64,000 bases of DNA from Paenibacillus sp. RC334 (GTDB lineage Bacteria; Bacillota; Bacilli; Paenibacillales; Paenibacillaceae), in NCBI RefSeq assembly GCF_030034735.1, contig NZ_CP125370.1, positions 1,426,001-1,490,000 on the forward strand. Direction: 5' to 3'. Numbering within the stretch: position 1 is the stretch's first letter; each line of letters begins with the position of its first letter. Below the pieces are notes generated by a model. It made no database searches, was not told the DNA's origin, and was given only the letters and a program-made list of their open reading frames with translations. Below, piece by piece: positions 1 through 64,000 of this stretch. The position numbers and the translations under genes are program-made.

Positions 1-45
1 CTGTAGGCAGATTTTTAAATGAATTGGTAAAAGGGGAAGAGGCAA

Positions 46-1662
46 TTGTCAAATTTCGAACCGTCCCGCACGAATCCCGCAGCGGTGCTTATGCTCCAGG
101 GCACAGCATCGGATGTGGGCAAAAGCGTGGTGACCACTGCACTGTGCCGTATATTCACGCAGGATGGCTATCGTCCCGCACCGTTCAAGTCACAAAATAT
201 GGCGCTAAATTCTTATGTCACCGAGGACGGCAAAGAAATTGGACGCGCTCAGGGTGTGCAGGCAGAAGCCTGCGGTATTGAAGCGACGACCGACATGAAT
301 CCGATTTTGATCAAACCGGTCAAGGATATGCATTCACAAATTGTTGTTCACGGTGTGCCTTATGCATATATGAGTGCTTCCGATTATCGAAAGAATTTTT
401 TGCCGCAAGCCAAACAGACGGTCATGGACGCGCTGAATCGGCTGCGTGATACCTATGACATTGTGCTTATGGAAGGGGCAGGCAGTCCGGCAGAAATTAA
501 TTTAAAGGACCGCGATATTGTAAATATGAATCTTGCGGGCTGGGCGGACGCTCCCGTGCTGCTTATTTCGGATATCGACCGGGGCGGTGTTTTCGCTTCT
601 CTGGTAGGAACGATTGAGCTGCTGGAGCCGCATGAGGTGCAGCGTATCCGTGGATTTGTCATTAACAAGTTCAGAGGGGATTTGTCCCTGCTTCAGCCGG
701 GACTGGACTGGCTGGAGGAACGAACCGGTATTCCTGTACTCGGCGTGCTGCCCTATCTACCGGATATCCGCATTGAGGCAGAGGATTCTGTGGTGCTGGA
801 CAAGAAGCCCAAGCTGTCTGCAAAGGATAAAGCGCTGGACATCGCGGTCATTCGTTATCCGCGTATTTCCAATTTTACAGACACGGATGCTTTGGCCGTA
901 GAGCCGGATGTGAGTGTACGTTATGTCACGGAGGCCGGAGAACTGGGTGTACCTGACGCTATTATTTTACCGGGGACGAAGGACACGATTGGCGATCTGC
1001 TTGAATTGCGGACAAGAGGTCTGGAGCAGGACATTCGGGAGGCTATGAATACGGGACACACGCAGTTGGTTGGCATTTGTGGAGGTTATCAGATGCTCGG
1101 CACAGCCTTGTTTGATCCCGAAGCGGTCGAATCTGGGTTGCCGCAGCAGGCAGAAGGGTTAGGTTGGCTGGCGCTATCCACGACCTTTTTAAAGGAAAAG
1201 CAAACGGTACGCGTACAGGGAACCTTGTCTAATCACTGCCCCTTGTTGCTAATTGCACCCGATTCGGATTCTGCTCCCACGTCGATAATTGAAGGCTATG
1301 AAATACATATGGGCGTCACGGAGTGTGTTACAGAACCACACGCGCCTAAAGATGGTACCGAGGGAATGAACCCAATGCACACCTTATTCCATATCCGTCG
1401 CGGCGAGGGAACAGCCTTTGAGGAAGGTTGGGGAACAGCGGATGGTAAAGTATGGGGTACCTATTTGCATGGTGTGTTTGATAATGATCGTTTTCGCCGT
1501 TCCTGGCTGGATGGATTGAGACAAGCCAAGGGCTTGGCAGGGCTGGATAGCACCTTTACCGTACGTGAAGCCAAGGAACGTGAGTTTGACCGTGTTGCAG
1601 AGGTGGTGCGGGCTCATTTGGACATGGACCGAATCTACCGCATTATGGGGATGGACTCTTAA
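46..1662 (+). CDS. cobQ: Cobyric acid synthase (adenosylcobyric acid synthase)
   Basis: Glutamine-dependent amidation of adenosylcobyrinic acid a,c-diamide to adenosylcobyric acid, a late step of cobalamin synthesis in the cytoplasm. The 538-residue product has the N-terminal ATP-binding domain (LQGTASDVGKS, residues about 17-27, a P-loop variant typical of CobQ) and a C-terminal class I glutamine amidotransferase domain with the nucleophile motif VGICGGYQML near residue 345 and the later YLHGVFDND histidine motif. Full length for the family. The start is TTG at 46, preceded by a purine-rich GGGGAAGAGG. It may be the last gene of a cobalamin operon lying to the left, because a strong terminator follows it. 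Confidence 0.95.
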   Translation: MSNFEPSRTNPAAVLMLQGTASDVGKSVVTTALCRIFTQDGYRPAPFKSQNMALNSYVTEDGKEIGRAQGVQAEACGIEATTDMNPILIKPVKDMHSQIVVHGVPYAYMSASDYRKNFLPQAKQTVMDALNRLRDTYDIVLMEGAGSPAEINLKDRDIVNMNLAGWADAPVLLISDIDRGGVFASLVGTIELLEPHEVQRIRGFVINKFRGDLSLLQPGLDWLEERTGIPVLGVLPYLPDIRIEAEDSVVLDKKPKLSAKDKALDIAVIRYPRISNFTDTDALAVEPDVSVRYVTEAGELGVPDAIILPGTKDTIGDLLELRTRGLEQDIREAMNTGHTQLVGICGGYQMLGTALFDPEAVESGLPQQAEGLGWLALSTTFLKEKQTVRVQGTLSNHCPLLLIAPDSDSAPTSIIEGYEIHMGVTECVTEPHAPKDGTEGMNPMHTLFHIRRGEGTAFEEGWGTADGKVWGTYLHGVFDNDRFRRSWLDGLRQAKGLAGLDSTFTVREAKEREFDRVAEVVRAHLDMDRIYRIMGMDS

Positions 1663-1701
1663 CCTTTATAGATGATCGTATAACATCACGCTTTAAAAAA
1701 T

Positions 1702-1752
1702 AAAGAGGTATCTCCACAGCCGTGTTCGTGGCCGCGAGATACCTCTTTCCTT
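1702..1752. terminator. Bidirectional terminator between cobQ and the chemotaxis gene
   Basis: A perfect 13-bp inverted repeat (AAAGAGGTATCTC at 1702 and its complement ending at 1748) with a 21-base loop, A-rich on the left and T-rich on the right. It separates two convergent genes and can serve both. Confidence 0.85.
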
Positions 1753-1762
1753 GTAGTTCAGC

Positions 1763-3463
1763 TTACTTGATTTTGAATTTTTGTACGGCTGTTTGCAGTT
1801 CGGTCGCTTGCTTGCTTAATTGGCGTACGACCTCGCTGTAGCCTTCCATTTCATTCAGTTGCTCATCGGAATTTAAACCGATTTCCTGAATCATAAGCTG
1901 GGCATTGGCAGCGATGAGAGCTGTCTCTTCCACGGAAGCCGATACTTCCTCCGAGCTGGCGGATACCTGCTCTGTTGCTGCGGATACCGTCTGGATCGTC
2001 GCGTTGATCGTCTGCATGAGCTGACTTAGCTGATTAAAGGCTGTACTCGCTTGCTGCACCATTTCCGTTCCCGAATGGATTTCACGGCTGACCCGGGTCA
2101 CAGAGTCAACGGACTGCTGCGATACTTCCTGGATGGTTACCAGGTAATCGGAAATTTGCTGTGTCGCTTCTTTCGACTGCTCGGCCAGCTTGCGAACTTC
2201 TCCGGCTACAACGGCGAAGCCGCGTCCATGCTCACCCGCACGGGCAGCCTCAATGGAGGCATTCAGGGACAACATTTGAATCTGCTTCGTAATATCAAAA
2301 ATAGCTGAAACAATGCTACCAATGGCCTCGGAGCGCTCATTCATACTATGGATGTATCGAAGCGACTCATCGGCAGCCTGTCCTACCTGCGACATTTGGG
2401 CAACAGCATTTTGAGCGAGTGTATTACCGTTCACTGTTTCTTCGGTTGCTTCACTGATCTGATCGGATACATCATTGGCAGAGGAGGCGATATGTTGAAC
2501 ACCTTGAGCGATTTCCTCCATAGCCTGTGCATTTTCAGCAGCAGCAGAAGCTATGCTGGTACTACCCTTTGCCACTTCCTCTGCGGCAACTGTAGAGTCC
2601 TGTACTTTTACACCCATGGCTTCAGTCCGGCGAAGCAGCTCGTCCGAGCCTTGTACAACCGCACCGGATGTGGAAAGCACATGACCGATCATTTCTTTCA
2701 GATTGTGGGACATGGATTGGAAGCTGCGGGCAAGCTGCGCAATTTCGTTGTTACCGATAACCTTCGGTTCTTGCGACAGGTCACCTTGAGCAATTTTTTC
2801 ACTATGACGAACCAATTCGGCAATAGGCTCTACAACCTTGCGTACGACAATGGTAGAAATAATTCCACCCAGCAGAAGCGTTACAATTGTAATACCTATG
2901 CAGATCCATAAAATTTGTTGGGATTTGTCCTGCACAAATCCAACGTCCTCGTTCACACCCAGGACCAGGTTACTGCCCGCTATGGCAAAGAAGGCGGTTT
3001 TGTGTAATCCGTATGAATCGCTGTAAATGTCACTGACATTCATCTCGCCTTGTTTTGCTTTTTTGATATCCTCCACAGGAACAAGTACATCTTTAACCTT
3101 ATATACCGATTTTTCATTTCGTGCGACAACTTCGGCATTACCATCTTTCACCACTGCGATATATGCCGATTCAAGTTTAAGCGTGTTGACCTTATCTTGA
3201 AGATAAGATTCCATCTGCATACCAGACCCGGAATCTGAACCATTTCCTTGCTGTGCCTGAACTGCCAAAGAAATATTAAGATCCTGATACACACTCTTGG
3301 CCCCGGTTTCCAGCATTTGATCCACCTGAGGAATGACACTGTTATTAATGATACTCATGGATACTGCATAAAAACTGACACTGAACAGAAGGGACGCGAA
3401 GAGCAGAATCAATATAATCATAATCCGCAATCTTGCGCCAATGGAACGATTAAAACGTTGCAT
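1763..3463 (-). CDS. Methyl-accepting chemotaxis protein
   Basis: Membrane chemoreceptor that passes a ligand signal to CheA/CheW. The 566-residue product has a TM helix near residues 12-38, an extracytoplasmic sensor of about 160 residues, a second TM helix (about 205-230), a HAMP segment, and the cytoplasmic signalling hairpin with the conserved tip SLNASIEAARAGEHGRGF. The start at 3463 is chosen because GAGGAG lies 7-8 bases upstream; the reading frame is open further upstream but without a ribosome site. It is a single gene, convergent with cobQ. The ligand cannot be told from sequence: the sensor domain is poorly conserved and only looks dCache/sCache-like in size. Confidence 0.93.
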   Translation of the reverse strand: MQRFNRSIGARLRIMIILILLFASLLFSVSFYAVSMSIINNSVIPQVDQMLETGAKSVYQDLNISLAVQAQQGNGSDSGSGMQMESYLQDKVNTLKLESAYIAVVKDGNAEVVARNEKSVYKVKDVLVPVEDIKKAKQGEMNVSDIYSDSYGLHKTAFFAIAGSNLVLGVNEDVGFVQDKSQQILWICIGITIVTLLLGGIISTIVVRKVVEPIAELVRHSEKIAQGDLSQEPKVIGNNEIAQLARSFQSMSHNLKEMIGHVLSTSGAVVQGSDELLRRTEAMGVKVQDSTVAAEEVAKGSTSIASAAAENAQAMEEIAQGVQHIASSANDVSDQISEATEETVNGNTLAQNAVAQMSQVGQAADESLRYIHSMNERSEAIGSIVSAIFDITKQIQMLSLNASIEAARAGEHGRGFAVVAGEVRKLAEQSKEATQQISDYLVTIQEVSQQSVDSVTRVSREIHSGTEMVQQASTAFNQLSQLMQTINATIQTVSAATEQVSASSEEVSASVEETALIAANAQLMIQEIGLNSDEQLNEMEGYSEVVRQLSKQATELQTAVQKFKIK

Positions 3464-3977
3464 GGAAAATCTCCTCTCACATGATAATGATAAGTTGGTA
3501 TTAAAAAGAAAATATACAGATTTCCCTGCTTGAAGTAGGTCGCTTGTCCAATTTACATTAGACACGTCATGATCTACTTATTTTCCTTTTCTGCTTGAAG
3601 AAAAAACTGAAAATGTTCGGATTCTATGTATATTTCAGTTGTATTCAAGGGGCAAGAACAAGAAAGGGAAGCAATCCATGAATTACTAAAAAGTAGGTTA
3701 GACCTATTTTACATAATTAACAGGCGGTTGAATAGTCATATTTGCCCAAAAACAAACAAAAAAATGTAACTATGGTCGTGGGCTATTAGATGTAAGCTTG
3801 ATGTAAAATCATCAGAGGATGAAAATGAATATCTCATTCCTTCTTTTAAGACTATTGTAAAAAAGAAGGAATGAAAGTAGTATAAGGAATGTCGCTTTCC
3901 ATGTACTTCCTGTAAGCAGTTATATATTAAGTACGAATGTGGCCTTCAATATACATAAAAAAGGGGAAAAGGCTTTT
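3464..3977 (+). other. Intergenic region with a 13-bp hairpin
   Basis: A 514-base AT-rich gap between two divergent genes. It holds a perfect 13-bp inverted repeat (CATTCCTTCTTTT at 3835-3847 and its complement at 3861-3873) with a 13-base loop and no T-tract after it, so it looks more like an operator or leader hairpin than a terminator. I saw no LicT-type RNA antiterminator here, unlike in front of the two intact PTS-operon genes downstream. Confidence 0.5.
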
Positions 3978-5219
3978 ATGAATCAGGATTTACTTTCCAA
4001 AGAAATGATTTCGCAGGCAGGAGGAGAAGACAAACAGGAGCCTGCTTCCGCTTCCGGCAATGGAAAAACTGGCACAGCAAGGAATCCGATAAGTCGCCTG
4101 TTTGATTTTATTTCGGGTGTGTTTACCTCAATCCTGCCGGCACTGATCGGGGCGGGAATCATTCAGGTGATTGCTTCTGTCTTGTTGTATCTGGATATTG
4201 ATTCTAAATTTAAAATTTTTACAATTGTAATGTACATTGGCGGATTAGTATTTTATCTTTTACCCCTAATGGTAGCAGTAAGTGCAGCCAAAAAGCTTGG
4301 CAGCAACATATTCATTGCAGCAGTCATCGGGGGATGCTCGTTTCTTCCCAGCCTTACGGAAGTGCTGAAGTCCGCTAAAGAGATCAGCTCGACCAGTTTA
4401 CCAGTGGCGGAGCCCCAGTATATTTCTTCCTTTATACTGATCCTTATTACCGTTTGGCTTGCAGCGAAAATTGAGCAAGGATTAGGCAAATTTAATCGCT
4501 ATGCCATAAAGCTGATGGTTGTCCCAACGTTGACGCTCATGATTATCATGCCTTTATTGCTGTTTGTTTTCGGTCCGCTGTGGACTACCTTGGCTCATAC
4601 ATTGTCAGAAGAATTTTCTTCATTGTTCTTCTTCAATTCGGAAGTATTGGCGGGTCTGCTGTATGGAGGCACTATACCTTTGCTTCATTTTTCGGGCATG
4701 CAATATATGCTGGTGAACGATATGCTGGAATCCGTTGCTGCGACGGGCTATGATTACATTGCTCCTGTCATGGTGGCGGCGGTTATGGCTCAAGCGGGGG
4801 CGGCGTTCGGCGTATGTATTAAATCCAAAAATTCCAAAGTCAAGGCGCTGGCCGCAACCACAGGCTTGTTAGCCGTGCTAGGAATCATTGAACCGGCCAT
4901 GTATGGTGTTAATGTACGTTTCAAAAAACCGTTTCTTGCTGCGTTGATCGGCGGGGCCATTGGTGGGGCATTTGTGTGCCTGTTTGAAACGGCGATCACT
5001 GCTCTGGTAAGCTTATTCGGACTAATGACTTTACCGCTGTTTAGTGACTCCACGCTTGTGTATGCCGTTTTGGGGATGGTCATTTCGTTTGTGACGGCTG
5101 GTGTAATTACGTATTTCATGGGCTTTGTGGAGGAAAAAGAGGAACATTCAAAAGGACCATCCACATCTGGCACCAGCACTGCTTCGGATTTGGCAGTGGA
5201 AAAGAGCGCCAACAACTAG
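3978..5219 (+). CDS. PTS EIIC permease, degenerate (lacks EIIB and EIIA)
   Basis: Membrane EIIC of the beta-glucoside (glucose-glucoside) PTS family, 413 residues with about ten hydrophobic segments. It aligns closely with the EIIC part of the complete EIIBCA at 6543-8441 (shared NPISxLFDFIxGxFTxILPA, EPAMYGVNxRFKKPF). Its first residues (SKEMISQAGGED) match the first residues of that protein's EIIB domain, but the EIIB core with the phosphorylated Cys (HCMTRLRF) is missing, as if removed by an in-frame deletion. EIIA relics lie just downstream. ATG at 3978 is preferred to the upstream in-frame ATG because AAAAAGGGGAAAAGG precedes it. It could be a non-functional relic, a carrier using EIIB/EIIA in trans, or a sensor. 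Family certain, function doubtful. Confidence 0.85.
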   Translation: MNQDLLSKEMISQAGGEDKQEPASASGNGKTGTARNPISRLFDFISGVFTSILPALIGAGIIQVIASVLLYLDIDSKFKIFTIVMYIGGLVFYLLPLMVAVSAAKKLGSNIFIAAVIGGCSFLPSLTEVLKSAKEISSTSLPVAEPQYISSFILILITVWLAAKIEQGLGKFNRYAIKLMVVPTLTLMIIMPLLLFVFGPLWTTLAHTLSEEFSSLFFFNSEVLAGLLYGGTIPLLHFSGMQYMLVNDMLESVAATGYDYIAPVMVAAVMAQAGAAFGVCIKSKNSKVKALAATTGLLAVLGIIEPAMYGVNVRFKKPFLAALIGGAIGGAFVCLFETAITALVSLFGLMTLPLFSDSTLVYAVLGMVISFVTAGVITYFMGFVEEKEEHSKGPSTSGTSTASDLAVEKSANN

Positions 5220-5246
5220 GCTGCTTCGAATAAACCATCGAAGGAC

Positions 5247-5312
5247 TTGTCATTTCCCCCAGTGGAGGGATCGTGTTTTCTAACTCCAAAAGCGGACACG
5301 CTGCAGCACTAT
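5247..5312 (+). pseudogene. Relic of a PTS EIIA domain
   Basis: After the stop of the EIIC gene the DNA still encodes, with a small indel, an EIIA-like stretch: VISP then (in another frame) PVEG, then IVFSNSKSGHA. This matches VVSPVEGTVFS and AKSGHA in the intact EIIA at about 8101-8158. The phosphorylated His segment (MLIHVGMDT in the intact copy) is no longer recognisable. It shows that the EIIC gene was once a full EIIBCA. Confidence 0.6.
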
Positions 5313-5362
5313 CGTGCAGATTAAAGGCAGTAATTTGGTGCTCCCATCGCCTAGGGGCCTTA

Positions 5363-5413
5363 TGAAAGTGTTTACAAAAAAAACTTGTCAGCTCAGTTCT
5401 TATATGATATTAT
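5363..5413 (+). promoter_or_regulatory. cre-like CcpA site and sigma-A promoter of licT
   Basis: TGAAAGTGTTTACA at 5363-5376 fits the CcpA operator consensus TGWAANCGNTNWCA with one mismatch. It lies just upstream of TTGTCA (5385-5390), 17 bases, TATTAT (5408-5413), a good vegetative promoter. Its position suggests catabolite control of the beta-glucoside operon. Inference from consensus only. Confidence 0.65.
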
Positions 5414-5443
5414 GATGGCAGTTATTCAAAACTGCACATTCGT

Positions 5444-5515
5444 GGATTGTTACTGATTGTATCAGGCAAAACCATAAGCAGGCACTAAGTGTCAGTTTTG
5501 GTATTGCCTTTTTTT
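5444..5515 (+). promoter_or_regulatory. Ribonucleic antiterminator (RAT) overlapping a terminator, upstream of licT
   Basis: GGATTGTTACTGATTGTATC at 5444, followed by AGGCAAAACC, is a classic BglG/LicT-family RAT. Its 3' part overlaps the left arm of a terminator (AGGCAAAACCA pairing with GGTATTGCCT at 5500-5509, then a T-run). LicT binding would stabilise the RAT and block the terminator, so licT is autoregulated by substrate. Confidence 0.9.
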
Positions 5516-5543
5516 ACTACTCCAAGCGGCCTAAGGTGATGGA

Positions 5544-6377
5544 ATGAAGATAGCAAAGGTGCTGAATAACAATGTTGTAACGGTCATTGATGAGCAGCAG
5601 AAAGAATTAGTCATTATGGGAAGAGGCATTGCTTTTAAGAAAAGCTCAGGCGATGAGATTGATGAAGGGCATATCGAGAAAATCTTTAAGCTTGAAAGCA
5701 CCGAGGTTTCCCGCAAACTGATGACCCTGATGTCTGATATCCCTATTGAATATGTTGAAATTTCTGATGAGATCATTCAATATGCCAAAACGATACTCGG
5801 TGTGGAATTACATGACAGCATCTACATTTCGCTGACGGATCATATCCATTTTGCCATAGAGCGTTATCGTTTGGGGATGGATATAAAGAACGCCCTTTTC
5901 TGGGAAATCAAACGAATGTACCGCAAGGAATTTTCGATTGGGACCAAAGCACTGCATATGATTCAGGACAAGCTGGGAGTTACGCTTCCGGATGATGAAG
6001 GAGCCTTCATTGCTCTGCATCTGGTGAATGCTCAGCTCAACAGTGAAATGCGCGAAACGATAGCCCTGACTAACATCGTCAAGGATATCATTAACATTGT
6101 AAGCCGCTTTTTTGTAATGGAGCTGGATGAAGAGTCGTTAAGCTACTACCGCTTTATTACACATCTCAAATTTTTTGCTCAACGGGTAATGAACGGGACC
6201 CCTGTACAAAATGCAGATAATTCCCTTCATGATATGGTTAAGGTGCAGTACAAGAATGCCTACGCCTGTGCTGAAAAAATAAGAGATTATACGACTAAAA
6301 TCTATGGTCGGAGCTTATCCCAGGATGAGATGCTATATCTCACCATTCATATCGAGCGTATCATTAAAAATCAATGA
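5544..6377 (+). CDS. licT: LicT/BglG-family transcription antiterminator
   Basis: RNA-binding antiterminator for beta-glucoside PTS genes, 277 residues, the family's usual length. The N-terminal co-antiterminator domain (about 1-55, KIAKVLNNNVV at the start) binds the RAT hairpin. Two PTS regulation domains follow, with conserved His in SLTDHIHFAIER (PRD1), IALHLVNAQ (PRD1) and LTIHIERI (PRD2), which are phosphorylated by EIIB and HPr in the known family. ATG at 5544 follows AAGGTGAT. It lies between two RATs, one ahead of itself and one ahead of the EIIBCA gene, so it should control both. Confidence 0.95.
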   Translation: MKIAKVLNNNVVTVIDEQQKELVIMGRGIAFKKSSGDEIDEGHIEKIFKLESTEVSRKLMTLMSDIPIEYVEISDEIIQYAKTILGVELHDSIYISLTDHIHFAIERYRLGMDIKNALFWEIKRMYRKEFSIGTKALHMIQDKLGVTLPDDEGAFIALHLVNAQLNSEMRETIALTNIVKDIINIVSRFFVMELDEESLSYYRFITHLKFFAQRVMNGTPVQNADNSLHDMVKVQYKNAYACAEKIRDYTTKIYGRSLSQDEMLYLTIHIERIIKNQ

Positions 6378-6400
6378 TTTCATGGATGATCAGGGATTTA

Positions 6401-6494
6401 GGATTGCTACTTCTAAACCAGAAGGCAAAACCTGAATGCTGAAAGAAGATTGGCTTTTTATAAAGCTGTCTGCTTTCTGTATTCAGGTTTTTTT
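6401..6494 (+). promoter_or_regulatory. Second RAT/terminator between licT and the PTS gene
   Basis: GGATTGCTACTTC at 6401 continuing to AAGGCAAAACC at 6432 is a RAT. AAAACCTGAAT (6427-6437) pairs perfectly with ATTCAGGTTTT (6481-6491), followed by more T, forming the overlapping terminator. It makes read-through from licT into the EIIBCA gene LicT-dependent. Confidence 0.85.
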
Positions 6495-6542
6495 ATTGCC
6501 AATTTACGCATTTTATACCTTAAAAGAAAAGAGGAAACCCTC

Positions 6543-8441
6543 ATGGATCGAAATCAATTATCCAAAGAGATACTTAAACTGGTTGGTGGTGAAGAAAACG
6601 TTGAGCAGGTAGTTCACTGCATGACCCGCTTGCGCTTCAATCTTTATGATAATAAGAAAGCTCAGAAAGATCAGTTGAAAAAAACGGATGGCGTCATGGG
6701 AGTGATGGAGAGTGGCGGCCAGTTTCAGGTTATTATCGGTGATGATGTAGCTAACGTGTACAAATCGTTGGTGAGCAACATGTCCAAGGTGCCGCAAAGT
6801 GAGACAGTCGCAAGCAATGCATCCAAGAAAAAACAAAACCCGATCAGCAGTCTGTTTGACTTTATAGCTGGTATGTTTACACCTATTTTGCCGGCGATCA
6901 CCGGTGCAGGTATGATCAAAGGGATCATTGCTCTATTGGTGGCAATGAACTGGATGTCCGATAAGAGTCAAACCTATACGATTTTAGCGGCAATAGGAGA
7001 CGGAGCATTCTATTTCCTGCCGATTATTCTGGCTGTGAGTGCTGCTAGAAAACTGGGAAGTAACATGTTTATCGCGGCTGCGATAGGTGCCTCTATTTTG
7101 CATCCGACGATTACGGCATTGCTGGCATCCAATGTGAAGGTTAGCTTTATCGGTCTTCCGGTGACGGCGGCAACCTATGCATCGACTGTTATTCCCATCG
7201 TTATTGCGATCTGGCTGGCGGCCCATGTTGAAAAATTCATTGATAAGTATACACATGCATCATTGAAGCTGATTGTCGTTCCGACACTGACTTTGTTGAT
7301 TGTTGTGCCTGCAACGTTGATTGCAGTAGGTCCGCTGGGCGCCATTATTGGTAATGGCCTGTCGGGTGGTATTTCTTGGTTGTTTGAAAATACAGGTCCG
7401 CTTGCAGGTCTGGTACTCGGTGGTACCTTCTCCCTGATCATCATGACAGGTATGCACTATGCGTTGATTCCTATCATGATTGGTTCTATCGCCACGCTGG
7501 GCTATGACTACATGATTCCGATTATGGCAGCAGCTAACTTGGCTCAGGCTGGCGCTACAATGGGTGTATTCTTGAAATCCAAAAATGCCAAAATCAAAAC
7601 GTTGGCTTTCTCCACAAGCTTGACAGCTATTATGGGTGTAACCGAGCCTGCAATGTATGGGGTAAACATGCGGTTTAAAAAACCGTTTATCGCAGCGTTG
7701 ATCGGAGGTGCCGTTGGCGGAGGATTCATGGGCTTGTTTGGCACAAAAGCTTATGTTATGGGTGGACTGGCTGGCTTGCCTGGCTTGGCAATGTTTATCG
7801 GACCAACTTTCTTGTACGCAATTCTTGGTATCATTATCGCATTTGCGGCTGCTACAGTGGCAACCTATTTGATCGGTTTTGAAGATGTGAAGGAAGAAGA
7901 AGCTTCATCAACAGGTGCTGCTGGAGACATCTCTACTGAGGAAGTAGCACCATCTCCTGTGGCCTCACTGCCAAAAGGCGAGAAAATCCCGGTATACAGC
8001 CCGATTATGGGTGAGGTTAAGCCGCTCAGTGAAGTCAATGACCCTGCTTTTTCTCAGGAAATCATGGGTAGAGGATGGGCTATTGAGCCATCTGAAGGTC
8101 GCGTTGTTTCTCCAGTTGAAGGTACCGTATTCTCCATTGCCAAAAGTGGACATGCCGTAGGTTTGGTGAGTGATTCCGGGCTTGAAATGCTCATACACGT
8201 TGGGATGGATACGGTAAAGCTGAAAGGCCTTCATTTTACTCCTCATGTGAAAGCAGGGGATCGAGTGAAAGTAGGCGATCTCATGCTGGAGTTTGATCTG
8301 GCGGAAATTCGCAAGGCTGGTTACGAAACGATTACACCTGTTATTGTTACGAACGTAGCTCAGTTTAGTGAACTGGAGCCTGCTGGAAATGAGCATAAAG
8401 TGGTTAAGGAACAGGAGCTTTTTTATACAGTAATCGTCTAA
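6543..8441 (+). CDS. bglP: Beta-glucoside-specific PTS enzyme EIIBCA
   Basis: Phosphorylating sugar importer in the membrane, 632 residues in the order EIIB-EIIC-EIIA. EIIB (about 1-85) carries the active Cys in VVHCMTRLRF. EIIC (about 105-460) has the ten-helix permease with EPAMYGVNMRFKKPF. EIIA (about 480-632) carries the active His in MLIHVGMDTVKLKG. The start at 6543 follows AAAGAGGAAA at the right distance; an upstream open stretch has no such site. Control is by the RAT at 6401-6494. No 6-phospho-beta-glucosidase gene follows, so the hydrolase must be elsewhere. The symbol is by family; the sugar is not proven. Confidence 0.9.
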   Translation: MDRNQLSKEILKLVGGEENVEQVVHCMTRLRFNLYDNKKAQKDQLKKTDGVMGVMESGGQFQVIIGDDVANVYKSLVSNMSKVPQSETVASNASKKKQNPISSLFDFIAGMFTPILPAITGAGMIKGIIALLVAMNWMSDKSQTYTILAAIGDGAFYFLPIILAVSAARKLGSNMFIAAAIGASILHPTITALLASNVKVSFIGLPVTAATYASTVIPIVIAIWLAAHVEKFIDKYTHASLKLIVVPTLTLLIVVPATLIAVGPLGAIIGNGLSGGISWLFENTGPLAGLVLGGTFSLIIMTGMHYALIPIMIGSIATLGYDYMIPIMAAANLAQAGATMGVFLKSKNAKIKTLAFSTSLTAIMGVTEPAMYGVNMRFKKPFIAALIGGAVGGGFMGLFGTKAYVMGGLAGLPGLAMFIGPTFLYAILGIIIAFAAATVATYLIGFEDVKEEEASSTGAAGDISTEEVAPSPVASLPKGEKIPVYSPIMGEVKPLSEVNDPAFSQEIMGRGWAIEPSEGRVVSPVEGTVFSIAKSGHAVGLVSDSGLEMLIHVGMDTVKLKGLHFTPHVKAGDRVKVGDLMLEFDLAEIRKAGYETITPVIVTNVAQFSELEPAGNEHKVVKEQELFYTVIV

Positions 8442-8492
8442 CGACAACAAAAGATTTTACGTATAATCTAACATCAATCGTTGGATTAACGA

Positions 8493-8529
8493 AAGGCAAG
8501 TCTTCGAAACAGGAAGACTTGCCTTTTTG
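8493..8529 (+). terminator. Terminator of the PTS operon
   Basis: AAGGCAAGTCTTC, a 7-base loop, then GAAGACTTGCCTTTTTG: an 11-bp or longer perfect stem with a T-tract. Confidence 0.93.
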
Positions 8530-8674
8530 CGTTTTCAATGTAATCCCCCAAAGCTATACTGGCTTCAACCCATTTATTAAAACAAAACCTACAAAGATAG
8601 TTGGTATTGTGATATAGTAATTAACGGATTGAAGGGTCACTTAATAAAATATCATCTGTCTGGAGGAAAAATAT

Positions 8675-10072
8675 ATGGATACCTTCTTTATTATTTTGAA
8701 TGTGCTTGTGCTGCTTGCACTGCTCGGCGTGTTGGTCTGGATGCAGAAAAAACACATTTCCTTTACAAAAAGGGTATTTGCCGGGCTGGGCTTCGGGCTG
8801 ATCTACGGGGTTATTCTTCAATACGCCTATGGGGCGGGCTCAGAGGTCATTACAAAATCGGTCGATTGGTTCAACCTCGCAGGCAATGGTTATGTCCGTT
8901 TGCTGCAAATGGTAGTTATTCCGCTCATCATGGTGTCGATCATTTCGGCTATTATGAATTTGAAGGGAAGACAGAATCTTGGCAAAATAAGCGTGTCTAT
9001 TATTGCAGTACTGCTGATTACAACGGCTATTGCCGCTTCGGTCAGTATTGTGACCAGCTTGTCGTTCGATCTTAAAGCGATTGAGATTCAAAGTGGGGAA
9101 AAGGAACAAGCACAGGGTTTGAAGATGGAGGAGCGTCTTGGAACAGTTCAGGATATGACGATTCCACAGCAGGTGCTGGAATTTATTCCATCCAATCCTT
9201 TTGAGGATATGACGGGAGCACGTCGTACTTCGACGCTGGCAGTAGTGATTTTCTCGGCTTTTATCGGGGTAGCCGTGCTTGGACTGGATCGTAAAAAGCC
9301 AGAGCAGGCGCAAACCTTCCGTAAAGTAATCGACGCCGTGTACGCGGTGGTGATGCGGATTGTGACGCTGGTGCTGAGATTGACGCCTTACGGTATTTTG
9401 GCGCTGATTACTAAAGTTGTAGCCACGACGAATCCGGATGAAATCTTGAAGCTGATCAAGTTTGTACTCGCTTCTTATGTGGCTCTGTTGGTCATGTTCG
9501 TCATTCATCTTATTTTGCTGGCTCTGTTCGGCTATAACCCGGTAACGTATGTGAAAAAGGTATTGCCTACGCTGGTTTTTGCCTTTACATCCCGTTCCAG
9601 TGCGGCAACGATTCCGCTAAATGTTGAAACGCAAACGAAAAAGCTCGGTGTGTCAGACGGCATCGCGAATCTGTCTGCCTCCTTGGGAGCGACCATTGGA
9701 CAAAACGGCTGTGCAGGTATTTATCCGGCCATGCTGGCGGTCATGATTGCGCCAACCGTGGGCATAAATCCGACGAGCTGGGATTTTATCCTCACGCTCA
9801 TTCTGGTCGTTACGGTTAGTTCCTTCGGCGTGGCGGGTGTAGGCGGTGGTGCCACCTTCGCTTCTCTGATCGTGCTTTCGACCATGAACTTGCCCGTAGC
9901 CTTGGCGGGATTGCTTATTTCGGTTGAGCCACTGATCGATATGGGACGCACAGCGCTGAATGTCAATGATTCTATTACGGCAGGACTCATTTCAGGCAAG
10001 GTGCTTAAGGAGAATGATCAGGATGTGTTCAACGATCAGGGTATGGATCTAGATACGACGGTAAGCTCCTAA
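8675..10072 (+). CDS. tcyP: L-cystine uptake protein, Na+/dicarboxylate symporter family
   Basis: Secondary cystine importer of the TcyP type, 465 residues. The N-terminus (long TM helix, then QKKHISFTKRVFAGLGFG) and the C-terminal GVAGVGGGATFASLIVLSTM match the TcyP subfamily of the dicarboxylate/amino acid:cation symporters, where these regions form the substrate hairpins; SRSSAATIPLN near residue 310 is the conserved serine-rich hairpin. Eight or more TM segments are visible. ATG at 8675 is preceded by CTGGAGGAAA. It is a single gene with no visible S-box or T-box in its 145-base upstream gap. Confidence 0.93.
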   Translation: MDTFFIILNVLVLLALLGVLVWMQKKHISFTKRVFAGLGFGLIYGVILQYAYGAGSEVITKSVDWFNLAGNGYVRLLQMVVIPLIMVSIISAIMNLKGRQNLGKISVSIIAVLLITTAIAASVSIVTSLSFDLKAIEIQSGEKEQAQGLKMEERLGTVQDMTIPQQVLEFIPSNPFEDMTGARRTSTLAVVIFSAFIGVAVLGLDRKKPEQAQTFRKVIDAVYAVVMRIVTLVLRLTPYGILALITKVVATTNPDEILKLIKFVLASYVALLVMFVIHLILLALFGYNPVTYVKKVLPTLVFAFTSRSSAATIPLNVETQTKKLGVSDGIANLSASLGATIGQNGCAGIYPAMLAVMIAPTVGINPTSWDFILTLILVVTVSSFGVAGVGGGATFASLIVLSTMNLPVALAGLLISVEPLIDMGRTALNVNDSITAGLISGKVLKENDQDVFNDQGMDLDTTVSS

Positions 10073-10179
10073 TTGGAACGATAGGGACTCTCTTCGCAGT
10101 TTAGGGAGCAGGTTTACTGTTCACGAATCGTAATCTGTGATACATTAAAATAATGTTTTTCCGGCTTACTCCGGATGAA

Positions 10180-10220
10180 CCGCGGTTCGCAACCATCCCG
10201 CGCTATCAAAACTAGGAGGA
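10180..10220 (+). promoter_or_regulatory. preQ1-I-like riboswitch
   Basis: CGCGG (10181-10185) pairs with CCGCG (10198-10202), enclosing the loop UUCGCAACCAUC. An A-rich tail (CUAUCAAAACUAGGAGG) follows that includes the ribosome-binding site of the next gene. This is the compact H-type pseudoknot layout of the preQ1 class I riboswitch, and loop and tail resemble the known short translational type. The downstream gene is a queuosine-precursor transporter, which fits. Ligand binding would hide GGAGG at 10215-10219 and shut off translation. Confidence 0.75.
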
Positions 10221-10224
10221 TTTC

Positions 10225-10923
10225 ATGTTTAATTTGCTATGGGGGGCAGCCTTTGTCCTCGTCAATTTTATGTTCTTTTTGTTATGTTATCGTTTGTTCG
10301 GTAAAAAAGGGTTATACGCCTGGATTGGTGTGGCTACCGTACTTGCCAACATTCAGGTAACCAAAACCATTGATTTGCTCGGTATTACGACGACATTGGG
10401 AAATACAATGTATGTCTCTATGTACATGGCCAGCGATTTGCTGAATGAAAAATACGGGCCTAAAGAGGCACGCAAAGCGGTGTGGTTCGGCTTTTTCACG
10501 CTGATTATGACGACGCTAACGATGCAGATGGCGCTGGTGTTTCAGCCTAATACAACCGATTTTGCCCAGGCGCCGATGCAGCAATTATTCGGACTATTAC
10601 CCAGACTTGCGCTTGCCAGCCTGACGGCCTATGCGGTTAGCCAATTGCTGGACGTTCGTCTATACTCGTGGATTCGCAAGTTTTTCCCGCAACGTCACCA
10701 GCTCTGGATTCGCGGCAATGGCAGTACGATGATTAGCTCGTTTATTGATACGCTCATTTTTTGCAGCATCGCCTTTTACGGCTATGAATGGGGAATATGG
10801 CTGGAGCTACTGTTCACCACCTATATCTTAAAATTTGTACTAACCGCGGCGGGTACACCGATATTGTACATCGCACGCAACTTCCGCTTTGCAGAAGAGG
10901 AGGGGCAGACGCTCAAGCCGTAA
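10225..10923 (+). CDS. Queuosine precursor transporter (YhhQ/QPTR family)
   Basis: Six-TM vitamin-uptake-type membrane protein of COG1738, 232 residues, that imports queuine or preQ0/preQ1-type bases for tRNA modification. Family marks are LANIQVTKTIDLLGITTTLGN and YMASDLLNEKYGPKEARKAV in the N-terminal half and the C-terminal STMISSFIDTLIF motif. ATG at 10225 follows TAGGAGGA. The preQ1-like riboswitch directly upstream supports the function. Its 3' end forms part of the terminator stem. Confidence 0.92.
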   Translation: MFNLLWGAAFVLVNFMFFLLCYRLFGKKGLYAWIGVATVLANIQVTKTIDLLGITTTLGNTMYVSMYMASDLLNEKYGPKEARKAVWFGFFTLIMTTLTMQMALVFQPNTTDFAQAPMQQLFGLLPRLALASLTAYAVSQLLDVRLYSWIRKFFPQRHQLWIRGNGSTMISSFIDTLIFCSIAFYGYEWGIWLELLFTTYILKFVLTAAGTPILYIARNFRFAEEEGQTLKP

Positions 10924-10953
10924 TTTGGCTTGGGGTTGCTCCTCCTTTTTTTT
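10896..10953 (+). terminator. Terminator overlapping the end of the transporter gene
   Basis: AGAGGAGGGGCA at the gene end pairs with TTGCTCCTCC at 10935-10944, with an inner AAGCC/GGCTT pair, and is followed by eight T. Confidence 0.85.
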
Positions 10954-10993
10954 GTATAACCAATGAAATCGTTCTTATTCTTATATATAAATC

Positions 10994-11024
10994 GTTCAAT
11001 GAAGCTTACAGTTACTTATATTGA
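10994..11024 (+). promoter_or_regulatory. Cluster promoter motif, copy 1
   Basis: GTTCA at 10994-10998, 16 bases, then CTTATATTGA at 11015-11024. It lies 86 bases before the zinc-ribbon gene. ATCGTCAG follows at 11033 and also occurs after copy 2. Confidence 0.7.
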
Positions 11025-11109
11025 AGTATATAGATCGTCAGATGAATTGTAATATTGGAGACTACGTAAGGAGAAAATCAAACCTTGTACTATGAAGGAG
11101 GCTACAGGA

Positions 11110-11367
11110 ATGATGCAGTTTACCCCATGTATCCGGTGTGAATTTCGTTATGTGACACAAAGGGCTAGAGAAAACTTTATGGCAGAGAAAATGGCAGGAG
11201 AACCCTTGCTATGCCTGCATTGTATCGGCGAACTTACGGGTAAAGTAATGGATCAGTTCGGTAAACTTGTTTATCCTCATGAGGTTGAACAGTCTAATTG
11301 GCAGCAGCATATTCCGAGGTCGTCTATTGAGGGGTGTAGACCCTGTATGAAGAAACGAGGACGATGA
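11110..11367 (+). CDS. Small zinc-ribbon-like protein, first gene of the tail cluster
   Basis: Unrecognised 85-residue protein. It contains three CxxC pairs (PCIRC, LCLHC, GCRPC), suggesting a zinc-binding fold, with charged residues between them. ATG at 11110 is chosen because AAGGAGG lies 8 bases upstream; an in-frame ATG before it overlaps that site. It has its own copy of the cluster promoter and another copy after it, so it may be transcribed alone and early. A second small CxxC protein lies at 43217-43534 near the other end of the cluster. It might be a regulator or chaperone; nothing decides this. Confidence 0.65.
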   Translation: MMQFTPCIRCEFRYVTQRARENFMAEKMAGEPLLCLHCIGELTGKVMDQFGKLVYPHEVEQSNWQQHIPRSSIEGCRPCMKKRGR

Positions 11368-11389
11368 AGAGATCAAGTACATCGCTACA

Positions 11390-11420
11390 GTTAAAACATC
11401 CAATACTTCACTTATATTGA
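11390..11420 (+). promoter_or_regulatory. Cluster promoter motif, copy 2 (tail-core operon)
   Basis: GTTAA at 11390-11394, 16 bases, CTTATATTGA at 11411-11420, a perfect match. It opens the unit from the tube protein to the hub. A leader of about 130 bases follows, with a small hairpin (TCCATTC with GAATGGA) before the first ribosome site. Confidence 0.75.
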
Positions 11421-11559
11421 TATCGTCAGGAAGGTGGTTTGCTCAAAGGTCAAGTTGTCACGGGTTCAGATCATGACGCGGGCCTTGAGAACACATATAA
11501 ATACTCCATTCCAATCGGGATACCATTAGAATGGAATAATAAACTGGAGGTTTTTGAAG

Positions 11560-12612
11560 ATGGGAATGACGAAAAACAAAAAAATGTTGATTAAAGGTGC
11601 GGGCAAGTTTATGGCTAAAATTCCGAATAGTGATGAACTCATCACGATTGGAACACTGAACAACATGCTTTTGGACATCCAACTGGATATGCACGATATC
11701 GAGGGTGGAGATTCCAGTGTGCCCTTGGATGCATTGCTTCGTAAAAAAACGATTGATATTACAGCTCAAGATGCCAAATTTGACTTAAATCTGGTCCGTC
11801 TCGTCCTCTGTTCCAAGCTTCGTGAAGGTGTTAGCGGAGCGTCTTACCGACTGACAACGGAAACCGTGACGGTTCCAGGGGAATCCCCATACCAGGTGCT
11901 GCTCACAGAAGCCGCAGCGACAAGTCCTGCAATGAAGGCTTACGAGGATGTAATTACAGGCACAGATGTAACCACAGAAGTTACCGTGACAGGTAATAAG
12001 GCAGTGTTCGATGCAGCGTTGGCCGGGAAAAAAGTAGTGATTGTCTATCCTGTCGCTTTGAGTGGAATCCAGCAGGATGATGATGGATTTGTATGGGAGC
12101 TGGAAGAGAAGCACGTTATTCAGGAAGTAAACGGGAAGTGTGAGGCAGAGCTTGTCTTTGGTACCTCGCTGCATACCACGCCTGAAATTTCAGTGCGTAC
12201 GCTAAATGGAAACAAGCTTCTCAAACGTTCGCTCACCGGAACCCCTACCGAGGAGCAATACCTTGTTGAAGGGGGAAAGCTGATTTTCAATGCAGCGTTG
12301 AAGGATGTAGCCATTTATGTAAACTATAAACGCAATGAAGTGGTGGATGTTCTGGATATTTCGAGCAGGGATTTACCGTTGACGGTTCACCTGGTTCATG
12401 ATGGCCGTTTTGAGCAAAAGGACGGTTCTGTGCAAGGATACCAAACGGAATTGTATCAATGTCGTGTGAAATCCAATTTCACGATTGATGCTCAGCGCCA
12501 GCAGGCGTCTACGCATAGTGTAACCTTGACGGTCATTGACCCGGAACGCTTTGATAACAAGCTCGGCACGATCAAGCGTTATGAGATCGCAACAACATCT
12601 GCTAACAACTGA
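11560..12612 (+). CDS. Probable major tail tube protein
   Basis: 350-residue beta-rich structural protein, first gene of the tail-core operon. It is called tube protein mainly by position: next comes the chaperone pair with its frameshift, as in siphoviruses. There are no TM segments. It begins with a basic tail (MTKNKKMLIKGAGKFMAKI) and has an internal NGNKLLKRSL...VNYKRN stretch like the NGxxL...Y beta modules seen in other proteins of this cluster, probably an inserted Ig-like domain, since tube proteins are often shorter (140-250). ATG at 11560 is 9 bases after GGAGG; an upstream TTG is too close to it. Confidence 0.6.
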   Translation: MGMTKNKKMLIKGAGKFMAKIPNSDELITIGTLNNMLLDIQLDMHDIEGGDSSVPLDALLRKKTIDITAQDAKFDLNLVRLVLCSKLREGVSGASYRLTTETVTVPGESPYQVLLTEAAATSPAMKAYEDVITGTDVTTEVTVTGNKAVFDAALAGKKVVIVYPVALSGIQQDDDGFVWELEEKHVIQEVNGKCEAELVFGTSLHTTPEISVRTLNGNKLLKRSLTGTPTEEQYLVEGGKLIFNAALKDVAIYVNYKRNEVVDVLDISSRDLPLTVHLVHDGRFEQKDGSVQGYQTELYQCRVKSNFTIDAQRQQASTHSVTLTVIDPERFDNKLGTIKRYEIATTSANN

Positions 12613-12634
12613 TACGTAAGGATGTGTTTTCGAA

Positions 12635-13069
12635 ATGAATGAAAGAGAGTTCACCGTTCCATCTAAAAATGAGCCTTCCAAGTCAGATGCGGTGGTAGAA
12701 AGTACAAAGAAGGTTTTGACAGAAGAGGAAGCACAGATCAAAGAAAAAGCTTTCTTTGAAGAAGATGAAAAGGTGCGTCTCCGTGACGGTAAAACGTATT
12801 ATTTGCCTCCGCTTGGGTTAAAGGATGCGCGTAAGCTGATTAAAAAGCTGAACGCTATTGATTCCGGCATTATTATTGCAAATCTGATTCCAGATGACCC
12901 GGAAGGTGCGGATCGTTATCATGAGCTGATAGATGTGCTGATGATGGGCTTCAAGCCTTATTATAGCTGGATGACTCCTGAGCATCTGGAGGAGTATGTT
13001 GACCTCGAAACGGCCAAGCAAATTATTGATGCCATGATCGGACTGAATGGAATAAAAAAGTCCATGTAG
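12635..13069 (+). CDS. Tail assembly chaperone, short form (gpG-like)
   Basis: 144-residue acidic protein with a polar, probably disordered N-terminus (about 1-50) followed by a helical domain (KTYYLPPLGLKDARKLIKKL onward). Its place between the tube protein and the tape-measure-like gene, and the slip site A AAA AAG at 13054-13060 just two codons before the stop, are the hallmarks of the G protein of lambda-type tails. It would coat the tape measure during assembly and be absent from the finished particle. Confidence 0.7.
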   Translation: MNEREFTVPSKNEPSKSDAVVESTKKVLTEEEAQIKEKAFFEEDEKVRLRDGKTYYLPPLGLKDARKLIKKLNAIDSGIIIANLIPDDPEGADRYHELIDVLMMGFKPYYSWMTPEHLEEYVDLETAKQIIDAMIGLNGIKKSM

Positions 13070-13413
13070 CCACTGAGGATGAGGAGCTGGAGTATGACCG
13101 GCAAGCTCCCGTTGACTGGGCGAATCTTTTTTTTAAGCTGGCCCATTATTGTCACCTGGATAAGCATCAGGTTTGGGACCTTACGCTCCCTCAGTTGGGC
13201 TACTATCTGGAGCAGTGTCATGACCATATCGAATTTACAATTAAAGTATCCTCCATGTCTGCCGGTGGGCTATGGAGCGGGACTGATCAAATGGATCGTT
13301 CGGATACCCGCCATACAGCCCGTGAAGAAGTCAGGGAAGACGGCTCATATATGGGCAGCTATAAGATAGCGGACGAAGAAGATATGGCATTTCTGGCTAA
13401 TATGCTTGGATGA
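12635..13413 (+). CDS. Tail assembly chaperone, -1 frameshift product (gpGT-like)
   Basis: A -1 slip at 13054-13060 (codons ATA AAA AAG, so the heptamer is A AAA AAG in the proper phase) takes ribosomes into a frame open without a stop from 13060 to 13413, adding 117 residues for a 259-residue fusion. The extension starts VHVATEDEELEYDRQAPVDW and ends LANMLG. It has no ATG with a ribosome site of its own near its beginning. The arrangement matches programmed frameshifting in tail chaperones. Because other genes here have homopolymer indels, the A6 run should be confirmed. Confidence 0.7.
13054..13060 (+). promoter_or_regulatory. Ribosomal -1 frameshift heptamer
   Basis: A AAA AAG in zero-frame phase, the most efficient bacterial slippery heptamer. 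A possible downstream stem (GGAGCT at 13083-13088 with AGCTCC at 13103-13108) starts about 22 bases later, farther than usual for a stimulator. Confidence 0.7.
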
Positions 13414-13478
13414 AAGGCACTCCTGCTCTGCTCCGTATGGAGGGGCGGGAGTTTCATTTTATAAAAGGCGGTGAATGT

Positions 13479-14270
13479 ATGGGCAATATAGAGGTTGATG
13501 TGCTTGTGGAGCTACAGGCATTTATTCAGACACTAAGGCATTCTTCTCGTGCTGATATTCGGGAGCTGGCTTCACGCTTAGGGCGTTTGAGTGAACACAA
13601 GCACACATTAAGCACCTTATTAGATTGTAGGACAAGGTCCGAAGTAAACCAGCAAAAACCAGATCAGCTACCCGCAGATGAGAGTCAAAGTCTGCAACAT
13701 GATATGAATGGTAAAACGAAGCCGCTGACCTTCCCCATGAATGAATACGTGGGCAAGGTGCAGAGGGATCCAAGCAGGAAGACGCTAAACGCTGAAATAG
13801 CAGATATACGAACAGGCTCTATGGAGTATATCTGTATGCGCAAGCACCAAACTCAGGACTTGCAAAGTGTACTCCGTCATCAGCGTGCATTTCATATGAA
13901 GTCGGAAGCTTCATGGGAATTCCGAGAGCAGCACAGCGAATGGAGAGGGCAGTCCCTGCAAGCCCAATTGGGGATTTGGAGTGGGGTGGAGCCATTAGCT
14001 GGAACGTTTCATATGCCAGGGGGCGTCACAGAGCTGACCAGCAAAGAATATCTGACACGTGCAAACATGCACCCATCGTACACGATCAACTCCGGTGACG
14101 TCATCGTCCATATGACATTGCCTAATGTCACGAATGACGTAAGTCCGACCCAACTGGAAGCGATCGGTAACGGACTGGGAAGAGGTCTTAAAAACGGTAG
14201 AGCCGGAAGCTTACGGGATCAGCTTCTTATGAATCCGACCACTGCTTATCGTAGCAGTACGTCATATTAA
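13479..14270 (+). CDS. Tape-measure-like protein, unusually short
   Basis: 263 residues from ATG 13479 (ribosome site AAAAGGCGGTG). The N-terminal part is strongly helical (VDVLVELQAFIQTLRHSSR and on). The C-terminal part (SGDVIVHMTLPNV...SPTQLEAIGNGLGRGLK) resembles the usual end of siphovirus tape measures, a short beta pair followed by a helix. It sits where a tape measure should be, right after the chaperone pair. With the accepted rule of about 1.5 angstrom of tail per residue this would give a tail near 40 nm, far shorter than usual. No TM segments and no lytic domain. It could be the C-terminal remnant of a longer gene, but the upstream space is filled by the chaperone. Confidence 0.5.
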   Translation: MGNIEVDVLVELQAFIQTLRHSSRADIRELASRLGRLSEHKHTLSTLLDCRTRSEVNQQKPDQLPADESQSLQHDMNGKTKPLTFPMNEYVGKVQRDPSRKTLNAEIADIRTGSMEYICMRKHQTQDLQSVLRHQRAFHMKSEASWEFREQHSEWRGQSLQAQLGIWSGVEPLAGTFHMPGGVTELTSKEYLTRANMHPSYTINSGDVIVHMTLPNVTNDVSPTQLEAIGNGLGRGLKNGRAGSLRDQLLMNPTTAYRSSTSY

Positions 14271-14325
14271 TCCATACTCTGTCGAACCGGAGTAAACATC
14301 ATTTTTAATGACAGGAGGTATACAT

Positions 14326-14943
14326 TTGACTCAGCAAAGCCCCAATAAATCAGAAGATGTGATCTACAAAAAGCGATTATTTTATGATAACGGAATTCGC
14401 TTTGTCGAGGTTAAGGCCAAGTTTATCAGCGAATATAAGCCACCGGCTCCGACTCTGAAATCCCATGTTAATGAAACGTTTTCCTACTCAGTAGGCTTGG
14501 TCAATCGTGGAACTTCACATTATACAGCTGCCCTAACACTTTTATTTTACAGTAAAAAGGAATACGCAGACTGGCTATCTTTTATAGGCTCAGAACACAA
14601 ATATTATGATGAAAAAGGCACGATCTATCTGGGGGTTGTGACAGGTAAACCAGATATTCAAACGGCGGAGATGGAGACTAAATATATCATCCAAGTCCAA
14701 ATGTCACTTATTCGCAAGCAAGGTGATGAATACCGCTGCAAAAGCCAATTCATGGACCTCAATGGCCATTGGGCATCCAGCTATATCGAGGAAATGGAGC
14801 AGCGTGGTATGGTTACCATCCCTGCGGATGAAGGCGAAGTCAGCCCTTATTTCAGACCGGACGAGGGCTGTACCCGGGCAGAGGGAATCACCTTTTTGAT
14901 GAGGTCCTATAGGTATGTGGACCGGATTCTAAGGGGGTATTGA
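14326..14943 (+). CDS. Distal-tail-like protein with C-terminal SLH domain
   Basis: 205 residues from TTG 14326; AGGAGGT lies 7 bases upstream and inside the longer open frame, which rules out the ATG at 14308. Residues about 1-145 are beta-rich and fit a small distal tail (Dit-like) protein by position. The last 60 residues read as an S-layer homology domain: FMDLNGHWASSYIEEMEQRG ... YFRPDEGCTRAEGITFLMR, with the conserved FxDxxxHWA and RPxxxxTRAE elements. SLH domains normally bind pyruvylated secondary cell-wall polymer. The next gene starts one base after this stop and begins with another SLH-like stretch, so the two products may build one SLH cluster. Confidence 0.65.
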   Translation: MTQQSPNKSEDVIYKKRLFYDNGIRFVEVKAKFISEYKPPAPTLKSHVNETFSYSVGLVNRGTSHYTAALTLLFYSKKEYADWLSFIGSEHKYYDEKGTIYLGVVTGKPDIQTAEMETKYIIQVQMSLIRKQGDEYRCKSQFMDLNGHWASSYIEEMEQRGMVTIPADEGEVSPYFRPDEGCTRAEGITFLMRSYRYVDRILRGY

Positions 14944-14944
14944 G

Positions 14945-15994
14945 ATGAAACGTTGGATTGATGTAGATCCACTGGATTGGTTTTATAGAGATATGTTAGA
15001 TATGGCACGTTTAGGTCTGGATGCCCGCAACGAGCACAGCTTTATCGAGGGGATGCCCTACGACACTTTTGACCAAGAACATGAACGCATTGTCAAGCGC
15101 TTTGTAACGTTCGATGGTCAGCAGGAATTTGCCATTCCCGGCTATCAGATGCATATTGAAAATCCAGTTTTTGTTTTCGTCGCTGGAGTTCAGGTACAGC
15201 CTGAAAGAGTGGAAAACGAAAAAATAACGATGCCCCATCCTTTATCCGGCGGACTTGAGGTGGTATGTATCGCTTATGGCAGACCCGCTTATCAGGGGGA
15301 TGGCTGTGTTCAAAAACCTTATATGGATACGGACGAAAGTCTGATTATCCTGCCTTCTGCGATCTTGTCCATGGCGGCTGATTATCAGAGCCAAACGAAA
15401 TATCAGCCGGAGACGGTCACGGTTCTGGGAACCAAGCTCAAGCGGTTACCTGTGAAAATCCAATCGGAAGAAGATCCAAAGGAAGTGATTAAGAAAGCAT
15501 TCGGCTTCAGGCAGGATGCATTTGTGATTCATCAAGGAATTGTGTATCTCCCCTTCAACTATAACGGATTTCCCGCGACTGTCGGATATAACTATCGTGA
15601 AGCCGGGAGTGTGCAATTTAAACAGGAGACGGTCGTTGTCAGCACTGTACATGCTCGTTATCATGACCGTTTCTTTCCGAATGTTCGTATGAAAAGAGCA
15701 CAGTTTCTTGTTCTTCTTCAACAGATGCGGGTGGATATCTATAACAGATATACCGACCGTGGATTGGAGAGCAATACGTATCCGCCGAGAACCTTGCAGG
15801 ACCGAAGCTCTTTCTCAGGCCAATGGTATGAGCAGGATGTTATGGACTTGATAAGTGAGCAGTTTCTAGACGGAAGCTATGTATTTCCACTCTATGAAAA
15901 CAATATGCTGGAGCCAGAAAAATGTATTACACGTGCGGAAGCTGTCGTATTTTTAAACCGATTCATAGAATGGGCCCTAGAAAAATTCAGATAG
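14945..15994 (+). CDS. Tail protein flanked by two SLH-like segments
   Basis: 349 residues. The N-terminus (WIDVDPLDWFYRDMLDMARLG) and C-terminus (QWYEQDVMDLISEQFLDG ... LEPEKCITRAEAVVFLNRF) both look like SLH domains; the second keeps TRAE. Between them are two beta modules (VTFDGQQEFAIPGY...VFVAGVQVQ and FRQDAFVIHQGIVYLPFNY). ATG at 14945 overlaps the previous gene's ribosome context (stop TGA, one base, ATG), so translation is coupled. Together with its neighbour it supplies three SLH-like units, the number usually found together in S-layer proteins. No catalytic motif seen. Confidence 0.6.
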   Translation: MKRWIDVDPLDWFYRDMLDMARLGLDARNEHSFIEGMPYDTFDQEHERIVKRFVTFDGQQEFAIPGYQMHIENPVFVFVAGVQVQPERVENEKITMPHPLSGGLEVVCIAYGRPAYQGDGCVQKPYMDTDESLIILPSAILSMAADYQSQTKYQPETVTVLGTKLKRLPVKIQSEEDPKEVIKKAFGFRQDAFVIHQGIVYLPFNYNGFPATVGYNYREAGSVQFKQETVVVSTVHARYHDRFFPNVRMKRAQFLVLLQQMRVDIYNRYTDRGLESNTYPPRTLQDRSSFSGQWYEQDVMDLISEQFLDGSYVFPLYENNMLEPEKCITRAEAVVFLNRFIEWALEKFR

Positions 15995-16004
15995 GTGATG
16001 AAAA

Positions 16005-19000
16005 ATGACTTTTGAATCCATGAATAAGCACGGACAGGCTCGGGGTCATCAGCCACGCGTAATTGTAGAGCTGGACAAAATGTCCTATGTCCGCAGCTTG
16101 CGGCCAAACCAAGACGTTGTTCAATATGTAAAAGATACGGTCGTTAAAGACTTTTTGTCCATTGATGGTGTGACCCAGCTATCAAGTGAAAAGGAAGCCA
16201 CAAAGGTTAGCGAAATAGCCCGTCTCGCCAATTTGCCTATGTCCATGCCTATACTTTCTAGTTCGAAAATGCGTGGGCATGTTACCGATTCGAATCATAT
16301 ACAGGGCATGCTGGTTACCAGCCGTCACCGTTCAGTGAATTCCAAGCGCCCTCTTCACAAGGGAGTGGACCTGGATTGTGACAAGGAGGATACCATTCAT
16401 GCCGTATGGGATGGAAGAATTACTGCGGCTGGTGCTGTAAAGGGCTACGGTCACGCTGTATATATTCATCACGGCAACGGCTGGACGACCCGGTATGCTC
16501 ATTTGAAACCCAATGCGATGATGGTCAAGGTTGGAGATCATGTGAAGGCTGGAGATCCGATTGCTATAGGATGGAACTCGGGTCACAAGAGTAGTAGTGG
16601 AGGTGGGGATGGAGCACATCTTCATTTTGAGGTTCGCAAGGATGGCGAGGATTTGAACCCCGAAGCTTTCCTGCGCGGGGAAAAATCCATACAATTGCCC
16701 ATTCGATTGCTGGATGCGGCTGTTCAGAATAAAAGCACAGTCACTCCATCGTTGGCAGCTAGCACTGTCGAATCCTACACGGAATATAGTATGGAAGCGT
16801 GGGCTTATTATGTAAATGCTGCAAACTCTGAAGGCATTACAAGAGGAGGAACAGATGTACGGCAGTGGAAGGATTACAAAATTATTGCTGTCGATCCCTC
16901 TGTCATTCCGTTGGGAAGTAAGGTTGAGCTGTTGGTAGACGGGAAAAATTGGGGCGAATATGTGGCTGATGATACGGCTGGCTCCACGAAGGGCAAACGT
17001 ATTGAAATTTTAATGGAAAATGCGGAGCAATGCCTCCAGTTTGGGCGAAAACCTGTCATTGTGAAAATCAAGCAATGGGGGGACGGAAGAACTCGCAGCG
17101 CAAACTCAGAAGTCGATCAATCCATTGTATCCTACCAGATCAACCGTACCACGGAGAAGGTGTCGTACAACAAGGATTTTACGGCTCAAAAAACGAGTCT
17201 GGACCCTTTGAAATTTGTGGATATCGTGGGTGCCACACAATTTTTCACCAATGAAACGCCTAATCAGGTTCGTAATGTTTTAGGTTTTCAACGAACAGAC
17301 GGGGCGGGTCAGGTGAAGAAATTCACGTTTGTGCATGACTGGTTCAAGGCCGGTTGTTTAAGCTGGGCCTATGTGTCGGATATGGATATCCAGGACAGAG
17401 TAGAGGTGAAGGTGGACGACCATGTAGTTGCGACCATTGAAGGGGTAAATGCCAAAAACGGACTGGCTTATCCTCCCTCTATTCCGGTGCCTGGTGGACA
17501 CCACAAGATCGAATTTTCAATGTCGAATCCTTCCAAGGCGTCAAGAGGTAATTTCGGGATCACTTTCCTGAAAGCCAGAGAATTTGATGTGGAATCCGTC
17601 TCAGCCAAAACAGTCTGGACGTTCGAAGACCCGATGAGCACAATAAATGATTGGACTCCCGATCAGCAGGTAGTGGTGACGGATCTGGGGGATCAGCAGA
17701 AGATATCCACAGCACGGGAAGAGGCTGGTATTGAACGGACAGGGAAGATAAACAAATTTCCATTTACGATGCAGTTCCGAATTAAGGCCGATCAGGGAAC
17801 ACAAGGGAAAATAATAATGTCCAATGGCTCCAAAGCATTTGTGGTCAAGGTTACAGATCAGGGGATTTCTACGAATGTCAGCTCCTATAGCCATAACCAT
17901 ATGAGCGAGTACACCGATTATGTAGTAACCTGCCATAACGAAACAGATATGGATGTATATATTAAAAGCATACTTCCGGGTGGTGTCGAACAATGGGAAA
18001 ATACCCGGGTACGCGGCGTATCCGAGGAAGATACGGCGAACAGACTGCGGTTTTCCGTATCCAGCGGTGGTCTGTATATTGCAGAGGTAAAATATTCCTT
18101 TCATGATTACTCTATTGAGCAGTTTGCCACCCATATCGCAGATACGTATAAGGAGAAATGGTATGACGTCGGCGGGTTTCAGTATGAGGATACCGCTTCA
18201 CTGGAACGGGATGTGATGAACTGGGAGGTTCATTCTCACATGGATATGTCCTCGACGTCAGCCACCGTAACTTTAAATAATGCCAAAGGGATCTACTCCC
18301 TATCCCTGGAACGTTACGCTGCATTTCCTGATGGGAGGAAGCAGCCACCTAACGAATTTACCTATTGGGAGGAGGGTGAGCGAAGACATCTGATTAGTGA
18401 AGGGACTCCCATCCGTATTTATGCAGGCTACGGTGATGAGCTGGTACGTGTATTTACAGGCATGATCAAGGGTGAAATTGAGGAGGATGCCGAGAGAAGA
18501 ACGCTTACGTTCCACTGTGTAGACCGTTATGACATGCTGGAGGAATTTATATTTTATAAGGATATGATCTACCCTCCAGAGGAAGCGTATGCTGGGGACG
18601 GCGGCGCCTTTGCCTGGATGAAATCCAGTATTGTAAAGGATATTGTGGTCGCAGCCGGGCTTAATTCATGGCGTGTGCACGGGGAAGAATGCCAATATCC
18701 CGATTTGGATATAGACGAAACGGTATATGTTGATGTGAAGAAGGGCAAGCACTCCTACATGAGATTTGATTCCAAGTCAGGAGAGCTTCAGACGATTCCC
18801 CAAGATCAAGAATGTGTGAAAACAGCCGAAGGCTGGGAAAATCCTTTCGTAGCAACGGTATCCTTCAAGACGGGAACAAGGGCATCAGATGCTATACAAT
18901 CGCTCATACAGGATTTGCCCTATGATGTCAGATGTGATCGTTACGGAACGTTTACACTGAAACGAATGAATTTTCTGGATACTCCGGATTGGGATCAGAT

Positions 19001-19457
19001 AGCACGTTCCAAGTGGGAATTTACAGATGATCATTTGCTTGAAATGACGTCTTCTACCGACTACTCGCGTGTTCGCAACCATCTGATGATTTCTGGTTCT
19101 GAGGGGTTAACGGAGCATTTTCTGGATAAAAGCCTGATTGTCGCCACCAAAGGGAATATGAGAACTACCGGATTACAGCTACCATGGATTGAAGAGCAGG
19201 ATGGGGCATCCATGCGTGATCTCAAGCAGCAGATAGCGAATAAAGTATTTTTTGATATGAAAAGACAAGCCCGTACCAAAAACATTGTTATTCGCGGTAA
19301 CCCCCTCATAGAGCTTTTGGATGGGTGTTATGTGTATGACAACCATACCTGTAATGCAGGATATTATCTGATTAAGGGCAACAGGCTGGTCGGTAATGAA
19401 TGCGGCATGATTAACTATCTGGAGCTAACCTGGTCCGCTCTTCCTGCAACATCCTGA
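16005..19457 (+). CDS. Tail hub/tip protein with M23 peptidase and 3D lytic domains
   Basis: 1150-residue fusion. Residues about 115-225 are an M23 (LytM-type) endopeptidase with the zinc ligands His118 and Asp122 (LHKGVDLDC) and HLH at 205-207. Residues about 262-356 are a 3D domain (AVDPSVIPLGSKVEL ... ADDTAGSTKGKRIEI), keeping the three Asp typical of lytic transglycosylases of the MltA/3D type. A beta-rich region follows, and the C-terminal half (about 730-1150) resembles a baseplate hub (SATVTLNNAKG ... VFTGMIKGEIEED). It would sit at the tail tip and cut peptide and glycan bonds. ATG 16005 follows AGGTGAT. Full length, no break. This is the only lytic enzyme visible in the cluster. Confidence 0.85.
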   Translation: MTFESMNKHGQARGHQPRVIVELDKMSYVRSLRPNQDVVQYVKDTVVKDFLSIDGVTQLSSEKEATKVSEIARLANLPMSMPILSSSKMRGHVTDSNHIQGMLVTSRHRSVNSKRPLHKGVDLDCDKEDTIHAVWDGRITAAGAVKGYGHAVYIHHGNGWTTRYAHLKPNAMMVKVGDHVKAGDPIAIGWNSGHKSSSGGGDGAHLHFEVRKDGEDLNPEAFLRGEKSIQLPIRLLDAAVQNKSTVTPSLAASTVESYTEYSMEAWAYYVNAANSEGITRGGTDVRQWKDYKIIAVDPSVIPLGSKVELLVDGKNWGEYVADDTAGSTKGKRIEILMENAEQCLQFGRKPVIVKIKQWGDGRTRSANSEVDQSIVSYQINRTTEKVSYNKDFTAQKTSLDPLKFVDIVGATQFFTNETPNQVRNVLGFQRTDGAGQVKKFTFVHDWFKAGCLSWAYVSDMDIQDRVEVKVDDHVVATIEGVNAKNGLAYPPSIPVPGGHHKIEFSMSNPSKASRGNFGITFLKAREFDVESVSAKTVWTFEDPMSTINDWTPDQQVVVTDLGDQQKISTAREEAGIERTGKINKFPFTMQFRIKADQGTQGKIIMSNGSKAFVVKVTDQGISTNVSSYSHNHMSEYTDYVVTCHNETDMDVYIKSILPGGVEQWENTRVRGVSEEDTANRLRFSVSSGGLYIAEVKYSFHDYSIEQFATHIADTYKEKWYDVGGFQYEDTASLERDVMNWEVHSHMDMSSTSATVTLNNAKGIYSLSLERYAAFPDGRKQPPNEFTYWEEGERRHLISEGTPIRIYAGYGDELVRVFTGMIKGEIEEDAERRTLTFHCVDRYDMLEEFIFYKDMIYPPEEAYAGDGGAFAWMKSSIVKDIVVAAGLNSWRVHGEECQYPDLDIDETVYVDVKKGKHSYMRFDSKSGELQTIPQDQECVKTAEGWENPFVATVSFKTGTRASDAIQSLIQDLPYDVRCDRYGTFTLKRMNFLDTPDWDQIARSKWEFTDDHLLEMTSSTDYSRVRNHLMISGSEGLTEHFLDKSLIVATKGNMRTTGLQLPWIEEQDGASMRDLKQQIANKVFFDMKRQARTKNIVIRGNPLIELLDGCYVYDNHTCNAGYYLIKGNRLVGNECGMINYLELTWSALPATS

Positions 19458-19485
19458 TTTTGACGGTATGATCCATAACATAATA

Positions 19486-19533
19486 AAAGGAAATGGCATT
19501 ACGCAACCTGCGTTAATTGTCATTTCCTTTTTC
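19486..19533 (+). terminator. Terminator of the tail-core operon
   Basis: AAAGGAAATG (19486-19495) pairs perfectly with CATTTCCTTT (19521-19530), with an inner ACGCA/TGCGT pair, and T residues follow. The next promoter motif overlaps its right arm. Confidence 0.85.
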
Positions 19534-19542
19534 TTATATTGA
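19512..19542 (+). promoter_or_regulatory. Cluster promoter motif, copy 3 (baseplate/fibre operon)
   Basis: GTTAA at 19512-19516, 16 bases, CTTATATTGA at 19533-19542. The GTTAA half lies inside the terminator hairpin of the upstream operon, so one stretch of DNA ends one unit and starts the next. Confidence 0.75.
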
Positions 19543-19564
19543 AGGAGAAGGTGAGGTGTGAACT

Positions 19565-19984
19565 TTGGAGAACCAGAATTTTACGAACTCCAACGAGGTA
19601 TTCCCGATTATTGATCTGATTCGACGTGAAGTTCGTAAGGAAAGAGTACATGCGGGTCAGACGGACGACTTGTTGGAAAAAAAGGCTCCGGAGGAGCCCA
19701 ATGTCATGACCATTGACGTGGCCCGTGAAATGCTTCAATATCCTGCATTGGTAACGTCAGTGCTATACACCTATGATAACGGCTTGCTGGAACGGCTAAC
19801 GCTGTATCGGGACGATCTGTTGCAGGTGACCGGATTTTTCATTGAATTTGAAGCCTCCACAACCCTGAATGCAGAAATGGAAGAAGAGGCTGATATTCCA
19901 TCGTTAAACGCTATACGTGGAAGCATTATTCGTGAAAATGGTTTGTTCAAAAATCTGACTCTTGATTATGTAAGGGCGGTGTAG
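19565..19984 (+). CDS. Small tail protein of unknown role
   Basis: Unrecognised acidic 139-residue protein, first gene of the second operon. The only plausible start is TTG at 19565 (AGGTGAGGTG about 6-8 bases upstream). It has an N-terminal helix rich in charged residues (LIRREVRKERVHAGQTDDLL) and a beta-rich C-terminal half (YTYDNGLLERLTLYRDDLLQ). The closeness to the next gene (3 bases) suggests the two act together. It could be a baseplate wedge or fibre adaptor, which is only a guess. Confidence 0.6.
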   Translation: MENQNFTNSNEVFPIIDLIRREVRKERVHAGQTDDLLEKKAPEEPNVMTIDVAREMLQYPALVTSVLYTYDNGLLERLTLYRDDLLQVTGFFIEFEASTTLNAEMEEEADIPSLNAIRGSIIRENGLFKNLTLDYVRAV

Positions 19985-19987
19985 TCT

Positions 19988-20374
19988 TTGTCCAGTGGTG
20001 CTAATTTTGCAAGCTATATGGTAGGAGGACGTTTGGACCCGCCTTTTATGCCAACGAAGACCCAACCGTACATTGTGGGCAATCGGATTGAATCCCGAGG
20101 AATTGGCAAGGTAGAAAGCACAATGCAAGTCAGCCATGATTGCGAGCTGCTTGCGGTAGCTGTGGGAGCATCCTTTTATGAGTCCAGCGATTATTGGAAT
20201 CTGTATGTGGGGGATAAGTTGGTATGCCAACGTATTTTCACGAAGGATCTACCTGAAGGGATGTATTTTACAGCCGTTATTCCTTGTCCGACAGGGACTG
20301 AATTTCGTTTTGAGTTTTTTAATGAAGGCGGCAGGAACAAGGATATATGGGTGAATTATCAAATGCTCCAATAG
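19988..20374 (+). CDS. VGGRLDPPF-motif protein, copy 1
   Basis: 128-residue beta-rich protein of a family I do not recognise. It opens with SYMVGGRLDPPFMPTKTQPY and ends with EFRFEFFNEG ... IWVNYQM. A paralog at 42720-43184, next to the sigma genes, shares VGGRLDPPF-PTKT-P, the DYW motif and the EFRFEF ending. Start TTG at 19988, with GGGCGGTG upstream. Its place among baseplate genes suggests a structural part, perhaps a jelly-roll cap or fibre adaptor. Confidence 0.6.
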   Translation: MSSGANFASYMVGGRLDPPFMPTKTQPYIVGNRIESRGIGKVESTMQVSHDCELLAVAVGASFYESSDYWNLYVGDKLVCQRIFTKDLPEGMYFTAVIPCPTGTEFRFEFFNEGGRNKDIWVNYQMLQ

Positions 20375-20391
20375 AAAGGAGGTGAAACATA

Positions 20392-22711
20392 ATGCCAGAG
20401 GATAGTCCTTGGCTGGAAATGCTCGTTAACGAAGATCAGTTGTTGAGTCAAATCGTTACCCTTTGCTCTCAAAACGGATGGGATATTGTGGATGAATTTC
20501 ATAAGGTCGTGTATTCGAGCCGACTGGGCCAAACCCACGATTCAGCGCTTCTCTCTTCCACTCGTCAACTCCTATGTAGATATTCCCAAGCTTGCGCATA
20601 AGGGTGACTACTTTGTGTATTTGGATGGCGAGCTTATGCCTTCTTCCTATTATTCAGCAGAAGAGAAGAAGGATGGCGGACAACGTATTAGCTTCGCGTC
20701 AGGGGTTTCAGGAGAGGCGGCTGTTTATTACAGTGATCTGAACGGCTCGGAGGAATTTGAATTTGTCGTAGCCAAGCACTACATTTTGCGAAATGTATCA
20801 GGGCATCTTTTTGGCATGGCTATGCTGGGCAGTGTGAAGGAAAAGCTGCACAATACAGGCTCAAAAATCCCGTTTGCTGTTCACAGAAACCATGCCGGTT
20901 GGGGAACGCAGCTGGAGCCACAATCTGATGGGATATTCTCTTGGGCTGTTCAGAAGGTCGAACAGGACAATCTGTTTGAGCGTCATACGATGTATTTTTA
21001 TCAATTGGAAAAGTTCGTGAATACGAGCAGAATGATTGTAGGCTGGGATAAATCCGCTGATTTTAAAAGGCTCGCTTTGGATGTAGAGATTCAATCCTCT
21101 ATGTGGGGGCTGCACGATGAGACCCAAGCGCTTCAGTTGATGATTACGCATCAATTCCCTCAATTTTACCAATCTCCTTACGTTGCTTCGCGGACGCGGA
21201 TTCCGCAATTGGATCGCTATGAACAGGTAGCCACCATGAATGTGAAATTCACGAACTGGTGGCAGGACAGCAAGGTCCAGCTTAGAGGCTACGTGGATGC
21301 AAAGACTGTCATGCTGGTTTTGCTGGCAGATACAGCACCTGCCTGGGAGCGTAATGCAGTACCTTCGATCCCGATCTATATGGGCGATTTTGATGTCAAG
21401 GGCAATACCCATTCGATAATGAACGAGAGTTGCGTTTTTGAACTGAATGGCGGTGAGGAATCTCGCAAAGCAACCTTTTTCTCGGATAGTCCTATGGTTA
21501 ATACCGGATCGACGATGAAAGTGTGGTTATCGGGAGATGTGGCTGCGGAATCAAACTATATTTCTCTACGTGTTGCAGGTCAGGAGCTTGTAAAGCTACG
21601 AACCACGGAAGCCCACACCCCCGCCCATTCCAGAGATCAGGCAGAGTACCTTGGAGAGTTCTCTGTTTACGGGGTTGATGGTAAAAATTCATTTAACTTG
21701 GAAGTGTTCTCTTCTTCTGGAGTTGATGGCTTTAGTCCTGTTTCCGCAAGAGTCTGGGTGGAGCTTCAAATCTATACAGAAAACGCGGGTGCTACAGCTG
21801 CTCTATTCGCAGGGACTGCATTTGCAAAAGACGGCTTAAGTTTAGAGAGTGCGCTCAGCCAATCGGCCCGGTTTGACTATGATGATGCAGATCCAAAACG
21901 TCATCAGGATACGCTTATGCCGATGCTAAAAGGATATCCTGTTCACCCGAGTAACGGTATTGATTCTGTCATGGTCAAGAGAACAAAGTATGGTGCACGT
22001 TATCAATCGTACTATTTTGCCTGGACTGTTCCGTCGAACAGGATGCCTCCCTTGCGGGAGGACACGACTGGAGCCAAGCACGTTCGAGCCTGGAACAACA
22101 GCGATATGAGCAGTGCCTATCAGTATCAGTTTAATCCATCCCGCTACACGGAGCAGGTACATTCTTCGAGAGCTATATTAATACATCCGGAAGATGGTAC
22201 GCACGGAACACTACGAAATGTTATTTTACTGTCGCCCCTAACTATAATGAATGGGGATGAGCTGGAGGCTGTTGATGAACACTGCACCGATGGAGAGGGT
22301 GCTAAGCATCAGACGTATTCTTATTATTTGACAGAGGGCATATCACCATTGACCAAGCGGGCAGCGACACCTTATCGACCAGCGGGTATCGGTATTCTGA
22401 AGGCTGGAAATCTTCGAAGGCCAGAAAAACGGTTACCTATTTCGCCGCCTGCGCTCGTTGTATCCCTGACTCCATCCCATATTTCGGTCCATGCTGGGGA
22501 GGGAGTGGAATTGATGTCTTCCTATAACAAGAATTCTCCGGTATTGATCTCCAACTGGTTTGCTTCAGGTGGTGCGAATCCAGAAGGCATTACGGTGAAT
22601 AACGCCCGCTTTACTTTTCAGAAAGAGGGGAAGTATACCGTAACCTTTACCTTAACGAATGAGCTGGGACAGACAGGAACGGCGACAGCGGACATTACCG
22701 TAGTGAAGTAG
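20392..22711 (+). CDS. Baseplate-like tail protein, paralog A (frameshifted in this sequence)
   Basis: The gene starts at ATG 20392 (AAAGGAGGTG upstream) but changes frame by +1 near 20531-20534 (GGGCCAAACCC). Deleting one C there joins the two parts into about 772 residues: ...VYSSRLG then KPTIQRFSLPLVNSYVD.... The join matches paralogs B (22752) and C (24214). Marks of the family are FNPSRY, then VHSSRAILIHPEDGTHGTLR and YYLTEGISPLTK. A NGxxL-type beta module lies near the N-terminus, and a PKD/Ig-like domain ends the protein (NELGQTGTATADITVV). It may be a pseudogene, a sequencing error, or less likely a +1 recoding site. No enzymatic motif. Confidence 0.65.
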
Positions 22712-22751
22712 CAAAGAACACAATCGTAGTTCAAAGAAAGGGGAGAAACAA

Positions 22752-24176
22752 ATGTCATTCATTGATACGACAGCAGCAGCATTTACTCCAAAAGTAACGG
22801 AAGCGGACTTACAACCCCGTTTGGGAGAGTTGCTGGCTACGGCAGGCTGGAAAGTCGCAGCCAATTATAAAAGGGTCATTTTCGACGCCAATATTACCCA
22901 TCCTTCAGATGCAGTGAGGAATTATACAAATTTCCGGATTACGGTTGCCGAACATTTTATATATTCCAATAAGGATAATCAAAGCTTTGGTATCGCCATC
23001 GCCGGAACATGGTACCCTCGATTGGTTGATTATGTGAAGCGTCCAGATAAAGATTCCTACAAGCAATTTGGGGAATGGGCAACGAATGAATTCCGCAAAT
23101 ACCGGCTTTCCCATACTTTATATGTGTACATGCTGGAGGATTTAAAAGGATTGAAACCAGACGGTGCAGATGTTGTACTGGCCTGGAATGATAATTCTGA
23201 AGCCGGACAGCTTCGAGCAGCGCTAGATATCGAAGTAGAGGAATCTGCCTGGAAAACAACGGTTAGCGGTCCTATGTTTACGGTGACTAAAGCAGAAGGC
23301 GCGCGTATGCAGTCTCCGATTATGCAAGCAGGTCTGCGCTACAAGCTGATGGAGTCTTATTACAACAACTCTTTTAATTATCCTGTCCAAAATACAAACT
23401 GGTGGAGTGATTCTGAAATTTCCGTAAAGGGGACTCTTTCAGATACTAATTTCTTTTTTACCATTCAGTGTGATAATGTACCGGCTCCAGAAAACAATCT
23501 GGTTCCGATCATTCCGCTCTACTTTGGCAAGCTGGACCCAGTCGAGGAAGGCGATAACGTTTATGCTTTATTTGCAGGAACGGTTCCGATCAGGGATACG
23601 GTGAATGGAGTCGCTACGTATGATTTTGACGATACCACTACCCGACAACCTCATATTATGCCTTTATTAAAATCATATCCTAACTTTCCGGCTAATGGTC
23701 TGGATAATATCATGGTTAATCGCGCCAAGCTGGGTGCGAGATATCAAGCCCATTATCTTTCCTGGAATTCGCCACCCAATCTCATGCCGCCAGCCAGAAC
23801 TTCTGTTGACGGCAAGAAGGATTACCCGAGAGCCTGGAATAATGCTGAAAATCCTTTGTACAAATACACTTTCAATCCTTCTCGTTACAGTGGGAAGGTG
23901 CATACTTCCAAAGTATACGTTATTCACCCCGAGGAGGGTGTGCGCGGTACATTAAAAGATACGATCTCTTTGGCTGCCTTTTCGTTTAATGCCAACAAAT
24001 TAAGAGTTAAGCGAGCCAACTGTCCAGATGAATTTGATGTATACCGTTACTTCTTGATAGAGGGAATTTCCCCATTGACCAAAAAACCAGGTACTCAATT
24101 CAGATCCGCGGGCATTGGCTTGTATGTGAACACCGTAGATGATGAAGGAAATGAAATAAAACCAACTACTCTGTAG
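22752..24176 (+). CDS. Baseplate-like tail protein, paralog B
   Basis: Intact 474-residue member of the three-gene family; function unknown. Shared marks are GW...YKRVIF near the start, SFGIAIAG, MPLLKSYPNFPANGLDNIMV, FNPSRYSGKVHTSKVYVIHP, and YFLIEGISPLTK near the end. It lacks the NGxxL module and the C-terminal Ig domain of paralog A, so it is the minimal form. ATG 22752 follows AAAGGGGAGAAA. It is likely a wedge or fibre-holder around the hub, since tandem related proteins often build concentric layers there. That role is inferred. Confidence 0.65.
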   Translation: MSFIDTTAAAFTPKVTEADLQPRLGELLATAGWKVAANYKRVIFDANITHPSDAVRNYTNFRITVAEHFIYSNKDNQSFGIAIAGTWYPRLVDYVKRPDKDSYKQFGEWATNEFRKYRLSHTLYVYMLEDLKGLKPDGADVVLAWNDNSEAGQLRAALDIEVEESAWKTTVSGPMFTVTKAEGARMQSPIMQAGLRYKLMESYYNNSFNYPVQNTNWWSDSEISVKGTLSDTNFFFTIQCDNVPAPENNLVPIIPLYFGKLDPVEEGDNVYALFAGTVPIRDTVNGVATYDFDDTTTRQPHIMPLLKSYPNFPANGLDNIMVNRAKLGARYQAHYLSWNSPPNLMPPARTSVDGKKDYPRAWNNAENPLYKYTFNPSRYSGKVHTSKVYVIHPEEGVRGTLKDTISLAAFSFNANKLRVKRANCPDEFDVYRYFLIEGISPLTKKPGTQFRSAGIGLYVNTVDDEGNEIKPTTL

Positions 24177-24213
24177 TGTAGCTTGGCTAATCTAATATTA
24201 GAGGTGATTGATT

Positions 24214-26049
24214 GTGTCGTGGTTTGATGGAGATGCTACTTTTCAACTGTTTCCGCAGGAATTAGAGAAACAATTCAATGCTCATGGCTGGAACACGTTT
24301 ATTAAATACCGGGCAGTAACCGGGAACCCTAGAAATACGGCGACCAAATTTGCTGACGTCCGATTGTTCAGGTCCACGGGCAGTGACGGTCAGATACGTA
24401 ACTTCGGCATGGCTTTTGGTTACGGTGGGACGGTCAAACAGCCCGGGGAGATGGACTTCATCTCACAAAACTCCATGCTTGGAGAAGCACAGCGGGTACA
24501 AGGTAGTGACACGCAATTGCAGGTCGTCGTACGTCCTGTAGAGGCGGACTCGGAGATGCTATATAAGAACGGCGTATACGTTCAGAAGACAGAATATACC
24601 TTTGAACCTTACAGTGGCGTGTTTAAGCTGAATAAAGCTGCACTAGCAAGCGATCAATTTACCGTATCCTATGCACCTGCTGCTAATGCTCCAAGTCTAC
24701 CCAAACGTTTATTTTTCTTTACCTTCGATGATGTACGCTCGGAAAAGATCGTAGAAGCTGTAAATAACGGAGTAAGGGTAGGTGACCCTGAATCCCTTCT
24801 TCCTGACGGAGATGGAACTCGTCGAGAATTTAAAATACCTGCTGACACGACCATCAAGGCAGGAAGCGTCCGGTTGTATATTAATCAGGTAGAGGTTTCT
24901 CCTGCCGATTTTACGGTTGACTACGATACCAATACGATTAAAATCCCAACCACGGTTAAGGCGCCGGACGCCGGTAGTGAGCTTCACGCTTCTTATATCA
25001 GAGTGCTGGCGGGTACGGGAACAGACATGATTAATTTCGGGGATGTGACTACCCGGAACTTTGACCCGGATTCCGGAGCAAGCTTAATGGACGCTGTGTA
25101 CTCCTGCATATACTATATTTATCCTTCGTTGCCTACAGCGTTGTCTTTTACTTCACTGGATAATTATACTCGCGGCTGGCAGCGTGATTCCAGCATCTAT
25201 TATTGGGGGAACTTCAACAAAGACCGTATTGTTATGTTTCTGCGTCCCGATCCTACCTCGGGTCCTGAAAACACATACTTTGCACCACTTTACATTGGCA
25301 AAATGACCACACTTGGCAAATCGCCAAGAAAAAATCACGTTCTGATCTCTGGATGCCGGGAAAAGGACGAAGTGAAATGGAAAAAGGATATGAAGCTGGG
25401 TGCCACATACGTAGACTATGGACTGAATACCTCGAATGGTAACAGCTCCGTACAGCTTCAACAGTCTATTGGCGGAACGTATTATCAGCAGCATTATCTC
25501 GCCTTCATTACACATGATAAACAGGTGGATGCGGGTGAGTCCCGATTCAATCCTTCGGTATACAGCGGAAAATACCACATTTCTCCTATGTATGTGGTTC
25601 ATCCAAATGACGGTTTTGTCGGTAAGCTGGATGAGTGCTACGCTGTTCATCCGAAAAATATCTCTCAGCTCGACGAGCTGGAGGTCGTAGAAACGACAGA
25701 TCATGAAATTCTGGGCACAGGTGATGGGAAAAATAAGGTATTCCATTTATCTCATCAGCCTTCATTAAAAGATGATGGTACACCATTCAATCTGGTGATC
25801 AAAGTTAATTGTGTCGAGGCCAAATTCGGCACGGATTACACATTGGATCTGGAAACCAAGCAAATCACGTTCCTGGACGGTAAAGGACCGAAAGCGGATG
25901 AAGAGGTTCTGGCCACCTATGAGTATAAACAGATTTACCGTTATACCTTGGCGGATACACCTGTGAGCCCGTTCACGCTGGCTACCATTAGTCCATTCGC
26001 TCCGATCGGCTTGGGTATTCTGAAGGAAACGCTTGTTAAGAACAGTTAA
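24214..26049 (+). CDS. Baseplate-like tail protein, paralog C
   Basis: 611 residues from GTG 24214 (AGAGGTGAT 7 bases upstream; a TTG six bases earlier is less well placed). It shares FNPSVYSGKYHISPMYVVHP and the final SPFAPIGLGILKE with paralogs A and B, and carries three beta modules of the type found across the cluster: MLYKNGVYVQKTEY, VRLYINQVEVSPADF, and VIKVNCVEAKFGTDYTLD. Each is followed by an ITF or IKI strand and an LxAxYxY ending. It is probably a baseplate or fibre-network component built by module insertion. No catalytic residues seen. Confidence 0.65.
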   Translation: MSWFDGDATFQLFPQELEKQFNAHGWNTFIKYRAVTGNPRNTATKFADVRLFRSTGSDGQIRNFGMAFGYGGTVKQPGEMDFISQNSMLGEAQRVQGSDTQLQVVVRPVEADSEMLYKNGVYVQKTEYTFEPYSGVFKLNKAALASDQFTVSYAPAANAPSLPKRLFFFTFDDVRSEKIVEAVNNGVRVGDPESLLPDGDGTRREFKIPADTTIKAGSVRLYINQVEVSPADFTVDYDTNTIKIPTTVKAPDAGSELHASYIRVLAGTGTDMINFGDVTTRNFDPDSGASLMDAVYSCIYYIYPSLPTALSFTSLDNYTRGWQRDSSIYYWGNFNKDRIVMFLRPDPTSGPENTYFAPLYIGKMTTLGKSPRKNHVLISGCREKDEVKWKKDMKLGATYVDYGLNTSNGNSSVQLQQSIGGTYYQQHYLAFITHDKQVDAGESRFNPSVYSGKYHISPMYVVHPNDGFVGKLDECYAVHPKNISQLDELEVVETTDHEILGTGDGKNKVFHLSHQPSLKDDGTPFNLVIKVNCVEAKFGTDYTLDLETKQITFLDGKGPKADEEVLATYEYKQIYRYTLADTPVSPFTLATISPFAPIGLGILKETLVKNS

Positions 26050-26079
26050 CCTACAGGGTTAAAGGAGGTCGGCGGTGAC

Positions 26080-29000
26080 ATGCTGGACGGTAAAAAATCT
26101 TACCTGATCAGTATCACCGCCCTTTTTTCTAAAAAGGGCTATGAACTGGCATTTGGTACAGACATGATCTTGGATACACAGCGGGATACGCGTTACCATC
26201 TGTCTGCTCCTGTGAATAGTACGTACCGAACGCTGAGGCAGGATACGTTAAAGAATGCATCCAAAGCTCCATATTCCGCTACAAGTTTATTCGGGAGAGA
26301 TTGGAGAGAGGCAGCGATTGCTGGTGAATTCGAGGGTCAAACCGTGGAAGCCGTTCACTCGACCATTGTATCTTACCTATCAGATATTCACAGGCATTTT
26401 AGAGGAGAACTCAGACAGAAAGTGCAGCAACCATCACGTTCTACAGCGTCAGATGCGCGTTGGAAAATGGGTAGCAAGATCCATTCCATGGAACATGCAG
26501 ATTCTATACAGCAGGGATATAGGCAGGAGTCCATTCAGGCTGATTTTATTTTTAATGCGGTGCAGGAAGAAGACGCAGTTTCTGAAATAAGGCAGCAGGT
26601 AGAGGCTTCAAGTGATGCTTATGAATCCGGGAAGGCTTTCTCTATTTATGAGGGAGTTTTTGATGCAAGCTCTGGATCTGAGCATCGACAGGGTGACGGA
26701 TCTCCCTCTTCTGAATCTGCAATTCATGGAGAAACGGTGAAGCAGGGAGACAACGTTGAACAACAGACGGTTATTCATCAGATATTTCAGGATCGAGAAG
26801 TAGTGGTAGAACAGCAAAACGCGGCTGAAAGCCTTGCGATGGAAACTCTCTTCCAGCCAGCAAGTGAGGCGTTGCGCTATCGAACCGATATTCGGGATGC
26901 CCTGATTGAGACATCAGAGTCCAGTGTGAAGGAACAGATTTTGGATTCGGACGAAATCAACGATTTAACAAAAGCCGGGAAGCTTGAACAGGTAGTCGGG
27001 ACTATTCCCGATGATTTGCGAGAGACAGAGGCTAGAGCCAAGGATGATAATGCTCCCATGGAAGCTCGTATGGCGAAGTCCGACAAAAGCGAGGATGTCA
27101 TCATAGATTGGCAGGTGTCTGTCAATCAGCGCCAATTTAAGGATTCCACCGACGAACATAGCACTGCTGCATTGATGCGTTCCGGCACTGGTGCTGAACA
27201 TGAACGAATGGGCGTAACAGAGTTGAGTCATGACAAGCCAATGATGATTCAAGAGTCTGCCACAGGTAATCGTATTTATCCTCAAGTTGCTACGGAGTCT
27301 CAAGGCATGCTGGCTAAAGAGATCCGCTCTGTATATGGCGAACAAGCGATGGAATGGGTTGAAGCGGGAATGGAAAGTAGTCTGCCAGAGGGCTTGCAGC
27401 AAGTTGACGTACCAGCCACACCAAGCTCGATTGAAAGTGTAATTCATCGAATGCAGGAGACTTTGAACGGCGGTTCACTGGAGGGGGTTCAAGGTCATTC
27501 GATGACAGGAAGCATGGAATCATCTGATGGCACGATAGGTGTGCAGACAGAAATGGTTACAAGCGGTTTCACTTCCTCAGGCCGGGACAGTTTGAACGAG
27601 CCTGCGAGCGTGGCTAGCTACAATAATGAACAAGTCTATCCTATCAGTCTAAATCAGTATAGAGCAGCTTCTCCATACGACGACTCCAAAGCTCAGCCAG
27701 TGGAGCGGAGCAGTACAGCTTATATTCATGCCTCCACAGATGCCGACAATGAACATTTGAGTTCGGGTATCCTTGAGCATCACGCGACGTTAGACGACTC
27801 TCAGCGTGGAGAGCGGATATATGTCAGTGAAGAAGGAGAGTTGGACGATCTTGGTTCTGCCCGTTTTAATGGCTTGGAGTTGGATGGGCAGCATGGAGAG
27901 TTGCTTGCAGCTCATGTTCTGAGAGAAATGATTGCAGAGTCTCCTGAAATCAGCAAGATGGCTCGAATGCTCCGGATTATGTATGGTGAGCAAGCGATAG
28001 AGCTGATTGAAGCAGGCATTGAAAATATTGTGGCAGAGGCTGTGAAGGAAGGGACAACTCAGGCTTCGGTAGATCTAATTACAGATAGCGTCATTCATCA
28101 GTTGGAAACATCATTGGGTGATGGTTCGCTGGAAGCTATCCAGATTCGTTCGGATCAAGCCAATATTGAGCATACCGAAGGAACGTTACAAACGAACGCT
28201 GAACAAGGAAGCAAGTCTTCTGCTGAAAAGGGACAGCTTACAAATTCCGAATCCGGTAACTCCTTCTCTTCTAAGGAAGGTGCGTATCATGCGATGGAAC
28301 ATGCAGAAAGACGCATGTCTGCCGAAGCTGAATACCAGGCATTGGGCAAGGCACTTATTAGCTCGGATTGTGCGAATGTCATGATACAGGACACGGAAAC
28401 AGGCAGAACCTTCTCTAGCACTACAGGTGTCACGGATTCCATGGAACAGGGCGTTCTCCAATCGTTTACGGATGGTGAATACAGTCATTTGGAGAGGGCA
28501 GCCATGAGCGCTGGAAACTTTGATGCAACGGAGTCAGGGCCACTGGAAAGTGCACAGTATATTGGGGAATTGGATGCGGAGAAAGTGGCGTTGGTTCCAG
28601 CAGAGCGAACAAGCATTGAGAGCTTGGAAGCGGAAAAAGTCGTGCTGGTTCCGTCGGATCGGATAAGTATAGAGAGTCTGGGAGCAGAGAAAGTCGCGCT
28701 GATTCCGTCGGAACGTGTAAGCATTGTGAGCGTGGAAGCCGATCGGCATGAGGTCAAAGCTGGCGAGCTCTTAGAACAGATGAAGGAAGCTGATGTGACT
28801 TCATTGGAGCACGCTTTTGTCTATCCGGATATTCAAGCCGGTGTTATCACTAGCGGCACTTGTGCAGACAGCCAAGAGAATAATCAGGTCTCCGATGCTG
28901 TTCTCGTTGACGGAGAGCAAGCAGCCTCTATGGAATCGGTTCGCGAGACGATTACAGATGAGATCGATCAGGCGAACAGCATCATGAGAACGAATGAGGC

Positions 29001-29586
29001 TGTGATCGAGCAGGTGCATGGACAAGGTAACAATGTTGAAAATGTACGTGAAGCCATATGGGTACACGGGGAAGGCTCCAGTGGTGAGAAGCAGACCTAC
29101 ACCAGTGTCAGAGACGATCTTGAAACAGCCACGCTAGGAGATATCAGCAAAATGGTGGATATTCAGGAGCTGGAACAAGGCCAAGCCAACGAACAAACGT
29201 TGGAAGCAGTGGTGCCTGCTCATACCGATGCAGAGCCTATTTTAAAAATAGAAGAAACCGACCTGCATGCTATATCTGAAGGTACTCGTAAGAAGAAGGT
29301 CATGTCTACAAATATTGAGGATGAACACCAACAAGCTAGCAGAAAGAAAAAGGTAATAAAAACACAGATTACAGATGCAGAAGAGGGTACACGTTTGAAA
29401 AAAACAGCTACTGTTCGTATCGAAGCTCCAGAGTCAGCCAAGCGGCATAAAACCCTGAAGACGGTGATTGGGACTCCATCCGAAGCTACGAATCAATCGG
29501 TACCAGGCATGCCTAAACGAAAAATATGGATGATTATGGGCAAGATCGCTTCTTGGAACATTTGGAACTGGAAGAAGACAAGGTAG
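26080..29586 (+). CDS. Very large acidic, repeat-containing fibre-like protein (3' end frameshifted)
   Basis: 1168 residues rich in Glu, Ser, Ala and Gln, with few aromatic residues and no TM segment, so largely disordered or extended. Only the first 60 residues look folded. It has two copies of a block of about 65 residues (YGEQAMEWVEAGMES ... and YGEQAIELIEAGIEN ..., 216 residues apart) and a triple 18-residue repeat near residues 832-885. The C-terminus turns basic (KKKVMST, RKKKVIKTQI, RLKKTATVRI: three more short repeats). The last 20 residues are Trp-rich and look out of frame; a -1 shift near 29520 leads into the gene at 29526. ATG 26080 follows AAAGGAGGTC. It could be a flexible spacer or fibre; an internal ruler role cannot be excluded. 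Confidence 0.6.
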   Translation: MLDGKKSYLISITALFSKKGYELAFGTDMILDTQRDTRYHLSAPVNSTYRTLRQDTLKNASKAPYSATSLFGRDWREAAIAGEFEGQTVEAVHSTIVSYLSDIHRHFRGELRQKVQQPSRSTASDARWKMGSKIHSMEHADSIQQGYRQESIQADFIFNAVQEEDAVSEIRQQVEASSDAYESGKAFSIYEGVFDASSGSEHRQGDGSPSSESAIHGETVKQGDNVEQQTVIHQIFQDREVVVEQQNAAESLAMETLFQPASEALRYRTDIRDALIETSESSVKEQILDSDEINDLTKAGKLEQVVGTIPDDLRETEARAKDDNAPMEARMAKSDKSEDVIIDWQVSVNQRQFKDSTDEHSTAALMRSGTGAEHERMGVTELSHDKPMMIQESATGNRIYPQVATESQGMLAKEIRSVYGEQAMEWVEAGMESSLPEGLQQVDVPATPSSIESVIHRMQETLNGGSLEGVQGHSMTGSMESSDGTIGVQTEMVTSGFTSSGRDSLNEPASVASYNNEQVYPISLNQYRAASPYDDSKAQPVERSSTAYIHASTDADNEHLSSGILEHHATLDDSQRGERIYVSEEGELDDLGSARFNGLELDGQHGELLAAHVLREMIAESPEISKMARMLRIMYGEQAIELIEAGIENIVAEAVKEGTTQASVDLITDSVIHQLETSLGDGSLEAIQIRSDQANIEHTEGTLQTNAEQGSKSSAEKGQLTNSESGNSFSSKEGAYHAMEHAERRMSAEAEYQALGKALISSDCANVMIQDTETGRTFSSTTGVTDSMEQGVLQSFTDGEYSHLERAAMSAGNFDATESGPLESAQYIGELDAEKVALVPAERTSIESLEAEKVVLVPSDRISIESLGAEKVALIPSERVSIVSVEADRHEVKAGELLEQMKEADVTSLEHAFVYPDIQAGVITSGTCADSQENNQVSDAVLVDGEQAASMESVRETITDEIDQANSIMRTNEAVIEQVHGQGNNVENVREAIWVHGEGSSGEKQTYTSVRDDLETATLGDISKMVDIQELEQGQANEQTLEAVVPAHTDAEPILKIEETDLHAISEGTRKKKVMSTNIEDEHQQASRKKKVIKTQITDAEEGTRLKKTATVRIEAPESAKRHKTLKTVIGTPSEATNQSVPGMPKRKIWMIMGKIASWNIWNWKKTR
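27304..28150 (+). repeat. Two-copy internal duplication in the acidic fibre gene
   Basis: About 27304-27500 and 27952-28150 encode related 65-residue blocks: IRSVYGEQAMEWVEAGMES against LRIMYGEQAIELIEAGIEN, and VIHRMQETLNGGSLEGVQ against VIHQLETSLGDGSLEAIQ. The copies are 648 bases apart. Confidence 0.7.
28573..28734 (+). repeat. Triple 54-base tandem repeat
   Basis: Three direct units encode DAEKVALVPAERTSIESL, EAEKVVLVPSDRISIESL and GAEKVALIPSERVSIVSV. Nucleotide copies have diverged at wobble positions, so the expansion is not recent. Confidence 0.85.
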
Positions 29587-30688
29587 GTGATAGAAATCTC
29601 ATGGGGATTTACAAGAAATGGAGTGGATTGATTTTTGATGATGCGTTCCAAAGTGGAGAAATCCATTCCCGCTACCAATTATCTCCGACAACGGCTTGTA
29701 CCCTGGATACAGGCTTGCAGCAGTTTATCATGTCCCACACAGAACCGGAAACCATGCTTTTGTTTGATGCACCAAAGGATGAGCCTACCCTGCTGTTAGA
29801 AGTTACTGCTGACTATGTTCCTATTGCATATGGTGACGAAGGGGGGATTGTCATCTGGCAGGATGGCTACCATCGGCTGGAATTCCTGGAGAGTAAGGAT
29901 ACGACAACCCGGGAGTATAGCCGATGGCGGGCAGAGAAGAAGGGCAATCGATGGATTTTTTATGCTGATCGCGGATTGGGGTGGGAGCTATTTGACTCGG
30001 CTGATCTGTCGGCTGAAAAAATAGGTGTCCTCTTAAAAAATCCACAACGTGATGAATATGAAAAACTTGGTTTAGAGAGGCTTGTGTTATGTAAAAGCAA
30101 CAAAATAACGATGGGAAATTTGCCAGAAGGCTATTCCGTGTTTTTATGCGATCCCGACGGATATGCTATTGCCTCCTCTAAAGTAGAGCCTACGTGGACA
30201 GGGGTACATTTGGAGCTTCCGACGATGCCCTTTAGCGGAATGCTGAGGGTTTATGATGAAAATGGAGTTCTTTTATCGAGCCTTGGCGAAATGGATATGT
30301 ACGGTGGTGATCTGTATCTGTATGGTACCGATCTTCGTGTGCTGTGGAAGGATAAAGAGCTTAGTTTAAGCGGGGAAACCTACCTGGGCACGATGTATGA
30401 CAATACCATTCAGGTTCAGATGGAGCTATATAATCCCTCGAAAAATAAGAAGTCCGAGCAGATCTCCATGGGTATCCTGAAATATCTGGAGGAATTTGGT
30501 TATGAATGGGCGGACTTGAGCCATGATGATGGGTCAGATCATCCGCAAGGGGATTATATGCAGCGACTCCCTATGGGGACTCTCCCCCCCCCGACGGCAA
30601 GATGAAATTCTGGATGAAGATAGAGCGCAAAAATGAGCACTTTGGCATCAAGCCGCTTCATTTTATTTTGGATATTACTCATATATAA
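29526..30688 (+). CDS. Tail fibre/baseplate protein continuing the acidic fibre frame (second frameshift at a C9 tract)
   Basis: A frame of 359 residues runs to a stop at 30605, overlapping the previous gene by 61 bases without a good ribosome site. It is likely the true C-terminal domain of the acidic fibre, reached by one added A in CGAAAAATATGG near 29520. At its end a run of nine C (30584-30592) breaks the frame. With ten C it continues as DGKMKFWMKIERKNEHFGIK to 30688, just before the next ribosome site. The middle is beta-rich (GGIVIWQDGYHRLEF, GNRWIFYADRGLGWELF), like a lectin or DUF1349-type sandwich. The corrected product with the upstream gene would be about 1536 residues. Function unknown; probably receptor-facing. 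Confidence 0.55.
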
Positions 30689-30702
30689 GGAGGTGTTGGA
30701 TT

Positions 30703-31536
30703 TTGGCTGGTACGAAGATGACGTTGCGCAGATATGGAAATGAACTAATCTATTGGAACGAGCAGGAGATTATTGTGGATCAGGCCTACCTGGACAAGCA
30801 TAAAGACTTGTACATCCGTCTGACACATCCTTATATATTGGGTACAAAGATGCTGGACGTATATCTGAATGGGCAGCATTTGCTGGTTCAGGGTGGATAT
30901 GAAGAAGTGGACGAAAACACGATTCGTCTCGATTTGGGCACATACCCGCTGGAGCATCCATTGGCAGGGCAGCACATTCCTCTCGTGATTAATGATGAAA
31001 TATACATCCGCACCTGGAAGGCTGAGTATCGTCAAGGGGGCGGAAGCGGTATTGATGATCTCAGGTTCAAAAGGCTGGAGGAAGAAATTGTATCGGCCCG
31101 TAAATATACGGAGCGTGATGTCCTGTTTCATCGTCTGGATGACAGGCTGGATTATATTCAGGAGCGGGCAGAGGTCAAAACGATGGTATTTGTGCTGGAA
31201 CGGATTCCGCTGGGTCCCTGTAAATATGAAATGAGATTCCCCTTCGAAGGTAAGATCAGAGAAATATATGCTTCTTGCGGAGCGTACGGGACAAGTAAGA
31301 GTGAGTTTTCCATTGAAAAATGCTCACAGTTCGACTATGAAACGTTGCCGAACTGGACTAATATTTTCACCCGCAACCTGACCATTCATGCAGGTGAGAA
31401 ATCCAGTAATACGAGCAACTTACCCTATGTTCTGTCCGATCCTCTGATTCATAAAAATGATCATTTTCGTATTTACACTCATGTGGCAGGCGAAGGCTTA
31501 AGAGGCTTGACACTAGAAATTGTCGTTACTATATAA
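30703..31536 (+). CDS. Tail protein with NGQxL beta module and coiled coil
   Basis: 277 residues from TTG 30703 (AAGGAGGTG 8-9 bases upstream). Order: an N-terminal beta module (LDVYLNGQHLLVQGGYEEVD ... IRLDLG), a Gly-rich hinge (QGGGSG), a helical stretch about 118-155 (DLRFKRLEEEIVSARKYTER) that looks like a trimeric coiled coil, and a C-terminal beta domain. This plan is typical of short fibre or fibre-joint proteins. Last gene of the second operon; a new promoter variant follows. No similarity that I can name. Confidence 0.6.
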   Translation: MAGTKMTLRRYGNELIYWNEQEIIVDQAYLDKHKDLYIRLTHPYILGTKMLDVYLNGQHLLVQGGYEEVDENTIRLDLGTYPLEHPLAGQHIPLVINDEIYIRTWKAEYRQGGGSGIDDLRFKRLEEEIVSARKYTERDVLFHRLDDRLDYIQERAEVKTMVFVLERIPLGPCKYEMRFPFEGKIREIYASCGAYGTSKSEFSIEKCSQFDYETLPNWTNIFTRNLTIHAGEKSSNTSNLPYVLSDPLIHKNDHFRIYTHVAGEGLRGLTLEIVVTI

Positions 31537-31591
31537 GATGGAAAATAAAGTAAAAATTAATGATTTACAACAAAATATTACTACAGTATCG

Positions 31592-31621
31592 GATAAGAAG
31601 GCATCAAGCAAACTTATATTG
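31592..31621 (+). promoter_or_regulatory. Cluster promoter motif, variant copy 4
   Basis: GATAA at 31592-31596, 16 bases, CTTATATTG at 31613-31621 (the last A of the motif is C). It is the only copy differing in the -10-like half and also differs in the -35-like half (GATAA, not GTTAA). It precedes the gene at 31680 by about 60 bases. It may be a weaker promoter. Confidence 0.55.
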
Positions 31622-31679
31622 CATTCGTAACAAAACATAAAAGAGGATTTTGCAAAATCCCGACAAGGAGAGGTATGTT

Positions 31680-32900
31680 ATGGCAGAAACAAGAGGTATT
31701 GCGAGATTTCGTGGTGAGCAATTGAACAACAAACTGTTGCGGAATCAACATTTTGACGAAGCGAACAAGATTGCAGAGAAGTACATTGACCTCCAGTTTC
31801 ATAATCACCGTGAAATTTTGGAAGACACCAAGATTGATGTATTTGTACAGGTTAATGAAAAAGCGGTTGCTGGCAGCACACAACTGGATGTATCGGGCGA
31901 TATCGGTACAAGAGCTGTCTCGACCGGAGCCAAGGTGGAGGGTGTCGTACTGACCGAGAAGGTGCAGCTTCGCGCCGCTGGTACAGATAGCCCGATTGGA
32001 GACAGCGATTCTGACGTGGTATACGGTCGTCTTGAAGAAAGTAAAGGCAGCTACCTTCTGAAATTTTATAGTGTAGAAGGGGGCAAAGAGCAGCCTTATA
32101 CATTTGATGCAAAAGCGAACAAGATTGATTATCGTTTCGTGATTCGCACGAATTTGTCTGTCATTCCTTCGGATGCGATCATTCAAGGCGGTAGCGGATT
32201 CGTGGAAGGGGCCACCGATGCCAAAGCCTATATGAACCTGATTCAGCTGATGAAGGATGTGTATGGTTCGACCGGTACGCTGGACAATGACGGTAATTCG
32301 AATCTGGTAGTTTCTATTCAAGATCAGATTCGCCAGGAGGCACAAGATCGCCAAGATGCGGATCAGGCGATTCGGGATCAGTTGGCGTCTGCTACAGGCG
32401 CACAACTGATCGGGGTTGCGACAGATCCGAACTATAGCGGAGTGACTTTACAGTTGGCTCTCAGCCATTTGGCGCAGCGCTTGAAATCTTCTGAGGATTT
32501 GATGAATGGAATTAATGACCGGGATGCAGATTCTTCAAATGGTTACTTCAAAGCAGGTGCTTTTGGTAATGCGGAAGGTCGTATTCTTGATTTGGAGAAG
32601 GCGGCAGATGCCGCGTTCAAAGCATTAAGTGTGAAAGTGGGCACTATCGAAGCTGCGGATGAAGAAGAGGTATTTGAAGCAGTTGGGGGCGAGACGGAAT
32701 ACACTCTAAAAAAGGGAAAAGCCAAAGACAAAACGGTACATCTGGCCATCAACGGGCAGCTCCAAACACCAGGTATTAACTTTACCTATATCAAGGATGT
32801 CAGCGGATTGATTACAGGCTTTAACTTTACGCCGGATACGTTGAAGGTTGTCGAAGATGTACCAGATGTTTTGTTCATTCAGTATAAAAAGGCTGAATAA
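31680..32900 (+). CDS. Fibre-like tail structural protein
   Basis: 406 residues from ATG 31680 (AAGGAGAGG 7 bases upstream; a TTG 30 bases earlier has none). The N-terminal part has helices and beta segments (RFRGEQLNNKLLRNQHFDEANKIAEKYI). A heptad-like region about 215-245 (IQDQIRQEAQDRQDADQAIR) suggests a coiled coil. The C-terminal 75 residues are a beta module (VHLAINGQLQTPGINFTYI ... VLFIQYKK) of the kind recurring in this cluster. It is flanked by its own promoter variant and a hairpin, so it may be made separately from its neighbours. A trimeric fibre shaft is the likeliest role. Confidence 0.6.
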   Translation: MAETRGIARFRGEQLNNKLLRNQHFDEANKIAEKYIDLQFHNHREILEDTKIDVFVQVNEKAVAGSTQLDVSGDIGTRAVSTGAKVEGVVLTEKVQLRAAGTDSPIGDSDSDVVYGRLEESKGSYLLKFYSVEGGKEQPYTFDAKANKIDYRFVIRTNLSVIPSDAIIQGGSGFVEGATDAKAYMNLIQLMKDVYGSTGTLDNDGNSNLVVSIQDQIRQEAQDRQDADQAIRDQLASATGAQLIGVATDPNYSGVTLQLALSHLAQRLKSSEDLMNGINDRDADSSNGYFKAGAFGNAEGRILDLEKAADAAFKALSVKVGTIEAADEEEVFEAVGGETEYTLKKGKAKDKTVHLAINGQLQTPGINFTYIKDVSGLITGFNFTPDTLKVVEDVPDVLFIQYKKAE

Positions 32901-32958
32901 GCAATAAGCAGGCTTAATCCTATTTTAACTCTATATCCATCAGCTTGAGCTATAGCAG

Positions 32959-33012
32959 CACCCCTTAGAAGCGTTGAACGAGTGTATGCTCATTCGTAGC
33001 AGCTAAGGGGTG
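32959..33012 (+). terminator. Hairpin after the fibre gene
   Basis: CACCCCTTAG (32959-32968) pairs with CTAAGGGGTG (33003-33012), with an inner ACGAGTG/CATTCGT pair. Only a weak T-rich tail follows, so termination may be partial. No gene is seen between 32901 and 33165. Confidence 0.6.
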
Positions 33013-33064
33013 TATTTATGTCTACTACCTCTAAAGAATTTTGTATGCTTTATCTCCGCAGAAT

Positions 33065-33095
33065 GTTAGTTTTCGATTCAAGTTACTTATATTGA
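33065..33095 (+). promoter_or_regulatory. Cluster promoter motif, copy 5 (large fibre operon)
   Basis: GTTAG at 33065-33069, 16 bases, CTTATATTGA at 33086-33095, exact in the second half. It precedes the unit 33166-41096. Confidence 0.72.
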
Positions 33096-33165
33096 GTATG
33101 CCATGAGGAACGTGGCGAAAGGTTTTATTTTATTTTATCTTTTCTAAAATGAAGGAGGAAAAAAC

Positions 33166-33660
33166 ATGCCAGCACCAGCAGTATCATGGCTTAAAACAGA
33201 CAACGTAACAACATTGTCAAAATGGGAGATCGGGACGATAGACGCAGGATCTTCTTCTCCATCCCTGGGTGTACTTATTTGGAACAACCGGGGAAATGTA
33301 AACACTGACTTCTCTACGATGACCAATTGTACCATTACGACCAAGGATAGCTCAGGTGGGGATAGTGGGGAGCTGGTACTGAATACATGGATTCAGGTAC
33401 GTGTGGATAGTATGGCAGAATCCAGCTTTACTTCTATTGGCGGGACAGCGACGAAGGTCATTCAGGCGGGCGGGAATACGGTCAATTCCAAGGGAACCTT
33501 TTCGCCGGGAAACAAGGAAATTCTGGGCGTTATCAACGATGGCTCCGTAGGGAACTCCAAAGGCAATTACACACAAGTGACACTACAAGCAAGCGTTCCA
33601 GCTACAGCTACGGCAGGAAACGTTAACTTTTTGACACGTGTGGCCTATCAATACGTCTAA
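33166..33660 (+). CDS. Small beta-sandwich tail protein
   Basis: 164 residues, rich in Thr, Ser, Asn, Gly and Val, with no charged clusters and no Cys except one. It starts PAPAVSWLKTDNVTTLSKWE and has alternating hydrophobic strands to the end (NVNFLTRVAYQYV). The C-terminal portion of the GLUG protein at 34299 has a similar strand pattern, so both may carry a domain for docking on the same core. Excellent ribosome site (AAGGAGG). First gene of the large fibre operon. It could be a highly expressed fibre or tip decoration; there is no recognised family. Confidence 0.6.
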   Translation: MPAPAVSWLKTDNVTTLSKWEIGTIDAGSSSPSLGVLIWNNRGNVNTDFSTMTNCTITTKDSSGGDSGELVLNTWIQVRVDSMAESSFTSIGGTATKVIQAGGNTVNSKGTFSPGNKEILGVINDGSVGNSKGNYTQVTLQASVPATATAGNVNFLTRVAYQYV

Positions 33661-33696
33661 CAACTGATATCCAATACAATGGGAGGAAGAATATCT

Positions 33697-34314
33697 ATGT
33701 TTGCACAATGTAACGGATATTCTCCTGTGTCACAGGATTTTATTTGGCTGGGTGAGTACACAGACGGTACTCACCTTTCTGAGTATGATTTTGTCACTCA
33801 GGCAGAAAACAGCTTTTACGCCATTCAAAGAGATAAATTGATTCGCTTTGGTATGGTTGGGCACGGTCAAACTTTTTTCTTTGAAAGTGACGGTATTTTC
33901 AAATTGGCTGGCAGGATGGTGGAGCTGGTATATTCAACGCCGGACAAAGACTATAACCTGACGGGTAACGTGTTTCAATCCTACAGAGACATTATTTCAT
34001 ATAAGGATGCGGAGGCATCTGGATTACCCAATTATAGCCCTGCTGCGGCTGGAGAAAAAGGTGTAATGAGTAGTACGATTACCCAATTTAATTTTGGATA
34101 TAAGGCGGCACTTCTGTTTGACCATGTTGAATTTCATGTCAAAGCGATCTGTAAGATTCCATTCAACGCACCCGTTCATATGGCATTGAGACTAGTATCC
34201 AATACGGAACTGAATGGTAAATTACAGGTCAAGGTAAACGGCTTGGTTACTCAGGAATTCAGTGCTCCATTAAAACCCGATATCGGAGGTGAATTGAATT
34301 GGCTGGTTCAGTAA
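33697..34314 (+). CDS. Tail protein of unknown role upstream of the GLUG fibre
   Basis: 205 residues from ATG 33697. The upstream ATG at 33679 is rejected because GGAGGA lies just after it and 9 bases before 33697. The protein is beta-rich with aromatic residues (LIRFGMVGHGQTFFFES, YNLTGNVFQSYRDII). It overlaps the next gene by 16 bases, so the two are coupled and probably form one subassembly, for example a fibre base. No recognised domain. Confidence 0.6.
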   Translation: MFAQCNGYSPVSQDFIWLGEYTDGTHLSEYDFVTQAENSFYAIQRDKLIRFGMVGHGQTFFFESDGIFKLAGRMVELVYSTPDKDYNLTGNVFQSYRDIISYKDAEASGLPNYSPAAAGEKGVMSSTITQFNFGYKAALLFDHVEFHVKAICKIPFNAPVHMALRLVSNTELNGKLQVKVNGLVTQEFSAPLKPDIGGELNWLVQ

Positions 34315-37070
34315 TTCGTAATTATACGATTGAAGTGGATAACATCAATAAAAAGTCAGTATTCAGTATATACCCATATCCTGTAGAAGTTCTCACTCCA
34401 AATGGTTGGGAAAGTATTAAAGAAGAATTTGAAGAGTTGCAGGAAAAAAAGCTGGATGTCAATGATACATTAACACCTGATGAAGAGCAGATTTATCAGG
34501 AATATAAGCAATTGGCTGATTCCTTTTACGAGAATAAAATAGCTTCCACGATTATTTTGGATACCGTCGATCCGACGGGAATTGACATCGTAGGCAGAGA
34601 TCGGGTGCAGCATGTATTGGATGCGGAAACCCGTGGACAGATTCCGTTTGGCCGTGAATTCGCTTATGTGCATGGAGCCTCCAACCTTAGCGGAACGATT
34701 ATTTTACCCTATGATGATTATTCGGATGTATACGTAGTCAGTGATGCGGATGAAGACGGTGTTGCCGAGCTGACCTATGTGAAGACGAAGGAAGAGACGG
34801 ACGGCGTAAGACCCTATTATGAAAAGATAGAGGGTCAGACCTATATTTATGTGGATCACTTCTCTGGTGGTGGTGGAACGCAGGCAGATCCTTATATTGT
34901 TTCTACCGAACAGGATTTGGATGATGTACGGAAGAAGCCTGGGGCCTGGTATATGCAGGATAGGGATATTGTCATGGGGAGCTTTCAGACCGGAGAGGGG
35001 TTTACACCGATAAGTTCTGGTACTTCTTTATTTACAGGTGTGTATGATGGTAATGGTTACTCTATAAAAAGCTTGTACATGAATCAGGATAGGGATTTTG
35101 TTGGTTTATTTGGATATACTCGATCGGCAACAATTCGTAATTTACGGTTAATCAATCCTAACATAACGAATAAAAAGTTATATACAGGTGCTTTAATAGG
35201 TTATGCATTCAATACTTCAGTATATAATTGTAATGTTATTTCAGGTGTAGTAGAAGGTCAGAGTGGAATTGTTGGTGGATTAATAGGTTATCTAAGTCAA
35301 ACCAATCAGAATTACGTAGGCAGCTCAATCCTTAATTATTTATATAATTTTAAGTGTAACGTTCGATCAGCAGGCAATATTGCAGGAGGGTTCATTGGAA
35401 ATGTAAATTATTACAGCGGCAGTTTCTCAATTGCATATTGTTACTCTACCGGTAAGGTTGAGGATATCACATTAGCTCGGGAAAGAAGCAATATTGGGGG
35501 CTTTATAGGCAGTAATAATACTTCTGCAATTACAAATTGTTATTGGGATATAGAAACCTCTGAAGTTCCAACCAGTGCAGCAGGTGTTGGTAAATCTTCG
35601 TCGGAATTAAAGGTTGCATCCACATTTGAAAATTGGGATTTTGCAAATTATTGGTACATGAGTCAGGATTACAATGGAGGATATCCAGAACATAGACAGT
35701 TCATTCGATACCAAAGTGGGACGGGCACAAAGGAGGATCCTTACATGATTCTGACCGAGTTTGATCTTGCTCAAATGCGCTGGTTCCGCAATGAATCTTA
35801 TTTCAAATTTGAAGATGATATCAAAATGACACAATTCCAGTCGGGAGCCGGGTTTTACCCTATAGGTTTTAATCTTGTGGGTAAAGAATCGTATTTCAAA
35901 GGATATGTTGATGGTGGAGGGCGCTGTGTTGCTAACTTATTCATCTATCGTCCCAATGATTCATTTGTAAGTCTGTTTGGCTATATGATGGGTGGATGGA
36001 TCAAGAATCTGGATATCATTGATTGTAATATTACAGGCAGCAGTTATACGTCAGCATTAGCAGGCCAGCTTTCCAAAGCTACCATTAGCAATTGCCATGT
36101 CGATACATTTTCTTATTGCAAAATTACGAGTAGAGGAAGTTATGGAGCCGGATTGGTAGGACAGGTAACTACGGATGGAATCGTAGAGGACTGTAGTGTA
36201 AATGCAACTGTTGCAGGAGCAGGCTACACCGGAATGTTTGCAGGCTATTTAACAGGTAATGGGATTATACGCAGATGCTATGCTTCTGGTAAAGGCGAAA
36301 GTTCAGGGGATTACCTAGGAGGATTTTTAGGTTACGGTAATGGTTCTCCCATAGTGGAGGATTGCTGGACAGATGCGGAGTTAAATGGAATAACGGTAGG
36401 CGGATTTGGTGGGAATACTGCTACCCTCACGATAAGACGATGTCTTGCGTTAGGCAAAGCATTTGCTTCCGCTTTGAATGGATTTATTTATACAGGTAGT
36501 GGAGTCTTTTCAGATAATTACTTTGATAAGGAATTGTATAAGAATGCTTCCGGCACAGGAGGATCAGGCTTGACCACCCGTGAAATGAAGTACAGGGGAA
36601 CCTACTCCAATACGGCCTGGAATTTTGATGATATATGGATTATGGATCCTAAATATAATGACGGTTATCCTGCATTAAGAAAGCTCCTACCTCTTGATCT
36701 ACCGTTGCTCGGCTTCCGTAATGAATTTGGTAAATACTATACGGATAATGCAGGAGAGCGGCTGCGTTACCTGGAGTTTGGTACATTAGTCGCAAGCCAA
36801 ACCTCTTCTCCAAAACCAGTATGGTTGCAGAATAATGCTGATTTCCCGGTAAATCAGCTCAAAGCATGGGTGGACAGCACGACGGTAGCCAAAGGGATGG
36901 AAATTGATTTAAGCATGTCGGATACTCCGTTTTTACCTGCTCAGGAATTAGCCTTTAATGGCACCTTGGCCAAGGGCGGCGCGGAAAAGTTCTATGTCCG
37001 AATCAAGTCGGATATTGCAGTGAAGACGGGCGGAACGTTTGATCTAAGGGCGAAAGCAAGCCCCATGTAA
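34299..37070 (+). CDS. Large GLUG-repeat tail fibre/spike
   Basis: 923 residues from TTG 34299 (GGAGGTG 7-8 bases upstream). After an N-terminal region with a helical segment (EELQEKKLDVNDTLTPDEEQ) come two large sets of GLUG-type units: GGGGTQADPYIVSTEQDLDD ... VGLFGY, GALIGYAF, GGLIGYLS, GGFIGNV, and again GTGTKEDPYMILTEFDLAQM ... AGLVGQV, GGFLGYG. Such repeats form right-handed beta-solenoids in bacterial adhesins. A C-terminal beta domain follows. The DNA from about 35.05 to 36.55 kb is clearly more AT-rich than the flanks, suggesting that the binding part was swapped in by transfer. It likely sets target range. Confidence 0.75.
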   Translation: MAGSVIRNYTIEVDNINKKSVFSIYPYPVEVLTPNGWESIKEEFEELQEKKLDVNDTLTPDEEQIYQEYKQLADSFYENKIASTIILDTVDPTGIDIVGRDRVQHVLDAETRGQIPFGREFAYVHGASNLSGTIILPYDDYSDVYVVSDADEDGVAELTYVKTKEETDGVRPYYEKIEGQTYIYVDHFSGGGGTQADPYIVSTEQDLDDVRKKPGAWYMQDRDIVMGSFQTGEGFTPISSGTSLFTGVYDGNGYSIKSLYMNQDRDFVGLFGYTRSATIRNLRLINPNITNKKLYTGALIGYAFNTSVYNCNVISGVVEGQSGIVGGLIGYLSQTNQNYVGSSILNYLYNFKCNVRSAGNIAGGFIGNVNYYSGSFSIAYCYSTGKVEDITLARERSNIGGFIGSNNTSAITNCYWDIETSEVPTSAAGVGKSSSELKVASTFENWDFANYWYMSQDYNGGYPEHRQFIRYQSGTGTKEDPYMILTEFDLAQMRWFRNESYFKFEDDIKMTQFQSGAGFYPIGFNLVGKESYFKGYVDGGGRCVANLFIYRPNDSFVSLFGYMMGGWIKNLDIIDCNITGSSYTSALAGQLSKATISNCHVDTFSYCKITSRGSYGAGLVGQVTTDGIVEDCSVNATVAGAGYTGMFAGYLTGNGIIRRCYASGKGESSGDYLGGFLGYGNGSPIVEDCWTDAELNGITVGGFGGNTATLTIRRCLALGKAFASALNGFIYTGSGVFSDNYFDKELYKNASGTGGSGLTTREMKYRGTYSNTAWNFDDIWIMDPKYNDGYPALRKLLPLDLPLLGFRNEFGKYYTDNAGERLRYLEFGTLVASQTSSPKPVWLQNNADFPVNQLKAWVDSTTVAKGMEIDLSMSDTPFLPAQELAFNGTLAKGGAEKFYVRIKSDIAVKTGGTFDLRAKASPM

Positions 37071-37100
37071 TGATGTTCCAATACAATGGAATAGGGCGTG

Positions 37101-40100
37101 ATGTTGATGTTTAGTAAGAGAGGATTAATCCTTTCCCTTCACGCTTCCCTTGCCGATCAAGGTTTGGAGGTTGGCTCCAACTCAAAACCCACTTCGCAAT
37201 GGCATGATTTGAGTGGTAAAGGAAATCACGGCATACTGAATGGCTTCCATTTTACGAAAGATGATGGTTGGGGAGGCAGAAACACCCCCGTCGATCCCTA
37301 TGCCCTGTTTTTTAACGGGACGAGCCATTATGTCCAATGTACAGGCGCGGATACCTCTAAGCCTGTCGCCAGTGTTACCTTTGAAGTGTGGATATATTAT
37401 ATCGGGGGCAACGTTGTTTTGTCTTCCGGGGGACGGTTGAACGATACCCAGGGCATTTTGGTCATGTTTAACCCTGTGGGGGAATTGGAGCTTCAGGTTG
37501 CGACCCGTACAAGAAAAGCATATGCCAACTTAGGGGAATTACCCAGAAACAAATGGTATCATATTGTTGGCGCATATGACGAAATTACAGGCAATCTATC
37601 TACCTTTCTGAATGGGGCTCCTCAAGGAAATGTGCAAGCTGAAGTCACTGAACATATCAAGCAGCCAGATGGACTTTTTATTGGCAGGCACAGTACAGAG
37701 GATAGCCAATGGTTTCGTGGATATATTCCTGTTGTACGGATGTACAATGTTGCGTTAACGATGGATGTAATCGTTGCAAACTATATGGCTGGTTACCTTT
37801 TGGGGATAGGTCATTCTGACATGCAGATTTATACGAGAGTACCAGAAAGGCAGAATCTCACAGCATCTTTGCAAGTGGGAATTAGCGGAGGAGTTCAAGG
37901 AAAGCAGACCATTATTCCTACCGACATGGCTGACATGTCTTCACATATAACCGTTAAAAAGCCTAGTCATATAGTGAGCAATATGCATATTAATACTCAT
38001 GTTTCTGTAAAAGCGCACTATGCGACCCGCCCTGCGGATCATGATGATGTACAGAGTACTATTGAAGTTAAAGTAGCGGATAATCTTGCAGCCGTACTGG
38101 GTGTTAGTGCGTCAGGGAAAACGGCTGTAAAGGCTCGATATAGTATCCTGCCTGCGGATAATAGTGATGTCCAAGGTAGGTTGGCAGTTAAGGTATCCGA
38201 TCATCTCACTGCTGTGCTGAGTGTTAGCTCATCAGCTATAGCAGTAGGCACATACGATGTGAAGCGGCTCATGCCAAATGATTTGCTTTCCAGCCTGAAT
38301 GTTGTGCAACAGGGATTACCTTCCCGTATATCGGTTCAAGCAAGTACTACCTTAGCCGCCAAATACGATATTCATGCTGTTCAGGAGCAAAACCTCAAAG
38401 CTGTAATAGAGGTCAAAGAGCCTAATGATATCGTCAGTAGCTTAAAGGTAAACACTCAGGTAAACAGCAACGGAAGATATCAGGTACGGGGAATTGAGCC
38501 TGCTAATCTCAGCTCCAGCCTGCAAATTAAGTCTATTCATCAAATATATTCATTATTGTCTGTACGAGCCCATACTCACCTGGGCGTGAAATATGGTATA
38601 GAGTCTCTTGGAGCCGAAGACTTAACCTCCTTCCTGACGGTACCAAGTATATCTGAACTACACAGTAGCATTCTGGTAGGTACCCATACCCGATTAATGG
38701 GGCATTACCATATTCGTAAAAGTCATGTTATAGATATATATGCTAGTCTGGAAATTAAGAAGACGGAGAATCTATCTTCATTCTTGTCTATTGCATCCTT
38801 TACCCAGTCTACCGGCAGATACGGGATAACTTCTCGGAGTTATGATGATCTTCCGTCTGCAATGACGGTTCGGGAAGTTTCGAATATGGCTTCATCCATA
38901 GGAGTTGCACCCTATACATGGATGAAAGGCAGATATGATGTTATCGAGCCCCCAACGTACACGACGATTATGTATTCTAATAAAGATGCTTTTGTTCGTG
39001 AGTCTCAGCCCAGATTAAACTATGGTGTTGAGGAACAAATGTATGTCGGATATTCTGCCTCGGCTCAGGAAAGATACAGATCTTATGTTGGCTTTGATTT
39101 GGATACAGCTTCTATTCCCAAGAAAAATACAACGATTAAATCTGCCGAGCTCAAAGTGTATTTCGATGGTCGCAACGTACCCCTGAAGGGGATACAGCTC
39201 ATTGAAGCATCCAGGGAATGGACAGAATATGGAGTTACCTGGCAAAACCAACCGTTTCCGTTTGGCTTTAGCAGTCCTAATTCAACCTATGACGGTATAA
39301 ACATCGTTCAAGATGTAGGTGGAGATTCAGGGTACATTTCTTTTGATGTGACTGATTCCATTCGTGCATGGTATGAAGGAAAAAGGCCGAATTTTGGATA
39401 TATCTTTAAAGCTCTGGATGAATTTGAAAATGGAAGTATCCGTTTTTTTACCAAGGAGCAAAAATCGTACCGTCCTATATTGGATATTACCTACTATGAT
39501 ACTCGTATCTATAGTTTGGGCAGGAACAGTATAGAAGGTGGCCTTACCTCTCGTGTAAGTAAGGTGTCTCATCTTCCAGCTTCGTTTCGCATCAAACAGT
39601 CCCATGGAGCAACGGTTTTGAAGGGAAGCTTGTTTGTCCATAACCAAAGGGAGGTCCTGGCCGATATCACAGTGACGGTACCTAACTTAAACGGTAAGGT
39701 GTCCGTACGGCGCAAGGATAATCATTCTTTGAAAGCTCAGCTTGTTATTGCTGTTGCACGTGAGAATTCAATGGACAGCACCCTGTGGGTGAATAGGAAA
39801 ATAGTACCTTCGAGTATGTATGTCTTTTACAGGGAGAACCTTGCTTCCGAACTGAGCGTTGCCCGCTGGGCAGCTCCGTTTCCCGAACTTCCGGCAACGA
39901 TTCTTGTCAATCGAAAGGAAACGCTTGGGTCGATCCGTGTAAGAAGGACAGAGCATCAGGATATCTCTTCTAATATGGAACTGAGTATCCCTAATATATT
40001 AGGGAGCATAACCGTCTTTCAGGGAGCGGTAAAGAAAAGCTCTATTTCAGTCCGTAGATCTCGTGAAGCGGATCTGATGGTGGAGGGGCATATACTTTAT

Positions 40101-41096
40101 AGGCAAGATATGCCTGCGGATATGAATATCCACAATCCTGATTTTTACGGCAGTCTCCAAATTGTGTTTGGTAACCTGCTCATATCCGATTTGTCTGTAA
40201 GAACAAGAGCGCAATCCGGGCTATCTTCAACGGTCACAATACCGCATTATACTTCTTTGAGATCAAGTATAGCGATCTGGCCGAAAAAAGATGTGCCTTC
40301 AAGTCTCACTGTACTTTCAGGAAATTTATGGGCCTCCATATCCATTCCGTACCATATAAGAATGGATATGCAGTCACGAATTACAGTGCGAGTTAAGCTC
40401 ATTTCTGATCTGGAAATTGCAGTAGGAGTAAGATCCGGTAATCTAGGCTCTAACATAAAGGTTCGAGTGGACAGCCATACGGATCAGTCTTCTCATCTGC
40501 GAATCAGACGTAGTCATTTGGACTCTATCTCGAGTGAGCTTTACGTAAAAACTTGGGAGAAATCTGAACTTAAAGGCAGGATCAGTACACGGAAAAGCCG
40601 TGAATCTGATAGATGGTCTCGAATCTCGGTGCGTCTTTCCGATCAGCAGGATTGGGATACCGAACTATCGGTTCGTGTTATGGAACACCATGATCTGAAT
40701 GCTGAAGTGGGGATTAGGCGGGACGCAGCGTATGATAAATATGGTCGCGTTACCGTTCGACATTCAGAGCAAACAGAGCTTCCATCAGATTTGGAGATTC
40801 GGGAACATAGTCACATCACAGGCTATCTAACAGTGAGAAGGACAGCACAAATAAGCTTACAAAGTGATATGAGTGTGTGGGAGAAATCCATTGTCACTGG
40901 CTCAGTGGTGGTCAGACAGTATCGACAAAATGATCTTCATGGTTCCATGGACATTTGGAAAAGATCTATATTAAAAGGCCATATTTCCGTGTGGCAGAAA
41001 GCATTACTACCTGGGGCTATACAGGTTCAGGTGTATGATGATATGGCTTCCAGTATAGATGTGGCTACAGAATACGGATACTGCTTTATCATGTAA
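37101..41096 (+). CDS. Giant tail fibre: LamG-like head, 38-residue repeats, DNRLRE domain, short beta repeats
   Basis: About 1331 residues, the largest product in the cluster. Order: LamG/concanavalin-like domain (about 5-235; FNGTSHYVQC, FEVWIYYIGG, LPRNKWYHIVGAYDE, FIGRHSTEDSQWFRGYI); eight tandem 38-residue repeats (307-611); a DNRLRE/CBM96-like domain (about 615-805; DAFVRESQPRLNYGVEEQMY, WTEYGVTWQNQP, ISFDVTDSIRAWYEG); and a C-terminal run of units of about 12-15 residues (SVRxxxxxDLxSxL) to the end. Sugar-binding-type domains plus long beta repeats indicate a receptor-binding fibre. The exact start among GTG 37098, ATG 37101 and ATG 37107 is unclear. A strong terminator follows directly. 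Confidence 0.75.
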   Translation: MLMFSKRGLILSLHASLADQGLEVGSNSKPTSQWHDLSGKGNHGILNGFHFTKDDGWGGRNTPVDPYALFFNGTSHYVQCTGADTSKPVASVTFEVWIYYIGGNVVLSSGGRLNDTQGILVMFNPVGELELQVATRTRKAYANLGELPRNKWYHIVGAYDEITGNLSTFLNGAPQGNVQAEVTEHIKQPDGLFIGRHSTEDSQWFRGYIPVVRMYNVALTMDVIVANYMAGYLLGIGHSDMQIYTRVPERQNLTASLQVGISGGVQGKQTIIPTDMADMSSHITVKKPSHIVSNMHINTHVSVKAHYATRPADHDDVQSTIEVKVADNLAAVLGVSASGKTAVKARYSILPADNSDVQGRLAVKVSDHLTAVLSVSSSAIAVGTYDVKRLMPNDLLSSLNVVQQGLPSRISVQASTTLAAKYDIHAVQEQNLKAVIEVKEPNDIVSSLKVNTQVNSNGRYQVRGIEPANLSSSLQIKSIHQIYSLLSVRAHTHLGVKYGIESLGAEDLTSFLTVPSISELHSSILVGTHTRLMGHYHIRKSHVIDIYASLEIKKTENLSSFLSIASFTQSTGRYGITSRSYDDLPSAMTVREVSNMASSIGVAPYTWMKGRYDVIEPPTYTTIMYSNKDAFVRESQPRLNYGVEEQMYVGYSASAQERYRSYVGFDLDTASIPKKNTTIKSAELKVYFDGRNVPLKGIQLIEASREWTEYGVTWQNQPFPFGFSSPNSTYDGINIVQDVGGDSGYISFDVTDSIRAWYEGKRPNFGYIFKALDEFENGSIRFFTKEQKSYRPILDITYYDTRIYSLGRNSIEGGLTSRVSKVSHLPASFRIKQSHGATVLKGSLFVHNQREVLADITVTVPNLNGKVSVRRKDNHSLKAQLVIAVARENSMDSTLWVNRKIVPSSMYVFYRENLASELSVARWAAPFPELPATILVNRKETLGSIRVRRTEHQDISSNMELSIPNILGSITVFQGAVKKSSISVRRSREADLMVEGHILYRQDMPADMNIHNPDFYGSLQIVFGNLLISDLSVRTRAQSGLSSTVTIPHYTSLRSSIAIWPKKDVPSSLTVLSGNLWASISIPYHIRMDMQSRITVRVKLISDLEIAVGVRSGNLGSNIKVRVDSHTDQSSHLRIRRSHLDSISSELYVKTWEKSELKGRISTRKSRESDRWSRISVRLSDQQDWDTELSVRVMEHHDLNAEVGIRRDAAYDKYGRVTVRHSEQTELPSDLEIREHSHITGYLTVRRTAQISLQSDMSVWEKSIVTGSVVVRQYRQNDLHGSMDIWKRSILKGHISVWQKALLPGAIQVQVYDDMASSIDVATEYGYCFIM
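38019..38933 (+). repeat. Eight tandem 38-residue (114-base) repeats in the giant fibre
   Basis: Units begin at a Tyr and read Y-x-[IV]-x(6)-DL-x-S-x-L-x-V-x(4)-L-x-S-x-L-x-V-x(9). Examples of unit starts are YQVRGIEPANLSSSL, YGIESLGAEDLTSFL, YHIRKSHVIDIYASL and YGITSRSYDDLPSAM. Lengths are 40, 38, 37 and then five of 38 residues, exactly filling 305 codons. Nucleotide identity between units is low, so they are old. Confidence 0.88.
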
Positions 41097-41136
41097 ACTT
41101 AACCCCTGCTATTCGTAGCAGGGGTTAAGTTTTACT
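41097..41136 (+). terminator. Strong terminator of the large fibre operon
   Basis: A perfect 15-bp stem (ACTTAACCCCTGCTA with its complement) closed by a TTCG tetraloop and followed by TTTT. It begins right at the stop codon of the giant fibre gene. Confidence 0.93.
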
Positions 41137-41154
41137 GATTTTTACTTATATTGA
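41124..41154 (+). promoter_or_regulatory. Cluster promoter motif, copy 6 (holin-like gene)
   Basis: GTTAA at 41124-41128 within the right arm of the terminator stem, 16 bases, CTTATATTGA at 41145-41154. Perfect match; it drives the small membrane protein that follows. Confidence 0.75.
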
Positions 41155-41196
41155 ACCTGTCGGGGAAGAAAATAGACAAAAGGCAGGTGATATGGG

Positions 41197-41493
41197 CTGG
41201 ATATAAATGTAATAACCGCGGTTATTGGAGTCATCGGTACAGCCATTTCAGGAGTCATCGGCTACGCCAGCGGTCGTAGCAATAATAAGGTCTCGGATCG
41301 AGAGCTATTGTCAAAAGATGAGCAGGCTTTCCGGGTCACCCTAATGGATGCATTGTCAAGTCATAAGGAGGAAATCCATCGCTTAAGTGAAGCGGTAGCT
41401 GTACTTCAAGCTGAAAATTTAAGTTTGCTCGCAGAAAACAGATCCTTGAATGCGAAGGTAGAGGCATTGGTAGCCAGACTTGAAGGTGGATAG
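41197..41493 (+). CDS. Holin-like small membrane protein with coiled coil (non-standard start or missing base)
   Basis: About 98 residues. From CTG 41197 the frame encodes one hydrophobic segment (INVITAVIGVIGTAISGVIG), a basic turn (ASGRSNNK), then a leucine-rich coiled coil (LSEAVAVLQAENLSLLAENR ...). A conventional start at TTG 41308 would lose the membrane segment. An ATG at 41192 is in the wrong frame by one base; one extra G in GGG (41194-41196) would give MGLDINV. So the start is CTG, or a base is missing. One TM helix plus a coiled coil, its own promoter copy, and its place after the fibres suggest a holin or export/release factor. No separate endolysin gene lies nearby. Confidence 0.55.
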   Translation: MDINVITAVIGVIGTAISGVIGYASGRSNNKVSDRELLSKDEQAFRVTLMDALSSHKEEIHRLSEAVAVLQAENLSLLAENRSLNAKVEALVARLEGG

Positions 41494-42014
41494 GAAATAG
41501 ATTTATAGGGGAAGCAAACTGACGTTTGAAATGAAGTACTAATTGGAGGCTATCGAGGAACTTCGACAGTTTTCAAAAGAATGTTGAAATAGGTCTTATG
41601 GAACATGTTCGAATTGAGTCAAAAGGCTTGTTTTTAAAGATGTATACACAAAAAAATGGAACAATATAACCAGATGAAAATAACATCAATCAATGCTAGG
41701 AATTGACAAGGTTATATATACCTATTAAAATGAGAACATAAGTTCGTGTTTTGAAAAAGTAATAGATAAATTGCAACTCTTCTGATAGATATGACGACTA
41801 TTAGAGTAGAATCCTAAAAATTATATATTCAATTAGGTAAATGGAACTGATTCAAATGTATTACGTATTAAAAAAAGAGTAGGGTAAGATAAAGAAAAAA
41901 GTGGAAACTAATTGTCGAATGTCGGAAAGGAGTTGTGATACAAGTTTTAAGGAGGGAACAGAGTGAACTGGAACCTATTGAATTAAAATAAACTATTAAA
42001 ATAGGAGAACCGCA
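41494..42014 (+). promoter_or_regulatory. Long intergenic region with housekeeping promoter of the regulator block
   Basis: A 520-base AT-rich region without a convincing gene. It holds a near-consensus sigma-A promoter: TTGACA at 41703-41708, 17 bases, TAAAAT at 41726-41731. The transcript would have a leader of about 275 bases before the first sigma-like gene, long enough for post-transcriptional control, but no known riboswitch shape was recognised. A T-run with a weak hairpin (CTATCGAGGAAC around 41552) may end the holin-like transcript. The cluster motif itself is absent. Confidence 0.6.
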
Positions 42015-42551
42015 ATGATAACGACAAATGTTAGCTCATTTAACCCAGATACCTTAAATCATATTTTTAACTTTATACTTCGTGGTGTTAACGAGGAGGA
42101 TCGAGAAGATGTGAAACAGGATTCAATCGTTCAAATTCTGACAGCGATCCACAAAGGGAATATAAAAAAGGATATATCTACTTTTTCACATACGGTCATT
42201 AAACGTTCTGTGGTTGACTATTATCGTAAAAAAAAACGTAAAATTACACAGTTCAGTACAACCGTTAACTTTTGCGATGGCACAGATGAAGAAGGCTCAA
42301 TGGCCAATTATTACTCGGTTCAAGTGAATGATTACGGGTTTAAATTAGCAGACGTGAAAGTAGACTACTTAAGCAACCGTAATAGATTCACAAAACAGGA
42401 GCAACGAATCATAAATTTCATGCTATTTACTGAAGAAGGCATGGATATGAAACCTGCAGAAATCGCCCATTATCTTGATATTCATAAATCCCATGCTTGT
42501 CGAGCCGTGAAAAAACTAAGAGAACTCTATAAAACTGAGATTGACAAATAA
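42015..42551 (+). CDS. Sigma-70-like regulator, two-domain (region 2 plus region 4)
   Basis: 178 residues. Residues about 10-80 look like sigma region 2 (NEEDREDVKQDSIVQILTAI, then a KRSVVDYYRKKKRK basic helix). Residues about 125-175 look like region 4 (FTKQEQRIINFML ... MKPAEIAHYLDIHKSHACR ... KKLREL, a helix-turn-helix). There is no region 1 or 3, as in ECF or UviA/TcdR-type sigma factors, which control toxins and bacteriocins in clostridia. ATG 42015 follows AGGAGAA. It is expressed from the sigma-A promoter at 41703. It is a candidate for recognising GTTAA-N16-CTTATATTGA or for driving the second sigma gene. Confidence 0.75.
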   Translation: MITTNVSSFNPDTLNHIFNFILRGVNEEDREDVKQDSIVQILTAIHKGNIKKDISTFSHTVIKRSVVDYYRKKKRKITQFSTTVNFCDGTDEEGSMANYYSVQVNDYGFKLADVKVDYLSNRNRFTKQEQRIINFMLFTEEGMDMKPAEIAHYLDIHKSHACRAVKKLRELYKTEIDK

Positions 42552-42719
42552 ACACTCTGATATACCACTATCAGAACAAAATCAAATCCAAAAGGAAATA
42601 GAAAGGCACTACGCACTGCCCCTTACTATACATTAATTAGTATACATATCTGACTGAGGCATTGCAAGTGAATGATTCTGAAAATTTAATGAAAATTGTT
42701 AAAAAGGAAGGTAGTTTAC

Positions 42720-43184
42720 ATGTTGAGTCGCTATATAGTTGGTGGAAGATTAGATCCACCTTTCTATCCTACCAAAACAAGGCCCTGCATAGCAAGCCGC
42801 AGGGTTGATATAGATGGTTTTAGAGCTTTAGAAGGTAAAAGGAAGGTAACAGACATCTTTAAGATATCTAATGATCTGGAGTTTTTCGCTATTTCAATAA
42901 AGGCGGATGTTATTACCCCTGCCGATTATTGGTCCTTAGTGGTTGATGAAAATGTAATTGTTAACCATGTATATTGCAAAGATTATAGTGAAGGTCTCTA
43001 TTTTCAGGTAGCTCATCCTGTAATGGGCGGGCGGGAATTTCGTTTTGAATTTTACACGGAGAGTGCTGACCGCAAAAGAATAGAAGTATCCTATTATTTT
43101 TTGACAGACCCGAAGGTTACCCTTCGTCTAAACGGTATAACGAACCAAAGTTATGATCCTATTTCTCTACCTGACCGGGTTTAA
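42720..43184 (+). CDS. VGGRLDPPF-motif protein, copy 2
   Basis: 154 residues from ATG 42720 (AAGGAAGG upstream). It is a paralog of the 128-residue protein at 19988 (RYIVGGRLDPPFYPTKTRP against SYMVGGRLDPPFMPTKTQP, shared DYW, EFRFEF). It has about 25 extra residues at the C-terminus (KVTLRLNGITNQSYDPI) and an insertion near residue 40. It is odd that a structural-type paralog sits in the regulatory block; it might act as a checkpoint, a second adaptor, or a leftover. The 168-base gap before it has a small palindrome-like TATACATTAATTAGTATA that might be an operator. Unrecognised family. Confidence 0.6.
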   Translation: MLSRYIVGGRLDPPFYPTKTRPCIASRRVDIDGFRALEGKRKVTDIFKISNDLEFFAISIKADVITPADYWSLVVDENVIVNHVYCKDYSEGLYFQVAHPVMGGREFRFEFYTESADRKRIEVSYYFLTDPKVTLRLNGITNQSYDPISLPDRV

Positions 43185-43216
43185 GGAACAGCACCTAGGG
43201 AGGGAGGTTATAGAAC

Positions 43217-43534
43217 ATGATCGGTTATATGAATAAATGCCCCCATTGTGGGGCGGAATCTTCTTTTGTTCCTGAAGAGATGGAATGCGATCAATCTCTT
43301 GTTCTTTGGTGTAAGCACTGTGGGGATTATATCAATCAGACCATAACAATGGAATCCCTGAGGAAGTGGTGGGCGAGATACGATGCAGGCGAAGACACAT
43401 TTAAGCCGCCTGTGAGTAAAGGGATACTGCTTATGTTTGAAAGGCTGGAACAAACGCTAGCAGATGAACCAGACTGTAACCTGAATCGGGTCGAAATCCA
43501 TCTCAAGGATTTTACAGACTATCGCTATAAATAA
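43217..43534 (+). CDS. Small zinc-ribbon protein
   Basis: 105 residues with KCPHCG near residue 8 and WCKHCG near residue 32, a classic four-Cys zinc ribbon, then a helical C-terminal part (SLRKWWARYDAGED ... FERLEQTLADEPD). ATG 43217 follows AGGGAGGT. It lies between structural and sigma-like genes and could act as an anti-sigma factor or adaptor, but that is a guess. A different CxxC protein opens the cluster at 11110. Confidence 0.65.
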   Translation: MIGYMNKCPHCGAESSFVPEEMECDQSLVLWCKHCGDYINQTITMESLRKWWARYDAGEDTFKPPVSKGILLMFERLEQTLADEPDCNLNRVEIHLKDFTDYRYK

Positions 43535-43551
43535 ACTCTGGAGGAAATGAT

Positions 43552-43899
43552 ATGAATCATATGAACAACAACATGTATCAGCAAGATGGGGAAGATTCTG
43601 ATTCAGTAGAATTTATACAAATTATTAGCAAAATTCAGAGAGTTGTCAAAGAGAATAAGGAGCTTAAAAGGAAAAATCATCATCTGATTTCCCAAAATAG
43701 ACAACTTGCGGCCCGTAATCAATTGCTCGAATTGCAAATGAATGAATATACGTCTTTGGTTCAGGAAATGGAGCAGCAGTTCCTTACCCAGCACGAGTAT
43801 GTGTTGGATTCAATGCAAACTAACCAAACGCGTTCAAAGAATTTTTTATTCTTGGATGATTCCGGTCATACGTATCTCATTAACTATTCAGATAAATAA
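43552..43899 (+). CDS. Small coiled-coil protein
   Basis: 115 residues. A long coiled coil spans about 22-85 (KIQRVVKENKELKRKNHHLI ... NQLLELQMNEYTSLVQEMEQ), followed by a short beta-like tail (NFLFLDDSGHTYLINYSD). Acidic N-terminus, no TM segment. ATG 43552 with GGAGGAAATGAT. The coiled coil suggests dimerisation, perhaps with the sigma-like protein or the holin-like coiled coil. No recognised family. Confidence 0.6.
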   Translation: MNHMNNNMYQQDGEDSDSVEFIQIISKIQRVVKENKELKRKNHHLISQNRQLAARNQLLELQMNEYTSLVQEMEQQFLTQHEYVLDSMQTNQTRSKNFLFLDDSGHTYLINYSDK

Positions 43900-43961
43900 A
43901 TTCTAAAAAGGTAGACCGACTACTGGAGTGTGAGCGTGATCAATGTAGAAGGAAATTCATT

Positions 43962-43991
43962 ATGCTGGTATTTCCAGAAAATACGGGGTGA
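43962..43991 (+). CDS. Nine-codon leader peptide overlapping the sigma gene start
   Basis: ATG at 43962 with GAAGGAAA 7 bases upstream encodes MLVFPENTG. Its TGA stop (43989-43991) overlaps the GTG start (43988-43990) of the next gene as GTGA. The sigma gene has no good ribosome site of its own, so it should be translated by re-initiation after this peptide. Confidence 0.5.
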   Translation: MLVFPENTG

Positions 43992-44947
43992 ACGGATTGC
44001 TCAGTGATACGTATATACAATTAAGAAAACCTGCTGTGAAGGATATGCATAATATAAAGCTGATCTGTGCGTGTAAAGAGGACAAAGACCTTCTTGGGGA
44101 ATTTCTTCAAGAGAATCGGAAATTTATGTTTTCGATTATTATGCGATATAGGGGAAGTATAGAAGAGCTAAAAATGAAATTCAAGGTTACTGAAGATGAC
44201 TTATACCAACATGCATGTATAGGATTACTAACGGCACTCAAGGATTTTGATATTCATCGAGGAATTAAATTTACTACGTATGTAGTAAGACCAATTTTAT
44301 GGGAGGTTAATCAGTTATTATATAGCAACTCTCAAGAGGTAAGACTTAGTCGGGGAGCTATTGATATGATCCGAAGGATGGTAGAGATAGAAGATGCACT
44401 AGGCTACAGGCCGAGTGAGCAAAAAATGGCGAAGCTACTTCAAGTTCCTATAGAACGTTACAGAGAAGTTGCCCAATTCAGTGATGCAATGGAACATTTT
44501 GATTCAATAGATAACTTCGAAGCTACAGACAACTCACAAAATAACATGGATGAACATGTGATTAATAAGGTTTATGTTCAACAACTGTTATGTAGTTCTC
44601 TGTTTACAGAACATGAAAAAACGGTGATGCACTTAATTATGAAAGGAGCTAATAACTCCCAGATATCTGAAATACTCCACGTATACCCCATGACAATCAC
44701 CAGGACGTTAGCACGCATCAGGAAAAAAATAGATAAACACAAACAGGATACTGAGAATATCCAAATTGAAGCTCAATCAAAATACAGAGAAGAAATTAAC
44801 TTAATTGTAGAGATGAGTAAAGAACATAAACAAGTCTTGAATGTTACAGACATTACAGATGTACTTAAAATATCCGGCTATGATATTTCAAAGTATTCAA
44901 AACGTGTTCTTTACTATATCCGCAAAAAAGCAAAATTAGCTATATAA
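43988..44947 (+). CDS. Alternative sigma factor (regions 2, 3 and 4)
   Basis: 319 residues. Region 2 about 40-110 (EDDLYQHACIGLLTALKDFD, then IKFTTYVVRPILWEVNQLL, the core-binding and -10 recognition helices). Region 3 follows (EVRLSRGAIDMIRRMVEIED, RPSEQKMAKLLQVPIERYRE). Region 4 about 205-255 has a helix-turn-helix (FTEHEKTVMHLIMKGANNSQ, then EILHVYPMTITRTLARIRKK). A further C-terminal 65 residues are unusual. The layout resembles group 3 (sporulation/SigF-SigG-like) sigma factors. Start GTG 43988 is coupled to the leader peptide; internal ATG 44046 would cut little of value. Best candidate to read the GTTAA-N16-CTTATATTGA promoters. Confidence 0.8.
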   Translation: MNGLLSDTYIQLRKPAVKDMHNIKLICACKEDKDLLGEFLQENRKFMFSIIMRYRGSIEELKMKFKVTEDDLYQHACIGLLTALKDFDIHRGIKFTTYVVRPILWEVNQLLYSNSQEVRLSRGAIDMIRRMVEIEDALGYRPSEQKMAKLLQVPIERYREVAQFSDAMEHFDSIDNFEATDNSQNNMDEHVINKVYVQQLLCSSLFTEHEKTVMHLIMKGANNSQISEILHVYPMTITRTLARIRKKIDKHKQDTENIQIEAQSKYREEINLIVEMSKEHKQVLNVTDITDVLKISGYDISKYSKRVLYYIRKKAKLAI

Positions 44948-45012
44948 AGTATAGCAAAGTTAAACGCAAATCACAACTGCTCTCGATCGATATTAGAATC
45001 AAGAGGGTAAAA

Positions 45013-45044
45013 AAAGCCCATGCAGTTTTCAGCATGAGCTTTAA
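45013..45044. terminator. Terminator between the tail cluster and the peptidase gene
   Basis: AAGCCCATGC pairs with GCATGAGCTT around an 8-base loop (one mismatch). A-run on the left, short T-run on the right; it can serve both converging units. Confidence 0.75.
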
Positions 45045-45064
45045 AGCGAAAAAAGATATCAAAC

Positions 45065-46153
45065 CTATCCCAGTACCGTTAGCTCTTTCGGAAAAGAGGT
45101 CAGTACTTCTACGCCGTCAGAGGTGACCAGAACGTCATCTTCAATCCGCACACCGCCGAGGCCTGGCACGTAGATGCCGGGTTCTATGGTGAACACGAAG
45201 CCCTCATGAAGCAGGTCTTCATTGCCGCCATGCACAGACGGATATTCGTGAACGCTCATGCCAAGGCCGTGTCCAACCCGATGGTTAAAGGCGGGACCAT
45301 ACCCGGCAGCTTCTACAACTGCACGTGCTGCCTGGTCTACCGACGCGCAGGATACACCCGGACGAATGGCGGCAATACCAGCCTCGTTTGAGCGGAGTAC
45401 CGTCTGATAAATCGTCTCCAGCTCAGCTGACAGCTTGCCAAAAGCAAAAGTACGCGTAATGTCTGAGGCGTAACCGTCTGAATATACGCCCATATCAAAC
45501 ATGAGCAGATCGCCGTGTTCCAGCTTGCGGGTACCAGGAACACCATGAGGCAGCGCTGTTTTGGGTCCAGATAGTACCGTAGTGTCAAAGGACGGGCCAT
45601 CTGCGCCGATTTTCTTCATCTGGTATTCAATTTCGGCTACCAGCTCGACTTCTGTCACGCCTTCACGCACATGGGTCAGGCCGTGGCGAAGCGCGTCCTC
45701 TACCAATTGTGCGGCATGTTTCAGACGCCGTACTTCCTCAGGTGTTTTTCTTACGCGCATATCCTGAAGCACGGGACCGAGATCCACATATTGAGCCGCA
45801 CCAATGGCAGTATGTAGCTGCTCGTAGCGGAGTACAGAGACGTGTTCCTTTTCCAAGGCGAACACCTTCACCCCGGTATCTGTGCGCTGGCGCAGCAGAT
45901 CATATGGATTATCCGTATCTGTGTGGGTGGAGATGCGAGTCACGGAAGAAGCAGCGTGGGCCGCCTCTGCATCCAGTGCAGGCACGATCAGTTCAGGCTC
46001 CTCGTCCCGAAGCAGTACCAAGCCAAGAAATCGCTCATGCGGCTCACTGGCAAAGCCAGTCAGGTAGTAAATGTGCTTGGGATCGGTAACGAGCAATCCG
46101 TCCCATGACTGTGACTTCAATTTATCATACAGCCGGGTTATTTTATCATTCAT
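45065..46153 (-). CDS. Xaa-Pro dipeptidase/aminopeptidase (M24)
   Basis: Cytoplasmic metallopeptidase that removes N-terminal residues next to Pro, 362 residues, normal length for the PepQ/YqhT group. An N-terminal creatinase-like domain (about 1-130) is followed by the M24 pita-bread domain with the five metal ligands visible: Asp in MFDMGVYSDGYASDITRTF (two), His in GHGLGMSVHEYP, Glu in FTIEPGIY and Glu in GVRIEDDVLVT. It is convergent with the tail cluster and marks its right chromosomal border. Its substrate is not predictable. Confidence 0.92.
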   Translation of the reverse strand: MNDKITRLYDKLKSQSWDGLLVTDPKHIYYLTGFASEPHERFLGLVLLRDEEPELIVPALDAEAAHAASSVTRISTHTDTDNPYDLLRQRTDTGVKVFALEKEHVSVLRYEQLHTAIGAAQYVDLGPVLQDMRVRKTPEEVRRLKHAAQLVEDALRHGLTHVREGVTEVELVAEIEYQMKKIGADGPSFDTTVLSGPKTALPHGVPGTRKLEHGDLLMFDMGVYSDGYASDITRTFAFGKLSAELETIYQTVLRSNEAGIAAIRPGVSCASVDQAARAVVEAAGYGPAFNHRVGHGLGMSVHEYPSVHGGNEDLLHEGFVFTIEPGIYVPGLGGVRIEDDVLVTSDGVEVLTSFPKELTVLG

Positions 46154-46232
46154 ACAGAATCATCCCTTTCTATTCATGGATTCATTATAACGCTTATTGC
46201 ATGAGCATTTTACATAAATCCCAAGAGCGATT

Positions 46233-46667
46233 TTAAATCAGCGCTATAATAGATCGAAACGGTTTAGTTCGTCTATATAGTGTACATTTAAGCGTTGAGA
46301 ATCGAATTATGAAAAATCCTTGTTTATAAGGAAGATGCTCACCGTCCTCAAGGGCATGGGCAAAGCGCAAGTCCGGCAAGCGGCGGATCATATCCTCTGC
46401 TTGCTGTTTGAGTGTATTATCCAACTGATTGATTCGTTCCGGTGTCAGCTTCACAAACGGCCGATCCCCTGTCATATAAGGAATATCATCCTTATGAGCC
46501 AATAGAGCGGTATTCGGTAGCAAGTCCAGTAGTGCATGAACATTACCGATATGATCAATGTCCTGATGCGTTAAAATAATTCGCTTCAGGTGGCTGATAT
46601 CCTCTCCCACATCTGCAATAGCCTTGCGCAATGGTTCCAACTGAATCCCGTGAACTCCGAAGCACAC
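46233..46667 (-). pseudogene. Remnant of a metallo-beta-lactamase-fold hydrolase
   Basis: Codes for a segment with the MBL signature ILTHQDIDHIGN and the following helices, but the strands before it (usually ending LIDTG) are replaced by MCFGVHG, and after about residue 118 the sequence loses similarity (KQGFFIIRFSTLKCT). Both ends of a normal MBL protein of over 220 residues are therefore missing. Likely a decaying gene; AGGAGGTG before the GTG may be a chance or leftover site. Confidence 0.7.
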
Positions 46668-46842
46668 CTCCTATCTCCTATTGTTAAATGGGCCGACCAA
46701 GCTTTGAAGCTTTTGTTTTTCTTCAAGCTTTATTATAAAACCCTTTGTATCCGAACCGCAAAAATAACAACTTAATATGGCTGTTCAGGTGCTTGTCTTG
46801 TACAATGAAATAAATCAACATAGCAGGAGGCGGGTACAAACG

Positions 46843-47364
46843 ATGAATAGGGACCAATCTTTTTCCATTGAATTTGCGCGCAGGGAGGATCTTCCGGCTA
46901 TTGTGGGCATTTATAATTCCACCATTGCAGGACGAATGGTAACGGCAGATTTGGAGCCCGTGACAGTGGAGAGCCGTATCCCATGGTTTGAGGCTCATCA
47001 AGAAGACCATCGACCTTTGTGGGTTCTGAGACATAAAGAGACGATTGCAGGGTGGGCCAGCCTTCAGTCTTTTTACGGACGTCCAGCTTATAACGGTACG
47101 GCGGAAATCAGTATTTATGTCCATGAAGATTCTCGTGGAACTGGAGCAGGAAGTCGTATGGTGCAACACGTACTGAATGCATGCCCTGGGCTTGGAATTA
47201 CGACGCTGTTGGGGTTTGTATTCGGTCACAACGAGCCGAGTATCGCCTTGCTGCGGAAATTCGGTTTTGAGCAATGGGGTTATTATCCGCGTGTTGCGCT
47301 GCTGGACAGCATAGAGCGGGATCTGGCTATTCTGGGTAAACGAGTGGATGTTGAGGATAAATAG
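46843..47364 (+). CDS. GNAT N-acetyltransferase (phosphinothricin acetyltransferase-like)
   Basis: 173-residue acetyl-CoA-dependent N-acetyltransferase. The order of motifs fits the PAT/YncA group: [19 protein letters not shown] at the start, [20 protein letters not shown], the acetyl-CoA loop [14 protein letters not shown], then [20 protein letters not shown]. These enzymes act on phosphinothricin, methionine sulfone or related amines; the true substrate is unknown. ATG 46843 has GGAGG about 13 bases upstream, rather far; the frame is open upstream but without a better site. Monocistronic with a terminator after it. Confidence 0.88.
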
Positions 47365-47397
47365 ACGAACAAACATTGTTTATAAAGTGGAACATGA

Positions 47398-47464
47398 AAA
47401 AAAGCTGCATCCAAAATGTTCTGCGCACTACAATCGTGCGTGGTTTTGGAAGCAGCCTTTTTAT
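47398..47464. terminator. Terminator between the acetyltransferase and exporter genes
   Basis: AAGCTGCATCCAAAA pairs with TTTTGGAAGCAGC (one mismatch); A-run on the left and T-run on the right. Works for both converging genes. Confidence 0.85.
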
Positions 47465-47498
47465 GTTGTGAAAAAAAGATGTTGCCTATCCCCTTCGT

Positions 47499-47933
47499 TT
47501 AACGCTGCGGTTTAAAACGGATGTTGCGAAAAATTTGATTGAGCACCTCGGACAGCACCAAACCGACAGCAATGGCACCTGCGATCATCAGCGTACTCAT
47601 AGCTAGCTCCAGTGCCTGAGGATAATTATGTTGTACAAACTGTCGCATCGCATTGTAGGCCATTCCCCCCGGGACGAGCGGAATCATGCCTGCCACGCTG
47701 AAAATAATAACGGGCATTTTGTACAGTCTGGCAAAGCTCTGGCTGATGATTCCGATTAGAACCGTTGCCAACAGGCTGGCGCTCACGGGTCCCATGCTGT
47801 CTGTAGTCCAATAATAGACGAGCCAGCCCAACATGCCGACGAAGCCGCATTGTAGCAGTGAATGTCGGGGAGCATGGAAAAGAATGCCGAAAGCAGCGGT
47901 AGCAATAAAGCTTGTGAATAATTGTGCAAGCAT
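47499..47933 (-). CDS. Threonine/serine exporter subunit, YjjB type
   Basis: 144-residue membrane protein with four or five TM helices, the short half of the split ThrE-type exporter. Family marks are SFARLYKMPVIIFSVAGMIP followed by LVPGGMAYNAMR. Start at 47933 is set by GGAGGAGATCC; the frame is open further upstream into the preceding gene. It lies 20 bases after the larger YjjP-type gene, with which it should form a two-subunit carrier in the membrane. Confidence 0.88.
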   Translation of the reverse strand: MLAQLFTSFIATAAFGILFHAPRHSLLQCGFVGMLGWLVYYWTTDSMGPVSASLLATVLIGIISQSFARLYKMPVIIFSVAGMIPLVPGGMAYNAMRQFVQHNYPQALELAMSTLMIAGAIAVGLVLSEVLNQIFRNIRFKPQR

Positions 47934-47953
47934 AAACTTGGATCTCCTCCGAA

Positions 47954-48708
47954 TCACATATACGAAATGATAACCGCAACGCCAGCCCCAATGCCAAAGG
48001 ACGTCAAGCAAGCATCAGCACCCTTGGATATGCCCGAAACGAGGTGTCCGGCCATCAAATCCCGAATGGCATTAGTAATTAATAAGCCTGGCACCAACGG
48101 CATAACGGAGCCAATAATGATTTTGTCCATCATCTGGCCCCAGCCTGTAACTGTCAGTAAGGCCGCCAACAAGCCGATTAAAAAAGAGGCAGAAAACTCT
48201 GAGAAAAACTTAACTTTAACGAGTCTGTGAAAATATTGCACAGCCGCGAAGCCAGCCCCGCCACAGAGAACGGCTGCAGGGAAGTCTCGCCAGACCCCGC
48301 CAAACATAATCATAAAGCAGCCGCTCGCCAATGCCGCAGCCATCAGCTGCACGCGATTGGAATAGCGGAGCGGACCACGTTCAATCTTGGACAGCTCCAT
48401 AACTGCTGCGCGGGGTGACAGGTCATCCCGACTTATTTTACGTGAAATCGCGTTAACCTCTACTACCTTGTGCAAGTCGGTGGTCCGCTCCACAATCCGG
48501 ATCAGCTTGGCAGGCTCCGAGTCGTTAATGGCAAAAAAATCCCGGTCGGTGTCACATAGCTATGGGACTGGGATATGCCGTAGGCTAAGGCAATGCGGGA
48601 CATCGTATCTTCGACACGATAGGTTTCGGCTCCATTTTGCATCATGAGCTTGCCAGCCAGCAGACAAACCTCGATGATCTCAGGGGTAGGATGGGAATGA
48701 TTATTCAT
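47954..48708 (-). CDS. Threonine/serine exporter subunit, YjjP type (frameshifted in this sequence)
   Basis: The first 57 codons (from 48708) encode an N-terminal domain with CLLAGKLMMQNGAETYRVED and VTPTGIF, then run out of frame. The rest, from VERTTDLHKVVEVNAISR on, is intact in the -1 frame, with TM helices and SVMPLVPGLLITNAIRDL. The break is at a run of seven A (48533-48539, plus strand). With eight A the frame reads GIFFAINDSEPAKLIRIVER and the product is about 251 residues, the expected length. A sequencing error or slippage is likelier than decay because both parts are well preserved. Pairs with the YjjB-type gene downstream. Confidence 0.85.
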
Positions 48709-48819
48709 GCTCGCTCTCTTTCATTCGTACCGGGCCGTTTGGCCGTATTATTTGTATATATTGTAGCACAAATAACCGCCCTTTCAGAGGCGGTTGTGTG
48801 GGAAATAAGAAGGAATCCG

Positions 48820-49677
48820 TCAAGATTCCATCGTATCGGGAATAACTGTATAGTAGGACTCTTCCAAATGTGTTGCAGCCTCAGACAAACCCATGGATCT
48901 AAGCTGTCCTGCTACAAAAACACGAAGGGCAGAATGGGTGAACAGATGGCGTGTTTGAGCATCCCGGATAAAGGCCAATCTCGCTTCACGCGAAGCGTTG
49001 CGAAACAAATCACGTACTGTTTCACCTTGTTTATCCCAATGAAAGGGCTCTGCGACGCTTAAAAGAGCACTCTTCATAGAGGAACGCTGTTTTGCGGAAG
49101 AAGGAAATGCCGGAATGCCCAAGCCGTTCAGTGTAGGGGCAGCTTCGTTTTGCTTGCGCTCGGTTCGCAAACTGTCGATGTAGGCAGCCATATCCTGAAT
49201 CGGTTGAACACCGAAGCGCTCCCGAAAGGATTCCCGCACAAACGCAGTGCGTTCATCTACGGCCTGAGGCGGCCGATGTCCTGTATGTCCTGTATAATCC
49301 TGTCCACTAGCGTAGTAGCGCTTTAATGAACTGTTCTCTGTATAAACAACACTTAAAAAATCCTGCAAGTGGCGGGCAACCACCCATACACCTGTCCAGT
49401 CAACAGGGGATATGCACACAATGGGGGCCTGCGAAAGATCCTTTACAAGTCCAAAATCCGTTAAAAAGCCGTAATGTATTCCGTCCACGCCTGCGTGGGC
49501 AAAGGGAATCACATCCGGTGGTGTAGCCATATATCGTGGCGCGCGGCCATGCTCCATAATCAATCCCAAATCAAAACTCAGAGAATGCCGGTTCGCTTCA
49601 AGCTCCTGTTCAAATTCTATAATTGCCTCAATCAAAGGTGTAGCTGATCCGTAGGCAGGGTTAGAACCGGAAATCAT
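48820..49677 (-). CDS. Conserved hypothetical protein
   Basis: 285 residues, soluble. Start 49677 is chosen because AAGGAGGC lies 8 bases upstream; a longer frame lacks a site. The N-terminal half contains PPDVIPFAHAGVDGIHYGFL and APIVCISPVDW, a pattern recalling SMI1/KNR4 (SUKH-like) or related ligand-binding folds. The C-terminal half is helical (SREARLAFIRDAQTRHLFTH). I do not recognise a function. A short hairpin (AACCGCC/GGCGGTT at 48774-48795) follows the stop. Confidence 0.75.
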   Translation of the reverse strand: MISGSNPAYGSATPLIEAIIEFEQELEANRHSLSFDLGLIMEHGRAPRYMATPPDVIPFAHAGVDGIHYGFLTDFGLVKDLSQAPIVCISPVDWTGVWVVARHLQDFLSVVYTENSSLKRYYASGQDYTGHTGHRPPQAVDERTAFVRESFRERFGVQPIQDMAAYIDSLRTERKQNEAAPTLNGLGIPAFPSSAKQRSSMKSALLSVAEPFHWDKQGETVRDLFRNASREARLAFIRDAQTRHLFTHSALRVFVAGQLRSMGLSEAATHLEESYYTVIPDTMES

Positions 49678-50087
49678 CGTGTATGCCTCCTTATCCAAGT
49701 ACATCCATAAAGCGTTCGTCCCTAAAAGGTACGTGATTTTACACGAAATGTAAACCTGTATGCTGAATCTTTTCAAAAATGTGACCTTTTACCCGTGTGT
49801 TATGGAATAAACCGCTTTCGGGGTAAAACAGGACGAGATACCTATTTAGATAAGTACAGAAGTAAAGGGAGTTTGTGAAAAAGATGTCTTTTCAGTTTAT
49901 GACCGTCACGGTGAAGTGTGAATGCGGGAATGGATACAAATAATTGCTACAAATTACAGATCAAACTACAGATCAGAGCTATGGATGGCGAAGGAGTAAG
50001 GTGCAACGTATCGGGTCAGCGGGTATAATATCAGGACAAGGTGAGGATGGACGTCATCCAATGATTTTTACAGAAAGAAGTGGGTAT
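49678..50087. other. Intergenic region between divergent genes
   Basis: A 410-base gap. It holds an inverted repeat TTTTACCC ... GGGTAAAA at about 49788-49829 that might be an operator or weak terminator, and promoter-like AT-rich stretches. A tiny 19-codon frame at 49884-49943 (CECGNGYK ending) has a modest ribosome site but no support as a gene. Confidence 0.4.
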
Positions 50088-50822
50088 ATGAACTTGCACA
50101 AGAAGGCCGTATTTTTTGATGTGGATGATACAATGTACGATCATTTGCACCCTACTCGCGATGCGTTGCGTACAGTATTAGGATTGAGTGAGCGTTTTCC
50201 TTATGAAGAGGCCTATAATCGTATTCGCTATTACAGTGATGTGTTATCAGCCAAAGGAGGACTATTGGAGGGGAAAGCGGGGCAGGATGAGCTGGAGGAT
50301 ATGAGGGAAGGCCGTTTTGTTCTGGCTTTACAGGAATTTGGGGTGAATATTACCCGTGAGCAGGCAGTGGATATCCAAAAAGAGTACTTGGATCGCCAGT
50401 ATCGGATTGAGCCTTTCGAGGGAGCTACATCGTTAATGGACGAGTTGAGCTCGGCTGGATATCTGGTTGGCTTGATTACGAATGGTCTCGAAGATCACCA
50501 GATGAGCAAAATCAGGGCCATGGCGCTGGAAAATCATATTGCGGCAGAGCATATTTTTGTATCCGGAACGGTTGGCTATGCCAAGCCTGATCCACGTATC
50601 TTCGAAGTAGTGAACGAACGGACAGGGACTCTGGCGGAGCATTGCTGCTATATTGGGGATTCCTGGCGTAATGACGTGGCGGGAGCTGTAGCGGCGAATT
50701 GGCGGGTCATCTGGTTCAATCACAGAAAGGTTGCCCCGGAGTCTGAGGTAGTGGGAGTCTATGAAACAGCGGCAAGCTATTCAGAGTTGAAAAAATTACT
50801 GCTGTATCCGACATATGTCTAA
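50088..50822 (+). CDS. HAD-superfamily hydrolase
   Basis: 244-residue phosphatase-type HAD protein. All four motifs are present: nucleophile FFDVDDTMYD, LITNG, Lys in GYAKPDPRIF, and acidic IGDSWRNDVAGA. A helical cap lies between the first two, as in the YjjG/pyrophosphatase group. ATG 50088 is chosen because the family starts with about six residues before FFDVD; the upstream AGAAGTGGG is a weak ribosome site. The substrate may be a nucleotide or sugar phosphate. It is followed after 42 bases by a kinase-like gene. Confidence 0.9.
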   Translation: MNLHKKAVFFDVDDTMYDHLHPTRDALRTVLGLSERFPYEEAYNRIRYYSDVLSAKGGLLEGKAGQDELEDMREGRFVLALQEFGVNITREQAVDIQKEYLDRQYRIEPFEGATSLMDELSSAGYLVGLITNGLEDHQMSKIRAMALENHIAAEHIFVSGTVGYAKPDPRIFEVVNERTGTLAEHCCYIGDSWRNDVAGAVAANWRVIWFNHRKVAPESEVVGVYETAASYSELKKLLLYPTYV

Positions 50823-50864
50823 CTTCATTCAAATGGTTTAGAACAGAGAAGGAAGGGATCGCGC

Positions 50865-51545
50865 ATGGTTGAACAATGGAGGCAGGCAGACGAAATCATA
50901 AGTCAAGTGACTGTTTACAGTACCGAGGATAATGATCCGGTTACGATTAAAACAGTCTCCCAAGACGTCCGTTGTATTGGCATCGGGACGGATGCGGCCG
51001 TATTTACGCTCGATATGTTGCCCGGCTACGCGTTCAAGGTGTACTCAGACATGGCGATCGAGAAGAAGGATGCGGAGGCCGACGTATACGAGCGTTTGCG
51101 GGGATCCGATTTTTTTCCACATTATTACGGGAAAGGTGACAAGTATATTGTCATAAGCTATGAATCAGGTATTACGCTTCTGGATTGTCTGCTGCAAGGC
51201 ATTTCGGTGCCGGAGCAAGTCATTCTGGACGTGGAAGAGGCGAGGGAGTTTGTCCGATCCAAGGGGCTGAATCCCCGTGATATTCATCTCAAAAATGTAC
51301 TGATGCAAGATGGACGCGCCAAGGTATTGGACGTATCCGAATACGTGAAGGAGGGCGATGACAAGCGCTGGGAGCATCTGGTGTGGGCGTATCATACGTT
51401 TTACTCAGGTATCTCGGAGGTTAAAGTTCCGTCATGGATTCTGGATACGATTAAAAAATGGTACTACAAGCTGGACAACTCCAGCTTTAATCTGGAGGAG
51501 TTCGCTCAACGCGCCAGCCAACTGTTTTCCAAATGGAAGTCATAA
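50865..51545 (+). CDS. Protein kinase-like protein (YrzF type)
   Basis: 226 residues, a reduced Ser/Thr kinase fold. GTDAAVF and AFKVYSD give the glycine loop and the ATP-binding Lys, NPRDIHLKNVLM the catalytic loop (HLKN instead of HRDLKPxN), and KVLDVSEY replaces DFG. The divergence resembles YrzF and other small bacterial kinases; activity is uncertain. ATG 50865 follows GAAGGAAGG. Probably co-transcribed with the HAD gene. Confidence 0.8.
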   Translation: MVEQWRQADEIISQVTVYSTEDNDPVTIKTVSQDVRCIGIGTDAAVFTLDMLPGYAFKVYSDMAIEKKDAEADVYERLRGSDFFPHYYGKGDKYIVISYESGITLLDCLLQGISVPEQVILDVEEAREFVRSKGLNPRDIHLKNVLMQDGRAKVLDVSEYVKEGDDKRWEHLVWAYHTFYSGISEVKVPSWILDTIKKWYYKLDNSSFNLEEFAQRASQLFSKWKS

Positions 51546-51572
51546 TGGAAGGAAGTCTTGATCTTCTTATAA

Positions 51573-51612
51573 AAAAAGGATTGCACCCGTATTAGGGAGC
51601 AATCCTTTTTGG
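51573..51612. terminator. Bidirectional terminator
   Basis: AAAAAGGATTGC with GCAATCCTTTTT around a 14-base loop, between convergent genes. Confidence 0.9.
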
Positions 51613-51653
51613 CACGTTACCAGACATGTCTTACGGAATAGGCAGATTCTCTT

Positions 51654-53072
51654 TTACCTGAAATCCCGAGGTACTCTTCTGGCGGTTCCGCTCTCAATCG
51701 CAGCCCGAATGACCTTCTCACGCACCCGCTGAACGGCATTCTCGTTAAATACGCCGGGGATGATATACAGCTTATTTAATTCTTCGGGGCGGATCGTACT
51801 CGCAATGGCTTCTGCTGCCGCAAGCTTCATTTCTTCGTTAATTTCACGGGCGCGACAGTCGAGCGCCGCGCGGAATATGCCGGGAAAGCAAAGCACGTTG
51901 TTGATCTGGTTAGGGTAGTCTGAACGTCCGGTGGCAATGACACCTGCGATGTCTTCGACATCCTCGGGGGCAATTTCGGGAACCGGGTTAGCCATGGTGA
52001 ACAGCACTGGAGCCTCGTTCATGCGTTTTACGTCTTCCCGTTGGAGTAGCCCGCCTGCCGATAGACCGATAAACACGTCAGCACCTTTCAGAACCTCGGA
52101 CAGCGTGCCTGATAACCGTTCGGGGTTAGTATGCTGTGCGTACCAGTTCCACACCGGATGATCGTACGTTTCATCAGCTGTAATGGCTCCGTGGCGATCT
52201 ACACCAATGATGTTAACGGCACCCGCAGATAGCAAAATTTTAGTGCAGGCTACACCCGCAGCTCCGATACCGCAGACGACGATTTTCACATCAGACAGCG
52301 CTTTGCCGACGACCTTGAGTGCATTGATCAGCCCTGCGTACAAGACAACAGCAGTGCCGTGCTGATCATCATGAAAAACAGGAATGTCCAGCTCCTGACG
52401 CAGCCGCTGCTCAATTTCAAAGCAGCGAGGTGATGAAATATCCTCCAGATTAATACCGCCGAAAGCTGGAGCGATTTGCTTGATCGCCTTGATGATTTCC
52501 TCAGTGTCCTGTGTGTCCAGACAAATCGGGAAAGCATCGACGGACCCGAGCTGCTTGAACAGCATGGCTTTGCCTTCCATGACCGGCATAGCCGCGTAGG
52601 GGCCGATATTGCCCAAGCCCAGGACAGCACTTCCGTCCGAGACGACAGCAACGGTGTTACGTTTGATCGTCAAACGGAAGGCTTTGTCCGGCTCCTCATG
52701 AATCGCCATGCACACGCGTGCTACATCTGGAGTGTACACCCGGGACAAGTCGTCGCGATTCTGAATCGGAACCTTGGGCTGCATTTCAATTTTACCTCCA
52801 AGGTGCAGCAGAAAGGTCCGGTCAGAGATGGACAGTACCTTCACGCCTTGCGCTTTTTTAATCCGGGTAATCATTCGGTCAATTTCGGCCGGGTCGGCAA
52901 TGGTAACCGTAATATCCCGCACGGTGACCTTTTCAGAGGTGCGAATGACGTCAATCGCAATAACATCCCCGCCATGTTCGTTGACCAGCGTAATCAATTG
53001 ACCAAATTGGATGTGCTCGGTGGAAATTTCCAGTCGTAAAATGATATTTTTACCGCCAATACCGCCTTGCAT
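51654..53072 (-). CDS. NAD(P)-dependent malic enzyme with N-terminal ACT domain
   Basis: Oxidative decarboxylation of malate to pyruvate. 472 residues: ACT regulatory domain about 5-85 (LRLEISTEHIQFGQLITLVN), then the malic enzyme with the catalytic Tyr in SRVYTPDVARVC, metal ligands in PVFHDDQHGTAVV, and the Rossmann motif CGIGAAGVACTKIL. Start 53072 is set by AAAGGAGGAA; the family normally begins just before the ACT domain. Resembles the ACT-containing malic enzymes of Bacillales (MalS/YtsJ relatives). It is a single gene. Cofactor preference cannot be told. Confidence 0.93.
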   Translation of the reverse strand: MQGGIGGKNIILRLEISTEHIQFGQLITLVNEHGGDVIAIDVIRTSEKVTVRDITVTIADPAEIDRMITRIKKAQGVKVLSISDRTFLLHLGGKIEMQPKVPIQNRDDLSRVYTPDVARVCMAIHEEPDKAFRLTIKRNTVAVVSDGSAVLGLGNIGPYAAMPVMEGKAMLFKQLGSVDAFPICLDTQDTEEIIKAIKQIAPAFGGINLEDISSPRCFEIEQRLRQELDIPVFHDDQHGTAVVLYAGLINALKVVGKALSDVKIVVCGIGAAGVACTKILLSAGAVNIIGVDRHGAITADETYDHPVWNWYAQHTNPERLSGTLSEVLKGADVFIGLSAGGLLQREDVKRMNEAPVLFTMANPVPEIAPEDVEDIAGVIATGRSDYPNQINNVLCFPGIFRAALDCRAREINEEMKLAAAEAIASTIRPEELNKLYIIPGVFNENAVQRVREKVIRAAIESGTARRVPRDFR

Positions 53073-53248
53073 ACAAATTCCTCCTTTGTGTTCCATAACA
53101 AAATTAGTAGGATCAATTGATTGCGCTTACAATCGAAAGCGTGCCTAAGAGGTGAATTTATATTTCAAATTAGTGGATTCTTTCCCTATCATAGTGAACA
53201 ATCTCCCACTTGTACAGATAAAGCTGAATCAAATCTCTCATTTTGCAT

Positions 53249-53303
53249 CAAAAAAGGACAAAAGCCCGGCTCTGTTTTAGCTCCATAGCTATTGTCCTTT
53301 TCT
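53249..53303. terminator. Terminator after speD
   Basis: AAAAAGGACAA with TTGTCCTTTT at a distance of about 30 bases; on the minus strand it ends in six T. Confidence 0.75.
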
Positions 53304-53342
53304 AATGGATAACATATAGTCCATCCTGCTGCTCCCATCCCG

Positions 53343-54149
53343 CTACGTCATATTTTTGCCATAATAAATTTCATCCATTTCTGTTTTAAGACGGGCGGCT
53401 ATGTTTTGCTGCTCGTTCCCGCTCAGACTTTTCTTCGTATAGCCGAATAGATAATTGTCCAGATCGAATTGTTTCAGCTTGCATTTAGTGTGGAAAATGT
53501 ATTCCTGATACACGTTCACGTCTATCATGTCATACTGGTTGCGCACTTCGTCGGGAATATAATTTTGAATGGAGGCGATGTCATGGTCGATGAACAGCTT
53601 ATGCCCATTCGTATCACGTGTAAAGCCGCGTACCCGATAATCAATCGTCATAATATCTGTGTCGAAGGAATGAATCAAATAATGGAGTGCCTTGAGCGGG
53701 GAGATTTCCCCACAGGTAGAGACGTCAATATCGGCTCGGAACGTGCTGATTCCCTCGTCGGGGTGATATTCCGGGTAGGTGTGGACAGTGATATGGCTTT
53801 TATCCAACTGTATAACGACAGAATCGGGCAGAGGGCCGGGTGATTCGGCGTAGGATTCTGTAGGCACCTCCACGATAGGACCTTCCGATATAAGCATGGT
53901 CACACTGGCTCCTTGAGGAACATAGTCCTGCTGGGCTACGTTGAGCACATGAGCCTCGATGATATCGGACACATTTTTTAAAATGGCAGTCAGCCGATCC
54001 GCATTGTATTGTTCGTCAATATATTCGATATAGGCTTCGCGTTCTTCCCTTGTTTTGGTGTAACAAATATCGTACATGTTGAAGCTCAGCGATTTGGTCA
54101 GATTGTTAAACCCGTGCAAGGTAATCCGCTGTTCCGGTGTCATGGTCAT
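53343..54149 (-). CDS. speD: S-adenosylmethionine decarboxylase proenzyme (E. coli type)
   Basis: Makes decarboxylated SAM for spermidine synthesis. 268 residues, highly similar in layout to the long E. coli-type Spe[21 protein letters not shown] at the start, the autocleavage site in [13 protein letters not shown] (cleavage between Lys and Ser gives the pyruvoyl group), and [20 protein letters not shown]. The B. subtilis enzyme (SpeH) is only about 126 residues, so this is the long class. ATG at 54149 or 54143. It follows a small unknown gene by 13 bases on the same strand. Confidence 0.95.
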
Positions 54150-54162
54150 GGGCTATTTCCCC

Positions 54163-54498
54163 TTAATAGTTGCAGTATTCATACATAATGTTCCCATCAC
54201 TTCTTTTCATATACCCATTCATATACTCCATCCTGTAGCTAGGATTAATGTACCCATAACTTGGAATCAACGTCCACGTACGCCATGTTCTGTTCATAGT
54301 TCCATCTGTAAACACCTCGATTCGATAATGACGTACCAATTCGGGCATAACTTCAAAAGGGGTGCGATGATGATGGAGATTGATTAAATCCTCGTTAACG
54401 TCATCATTAAAGGTACAATGAATCTCCCGAACCGTTTTTTTCGGCAGCCGCAGTCCACCGGATCGCATTGTCCATTCCAGCACCGCACTGGCTTTCAC
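54163..54498 (-). CDS. Hypothetical protein upstream of speD
   Basis: 111 residues from GTG 54498; the true start is unsure because no clear ribosome site precedes it and the frame stays open upstream with plausible residues (SSELHGYVKASAV). Aromatic- and Arg-rich, with a beta-like C-terminal half (WRTWTLIPSYGYINPSYRME) and a Tyr-rich end. Probably in the speD transcript. I recognise no family. Confidence 0.5.
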   Translation of the reverse strand: MKASAVLEWTMRSGGLRLPKKTVREIHCTFNDDVNEDLINLHHHRTPFEVMPELVRHYRIEVFTDGTMNRTWRTWTLIPSYGYINPSYRMEYMNGYMKRSDGNIMYEYCNY

Positions 54499-54750
54499 AT
54501 ATCCGTGAAGTTCTGAGCTGGAGCAGACAGCCTGCGCGAGTCCACACGCAAGGCAGTAAGACTGCTGGACGCTGTTACCTGAGCGAGCTTTGTTTTGACA
54601 TGCACGGAAACATCATGCGTATATACTTTATTTCATGTTTAGCTAATTTTTAGTAACAGGATTTATAATGTGAAAGCAGATGGATAGAACGCTTTGTGGA
54701 TATTTGGCGCACAGTCAGTAGGACATGGAAAATGAAGGCGGTAAACGCCC

Positions 54751-55155
54751 ATGTTCGGAGTCCACATTCATCAGCATGTATATTGGAAGCAGAAACAATC
54801 TTTTCAGTTGGTGCTCGATACGGATGTGCACTGGATTGCCTATGTAATTGAAGAAGGAAAGTTTGCCTATACTATTAAGGAACACTAGGGGAGGCAAATA
54901 CCAGGTGCATCTCGTTTGGGGTTAAGTCCGGTGCAATTCCCGAGGAGTTTTCAGACGGCGGTGGACTTGACACCCATCCGGTATGTGACCACACTGCGTC
55001 TTGAGAAGGCCCAGACTTTATTGCTGGAGACAGAATATACGCTTGATGATATTGCGGGAAAATGCGGATATCTGAACGGATTTTATTTTAGTCGGGTTTT
55101 TTCAGCCAGAAAGCACATGTCACCTTCACAATACCGCAAGCTTAACCGAATATGA
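54751..55155 (+). pseudogene. AraC-family regulator remnant
   Basis: 54751-54888 encodes a 45-residue N-terminal cupin-like piece (FGVHIHQHVYWKQKQSFQLV) ending in a stop. After 15 bases a second piece (to 55155) encodes the C-terminal AraC DNA-binding part (TTLRLEKAQTLLLETEYTLD, IAGKCGYLNGFYFSRVF, KHMSPSQYRK). About 150 residues that should join them are missing, so this is an internal-deletion pseudogene. Confidence 0.8.
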
Positions 55156-55349
55156 TTATAGACTTGCAAGGAAAGTGACTTTGGGCATTGCGTAAAATGA
55201 GAAAAGAAACTTCAGCTAAAAGCAAGCGTATAATAAAATAAACGTAAGAAGCTAAGAATTATGAAGTTAAAATGAATTTGATAGCAAAAAGAATTTCACA
55301 ATCCCATCCCATGCTACACTGAAAGTAAAATGGCGAAAGGAGTTTCAAG

Positions 55350-56198
55350 ATGCTGGCTTTGTCCGATCCGGCCTGGGCTCTGCTCCAAGGCCCCTATGGT
55401 TCCTCTCAATACGTCCCGGAGATGTTGAAGCAGCTCCAAGCCGGATATGACGGCGAAATAGCTGACACCTTGTATTGGGAGGAACTGTATCACCAAAATA
55501 CGTTATATACTTGTACCTTCGCAGCTGTACCGTACCTCGTCGATATTGCGTTAAGCAGCTCTGATACAAGTATTCGTGCGGATATTTATAATATTTGCGG
55601 AATATTCGAAGCCAAAAATGTTAATCCCTTACATACAAAAGTTCCGTTGGAATTTGCAAGGGATCAGGTAGAATTGGATGCAGATCTGGCTGAATATATA
55701 TATGAACAATACCAGCAAGCTATTGTCCGGCTTACAGGATTGACCGAGGAAATGGTGTTGTATGCTAAGGACCACGAAGGAGATGTTGGCAAGCGTTATG
55801 TTTTGGCTGCGGGGGCTGCCTTTCAGGGTTATCGATGTGTAGCTTTTATGCTGCAAAGCTTTGATACTGGTGATGAATATACGCTGGATTGTCCGCATTG
55901 CGGAACTCCGCTCTATATTTGGCCTCTTGAACAAAGTGATGTCCTGGTGGTTTACGATAAAGATCCGGTAAACTCAAAAAACCTGGTTCCCCATTCGATC
56001 CAACCCGGCTCATTGGACCATAAAGGCTCTAATCTACAATGGCTATATCAATATGCCCAAAAAATTGAAGAGAACAACCTTTTGGCCCATTTACCCTATT
56101 TAAACGGTCGGCTGAATTGCCCCATTTGCAATACATCGATCTCCATTTGGGACGAGCTGATGAAAACAGCTAATGGTGTCCGAAAGCATACCGCTTAA
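55350..56198 (+). CDS. Hypothetical HEAT-repeat-like protein with zinc ribbon
   Basis: 282 residues. The N-terminal part (YGSSQYVPEMLKQLQAGYDG ... ELYHQNTLYTCTFAAVPYLV) follows the pattern of small HEAT-repeat proteins found next to toxin or defence genes. A later zinc-ribbon-like pair, LDCPHCGTPLYIWP (about 180) and LNCPICNTSISIWD (about 262), may bind one Zn. No catalytic motif. ATG 55350 follows GAAAGGAG. No partner toxin gene is seen beside it. Function unknown. Confidence 0.7.
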   Translation: MLALSDPAWALLQGPYGSSQYVPEMLKQLQAGYDGEIADTLYWEELYHQNTLYTCTFAAVPYLVDIALSSSDTSIRADIYNICGIFEAKNVNPLHTKVPLEFARDQVELDADLAEYIYEQYQQAIVRLTGLTEEMVLYAKDHEGDVGKRYVLAAGAAFQGYRCVAFMLQSFDTGDEYTLDCPHCGTPLYIWPLEQSDVLVVYDKDPVNSKNLVPHSIQPGSLDHKGSNLQWLYQYAQKIEENNLLAHLPYLNGRLNCPICNTSISIWDELMKTANGVRKHTA

Positions 56199-56208
56199 TG
56201 AATAAAAA

Positions 56209-56236
56209 AGGGAGCTGTATCATACAGCCCCCTAAT
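56209..56236. terminator. Terminator between convergent genes
   Basis: GGGAGCTGTAT with ATACAGCCCCC (one mismatch), A-rich before it. Confidence 0.75.
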
Positions 56237-56287
56237 TTCCACGTATATTTTTTCCGTTCCAATTATTCCTGCTTGTCTTACGTAAGG

Positions 56288-57334
56288 CTACTCTCGAAAC
56301 GGATTTAAAAAGGTTTTAGGAATGTCGGATTCAAACCGCAGCAATACTCCAGTGACGGGATGAATAAACGACAGTACTCGCGCATGGAGACCGAGTCGAC
56401 CGATAGATTTGGCTTTGGAGCCGTATTTTTTATCTCCCACAATCGGATGGCCGATATCCTCCATATGAACGCGAATCTGATTCTTGCGTCCGGTTTCCAA
56501 ACGTACTTCCAGCAAAGAAAAATGCCGATTGGCCTGAAGCAGCTTGTAATGAGTAATCGCGTGCTGTCCGTCATTCGGATATGGGCTGGAATACATTTTC
56601 AGCGTCTTGCTTTCCTTCAGCCATGAGGTGATAGTGCCCGCAGCCTTTTTAACCTGTCCTTCTACGAGAGCGATGTATGTTCGTTCATACACGACTTCCT
56701 TCCACGCTTGTTGCATTTCCTGCTGTATGGCTTCGCTTTTCGCAAACATCATGACTCCAGATGTATCACGATCCAGACGATGCAGCACAAAAATACGATT
56801 GTATGGATGTTCACGTCGCACATGTGCCGTAAGCTGACGGTATGCCGTTACTTCCTGTTCCTGCGCAGAGGCGACGGACAGCAGCCCGGCATCCTTGTGG
56901 ATGACAATAATGGCCTCATCCTCATGCAAAATACGCAGCCCGGTCAGCGGCACCACGGGAGTGATCTTTTCCTTGGAGAGCGCCACTGTCTGACCTTGCT
57001 CCAGCGGAAAATTGAACACGGTACGGGGAATGCCGTTCACGGACACCTGTCCACGGGCCAGCGCTGATTTAATGGAATTGCGGCCCATGCCAGACACATG
57101 TTCTACCAAAAAATTCAACAGCTCGGCAGGCTCCTGCACGATGTATGTTTTAGCAACGTTTTTTTCCGGTTTACCGTACTCTCGGGCAGCAGTTTTATCA
57201 AAAACCCCCGTTTTGCCCCGTGCTTCGGGTCTATGTGAGCCGGATTTTCCGGCGGGTTTATGGCTGCGTTTGGAGTTGCCTGTGTTTGGCGTGGATTTTG
57301 TATGATTTTTTCGATTGGGTTTACGATTGTTCAT
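56288..57334 (-). CDS. RluA-family RNA pseudouridine synthase
   Basis: Converts uridine to pseudouridine in rRNA or tRNA. 348 residues: a very basic, Gly/Lys/Arg-rich N-terminal tail (about 1-65, probably disordered and RNA-binding), an S4-like domain (LLNFLVEHVSGMGRNSIKSA), then the catalytic domain with Asp in FVLHRLDRDTSGVMMFAK and GRKNQIRVHMEDIGHPIVGD. Start 57334 is set by AAGGAGAAAG. The basic tail is longer than in RluD/YlyB and resembles YjbO-type members. Target site unknown. Confidence 0.92.
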   Translation of the reverse strand: MNNRKPNRKNHTKSTPNTGNSKRSHKPAGKSGSHRPEARGKTGVFDKTAAREYGKPEKNVAKTYIVQEPAELLNFLVEHVSGMGRNSIKSALARGQVSVNGIPRTVFNFPLEQGQTVALSKEKITPVVPLTGLRILHEDEAIIVIHKDAGLLSVASAQEQEVTAYRQLTAHVRREHPYNRIFVLHRLDRDTSGVMMFAKSEAIQQEMQQAWKEVVYERTYIALVEGQVKKAAGTITSWLKESKTLKMYSSPYPNDGQHAITHYKLLQANRHFSLLEVRLETGRKNQIRVHMEDIGHPIVGDKKYGSKAKSIGRLGLHARVLSFIHPVTGVLLRFESDIPKTFLNPFRE

Positions 57335-57580
57335 GAGTTCTTTCTCCTTCTTGGTACCGTGTCTCATCATAGTAATGGACAAACTTGCGGCACCGTGTTC
57401 ACTATATCATGAGAAAACAGCGAACGCCATGGTAGAAGGGGGCGATAAGAATTTCATTATACATTATGCTTATGGACTTCCAGCGGTTGAACATTACCCT
57501 GAACCCCGGTAAACTAAAGGTAACGAAAGATAAGCCGATATGCGTCGAGGGGCGCCAGAAATATGAGGAGTTTTGAAACT

Positions 57581-59480
57581 ATGAGTGTACAAGCACCAAT
57601 ATTGGAACGGGCGCAGGATTTGCTGCAAAAATTTTATGGCTATCCCGATTTCCGGGAGGGTCAAAAGAAAATTGTCGCCAGTATGCTGGAGGGCAACGAT
57701 ACGTTAGGCATTATGCCGACAGGCGGCGGGAAATCCATATGCTACCAGATTCCTGCGCTCCTGCATGATGGGCTGACGATTGTTGTGTCACCGCTAATCT
57801 CGCTGATGAAGGATCAGGTGGATGCGCTGACCACGATGGGAATTGCGGCAGCCTATATCAATAGCACGCTGAGTGGTCGAGAAGTGAACGATCGCATACG
57901 TGCCGCACGGAATGGAGATTTGAAGCTGCTATATGTTGCACCGGAGCGGCTGGAGCTGGACTGGTTCCGCGATGAGATGGCGCAGCTACCGATTTCTTGC
58001 GTTGCGGTCGACGAGGCGCACTGTGTATCCCAGTGGGGACATGACTTTCGCACCAGCTATTTGGCGGTGGCTCCTTTTGTGGACGGGCTATACGAGCGCC
58101 CGATTGTAGCGGCATTCACGGCAACAGCGACACCGCAGGTCATGGACGACATCGTGCGGCTGCTTCGCCTGCGTGAGCCGGAGACATTCGTCACGGGCCT
58201 GGGACGGCCGAATTTGGCGTTCAGCGTGCTGCGTGGGGAGGACAAGCGCAGCTTTCTGCTGAATTATGCGCGTGAGCATGACGGCGAATCGGGCATTATT
58301 TATGCGGCGACACGCAAGGACGTGGACGATCTGTACCAACGGCTGCGGGATGCGGGAATGGCGGCCGGGCGTTATCATGCCGGGATGACCGATCAGGAAC
58401 GGGCAGACAGCCAGGAGGGCTTCCTGTACGACGATATTCGTGTCATTGTAGCGACCAACGCCTTCGGCATGGGGATCGACAAATCGAACGTGCGCTACGT
58501 CATTCACTACAATATGCCTAAAAATATGGAGGCTTACGTACAAGAGGCGGGACGCGCAGGACGTGATGGCGATCCGAGCCAATGTATTTTGCTGTTCGGA
58601 CCGCAGGATATTGTGACTCAGAAATTCCTGATCGAGCAAAATCCGCAGGATGAGGACCGCAAGCGCAACGACTACCGCAAGCTCCAGCAGATGGTTGATT
58701 ATTGCTACACGACTCGCTGCTTGCGTACGGCACAGCTTGAGTATTTTGGTGAGGCAGAGGAGCATGAAGCTTGCGGCACATGCAGCTCATGTACGGATGA
58801 ACGGGAACTGGTAGACATGACCATTGATGCGCAAAAGATTTTTTCGTGTATTCATCGCATGCGGGAACGTTTTGGTGTTTCGATGGTAGCCTCGGTATTG
58901 AAAGGCTCGCGTAACAAAAAAGTGCTACAGTATGGCTTTGACAGCCTGCCAACCTATGGTGTAATGGGCAATCGGACGGAAAAAGAAATTTCTGAAATTA
59001 TTAACGTCCTTGTATCGGAAGGTTTTCTGCTGCTGTCTGAGGGACAATATCCGGTTGTCCGTTTGCAGCAGCCTGCGGCTGAAGTGCTGAAAGGTCAGCG
59101 CGAAGTCATGCAGCGTGTGGTGCGCCATGCCACAGCTTTTGCAGGTGGGACAGGCTCACGTGGACGACAGGGACGCGATGCGTACCCGGCGGCAGTCAAC
59201 GAAACGGTGTTCGAGCAATTGCGCCTGATTCGCCGCGATTTGGGCCGCGCAGGAGCATGTGCCGTCCTATATCATTTTTAACGATGCTACGCTGCGTGAG
59301 ATGAGTGTAGCGAACCCGCAATCTGAGGCGGACATGCTGCGGATCAAGGGTGTCGGCGAAGTGAAGTTCCGCAAGTACGGCAAGCTGTTCCTTGATTTTT
59401 TTCAAAATCAGGGGAATGCCGGAGGAACGGTGAGTGAAGATGAGATTTATGCGGACGATGTGTACGAGGATTTTGAATAG
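57581..59480 (+). CDS. recQ: ATP-dependent DNA helicase RecQ (frameshifted before the HRDC domain)
   Basis: 3'-5' DNA helicase. Walker A GIMPTGGGKSICYQIP, the DEAH-type box AVDEAHCVSQWGHDFR, helicase motif VI (QEAGRAGRDG), and the RQC zinc cluster (YTTRCLRTAQLEYFG ... CGTCSSC) are intact. The frame then ends at 59281 with an aberrant AGACAVLYHF tail. The HRDC domain continues in the +1 frame (VPSYIIFNDATLREMS to 59480). Removing one base in GGCCGCGCAGG near 59245-59251 joins them as LGRQEHVPSYIIF, giving about 632 residues, the normal length. Start ATG 57581 follows GAGGAG. Most likely a sequencing indel; otherwise the helicase lacks HRDC. Confidence 0.9.
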
Positions 59481-59530
59481 CCATACTAAAAGATATGAGG
59501 CGTCATGCAAACTATAAAAGGTTGTGACCT

Positions 59531-61420
59531 ATGAAAGTCATTTTATCAACGTTAAACGCAAAATATATTCATACCTCGCTGGCGATCCGGTGTCTCAAAG
59601 CCTACAGTGAAAAGGACTTTGACATTGAGCTGGCGGAGTATACGATCAAGGACCCTGTGATGAACATCGTATCCGACCTGTTTCAGCGGGGAGCGGATGT
59701 CATCGGCTTTTCCTGCTATATCTGGAACATTGAAGAGACGATTAAAGTCATTGATGTGTTGAAAAAGATTATGCCGGAGGTCAAAATCATTCTCGGTGGC
59801 CCGGAAGTCTCTTACGATACCGACCATTGGATGAAACGCCTGCCGAATGTGGATTTTATCGTTGTCGGTGAGGGGGAGGAAACCTTTCATCAACTGCTTC
59901 AGGAGATTGAGGGTACGCAAAAGTACCATTTTGTATATGGACTGGCCTACCGCAAGGGAGAAGAGGTCATTCAGATGCCGGGCCGTCCAAAGGCGGACTT
60001 GAACGAGCTGCCGTCACCGTACCGCTTTGCAGAGGATATACCGGAATTAGGCAAACGGGTTGTTTATTTTGAAACCAGTCGGGGTTGCCCGTTCAGTTGC
60101 CAGTTCTGTCTGTCCAGTATTGAGGTAGGGGTGCGTTATTACGATATTGAGCGTACGAAGTCGGATATTCTGTATCTGATCGACAACGGAGCCAACCTGA
60201 TCAAGTTCGTCGATCGGACCTTTAACATTAAACGCGATTATGCGCTGGAAATGTTCAAGTTTCTCATTGAAAACCATCGCGGATGTGTCTTCCAGTTTGA
60301 GATTACGGCAGACATTATGCGTCCCGAGGTGTTGGATTATTTGGCGGAAAACGCGCCGCCGGGCGTATTCCGCTTTGAAATCGGCGTCCAGTCGACGAAT
60401 GATCCGACCAATGAGCTGGTCAAGCGTCGCCAGAACTTTGCCAAGCTTTCCCGTACCGTTACGAAGGTCAAGCAAAGCGGCAAGATCGACCAGCATCTCG
60501 ATTTAATCGCCGGTCTGCCTTTGGAGGATTACAACACGTTCCGTAAAACGTTTAATGACGTTTTTGCGCTCGGCCCGGAAGAGCTTCAGCTCGGCTTCCT
60601 CAAAATGCTGCGCGGCACTGGACTGCGTATCGACGCAGACAAGTACAACTATACGTACATGGATGTTGCGCCTTATGAAATGCTGAGCAATGACGTCCTT
60701 TCCTTTGCCGATATCGTTCGGCTTAAACGTTTGGAAGATGTGCTGGAGAAATACTGGAACTCCCATCGTATGGATCATACGGTGAACTATCTGATCGAGC
60801 GCGAATTTGCGTCGGCCTTTGATTTCTTTCAGGAGTTCGGAGACTATTGGGAGGGACAGGGCTGGCAAAAAATCGGTCACCAGCTCGAAGACCTGTTCAC
60901 GCGTCTCCAGTCCTTTCTTGAATCACGCGGAACGAAGCGAATGGATATGGTGCTTGGGCTGATGAAGCTCGACTATTTCCTGAACCATAAATACAAGCCG
61001 CGTAAAATCTGGTGGGAACACGCCTTGGAGAAGGACGATTGGTCCAGCTATATGAAAATGGCTCTCCAGCACCCGGATGCGCTGTTGTCACCTGTGGTTG
61101 CAGACTTTGTGGCAGATGCGACGCAAACTGCTGCACCTGCTTCTCATGCTACAGATGGCCATTCTGTTTCGGACAGTTCGCAGCCGCAGCCATACCGCGA
61201 GGTGATTCCGTCTTTCGCTTCCTTGAAGCTGGGTGAAAAGGAACTGCAAAAGCACGCTGTGCTGGATGTTCTGCCGTTCCGGCTGGATCATATCCTGAGT
61301 GGTGGCAGCCCTTTGACCGCTGAAGGCCGAACGTTGCTACTCGTAGTCTACCAGCAAAACGAACAGCAAAAGCCACTGTACTACACCATGCCAATTGGCA
61401 AGGAAATTGCAGCGATTTAA
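59531..61420 (+). CDS. B12-binding radical SAM protein (DUF4080 family)
   Basis: 629 residues. An N-terminal cobalamin-binding-like Rossmann domain (about 1-140; ILSTLNAKYIHTSLAIRCLK, ILGGPEVSYD) is followed by the radical SAM barrel with the 4Fe-4S motif CPFSCQFC (about 190) and a C-terminal DUF4080 region. An Ala/Ser/Gln-rich linker (about 525-550) joins a final small beta domain. ATG 59531 follows GGTTGTGACC, a weak ribosome site. It starts 50 bases after recQ and may be co-transcribed. Proteins of this group probably use methylcobalamin for methyl transfer to an unknown substrate. Confidence 0.88.
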   Translation: MKVILSTLNAKYIHTSLAIRCLKAYSEKDFDIELAEYTIKDPVMNIVSDLFQRGADVIGFSCYIWNIEETIKVIDVLKKIMPEVKIILGGPEVSYDTDHWMKRLPNVDFIVVGEGEETFHQLLQEIEGTQKYHFVYGLAYRKGEEVIQMPGRPKADLNELPSPYRFAEDIPELGKRVVYFETSRGCPFSCQFCLSSIEVGVRYYDIERTKSDILYLIDNGANLIKFVDRTFNIKRDYALEMFKFLIENHRGCVFQFEITADIMRPEVLDYLAENAPPGVFRFEIGVQSTNDPTNELVKRRQNFAKLSRTVTKVKQSGKIDQHLDLIAGLPLEDYNTFRKTFNDVFALGPEELQLGFLKMLRGTGLRIDADKYNYTYMDVAPYEMLSNDVLSFADIVRLKRLEDVLEKYWNSHRMDHTVNYLIEREFASAFDFFQEFGDYWEGQGWQKIGHQLEDLFTRLQSFLESRGTKRMDMVLGLMKLDYFLNHKYKPRKIWWEHALEKDDWSSYMKMALQHPDALLSPVVADFVADATQTAAPASHATDGHSVSDSSQPQPYREVIPSFASLKLGEKELQKHAVLDVLPFRLDHILSGGSPLTAEGRTLLLVVYQQNEQQKPLYYTMPIGKEIAAI

Positions 61421-61452
61421 GAGGAAAAAGGTACAAATGACATCTAAACATC

Positions 61453-61497
61453 AGAAGGCATCGTTCTTGACAACACAAGAGTCGGTGCCTTCTTTTG
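61453..61497 (+). terminator. Terminator after the radical SAM gene
   Basis: AGAAGGCATCG with CGGTGCCTTCT (one mismatch) followed by TTTG. Confidence 0.8.
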
Positions 61498-61519
61498 ACG
61501 AATGAAAAGAGTGATCAGA

Positions 61520-61966
61520 TTGGGCTATATTATGGACTTAAGAAAAGTGGTAGGTACCAGACCCTTAATCATGGCAGGCGCTTGTGTGCTATTACTTAAT
61601 AATAACCAATTATTGCTGGGACTTAGAACAGATAATGGATTATGGGGATTGCCAGGCGGGTCATTGGAACCGGGAGAATCTATGGAAGAGGTCGCGGTAA
61701 GAGAATTAGCCGAGGAAACAGGACTGAAGGCGGGTAGCCTTACCTTATTGGATGTGTTTTCCGGGCCGCAATTATATTACAAATATCCACATGGGGACGA
61801 AGTATACAATGTCGTTACAGCCTATATTTGTACCGAATACACCGGAGAGCTAAAGGAAGATCCAAATGAAGTCAAGGAATTAAGATTTTTTGATCTCGAC
61901 CAACTTCCTGATGAAATTAGTCCTCCGGATATCCCGGTTATTCAACGCTTTTTACAAGCATATTGA
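61520..61966 (+). CDS. NUDIX hydrolase
   Basis: 148 residues from TTG 61520 (AGAGTGAT upstream), giving the frequent start MGYIMDLRK; an earlier ATG at 61502 has no ribosome site. The Nudix box is complete: GGSLEPGESMEEVAVRELAE followed by ETGL. It hydrolyses nucleoside diphosphates linked to another moiety; this subgroup (with GTRPLIMAGACVLL) is common in Bacillales and of unsettled substrate, often annotated as ADP-ribose or 8-oxo-dGTP pyrophosphatase-like. Confidence 0.9.
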   Translation: MGYIMDLRKVVGTRPLIMAGACVLLLNNNQLLLGLRTDNGLWGLPGGSLEPGESMEEVAVRELAEETGLKAGSLTLLDVFSGPQLYYKYPHGDEVYNVVTAYICTEYTGELKEDPNEVKELRFFDLDQLPDEISPPDIPVIQRFLQAY

Positions 61967-61996
61967 AATTATTATGAGATGATCCTATAAGATTTT

Positions 61997-62047
61997 AACC
62001 CGGACCTGGATAGAAGCGAAGCTATCTGAGGCCGGGTTTTGTTTTTT
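61997..62047 (+). terminator. Terminator after the NUDIX gene
   Basis: AACCCGGACCT with AGGCCGGGTT around an inner GATAG/CTATC stem, followed by a long T-run. Confidence 0.85.
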
Positions 62048-62088
62048 TACATCTATGTGATCTTTTGCTTGATGACGCTTTACAATTC

Positions 62089-62116
62089 AAATATATGATT
62101 ATTTCATCATATATTT
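62089..62116 (+). promoter_or_regulatory. 11-bp inverted repeat upstream of the alkaline phosphatase
   Basis: AAATATATGAT (62089-62099) and its exact complement ATCATATATTT (62106-62116), 6 bases apart and about 27 bases before the start codon. TTTACA-type hexamers at 62046 and 62080 might be PhoP boxes, but their spacing is not convincing. Likely an operator or promoter-overlapping element. Confidence 0.5.
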
Positions 62117-62143
62117 ATATTAAATCTACTGGAGTGTGACCTT

Positions 62144-63457
62144 GTGAAGAAGCGTTCAATGAAAAAGAGTATTCTTGCTTTAGGCGCTATTACGGTTTTG
62201 GGTGCACCATTGTTATCATCTGACATCCCTACCACTTTTGCAGCCTCATCTAATACAAAGTCCACTACAGCACAAGTATCCAAAGCACAGAAGTCTACCT
62301 CAGTAAAAGTCGATGCTCCTAAAAATGTCATTCTCTTTATCGGCGATGGCATGGGAGAAGCAAGCCGCAATGCGGTTCGTCTTGCAACAGTCGGGAAGTC
62401 GGGATTGCTTGAAATGGATAACATGCCTGTAACGGGGCTGGTTAGCACAAGCTCAGGGGACAACCTGGTTACAGATTCCGCCGCCGCCGCAACTGCCATT
62501 GCAACAGGTGTAAAAACATATAACGGTGCTATCGGGATGGATCTGAATAAAAAGCCCGTCACAACGATCATGGAGCTGGCGAAAAAGGCAGGTATGTCCA
62601 CAGGTGTCGTAACGACAAGTCAGGTGACGGACGCAACGGGGGCAGCCTTTGGTGCGCATGTCGAAAAGCGCTCTGCGCAAAGCGAAATTGCTAAGCAGTA
62701 TCTGGAAAATAGCGAGCTGGATGTTATTCTGGGTGGTGGTGAGGATTTTTGGTATCCTGCGGGTACAGCAGGTAAACATCCAGATGCGCTGGCAGAAGAT
62801 CCTGAGGAAGCTAGTAAGGGAACTCAAGGAAATTTAGTGGAACAGGCCAAGAAATTGGGCTATAGCTATGTGACAGATCAGGCGGAAATGAAAGCAGCCA
62901 AAGGCTCTAAACTGCTCGGCTTGTTCGCCAATGAAGAGATGTTCCAAGCTCATAATAAGCTGGGGAACTCTTATAACCCAACCGTTTCTTTGCCTGATAT
63001 GACGACGAAAGCGATTGATGTTCTTTCCAAAAACCAAAAAGGCTTTTTCCTGATGATAGAGGAAGAAGGAACGGATGAGATGGCGCATGACAATGAAGGC
63101 GCATTAACGATCAAGGCTGGGCAGCAGCTCGACAAGGCCGTTAAAGTAGCCAAAGATTATGCCAAAGCGCATCCAGATACATTGGTTCTGGTTACAGCTG
63201 ACCACGAAACGGGTGGTTTGGCCATTGAAGGCAAGGATGCGAAAGACGAAGCCGACGACGGCACCACGAATGAAGATGGTCCATTCACCATACAAGGCAC
63301 GAACGAAACGTTTTATATCGATTGGACGACAAAAGGGCATACCGCAGTAGATGTGGCACTGACTGCGATGGGACCCGGCGCCTCCCAATTTAGCGGAAAT
63401 TACCCGAATACTGCAATTCATGACAAGCTGGTTAAGCTGCTTAAATTGAAAAAATAA
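62144..63457 (+). CDS. Secreted alkaline phosphatase (PhoA family)
   Basis: 437 residues from GTG 62144 (CTGGAGTG upstream). Signal peptide about 1-34 (KKRSMKKSILALGAITVLGA, cleavage near TFA-ASS). Metal and nucleophile motifs: FIGDGMGEASR (Asp), TDSAAAATAIATG (Ser nucleophile), TADHETGGL and KGHTAVDVAL (His ligands). It releases phosphate from organic esters outside the cell. Length normal for Bacillus PhoA/PhoB. Regulation by phosphate is expected, but no clear PhoP box is seen; an inverted repeat lies upstream. Confidence 0.93.
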   Translation: MKKRSMKKSILALGAITVLGAPLLSSDIPTTFAASSNTKSTTAQVSKAQKSTSVKVDAPKNVILFIGDGMGEASRNAVRLATVGKSGLLEMDNMPVTGLVSTSSGDNLVTDSAAAATAIATGVKTYNGAIGMDLNKKPVTTIMELAKKAGMSTGVVTTSQVTDATGAAFGAHVEKRSAQSEIAKQYLENSELDVILGGGEDFWYPAGTAGKHPDALAEDPEEASKGTQGNLVEQAKKLGYSYVTDQAEMKAAKGSKLLGLFANEEMFQAHNKLGNSYNPTVSLPDMTTKAIDVLSKNQKGFFLMIEEEGTDEMAHDNEGALTIKAGQQLDKAVKVAKDYAKAHPDTLVLVTADHETGGLAIEGKDAKDEADDGTTNEDGPFTIQGTNETFYIDWTTKGHTAVDVALTAMGPGASQFSGNYPNTAIHDKLVKLLKLKK

Positions 63458-63548
63458 CTTGGGATGAAATGCTGTCATCTGATATTTGAATAGAGAATAT
63501 TAGGTGGGAAATCCTACCGTTGGGTGCCTGAATAAAGGATTTTCCATA

Positions 63549-63578
63549 TTGGCAATATGGTTTTTCCTGTGATAAACT
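63549..63578 (+). promoter_or_regulatory. Promoter candidate for the antitoxin RNA
   Basis: TTGGCA (63549-63554), 18 bases, TAAACT (63573-63578). It would start an RNA at about 63586 antisense to the toxin message. Confidence 0.5.
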
Positions 63579-63585
63579 ATAGCCA

Positions 63586-63735
63586 AAAGGTATATACTAA
63601 AAAAGAGTAAGGATGCTACCAACATCCTCACTCTTTGACAACAGCCGCTTATAAGGGCGGTGGCTGTTCAAAAAGTTTTAGTCATCGAAATATGACCGCA
63701 TTCCTTTTCCAGAGGGCGGTCTATTTCTTTTTGTT
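63586..63735 (+). ncRNA. Candidate antisense antitoxin RNA (type I)
   Basis: A plus-strand transcript from the promoter at 63549 would run through hairpins at 63602-63636 and AACAGCC/GGCTGTT at about 63640-63668 to a terminator (GACCGC with GCGGTC, 63694-63721, followed by a T-rich stretch). It overlaps the 3' part of the toxin message and the stop codon of the toxin gene, as RatA does with TxpA. No expression evidence. Confidence 0.5.
63599..63636 (-). terminator. Terminator of the toxin message
   Basis: On the minus strand AAAGAGTGAGGATG pairs with CATCCTTACTCTTT (one mismatch) and is followed by six T. Confidence 0.75.
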
Positions 63736-63804
63736 GAAGGAAATAATCAAGATCACCAACGTTGCAAATTGAATCATCAACATCAGCGTATCTTTAACCT
63801 CCAC
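63721..63804 (-). CDS. Small holin-like toxin peptide (type I TA)
   Basis: A 27-residue peptide: MEVKDTLMLMIQFATLVILI then ISFNKKK. It has the charged start, a single hydrophobic helix and the lysine end of the 'putative holin-like toxin' family (TxpA/BsrE relatives). GTG 63804 follows AAAGGAGGTG with a 6-base spacer; an ATG 6 bases earlier is too close to that site. A -10-like TATACT lies at 63875-63870 on the minus strand. It would insert in the membrane if not silenced by the antisense RNA. Confidence 0.75.
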   Translation of the reverse strand: MEVKDTLMLMIQFATLVILIISFNKKK

Positions 63805-63868
63805 AGGCATCACCTCCTTTGCAGGAGACTAGCCGACCGCCCATCTAAGCCATTCTGTTGTTAGTTCA

Positions 63869-63876
63869 TAGTATAT
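63869..63876 (-). promoter_or_regulatory. -10-like element of the toxin promoter
   Basis: TATACT on the minus strand (63875-63870); the -35 is unclear. It is placed to give a leader of about 60 bases before the toxin start. Confidence 0.35.
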
Positions 63877-64000
63877 CATATGGATAGTCTTGCTAAAAAG
63901 GACAAAAATGAAAACGTCTGTTTCTAGGTGTTTGTTTTCTATTTGAGATAAATAGGTTTAGATTATAATTATTAGTTGGTATAAGATACGCGTAATTCAT

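What the first reader, a model, noticed from the sequence alone, without database searches (positions are those of the whole stretch)
10993..41154. A private two-part promoter motif unifies the tail cluster
Six intergenic sites carry GTTAA (or one to two changes) at exactly the same distance from CTTATATTGA: 10994, 11390, 19512, 31592, 33065 and 41124 (start of the first half). Five have the second half exact, one differs at the last base. All lie upstream of cluster genes; by eye I saw none outside 10.9-41.2 kb. Two (19512, 41124) overlap the terminator of the unit before, so one DNA stretch ends and restarts transcription. The motif fits no Bacillus sigma consensus I know. Together with two cluster-encoded sigma-like proteins it suggests a dedicated regulon.
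Basis: partly seen in the sequence, partly recalled or inferred. Interest (0 to 1): 0.92.

Follow-up and report, generated by a model that had tools for sequence, protein, structure and literature searches.

The report
Phage late promoters in domesticated tail cluster
A bacterial gene cluster that seems to build phage tails without heads has kept the phage's own switch-on signals and two of its control proteins, and it appears to be triggered by the cell's DNA-damage alarm.

Summary
Six sites match GTTAA-N16-CTTATATTGA within two mismatches; 0.18 were expected by chance. Five of the genome's seven sites with at most one mismatch lie in the cluster. The spacing is that of a -35/-10 promoter (GTTAAn-N17-TATATT).

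The motif is not private. It is a promoter class of Jenst-like phages, found in phages Jenst and EZ-2018a and nine of ten related Paenibacillaceae elements, mostly before tail genes. The cluster is a headless Jenst-type tail locus between the same host genes in eight genomes; both its sigma genes are under purifying selection.

Upstream of the smaller sigma gene (sig178) lie a sigmaA-type promoter, a conserved LexA-like box and one copy of the phage's other promoter class, GCAACT-N16-CGACYATWA.

Best model: DNA damage -> LexA release -> sig178 (ECF-like) -> sig319 (full-length sigma) -> tail promoters. Promoter ancestry is well supported; which sigma reads which class, and SOS control, are inferred. 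Two sites double as terminators, and one of these hairpins covaries across seven lineages.

New variant of a known kind.

The parts
10994..11024 (+). late-class promoter 1 (GTTCA-N16-CTTATATTGA), before the 91-aa gene
   Evidence: column conservation
11390..11420 (+). late-class promoter 2, before the 352-aa tail-tube-like gene
19512..19542 (+). late-class promoter 3, before the 139-aa gene; -35 and spacer lie in the 3' side of the upstream terminator hairpin
   Evidence: same arrangement at this junction in 10 of 10 loci scanned; covariation in 7 lineages
31592..31622 (+). late-class promoter 4, before the 416-aa gene
33065..33095 (+). late-class promoter 5, before the 164-aa gene
41124..41154 (+). 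late-class promoter 6, before the holin-like frame; -35 GTTAA is in the 3' arm of the terminator hairpin
11092..19457 (+). tail genes, first block: 91 aa; 352-aa tube-like; 144 aa; 96 aa; 286-aa tape-measure C-terminal piece; 211 aa; 349 aa; 1150-aa M23/3D peptidase
   Evidence: Jenst matches (no Jenst match for the 96-aa protein)
19565..41096 (+). tail genes, remaining blocks, up to the 1332-aa lectin/CBM protein
41197..41487 (+). holin-like frame, 59% identical to Jenst gp137
41703..41731 (+). sigmaA-type promoter TTGACA-N17-TAAAAT upstream of sig178
   Evidence: aligned in 8 genomes
41733..41746 (+). LexA-like (SOS) box AGAACATAAGTTCG, just downstream of the -10
   Evidence: 8 of 8 genomes; boxes also upstream of recA and lexA in this genome
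41773..41803 (+). second-class ('middle') promoter GCAACT-N16-CGACTATTA upstream of sig178
   Evidence: best hit in the window at 18.7 bits, found in 8 of 8 genomes
42015..42551 (+). sig178, ECF-like two-domain sigma factor; orthologue of Jenst gp051
42696..43899 (+). genes between the two sigma genes: 162 aa (virion-structural family), 105 aa, 115 aa
43988..44947 (+). sig319, sigma factor with regions 2, 3 and 4 plus a C-terminal extension; orthologue of Jenst gp117

Best explanation
The motif is the late (structural-gene) promoter class of Jenst-like siphophages, -35 GTTAR and -10 CTTATAWTG with a 17-bp spacer. It has been kept, with its transcription machinery, in a headless tail cluster fixed at one chromosomal site of the Paenibacillus terrae group. 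The cluster works as a relay. (1) Without damage, LexA on the box at 41733 shuts a sigmaA promoter upstream of sig178. (2) On DNA damage sig178, an ECF-like sigma factor, is made; it reinforces its own operon through the GCAACT-N16-CGACYATWA promoter at 41773 and transcription runs through to sig319. (3) sig319, a full-length sigma with regions 2, 3 and 4, directs host RNA polymerase to the six late promoters, and the tail genes and the holin-like gene are expressed. At two junctions one DNA stretch both ends the previous transcript and starts the next. Shown by sequence: the promoter ancestry, positions and conservation, the box, both promoter classes, and selection on both sigma genes. Inferred: that these act as promoters, which sigma reads which, LexA binding, read-through to sig319, and the particle's role (a flexible-tail tailocin). 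My confidence by step: phage late-promoter ancestry 0.93; sig319 reads it 0.75; SOS control 0.7; whole relay 0.6.
For: Cluster genes from the tube-like one on match Jenst gp159 to gp139 in order; both sigma genes have Jenst orthologues at 59% and 51%. In Jenst the motif stands right before the counterparts of the genes behind window sites 19512 and 33065, and upstream of the counterpart of the holin-like gene behind 41124. A matrix built from 6 window and 12 Jenst sites finds 62 sites of 16 bits or more in 11 loci not used to build it (1.04 Mb), against a control mean of 2.3, maximum 7, from 40 column shuffles; 44 of the 62 lie within 400 bp before a tail-gene or holin orthologue on the same strand. 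Among 75 genus genomes the exact core occurs 37 times in the 13 with sig319 and 7 times in the 62 without (reversed control 10 in 75). sig178 and sig319 occur in the same 18 of 394 family genomes. The second class scores 10 bits or more within 900 bp upstream of sig319 in Jenst and 10 of 10 other elements, and of sig178 in Jenst and 8 of 10, against 210 of 4000 random stretches of that length; so sig319 seems to be made after that class fires. The best match of Jenst's third sigma, gp111, in the window, EZ-2018a and eight elements is sig319 itself, and in two elements there is none. sig178 best matches ECF sigmas; sig319 aligns along regions 2-4 of full-length sigmas. LexA-like box in 8 of 8 genomes. 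dN/dS 0.08-0.15 for both sigma genes in three comparisons.
Against: No transcript, start site or protein-DNA contact was measured. Sigma assignment rests on gene order, domain type and elimination. A lone sig178-like gene (35%) in G063 has no site of either class at 11 bits or more in the 20 kb around it. Only three of the six window sites have a Jenst site at the same gene. In EZ-2018a only 1 of 4 strong late sites passed the tail-orthologue test, the second class is altered (CCACTA, spacer one base shorter in 3 of 4 matches to a pattern I wrote for it), and the Jenst matrix finds no second-class site before either sigma gene. G247 has no late site and no tail gene in the 80 kb fetched. In the window's own group no second-class site precedes sig319 (best 5.8 bits), so its expression must come from upstream or from an unseen promoter. 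sig178 in G060 is split by a frameshift in a draft assembly. The LexA-like core at one mismatch occurs 94 times in the genome, about once per 64 kb, so conservation and position carry the argument. A sigmaA -10 also resembles TATAWT. G066, G016 and G059 are near relatives, so the 11 loci are not 11 independent events. Both structure models have modest confidence (mean pLDDT 77-78) and weak global superposition (TM about 0.3).
Confidence: 0.7

Rival explanations
1. sig178, not sig319, reads the late motif, or the two act together as a split sigma in the manner of SPO1 gp33/gp34, so the second promoter class has another reader.
For: Both genes occur together and both are under purifying selection. 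In Jenst a late-class site (70906-) lies upstream of the gp115-gp117 genes, so sig319 may itself be under this class.
Against: sig178 has the ECF-like shape, and the other promoter class, with its AAC...CGAC halves, is the one that looks ECF-like (consensus recalled; the one paper search for it found none). In EZ-2018a the late motif is little changed and sig319 keeps 43-45%, while the second class has shifted and sig178 has fallen to 30%. sig319 carries regions 2, 3 and 4 on one chain.
Confidence: 0.18
2. Host sigmaA reads the -10 (TATATT/TATAAT) and a phage activator binds the GTTAR element in place of a -35. Small cluster proteins of 91 and 105 aa would be candidates.
For: The -10 fits sigmaA and the -35 matches TTGACA at only 2 of 6 positions (sequence). 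A relative of the 105-aa protein is encoded in all ten other elements and in Jenst.
Against: The -35 to -10 spacing is exactly 17 bp at all six sites, as for a sigma factor. Two sigma genes are kept under selection. The 91-aa gene is not found in G018, whose late promoters remain.
Confidence: 0.12
3. A relic: a decaying prophage whose promoters persist by recent descent and do nothing.
For: Head and DNA-packaging genes were not found, nor Jenst's endolysin gp135; the tape measure is only 286 aa. In G008 the 96-aa gene has an early stop.
Against: Eight genomes share the locus, the motif halves are more conserved than spacer and flanks, and most genes show dN/dS well below 1.
Confidence: 0.07

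Closest known systems
Brevibacillus phage Jenst / SecTim467 (PMC4909266; motif section read in full, other passages seen)
   Same: Orthologous tail genes in the same order, orthologues of both sigma genes, and the same late motif. The 2016 paper proposed that a repeated promoter-like motif (19 copies in Jenst) is read by a phage sigma.
   Different: That paper describes one motif, upstream mainly of replication and nucleotide genes. I infer it is GCAACT-N16-CGACCATAA, not the late motif; its figure is not held, so this is not certain. Jenst has head genes and a third sigma; neither was found here.
SPO1 middle/late sigma cascade (gp28, gp33-gp34); late promoter CGTTAGA-N17-19-GATATT (PMC3601020 and PMC9429907, passages)
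   Same: Phage-encoded sigma factors redirect host polymerase. The late -35 GTTAG and -10 GATATT resemble GTTAR and TATAWT.
   Different: SPO1 gp34 falls best in another protein family (phrog_1025, against phrog_1740 and phrog_351 here).
UviA-controlled bacteriocin of Clostridium perfringens (PMC4885068, passages; its LexA control is recalled)
   Same: An alternative sigma factor drives a bacteriocin.
   Different: Single group V sigma, protein bacteriocin; here two sigmas in series and a phage tail.
PBSX of Bacillus subtilis with Xpf (PMC4243946, abstract and passages)
   Same: Defective prophage with a sigma-like factor; the particle and its induction are recalled.
   Different: One factor, and PBSX is recalled to be headed; here two sigmas and no head genes found. 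sig178 was not compared with Xpf by sequence.

Membership tests
Jenst-type phage late promoter | same two-part motif before structural genes in the phages | tested here: met
   Jenst; further elements (44 of 62 sites). EZ-2018a has the motif but only 1 of 4 strong sites passed the tail-orthologue test
Jenst-type phage late promoter | transcription starts a few bases after the -10 | not testable with these tools
   no transcript data
SPO1 gp34-type late system | sigma factor of the gp34 family | tested here: not met
   gp34 best = phrog_1025; window proteins = phrog_1740 and phrog_351; gp34 touches those two only at E 0.01 and 0.035
ECF sigma factor (sig178) | two domains (regions 2 and 4), no region 3, ECF-like fold | tested here: met
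   178 aa; Sigma70_r2 only in Pfam; the top solved-structure matches are mainly ECF sigmas (SigH, SigL), E 3e-4 and weaker, TM about 0.3
ECF sigma factor (sig178) | cognate anti-sigma factor | not tested
   no search was made for one
LexA (SOS) regulon | CGAAC-N4-GTTCG-like box at the promoter, conserved | tested here: met
   8 of 8 genomes, one mismatch to the pattern in this genome; recA and lexA boxes
LexA (SOS) regulon | LexA binding and damage induction | not testable with these tools
   needs experiment
flexible-tail (F-type) tailocin | siphovirus tail genes without head and packaging genes | tested here: met
   Jenst terminase, portal and major head protein give no hit at E 1e-5 in the window or G061; 0.2 kb between the 91-aa and tube genes against 11 kb in Jenst
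flexible-tail (F-type) tailocin | lysis genes | tested here: inconclusive
   holin-like frame present (59%), Jenst endolysin gp135 not found in the window; M23 peptidase in the 1150-aa protein
flexible-tail (F-type) tailocin | kills related bacteria | not testable with these tools
   needs particles
SPbeta YonO-type polymerase promoter | phage-encoded YonO-like polymerase | not tested
   no search made; no core polymerase is named in the Jenst annotation, where many proteins are hypothetical

The most novel reading that the evidence does not exclude
A bacterial lineage has captured a phage's two-tier sigma relay and put its first step under LexA: SOS -> ECF-like sigma -> full-length phage sigma -> tail promoters. 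That would be a tailocin run by two sigma factors of its own in series. Its conserved terminator-promoters use the terminator hairpin's 3' side as the -35 element, so that late transcription units abut with no spare DNA. Related headless elements with the same relay occur across Paenibacillaceae.
Probability: 0.55. Interest if true: 0.7.

Novelty: new variant of a known kind. Interest (0 to 1): 0.6.

Why it matters
Phage sigma cascades are classical, but they are known from phages that replicate. Here such a cascade seems to survive inside a chromosome with only a tail to make, and its first step seems tied to the host's damage alarm. The two promoter classes give a ready assay for two phage sigma factors for which I saw no test in the papers looked at (PMC4909266 names them as candidates only), and a motif by which hidden tail clusters of this family can be found and their induction predicted. 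The terminator-promoter fusion, held by compensatory changes, is a clean case of one DNA stretch under two constraints.

Tried and rejected
Considered and dropped: (a) a cluster-private motif: refuted by Jenst and the other elements. (b) An SPbeta YonO promoter: an early guess about the cluster's kin; the cluster matches Jenst, and the YonO paper says its promoter sequence is undetermined (PMC5467207, passages). (c) Membership in the SPO1 gp34 family: not met. (d) A genome-wide regulon: no excess over the reversed control. Around the two outside sites with one mismatch I saw no phage gene by eye in the 3 kb fetched; the long frames on both sides of each run on the opposite strand. No family search was made there.

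Led nowhere: viral-contig scans with single proteins (none; one locus, with the length of Jenst and so probably Jenst itself); search for solved structures with the sig178 profile (none); paper searches for ECF consensus letters (none) and for tailocin with sigma factor, LexA and promoter (none).

Results against my reading: EZ-2018a lacks a second-class site by the Jenst matrix before either sigma gene, and only 1 of its 4 strong late sites passed the tail-orthologue test; 18 of 62 late sites in all failed that test; G170 and G247 lack a good second-class site before sig178, and the eight genomes of the window's group lack one before sig319; G247 gave no late site, and its 80 kb held no tail genes, while the G220 and G343 stretches do not reach the head junction, so headlessness at that junction is seen in 7 of 10 other elements only; only 16 of 70 late sites overlap a strong hairpin (shifted controls 0 to 6 of 70); in the pair count the number of further pair types is no higher than in shuffles (11 against 10.1, 178 of 500); the lone sig178-like gene of G063 has no site of either class nearby; L133 (Bacillus chungangensis) shows no late site in the 4.9 kb held. 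In the dN/dS call some aligned frames held stops: the 416-aa frame at columns 2 and 9 (its true start is probably later), the 96-aa frame of G008 at column 44, and the 162-aa frame of G008 near its end.
Full report
Observation. The six reported sites exist at the stated coordinates, on the strand of the genes, all between genes. With at most two mismatches over the 15 fixed positions the window holds exactly these six; 100 dinucleotide shuffles gave a mean of 0.18 and at most 1. In the whole 5.98-Mb genome there are 7 places with at most one mismatch, of which 5 are in the cluster, and 22 with at most two, of which 6 are in the cluster. With up to three mismatches the genome has 244 places and the reversed control 251, so there is no genome-wide excess. 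Read as a promoter, the two halves are 17 bp apart: GTTAAn-N17-TATATT.

Footprint. The locus lies between the same host genes (sodium:dicarboxylate symporter and Vut_1 on one side, M24 peptidase on the other) in eight genomes, the window's included. Over the six sites, 28 of 30 columns of the first half and 52 of 54 of the nine -10 positions counted are invariant, against 64 of 96 in the spacer, 81 of 120 upstream and 73 of 120 downstream. Sites 1 and 2 were compared in seven genomes, leaving out G018; the other sites in eight.

Where the motif comes from. The tube-like protein matches only four phage records in the collection searched: Jenst (two entries), SecTim467 and EZ-2018a. From that gene on, cluster genes run in the order of Jenst gp159 to gp139. 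In Jenst the same motif, with TATAAT as well as TATATT, lies right before gp152 (33626) and gp143 (46732), the counterparts of the genes behind window sites 19512 and 33065, and at 58074, upstream of the integrase and the holin-like gp137, the counterpart of 41124. For the other three window sites I saw no Jenst site directly at the same gene. A weight matrix from the 6 window and 12 Jenst sites finds its two best EZ-2018a sites at 24.1 and 23.4 bits (training maximum 24.1). Over EZ-2018a and ten Paenibacillaceae elements not used in training it finds 62 sites of 16 bits or more in 1.04 Mb; 40 column-shuffled matrices gave a mean of 2.3 and a maximum of 7. Of the 62, 44 lie within 400 bp before the start of a tail-gene or holin orthologue on the same strand; EZ-2018a contributes 1 of 4 and G247 no site at all. 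Three of these loci (G066, G016, G059) are near relatives. In the genus, the exact core GTTAR-N16-CTTATATTGW occurs 37 times in the 13 genomes with sig319 (34 of these in the elements) and 7 times in the 62 without; the reversed pattern occurs 10 times in all 75.

A headless tail cluster. Jenst terminase, portal and major head protein give no hit at E 1e-5 in the window or in G061, the two of the eight genomes tested. Between the 91-aa gene and the tube gene there are 11.0 kb in Jenst, 0.2 kb here and 0.9 to 2.5 kb in the seven other elements whose fetched stretch covers this junction; in G066 and G016 only scraps of terminase of 20 and 23 codons were found. A published genome of a related Paenibacillus lists 'Brevibacillus phage Jenst', intact, as a prophage call in six of ten genomes compared, its own strain included (PMC12643537, section 3.1 read). 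If those calls are this locus, 'intact' is misleading. The genes are maintained: in three pairwise comparisons dN/dS is 0.08-0.15 for the two sigma genes and at most 0.4 for the others except the 286-aa tape-measure piece (0.50-0.57) and the 96-aa protein (0.49-0.77). The 96-aa frame has an early stop in G008.

Two sigma factors and two promoter classes. sig319 (59% to Jenst gp117) and sig178 (51% to gp051) occur in the same 18 of 394 Paenibacillaceae genomes at the thresholds used. A search for over-represented spaced words in Jenst recovered a different motif, GCAACT-N16-CGACCATAA, mostly on the strand of the replication genes. This is probably the motif described in 2016 for Jenst and SecTim467 and ascribed to a phage sigma factor (PMC4909266, section 20 read); its logo is not held, so the identity is inferred. 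The window holds one strong copy, at 41773, upstream of sig178, found in 8 of 8 genomes. In the other elements a site of 10 bits or more lies within 900 bp upstream of sig319 in 10 of 10 (10.0 to 22.5 bits) and of sig178 in 8 of 10, and upstream of both in Jenst; EZ-2018a has none before either, and the window's group none before sig319. Random stretches of that length reach 10 bits in 210 of 4000 cases. So in most of these loci sig319 is made after this class fires, and the late class plausibly after sig319. For Jenst's third sigma, gp111, the best match in the window, in EZ-2018a and in eight of the ten elements is sig319 itself, and two elements gave none, though the second class persists in the elements; this leaves sig178 as its simplest reader. 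Domain types agree: the sig178 model best matches ECF sigmas, and the AAC / CGAC halves of the second class look ECF-like (recalled; no paper found); sig319 aligns over regions 2 to 4 of full-length sigmas. Both models are of modest confidence.

The trigger. Upstream of sig178 lie TTGACA (41703), a 17-bp spacer and TAAAAT (41726), then AGAACATAAGTTCG at 41733-41746. The box is present in 8 of 8 genomes, varying only in its first base and its centre. In this genome recA has such a box starting 89 bp before the match to its family model, and lexA has two, one differing from this box at one base. At one mismatch the pattern occurs 94 times in 5.98 Mb (reversed control 395), so chance in a given 60-bp promoter is about 0.1%. 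SOS control is thus likely but not shown.

Terminator and promoter in one. At 19512 and 41124 the -35 half lies in or beside the 3' arm of a strong hairpin, with T-rich sequence between it and the -10. The junction before the 139-aa gene has this arrangement in 10 of 10 loci scanned. In seven lineages outside the window's group, with a structure drawn by hand from these sequences, 95% of cells pair; 6 of 15 pairs have changes on both sides, against 2.4 for shuffles (1 of 500 as high), though further pair types do not exceed shuffles; sliding the arms lowers pairing to at most 64%. Over ten loci, 16 of 70 late sites overlap such a hairpin, against 0 to 6 of 70 at shifted positions.

Literature. 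Only PubMed Central papers under open licences could be searched. No paper held tailocin, sigma factor, LexA and promoter together. Searches for Paenibacillus with tailocin (15 of 26 listed) and P. polymyxa with phage tail-like (6 of 6 listed) were seen as listings only and showed no description of this cluster by title or opening lines. SPO1's late promoter CGTTAGA-N17-19-GATATT is from a passage of PMC3601020.

Verdict. The finding is real and mostly well read. The motif is an inherited phage late promoter, not a private invention, and it is one half of a two-class, two-sigma relay that appears to be under damage control.

Noticed in passing
window 13410-14270: The tape-measure gene is only 286 aa and matches just the C-terminal end of a 1738-position phage tape-measure profile. 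The tail should be far shorter than the phage's. It also evolves faster than most of its neighbours (dN/dS 0.50-0.57).
   Followed up: partly
G018 element (joined from L037-L039), about 9061: Promoters 1 and 2 appear fused by a deletion between their shared -10 sequences: the first site's -35 and spacer are followed by the second site's downstream sequence, and the 91-aa gene was not found.
   Followed up: partly
It could be a sequencing error or a real loss.
   Followed up: no
L119, about 10431 (G063:C1:833431): A lone sig178-like gene (35%) far from the tail cluster, with no other cluster gene detected in 20 kb and no site of either promoter class at 11 bits or more.
   Followed up: partly
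window 43900-43990: Just upstream of sig319 the letters CGACTACT resemble the second-class -10 without a matching -35: perhaps a worn-out copy of the promoter that precedes sig319 in the phages.
   Followed up: no
window 42552-42690: The stretch between sig178 and the next gene is strongly conserved over about 100 bp in the seven genomes aligned. Function unknown.
   Followed up: no
elements in G066, G016, G059, G017: LexA-like boxes resembling those upstream of lexA lie some 7 to 20 kb past sig319, so these elements may sit near the host lexA gene. Not checked by gene search.
   Followed up: no
Bacillus tequilensis locus L134: A further sig319 relative (46%) outside Paenibacillaceae with a late-class site at 608 (20.6 bits) in the 4.9 kb held.
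   Followed up: no
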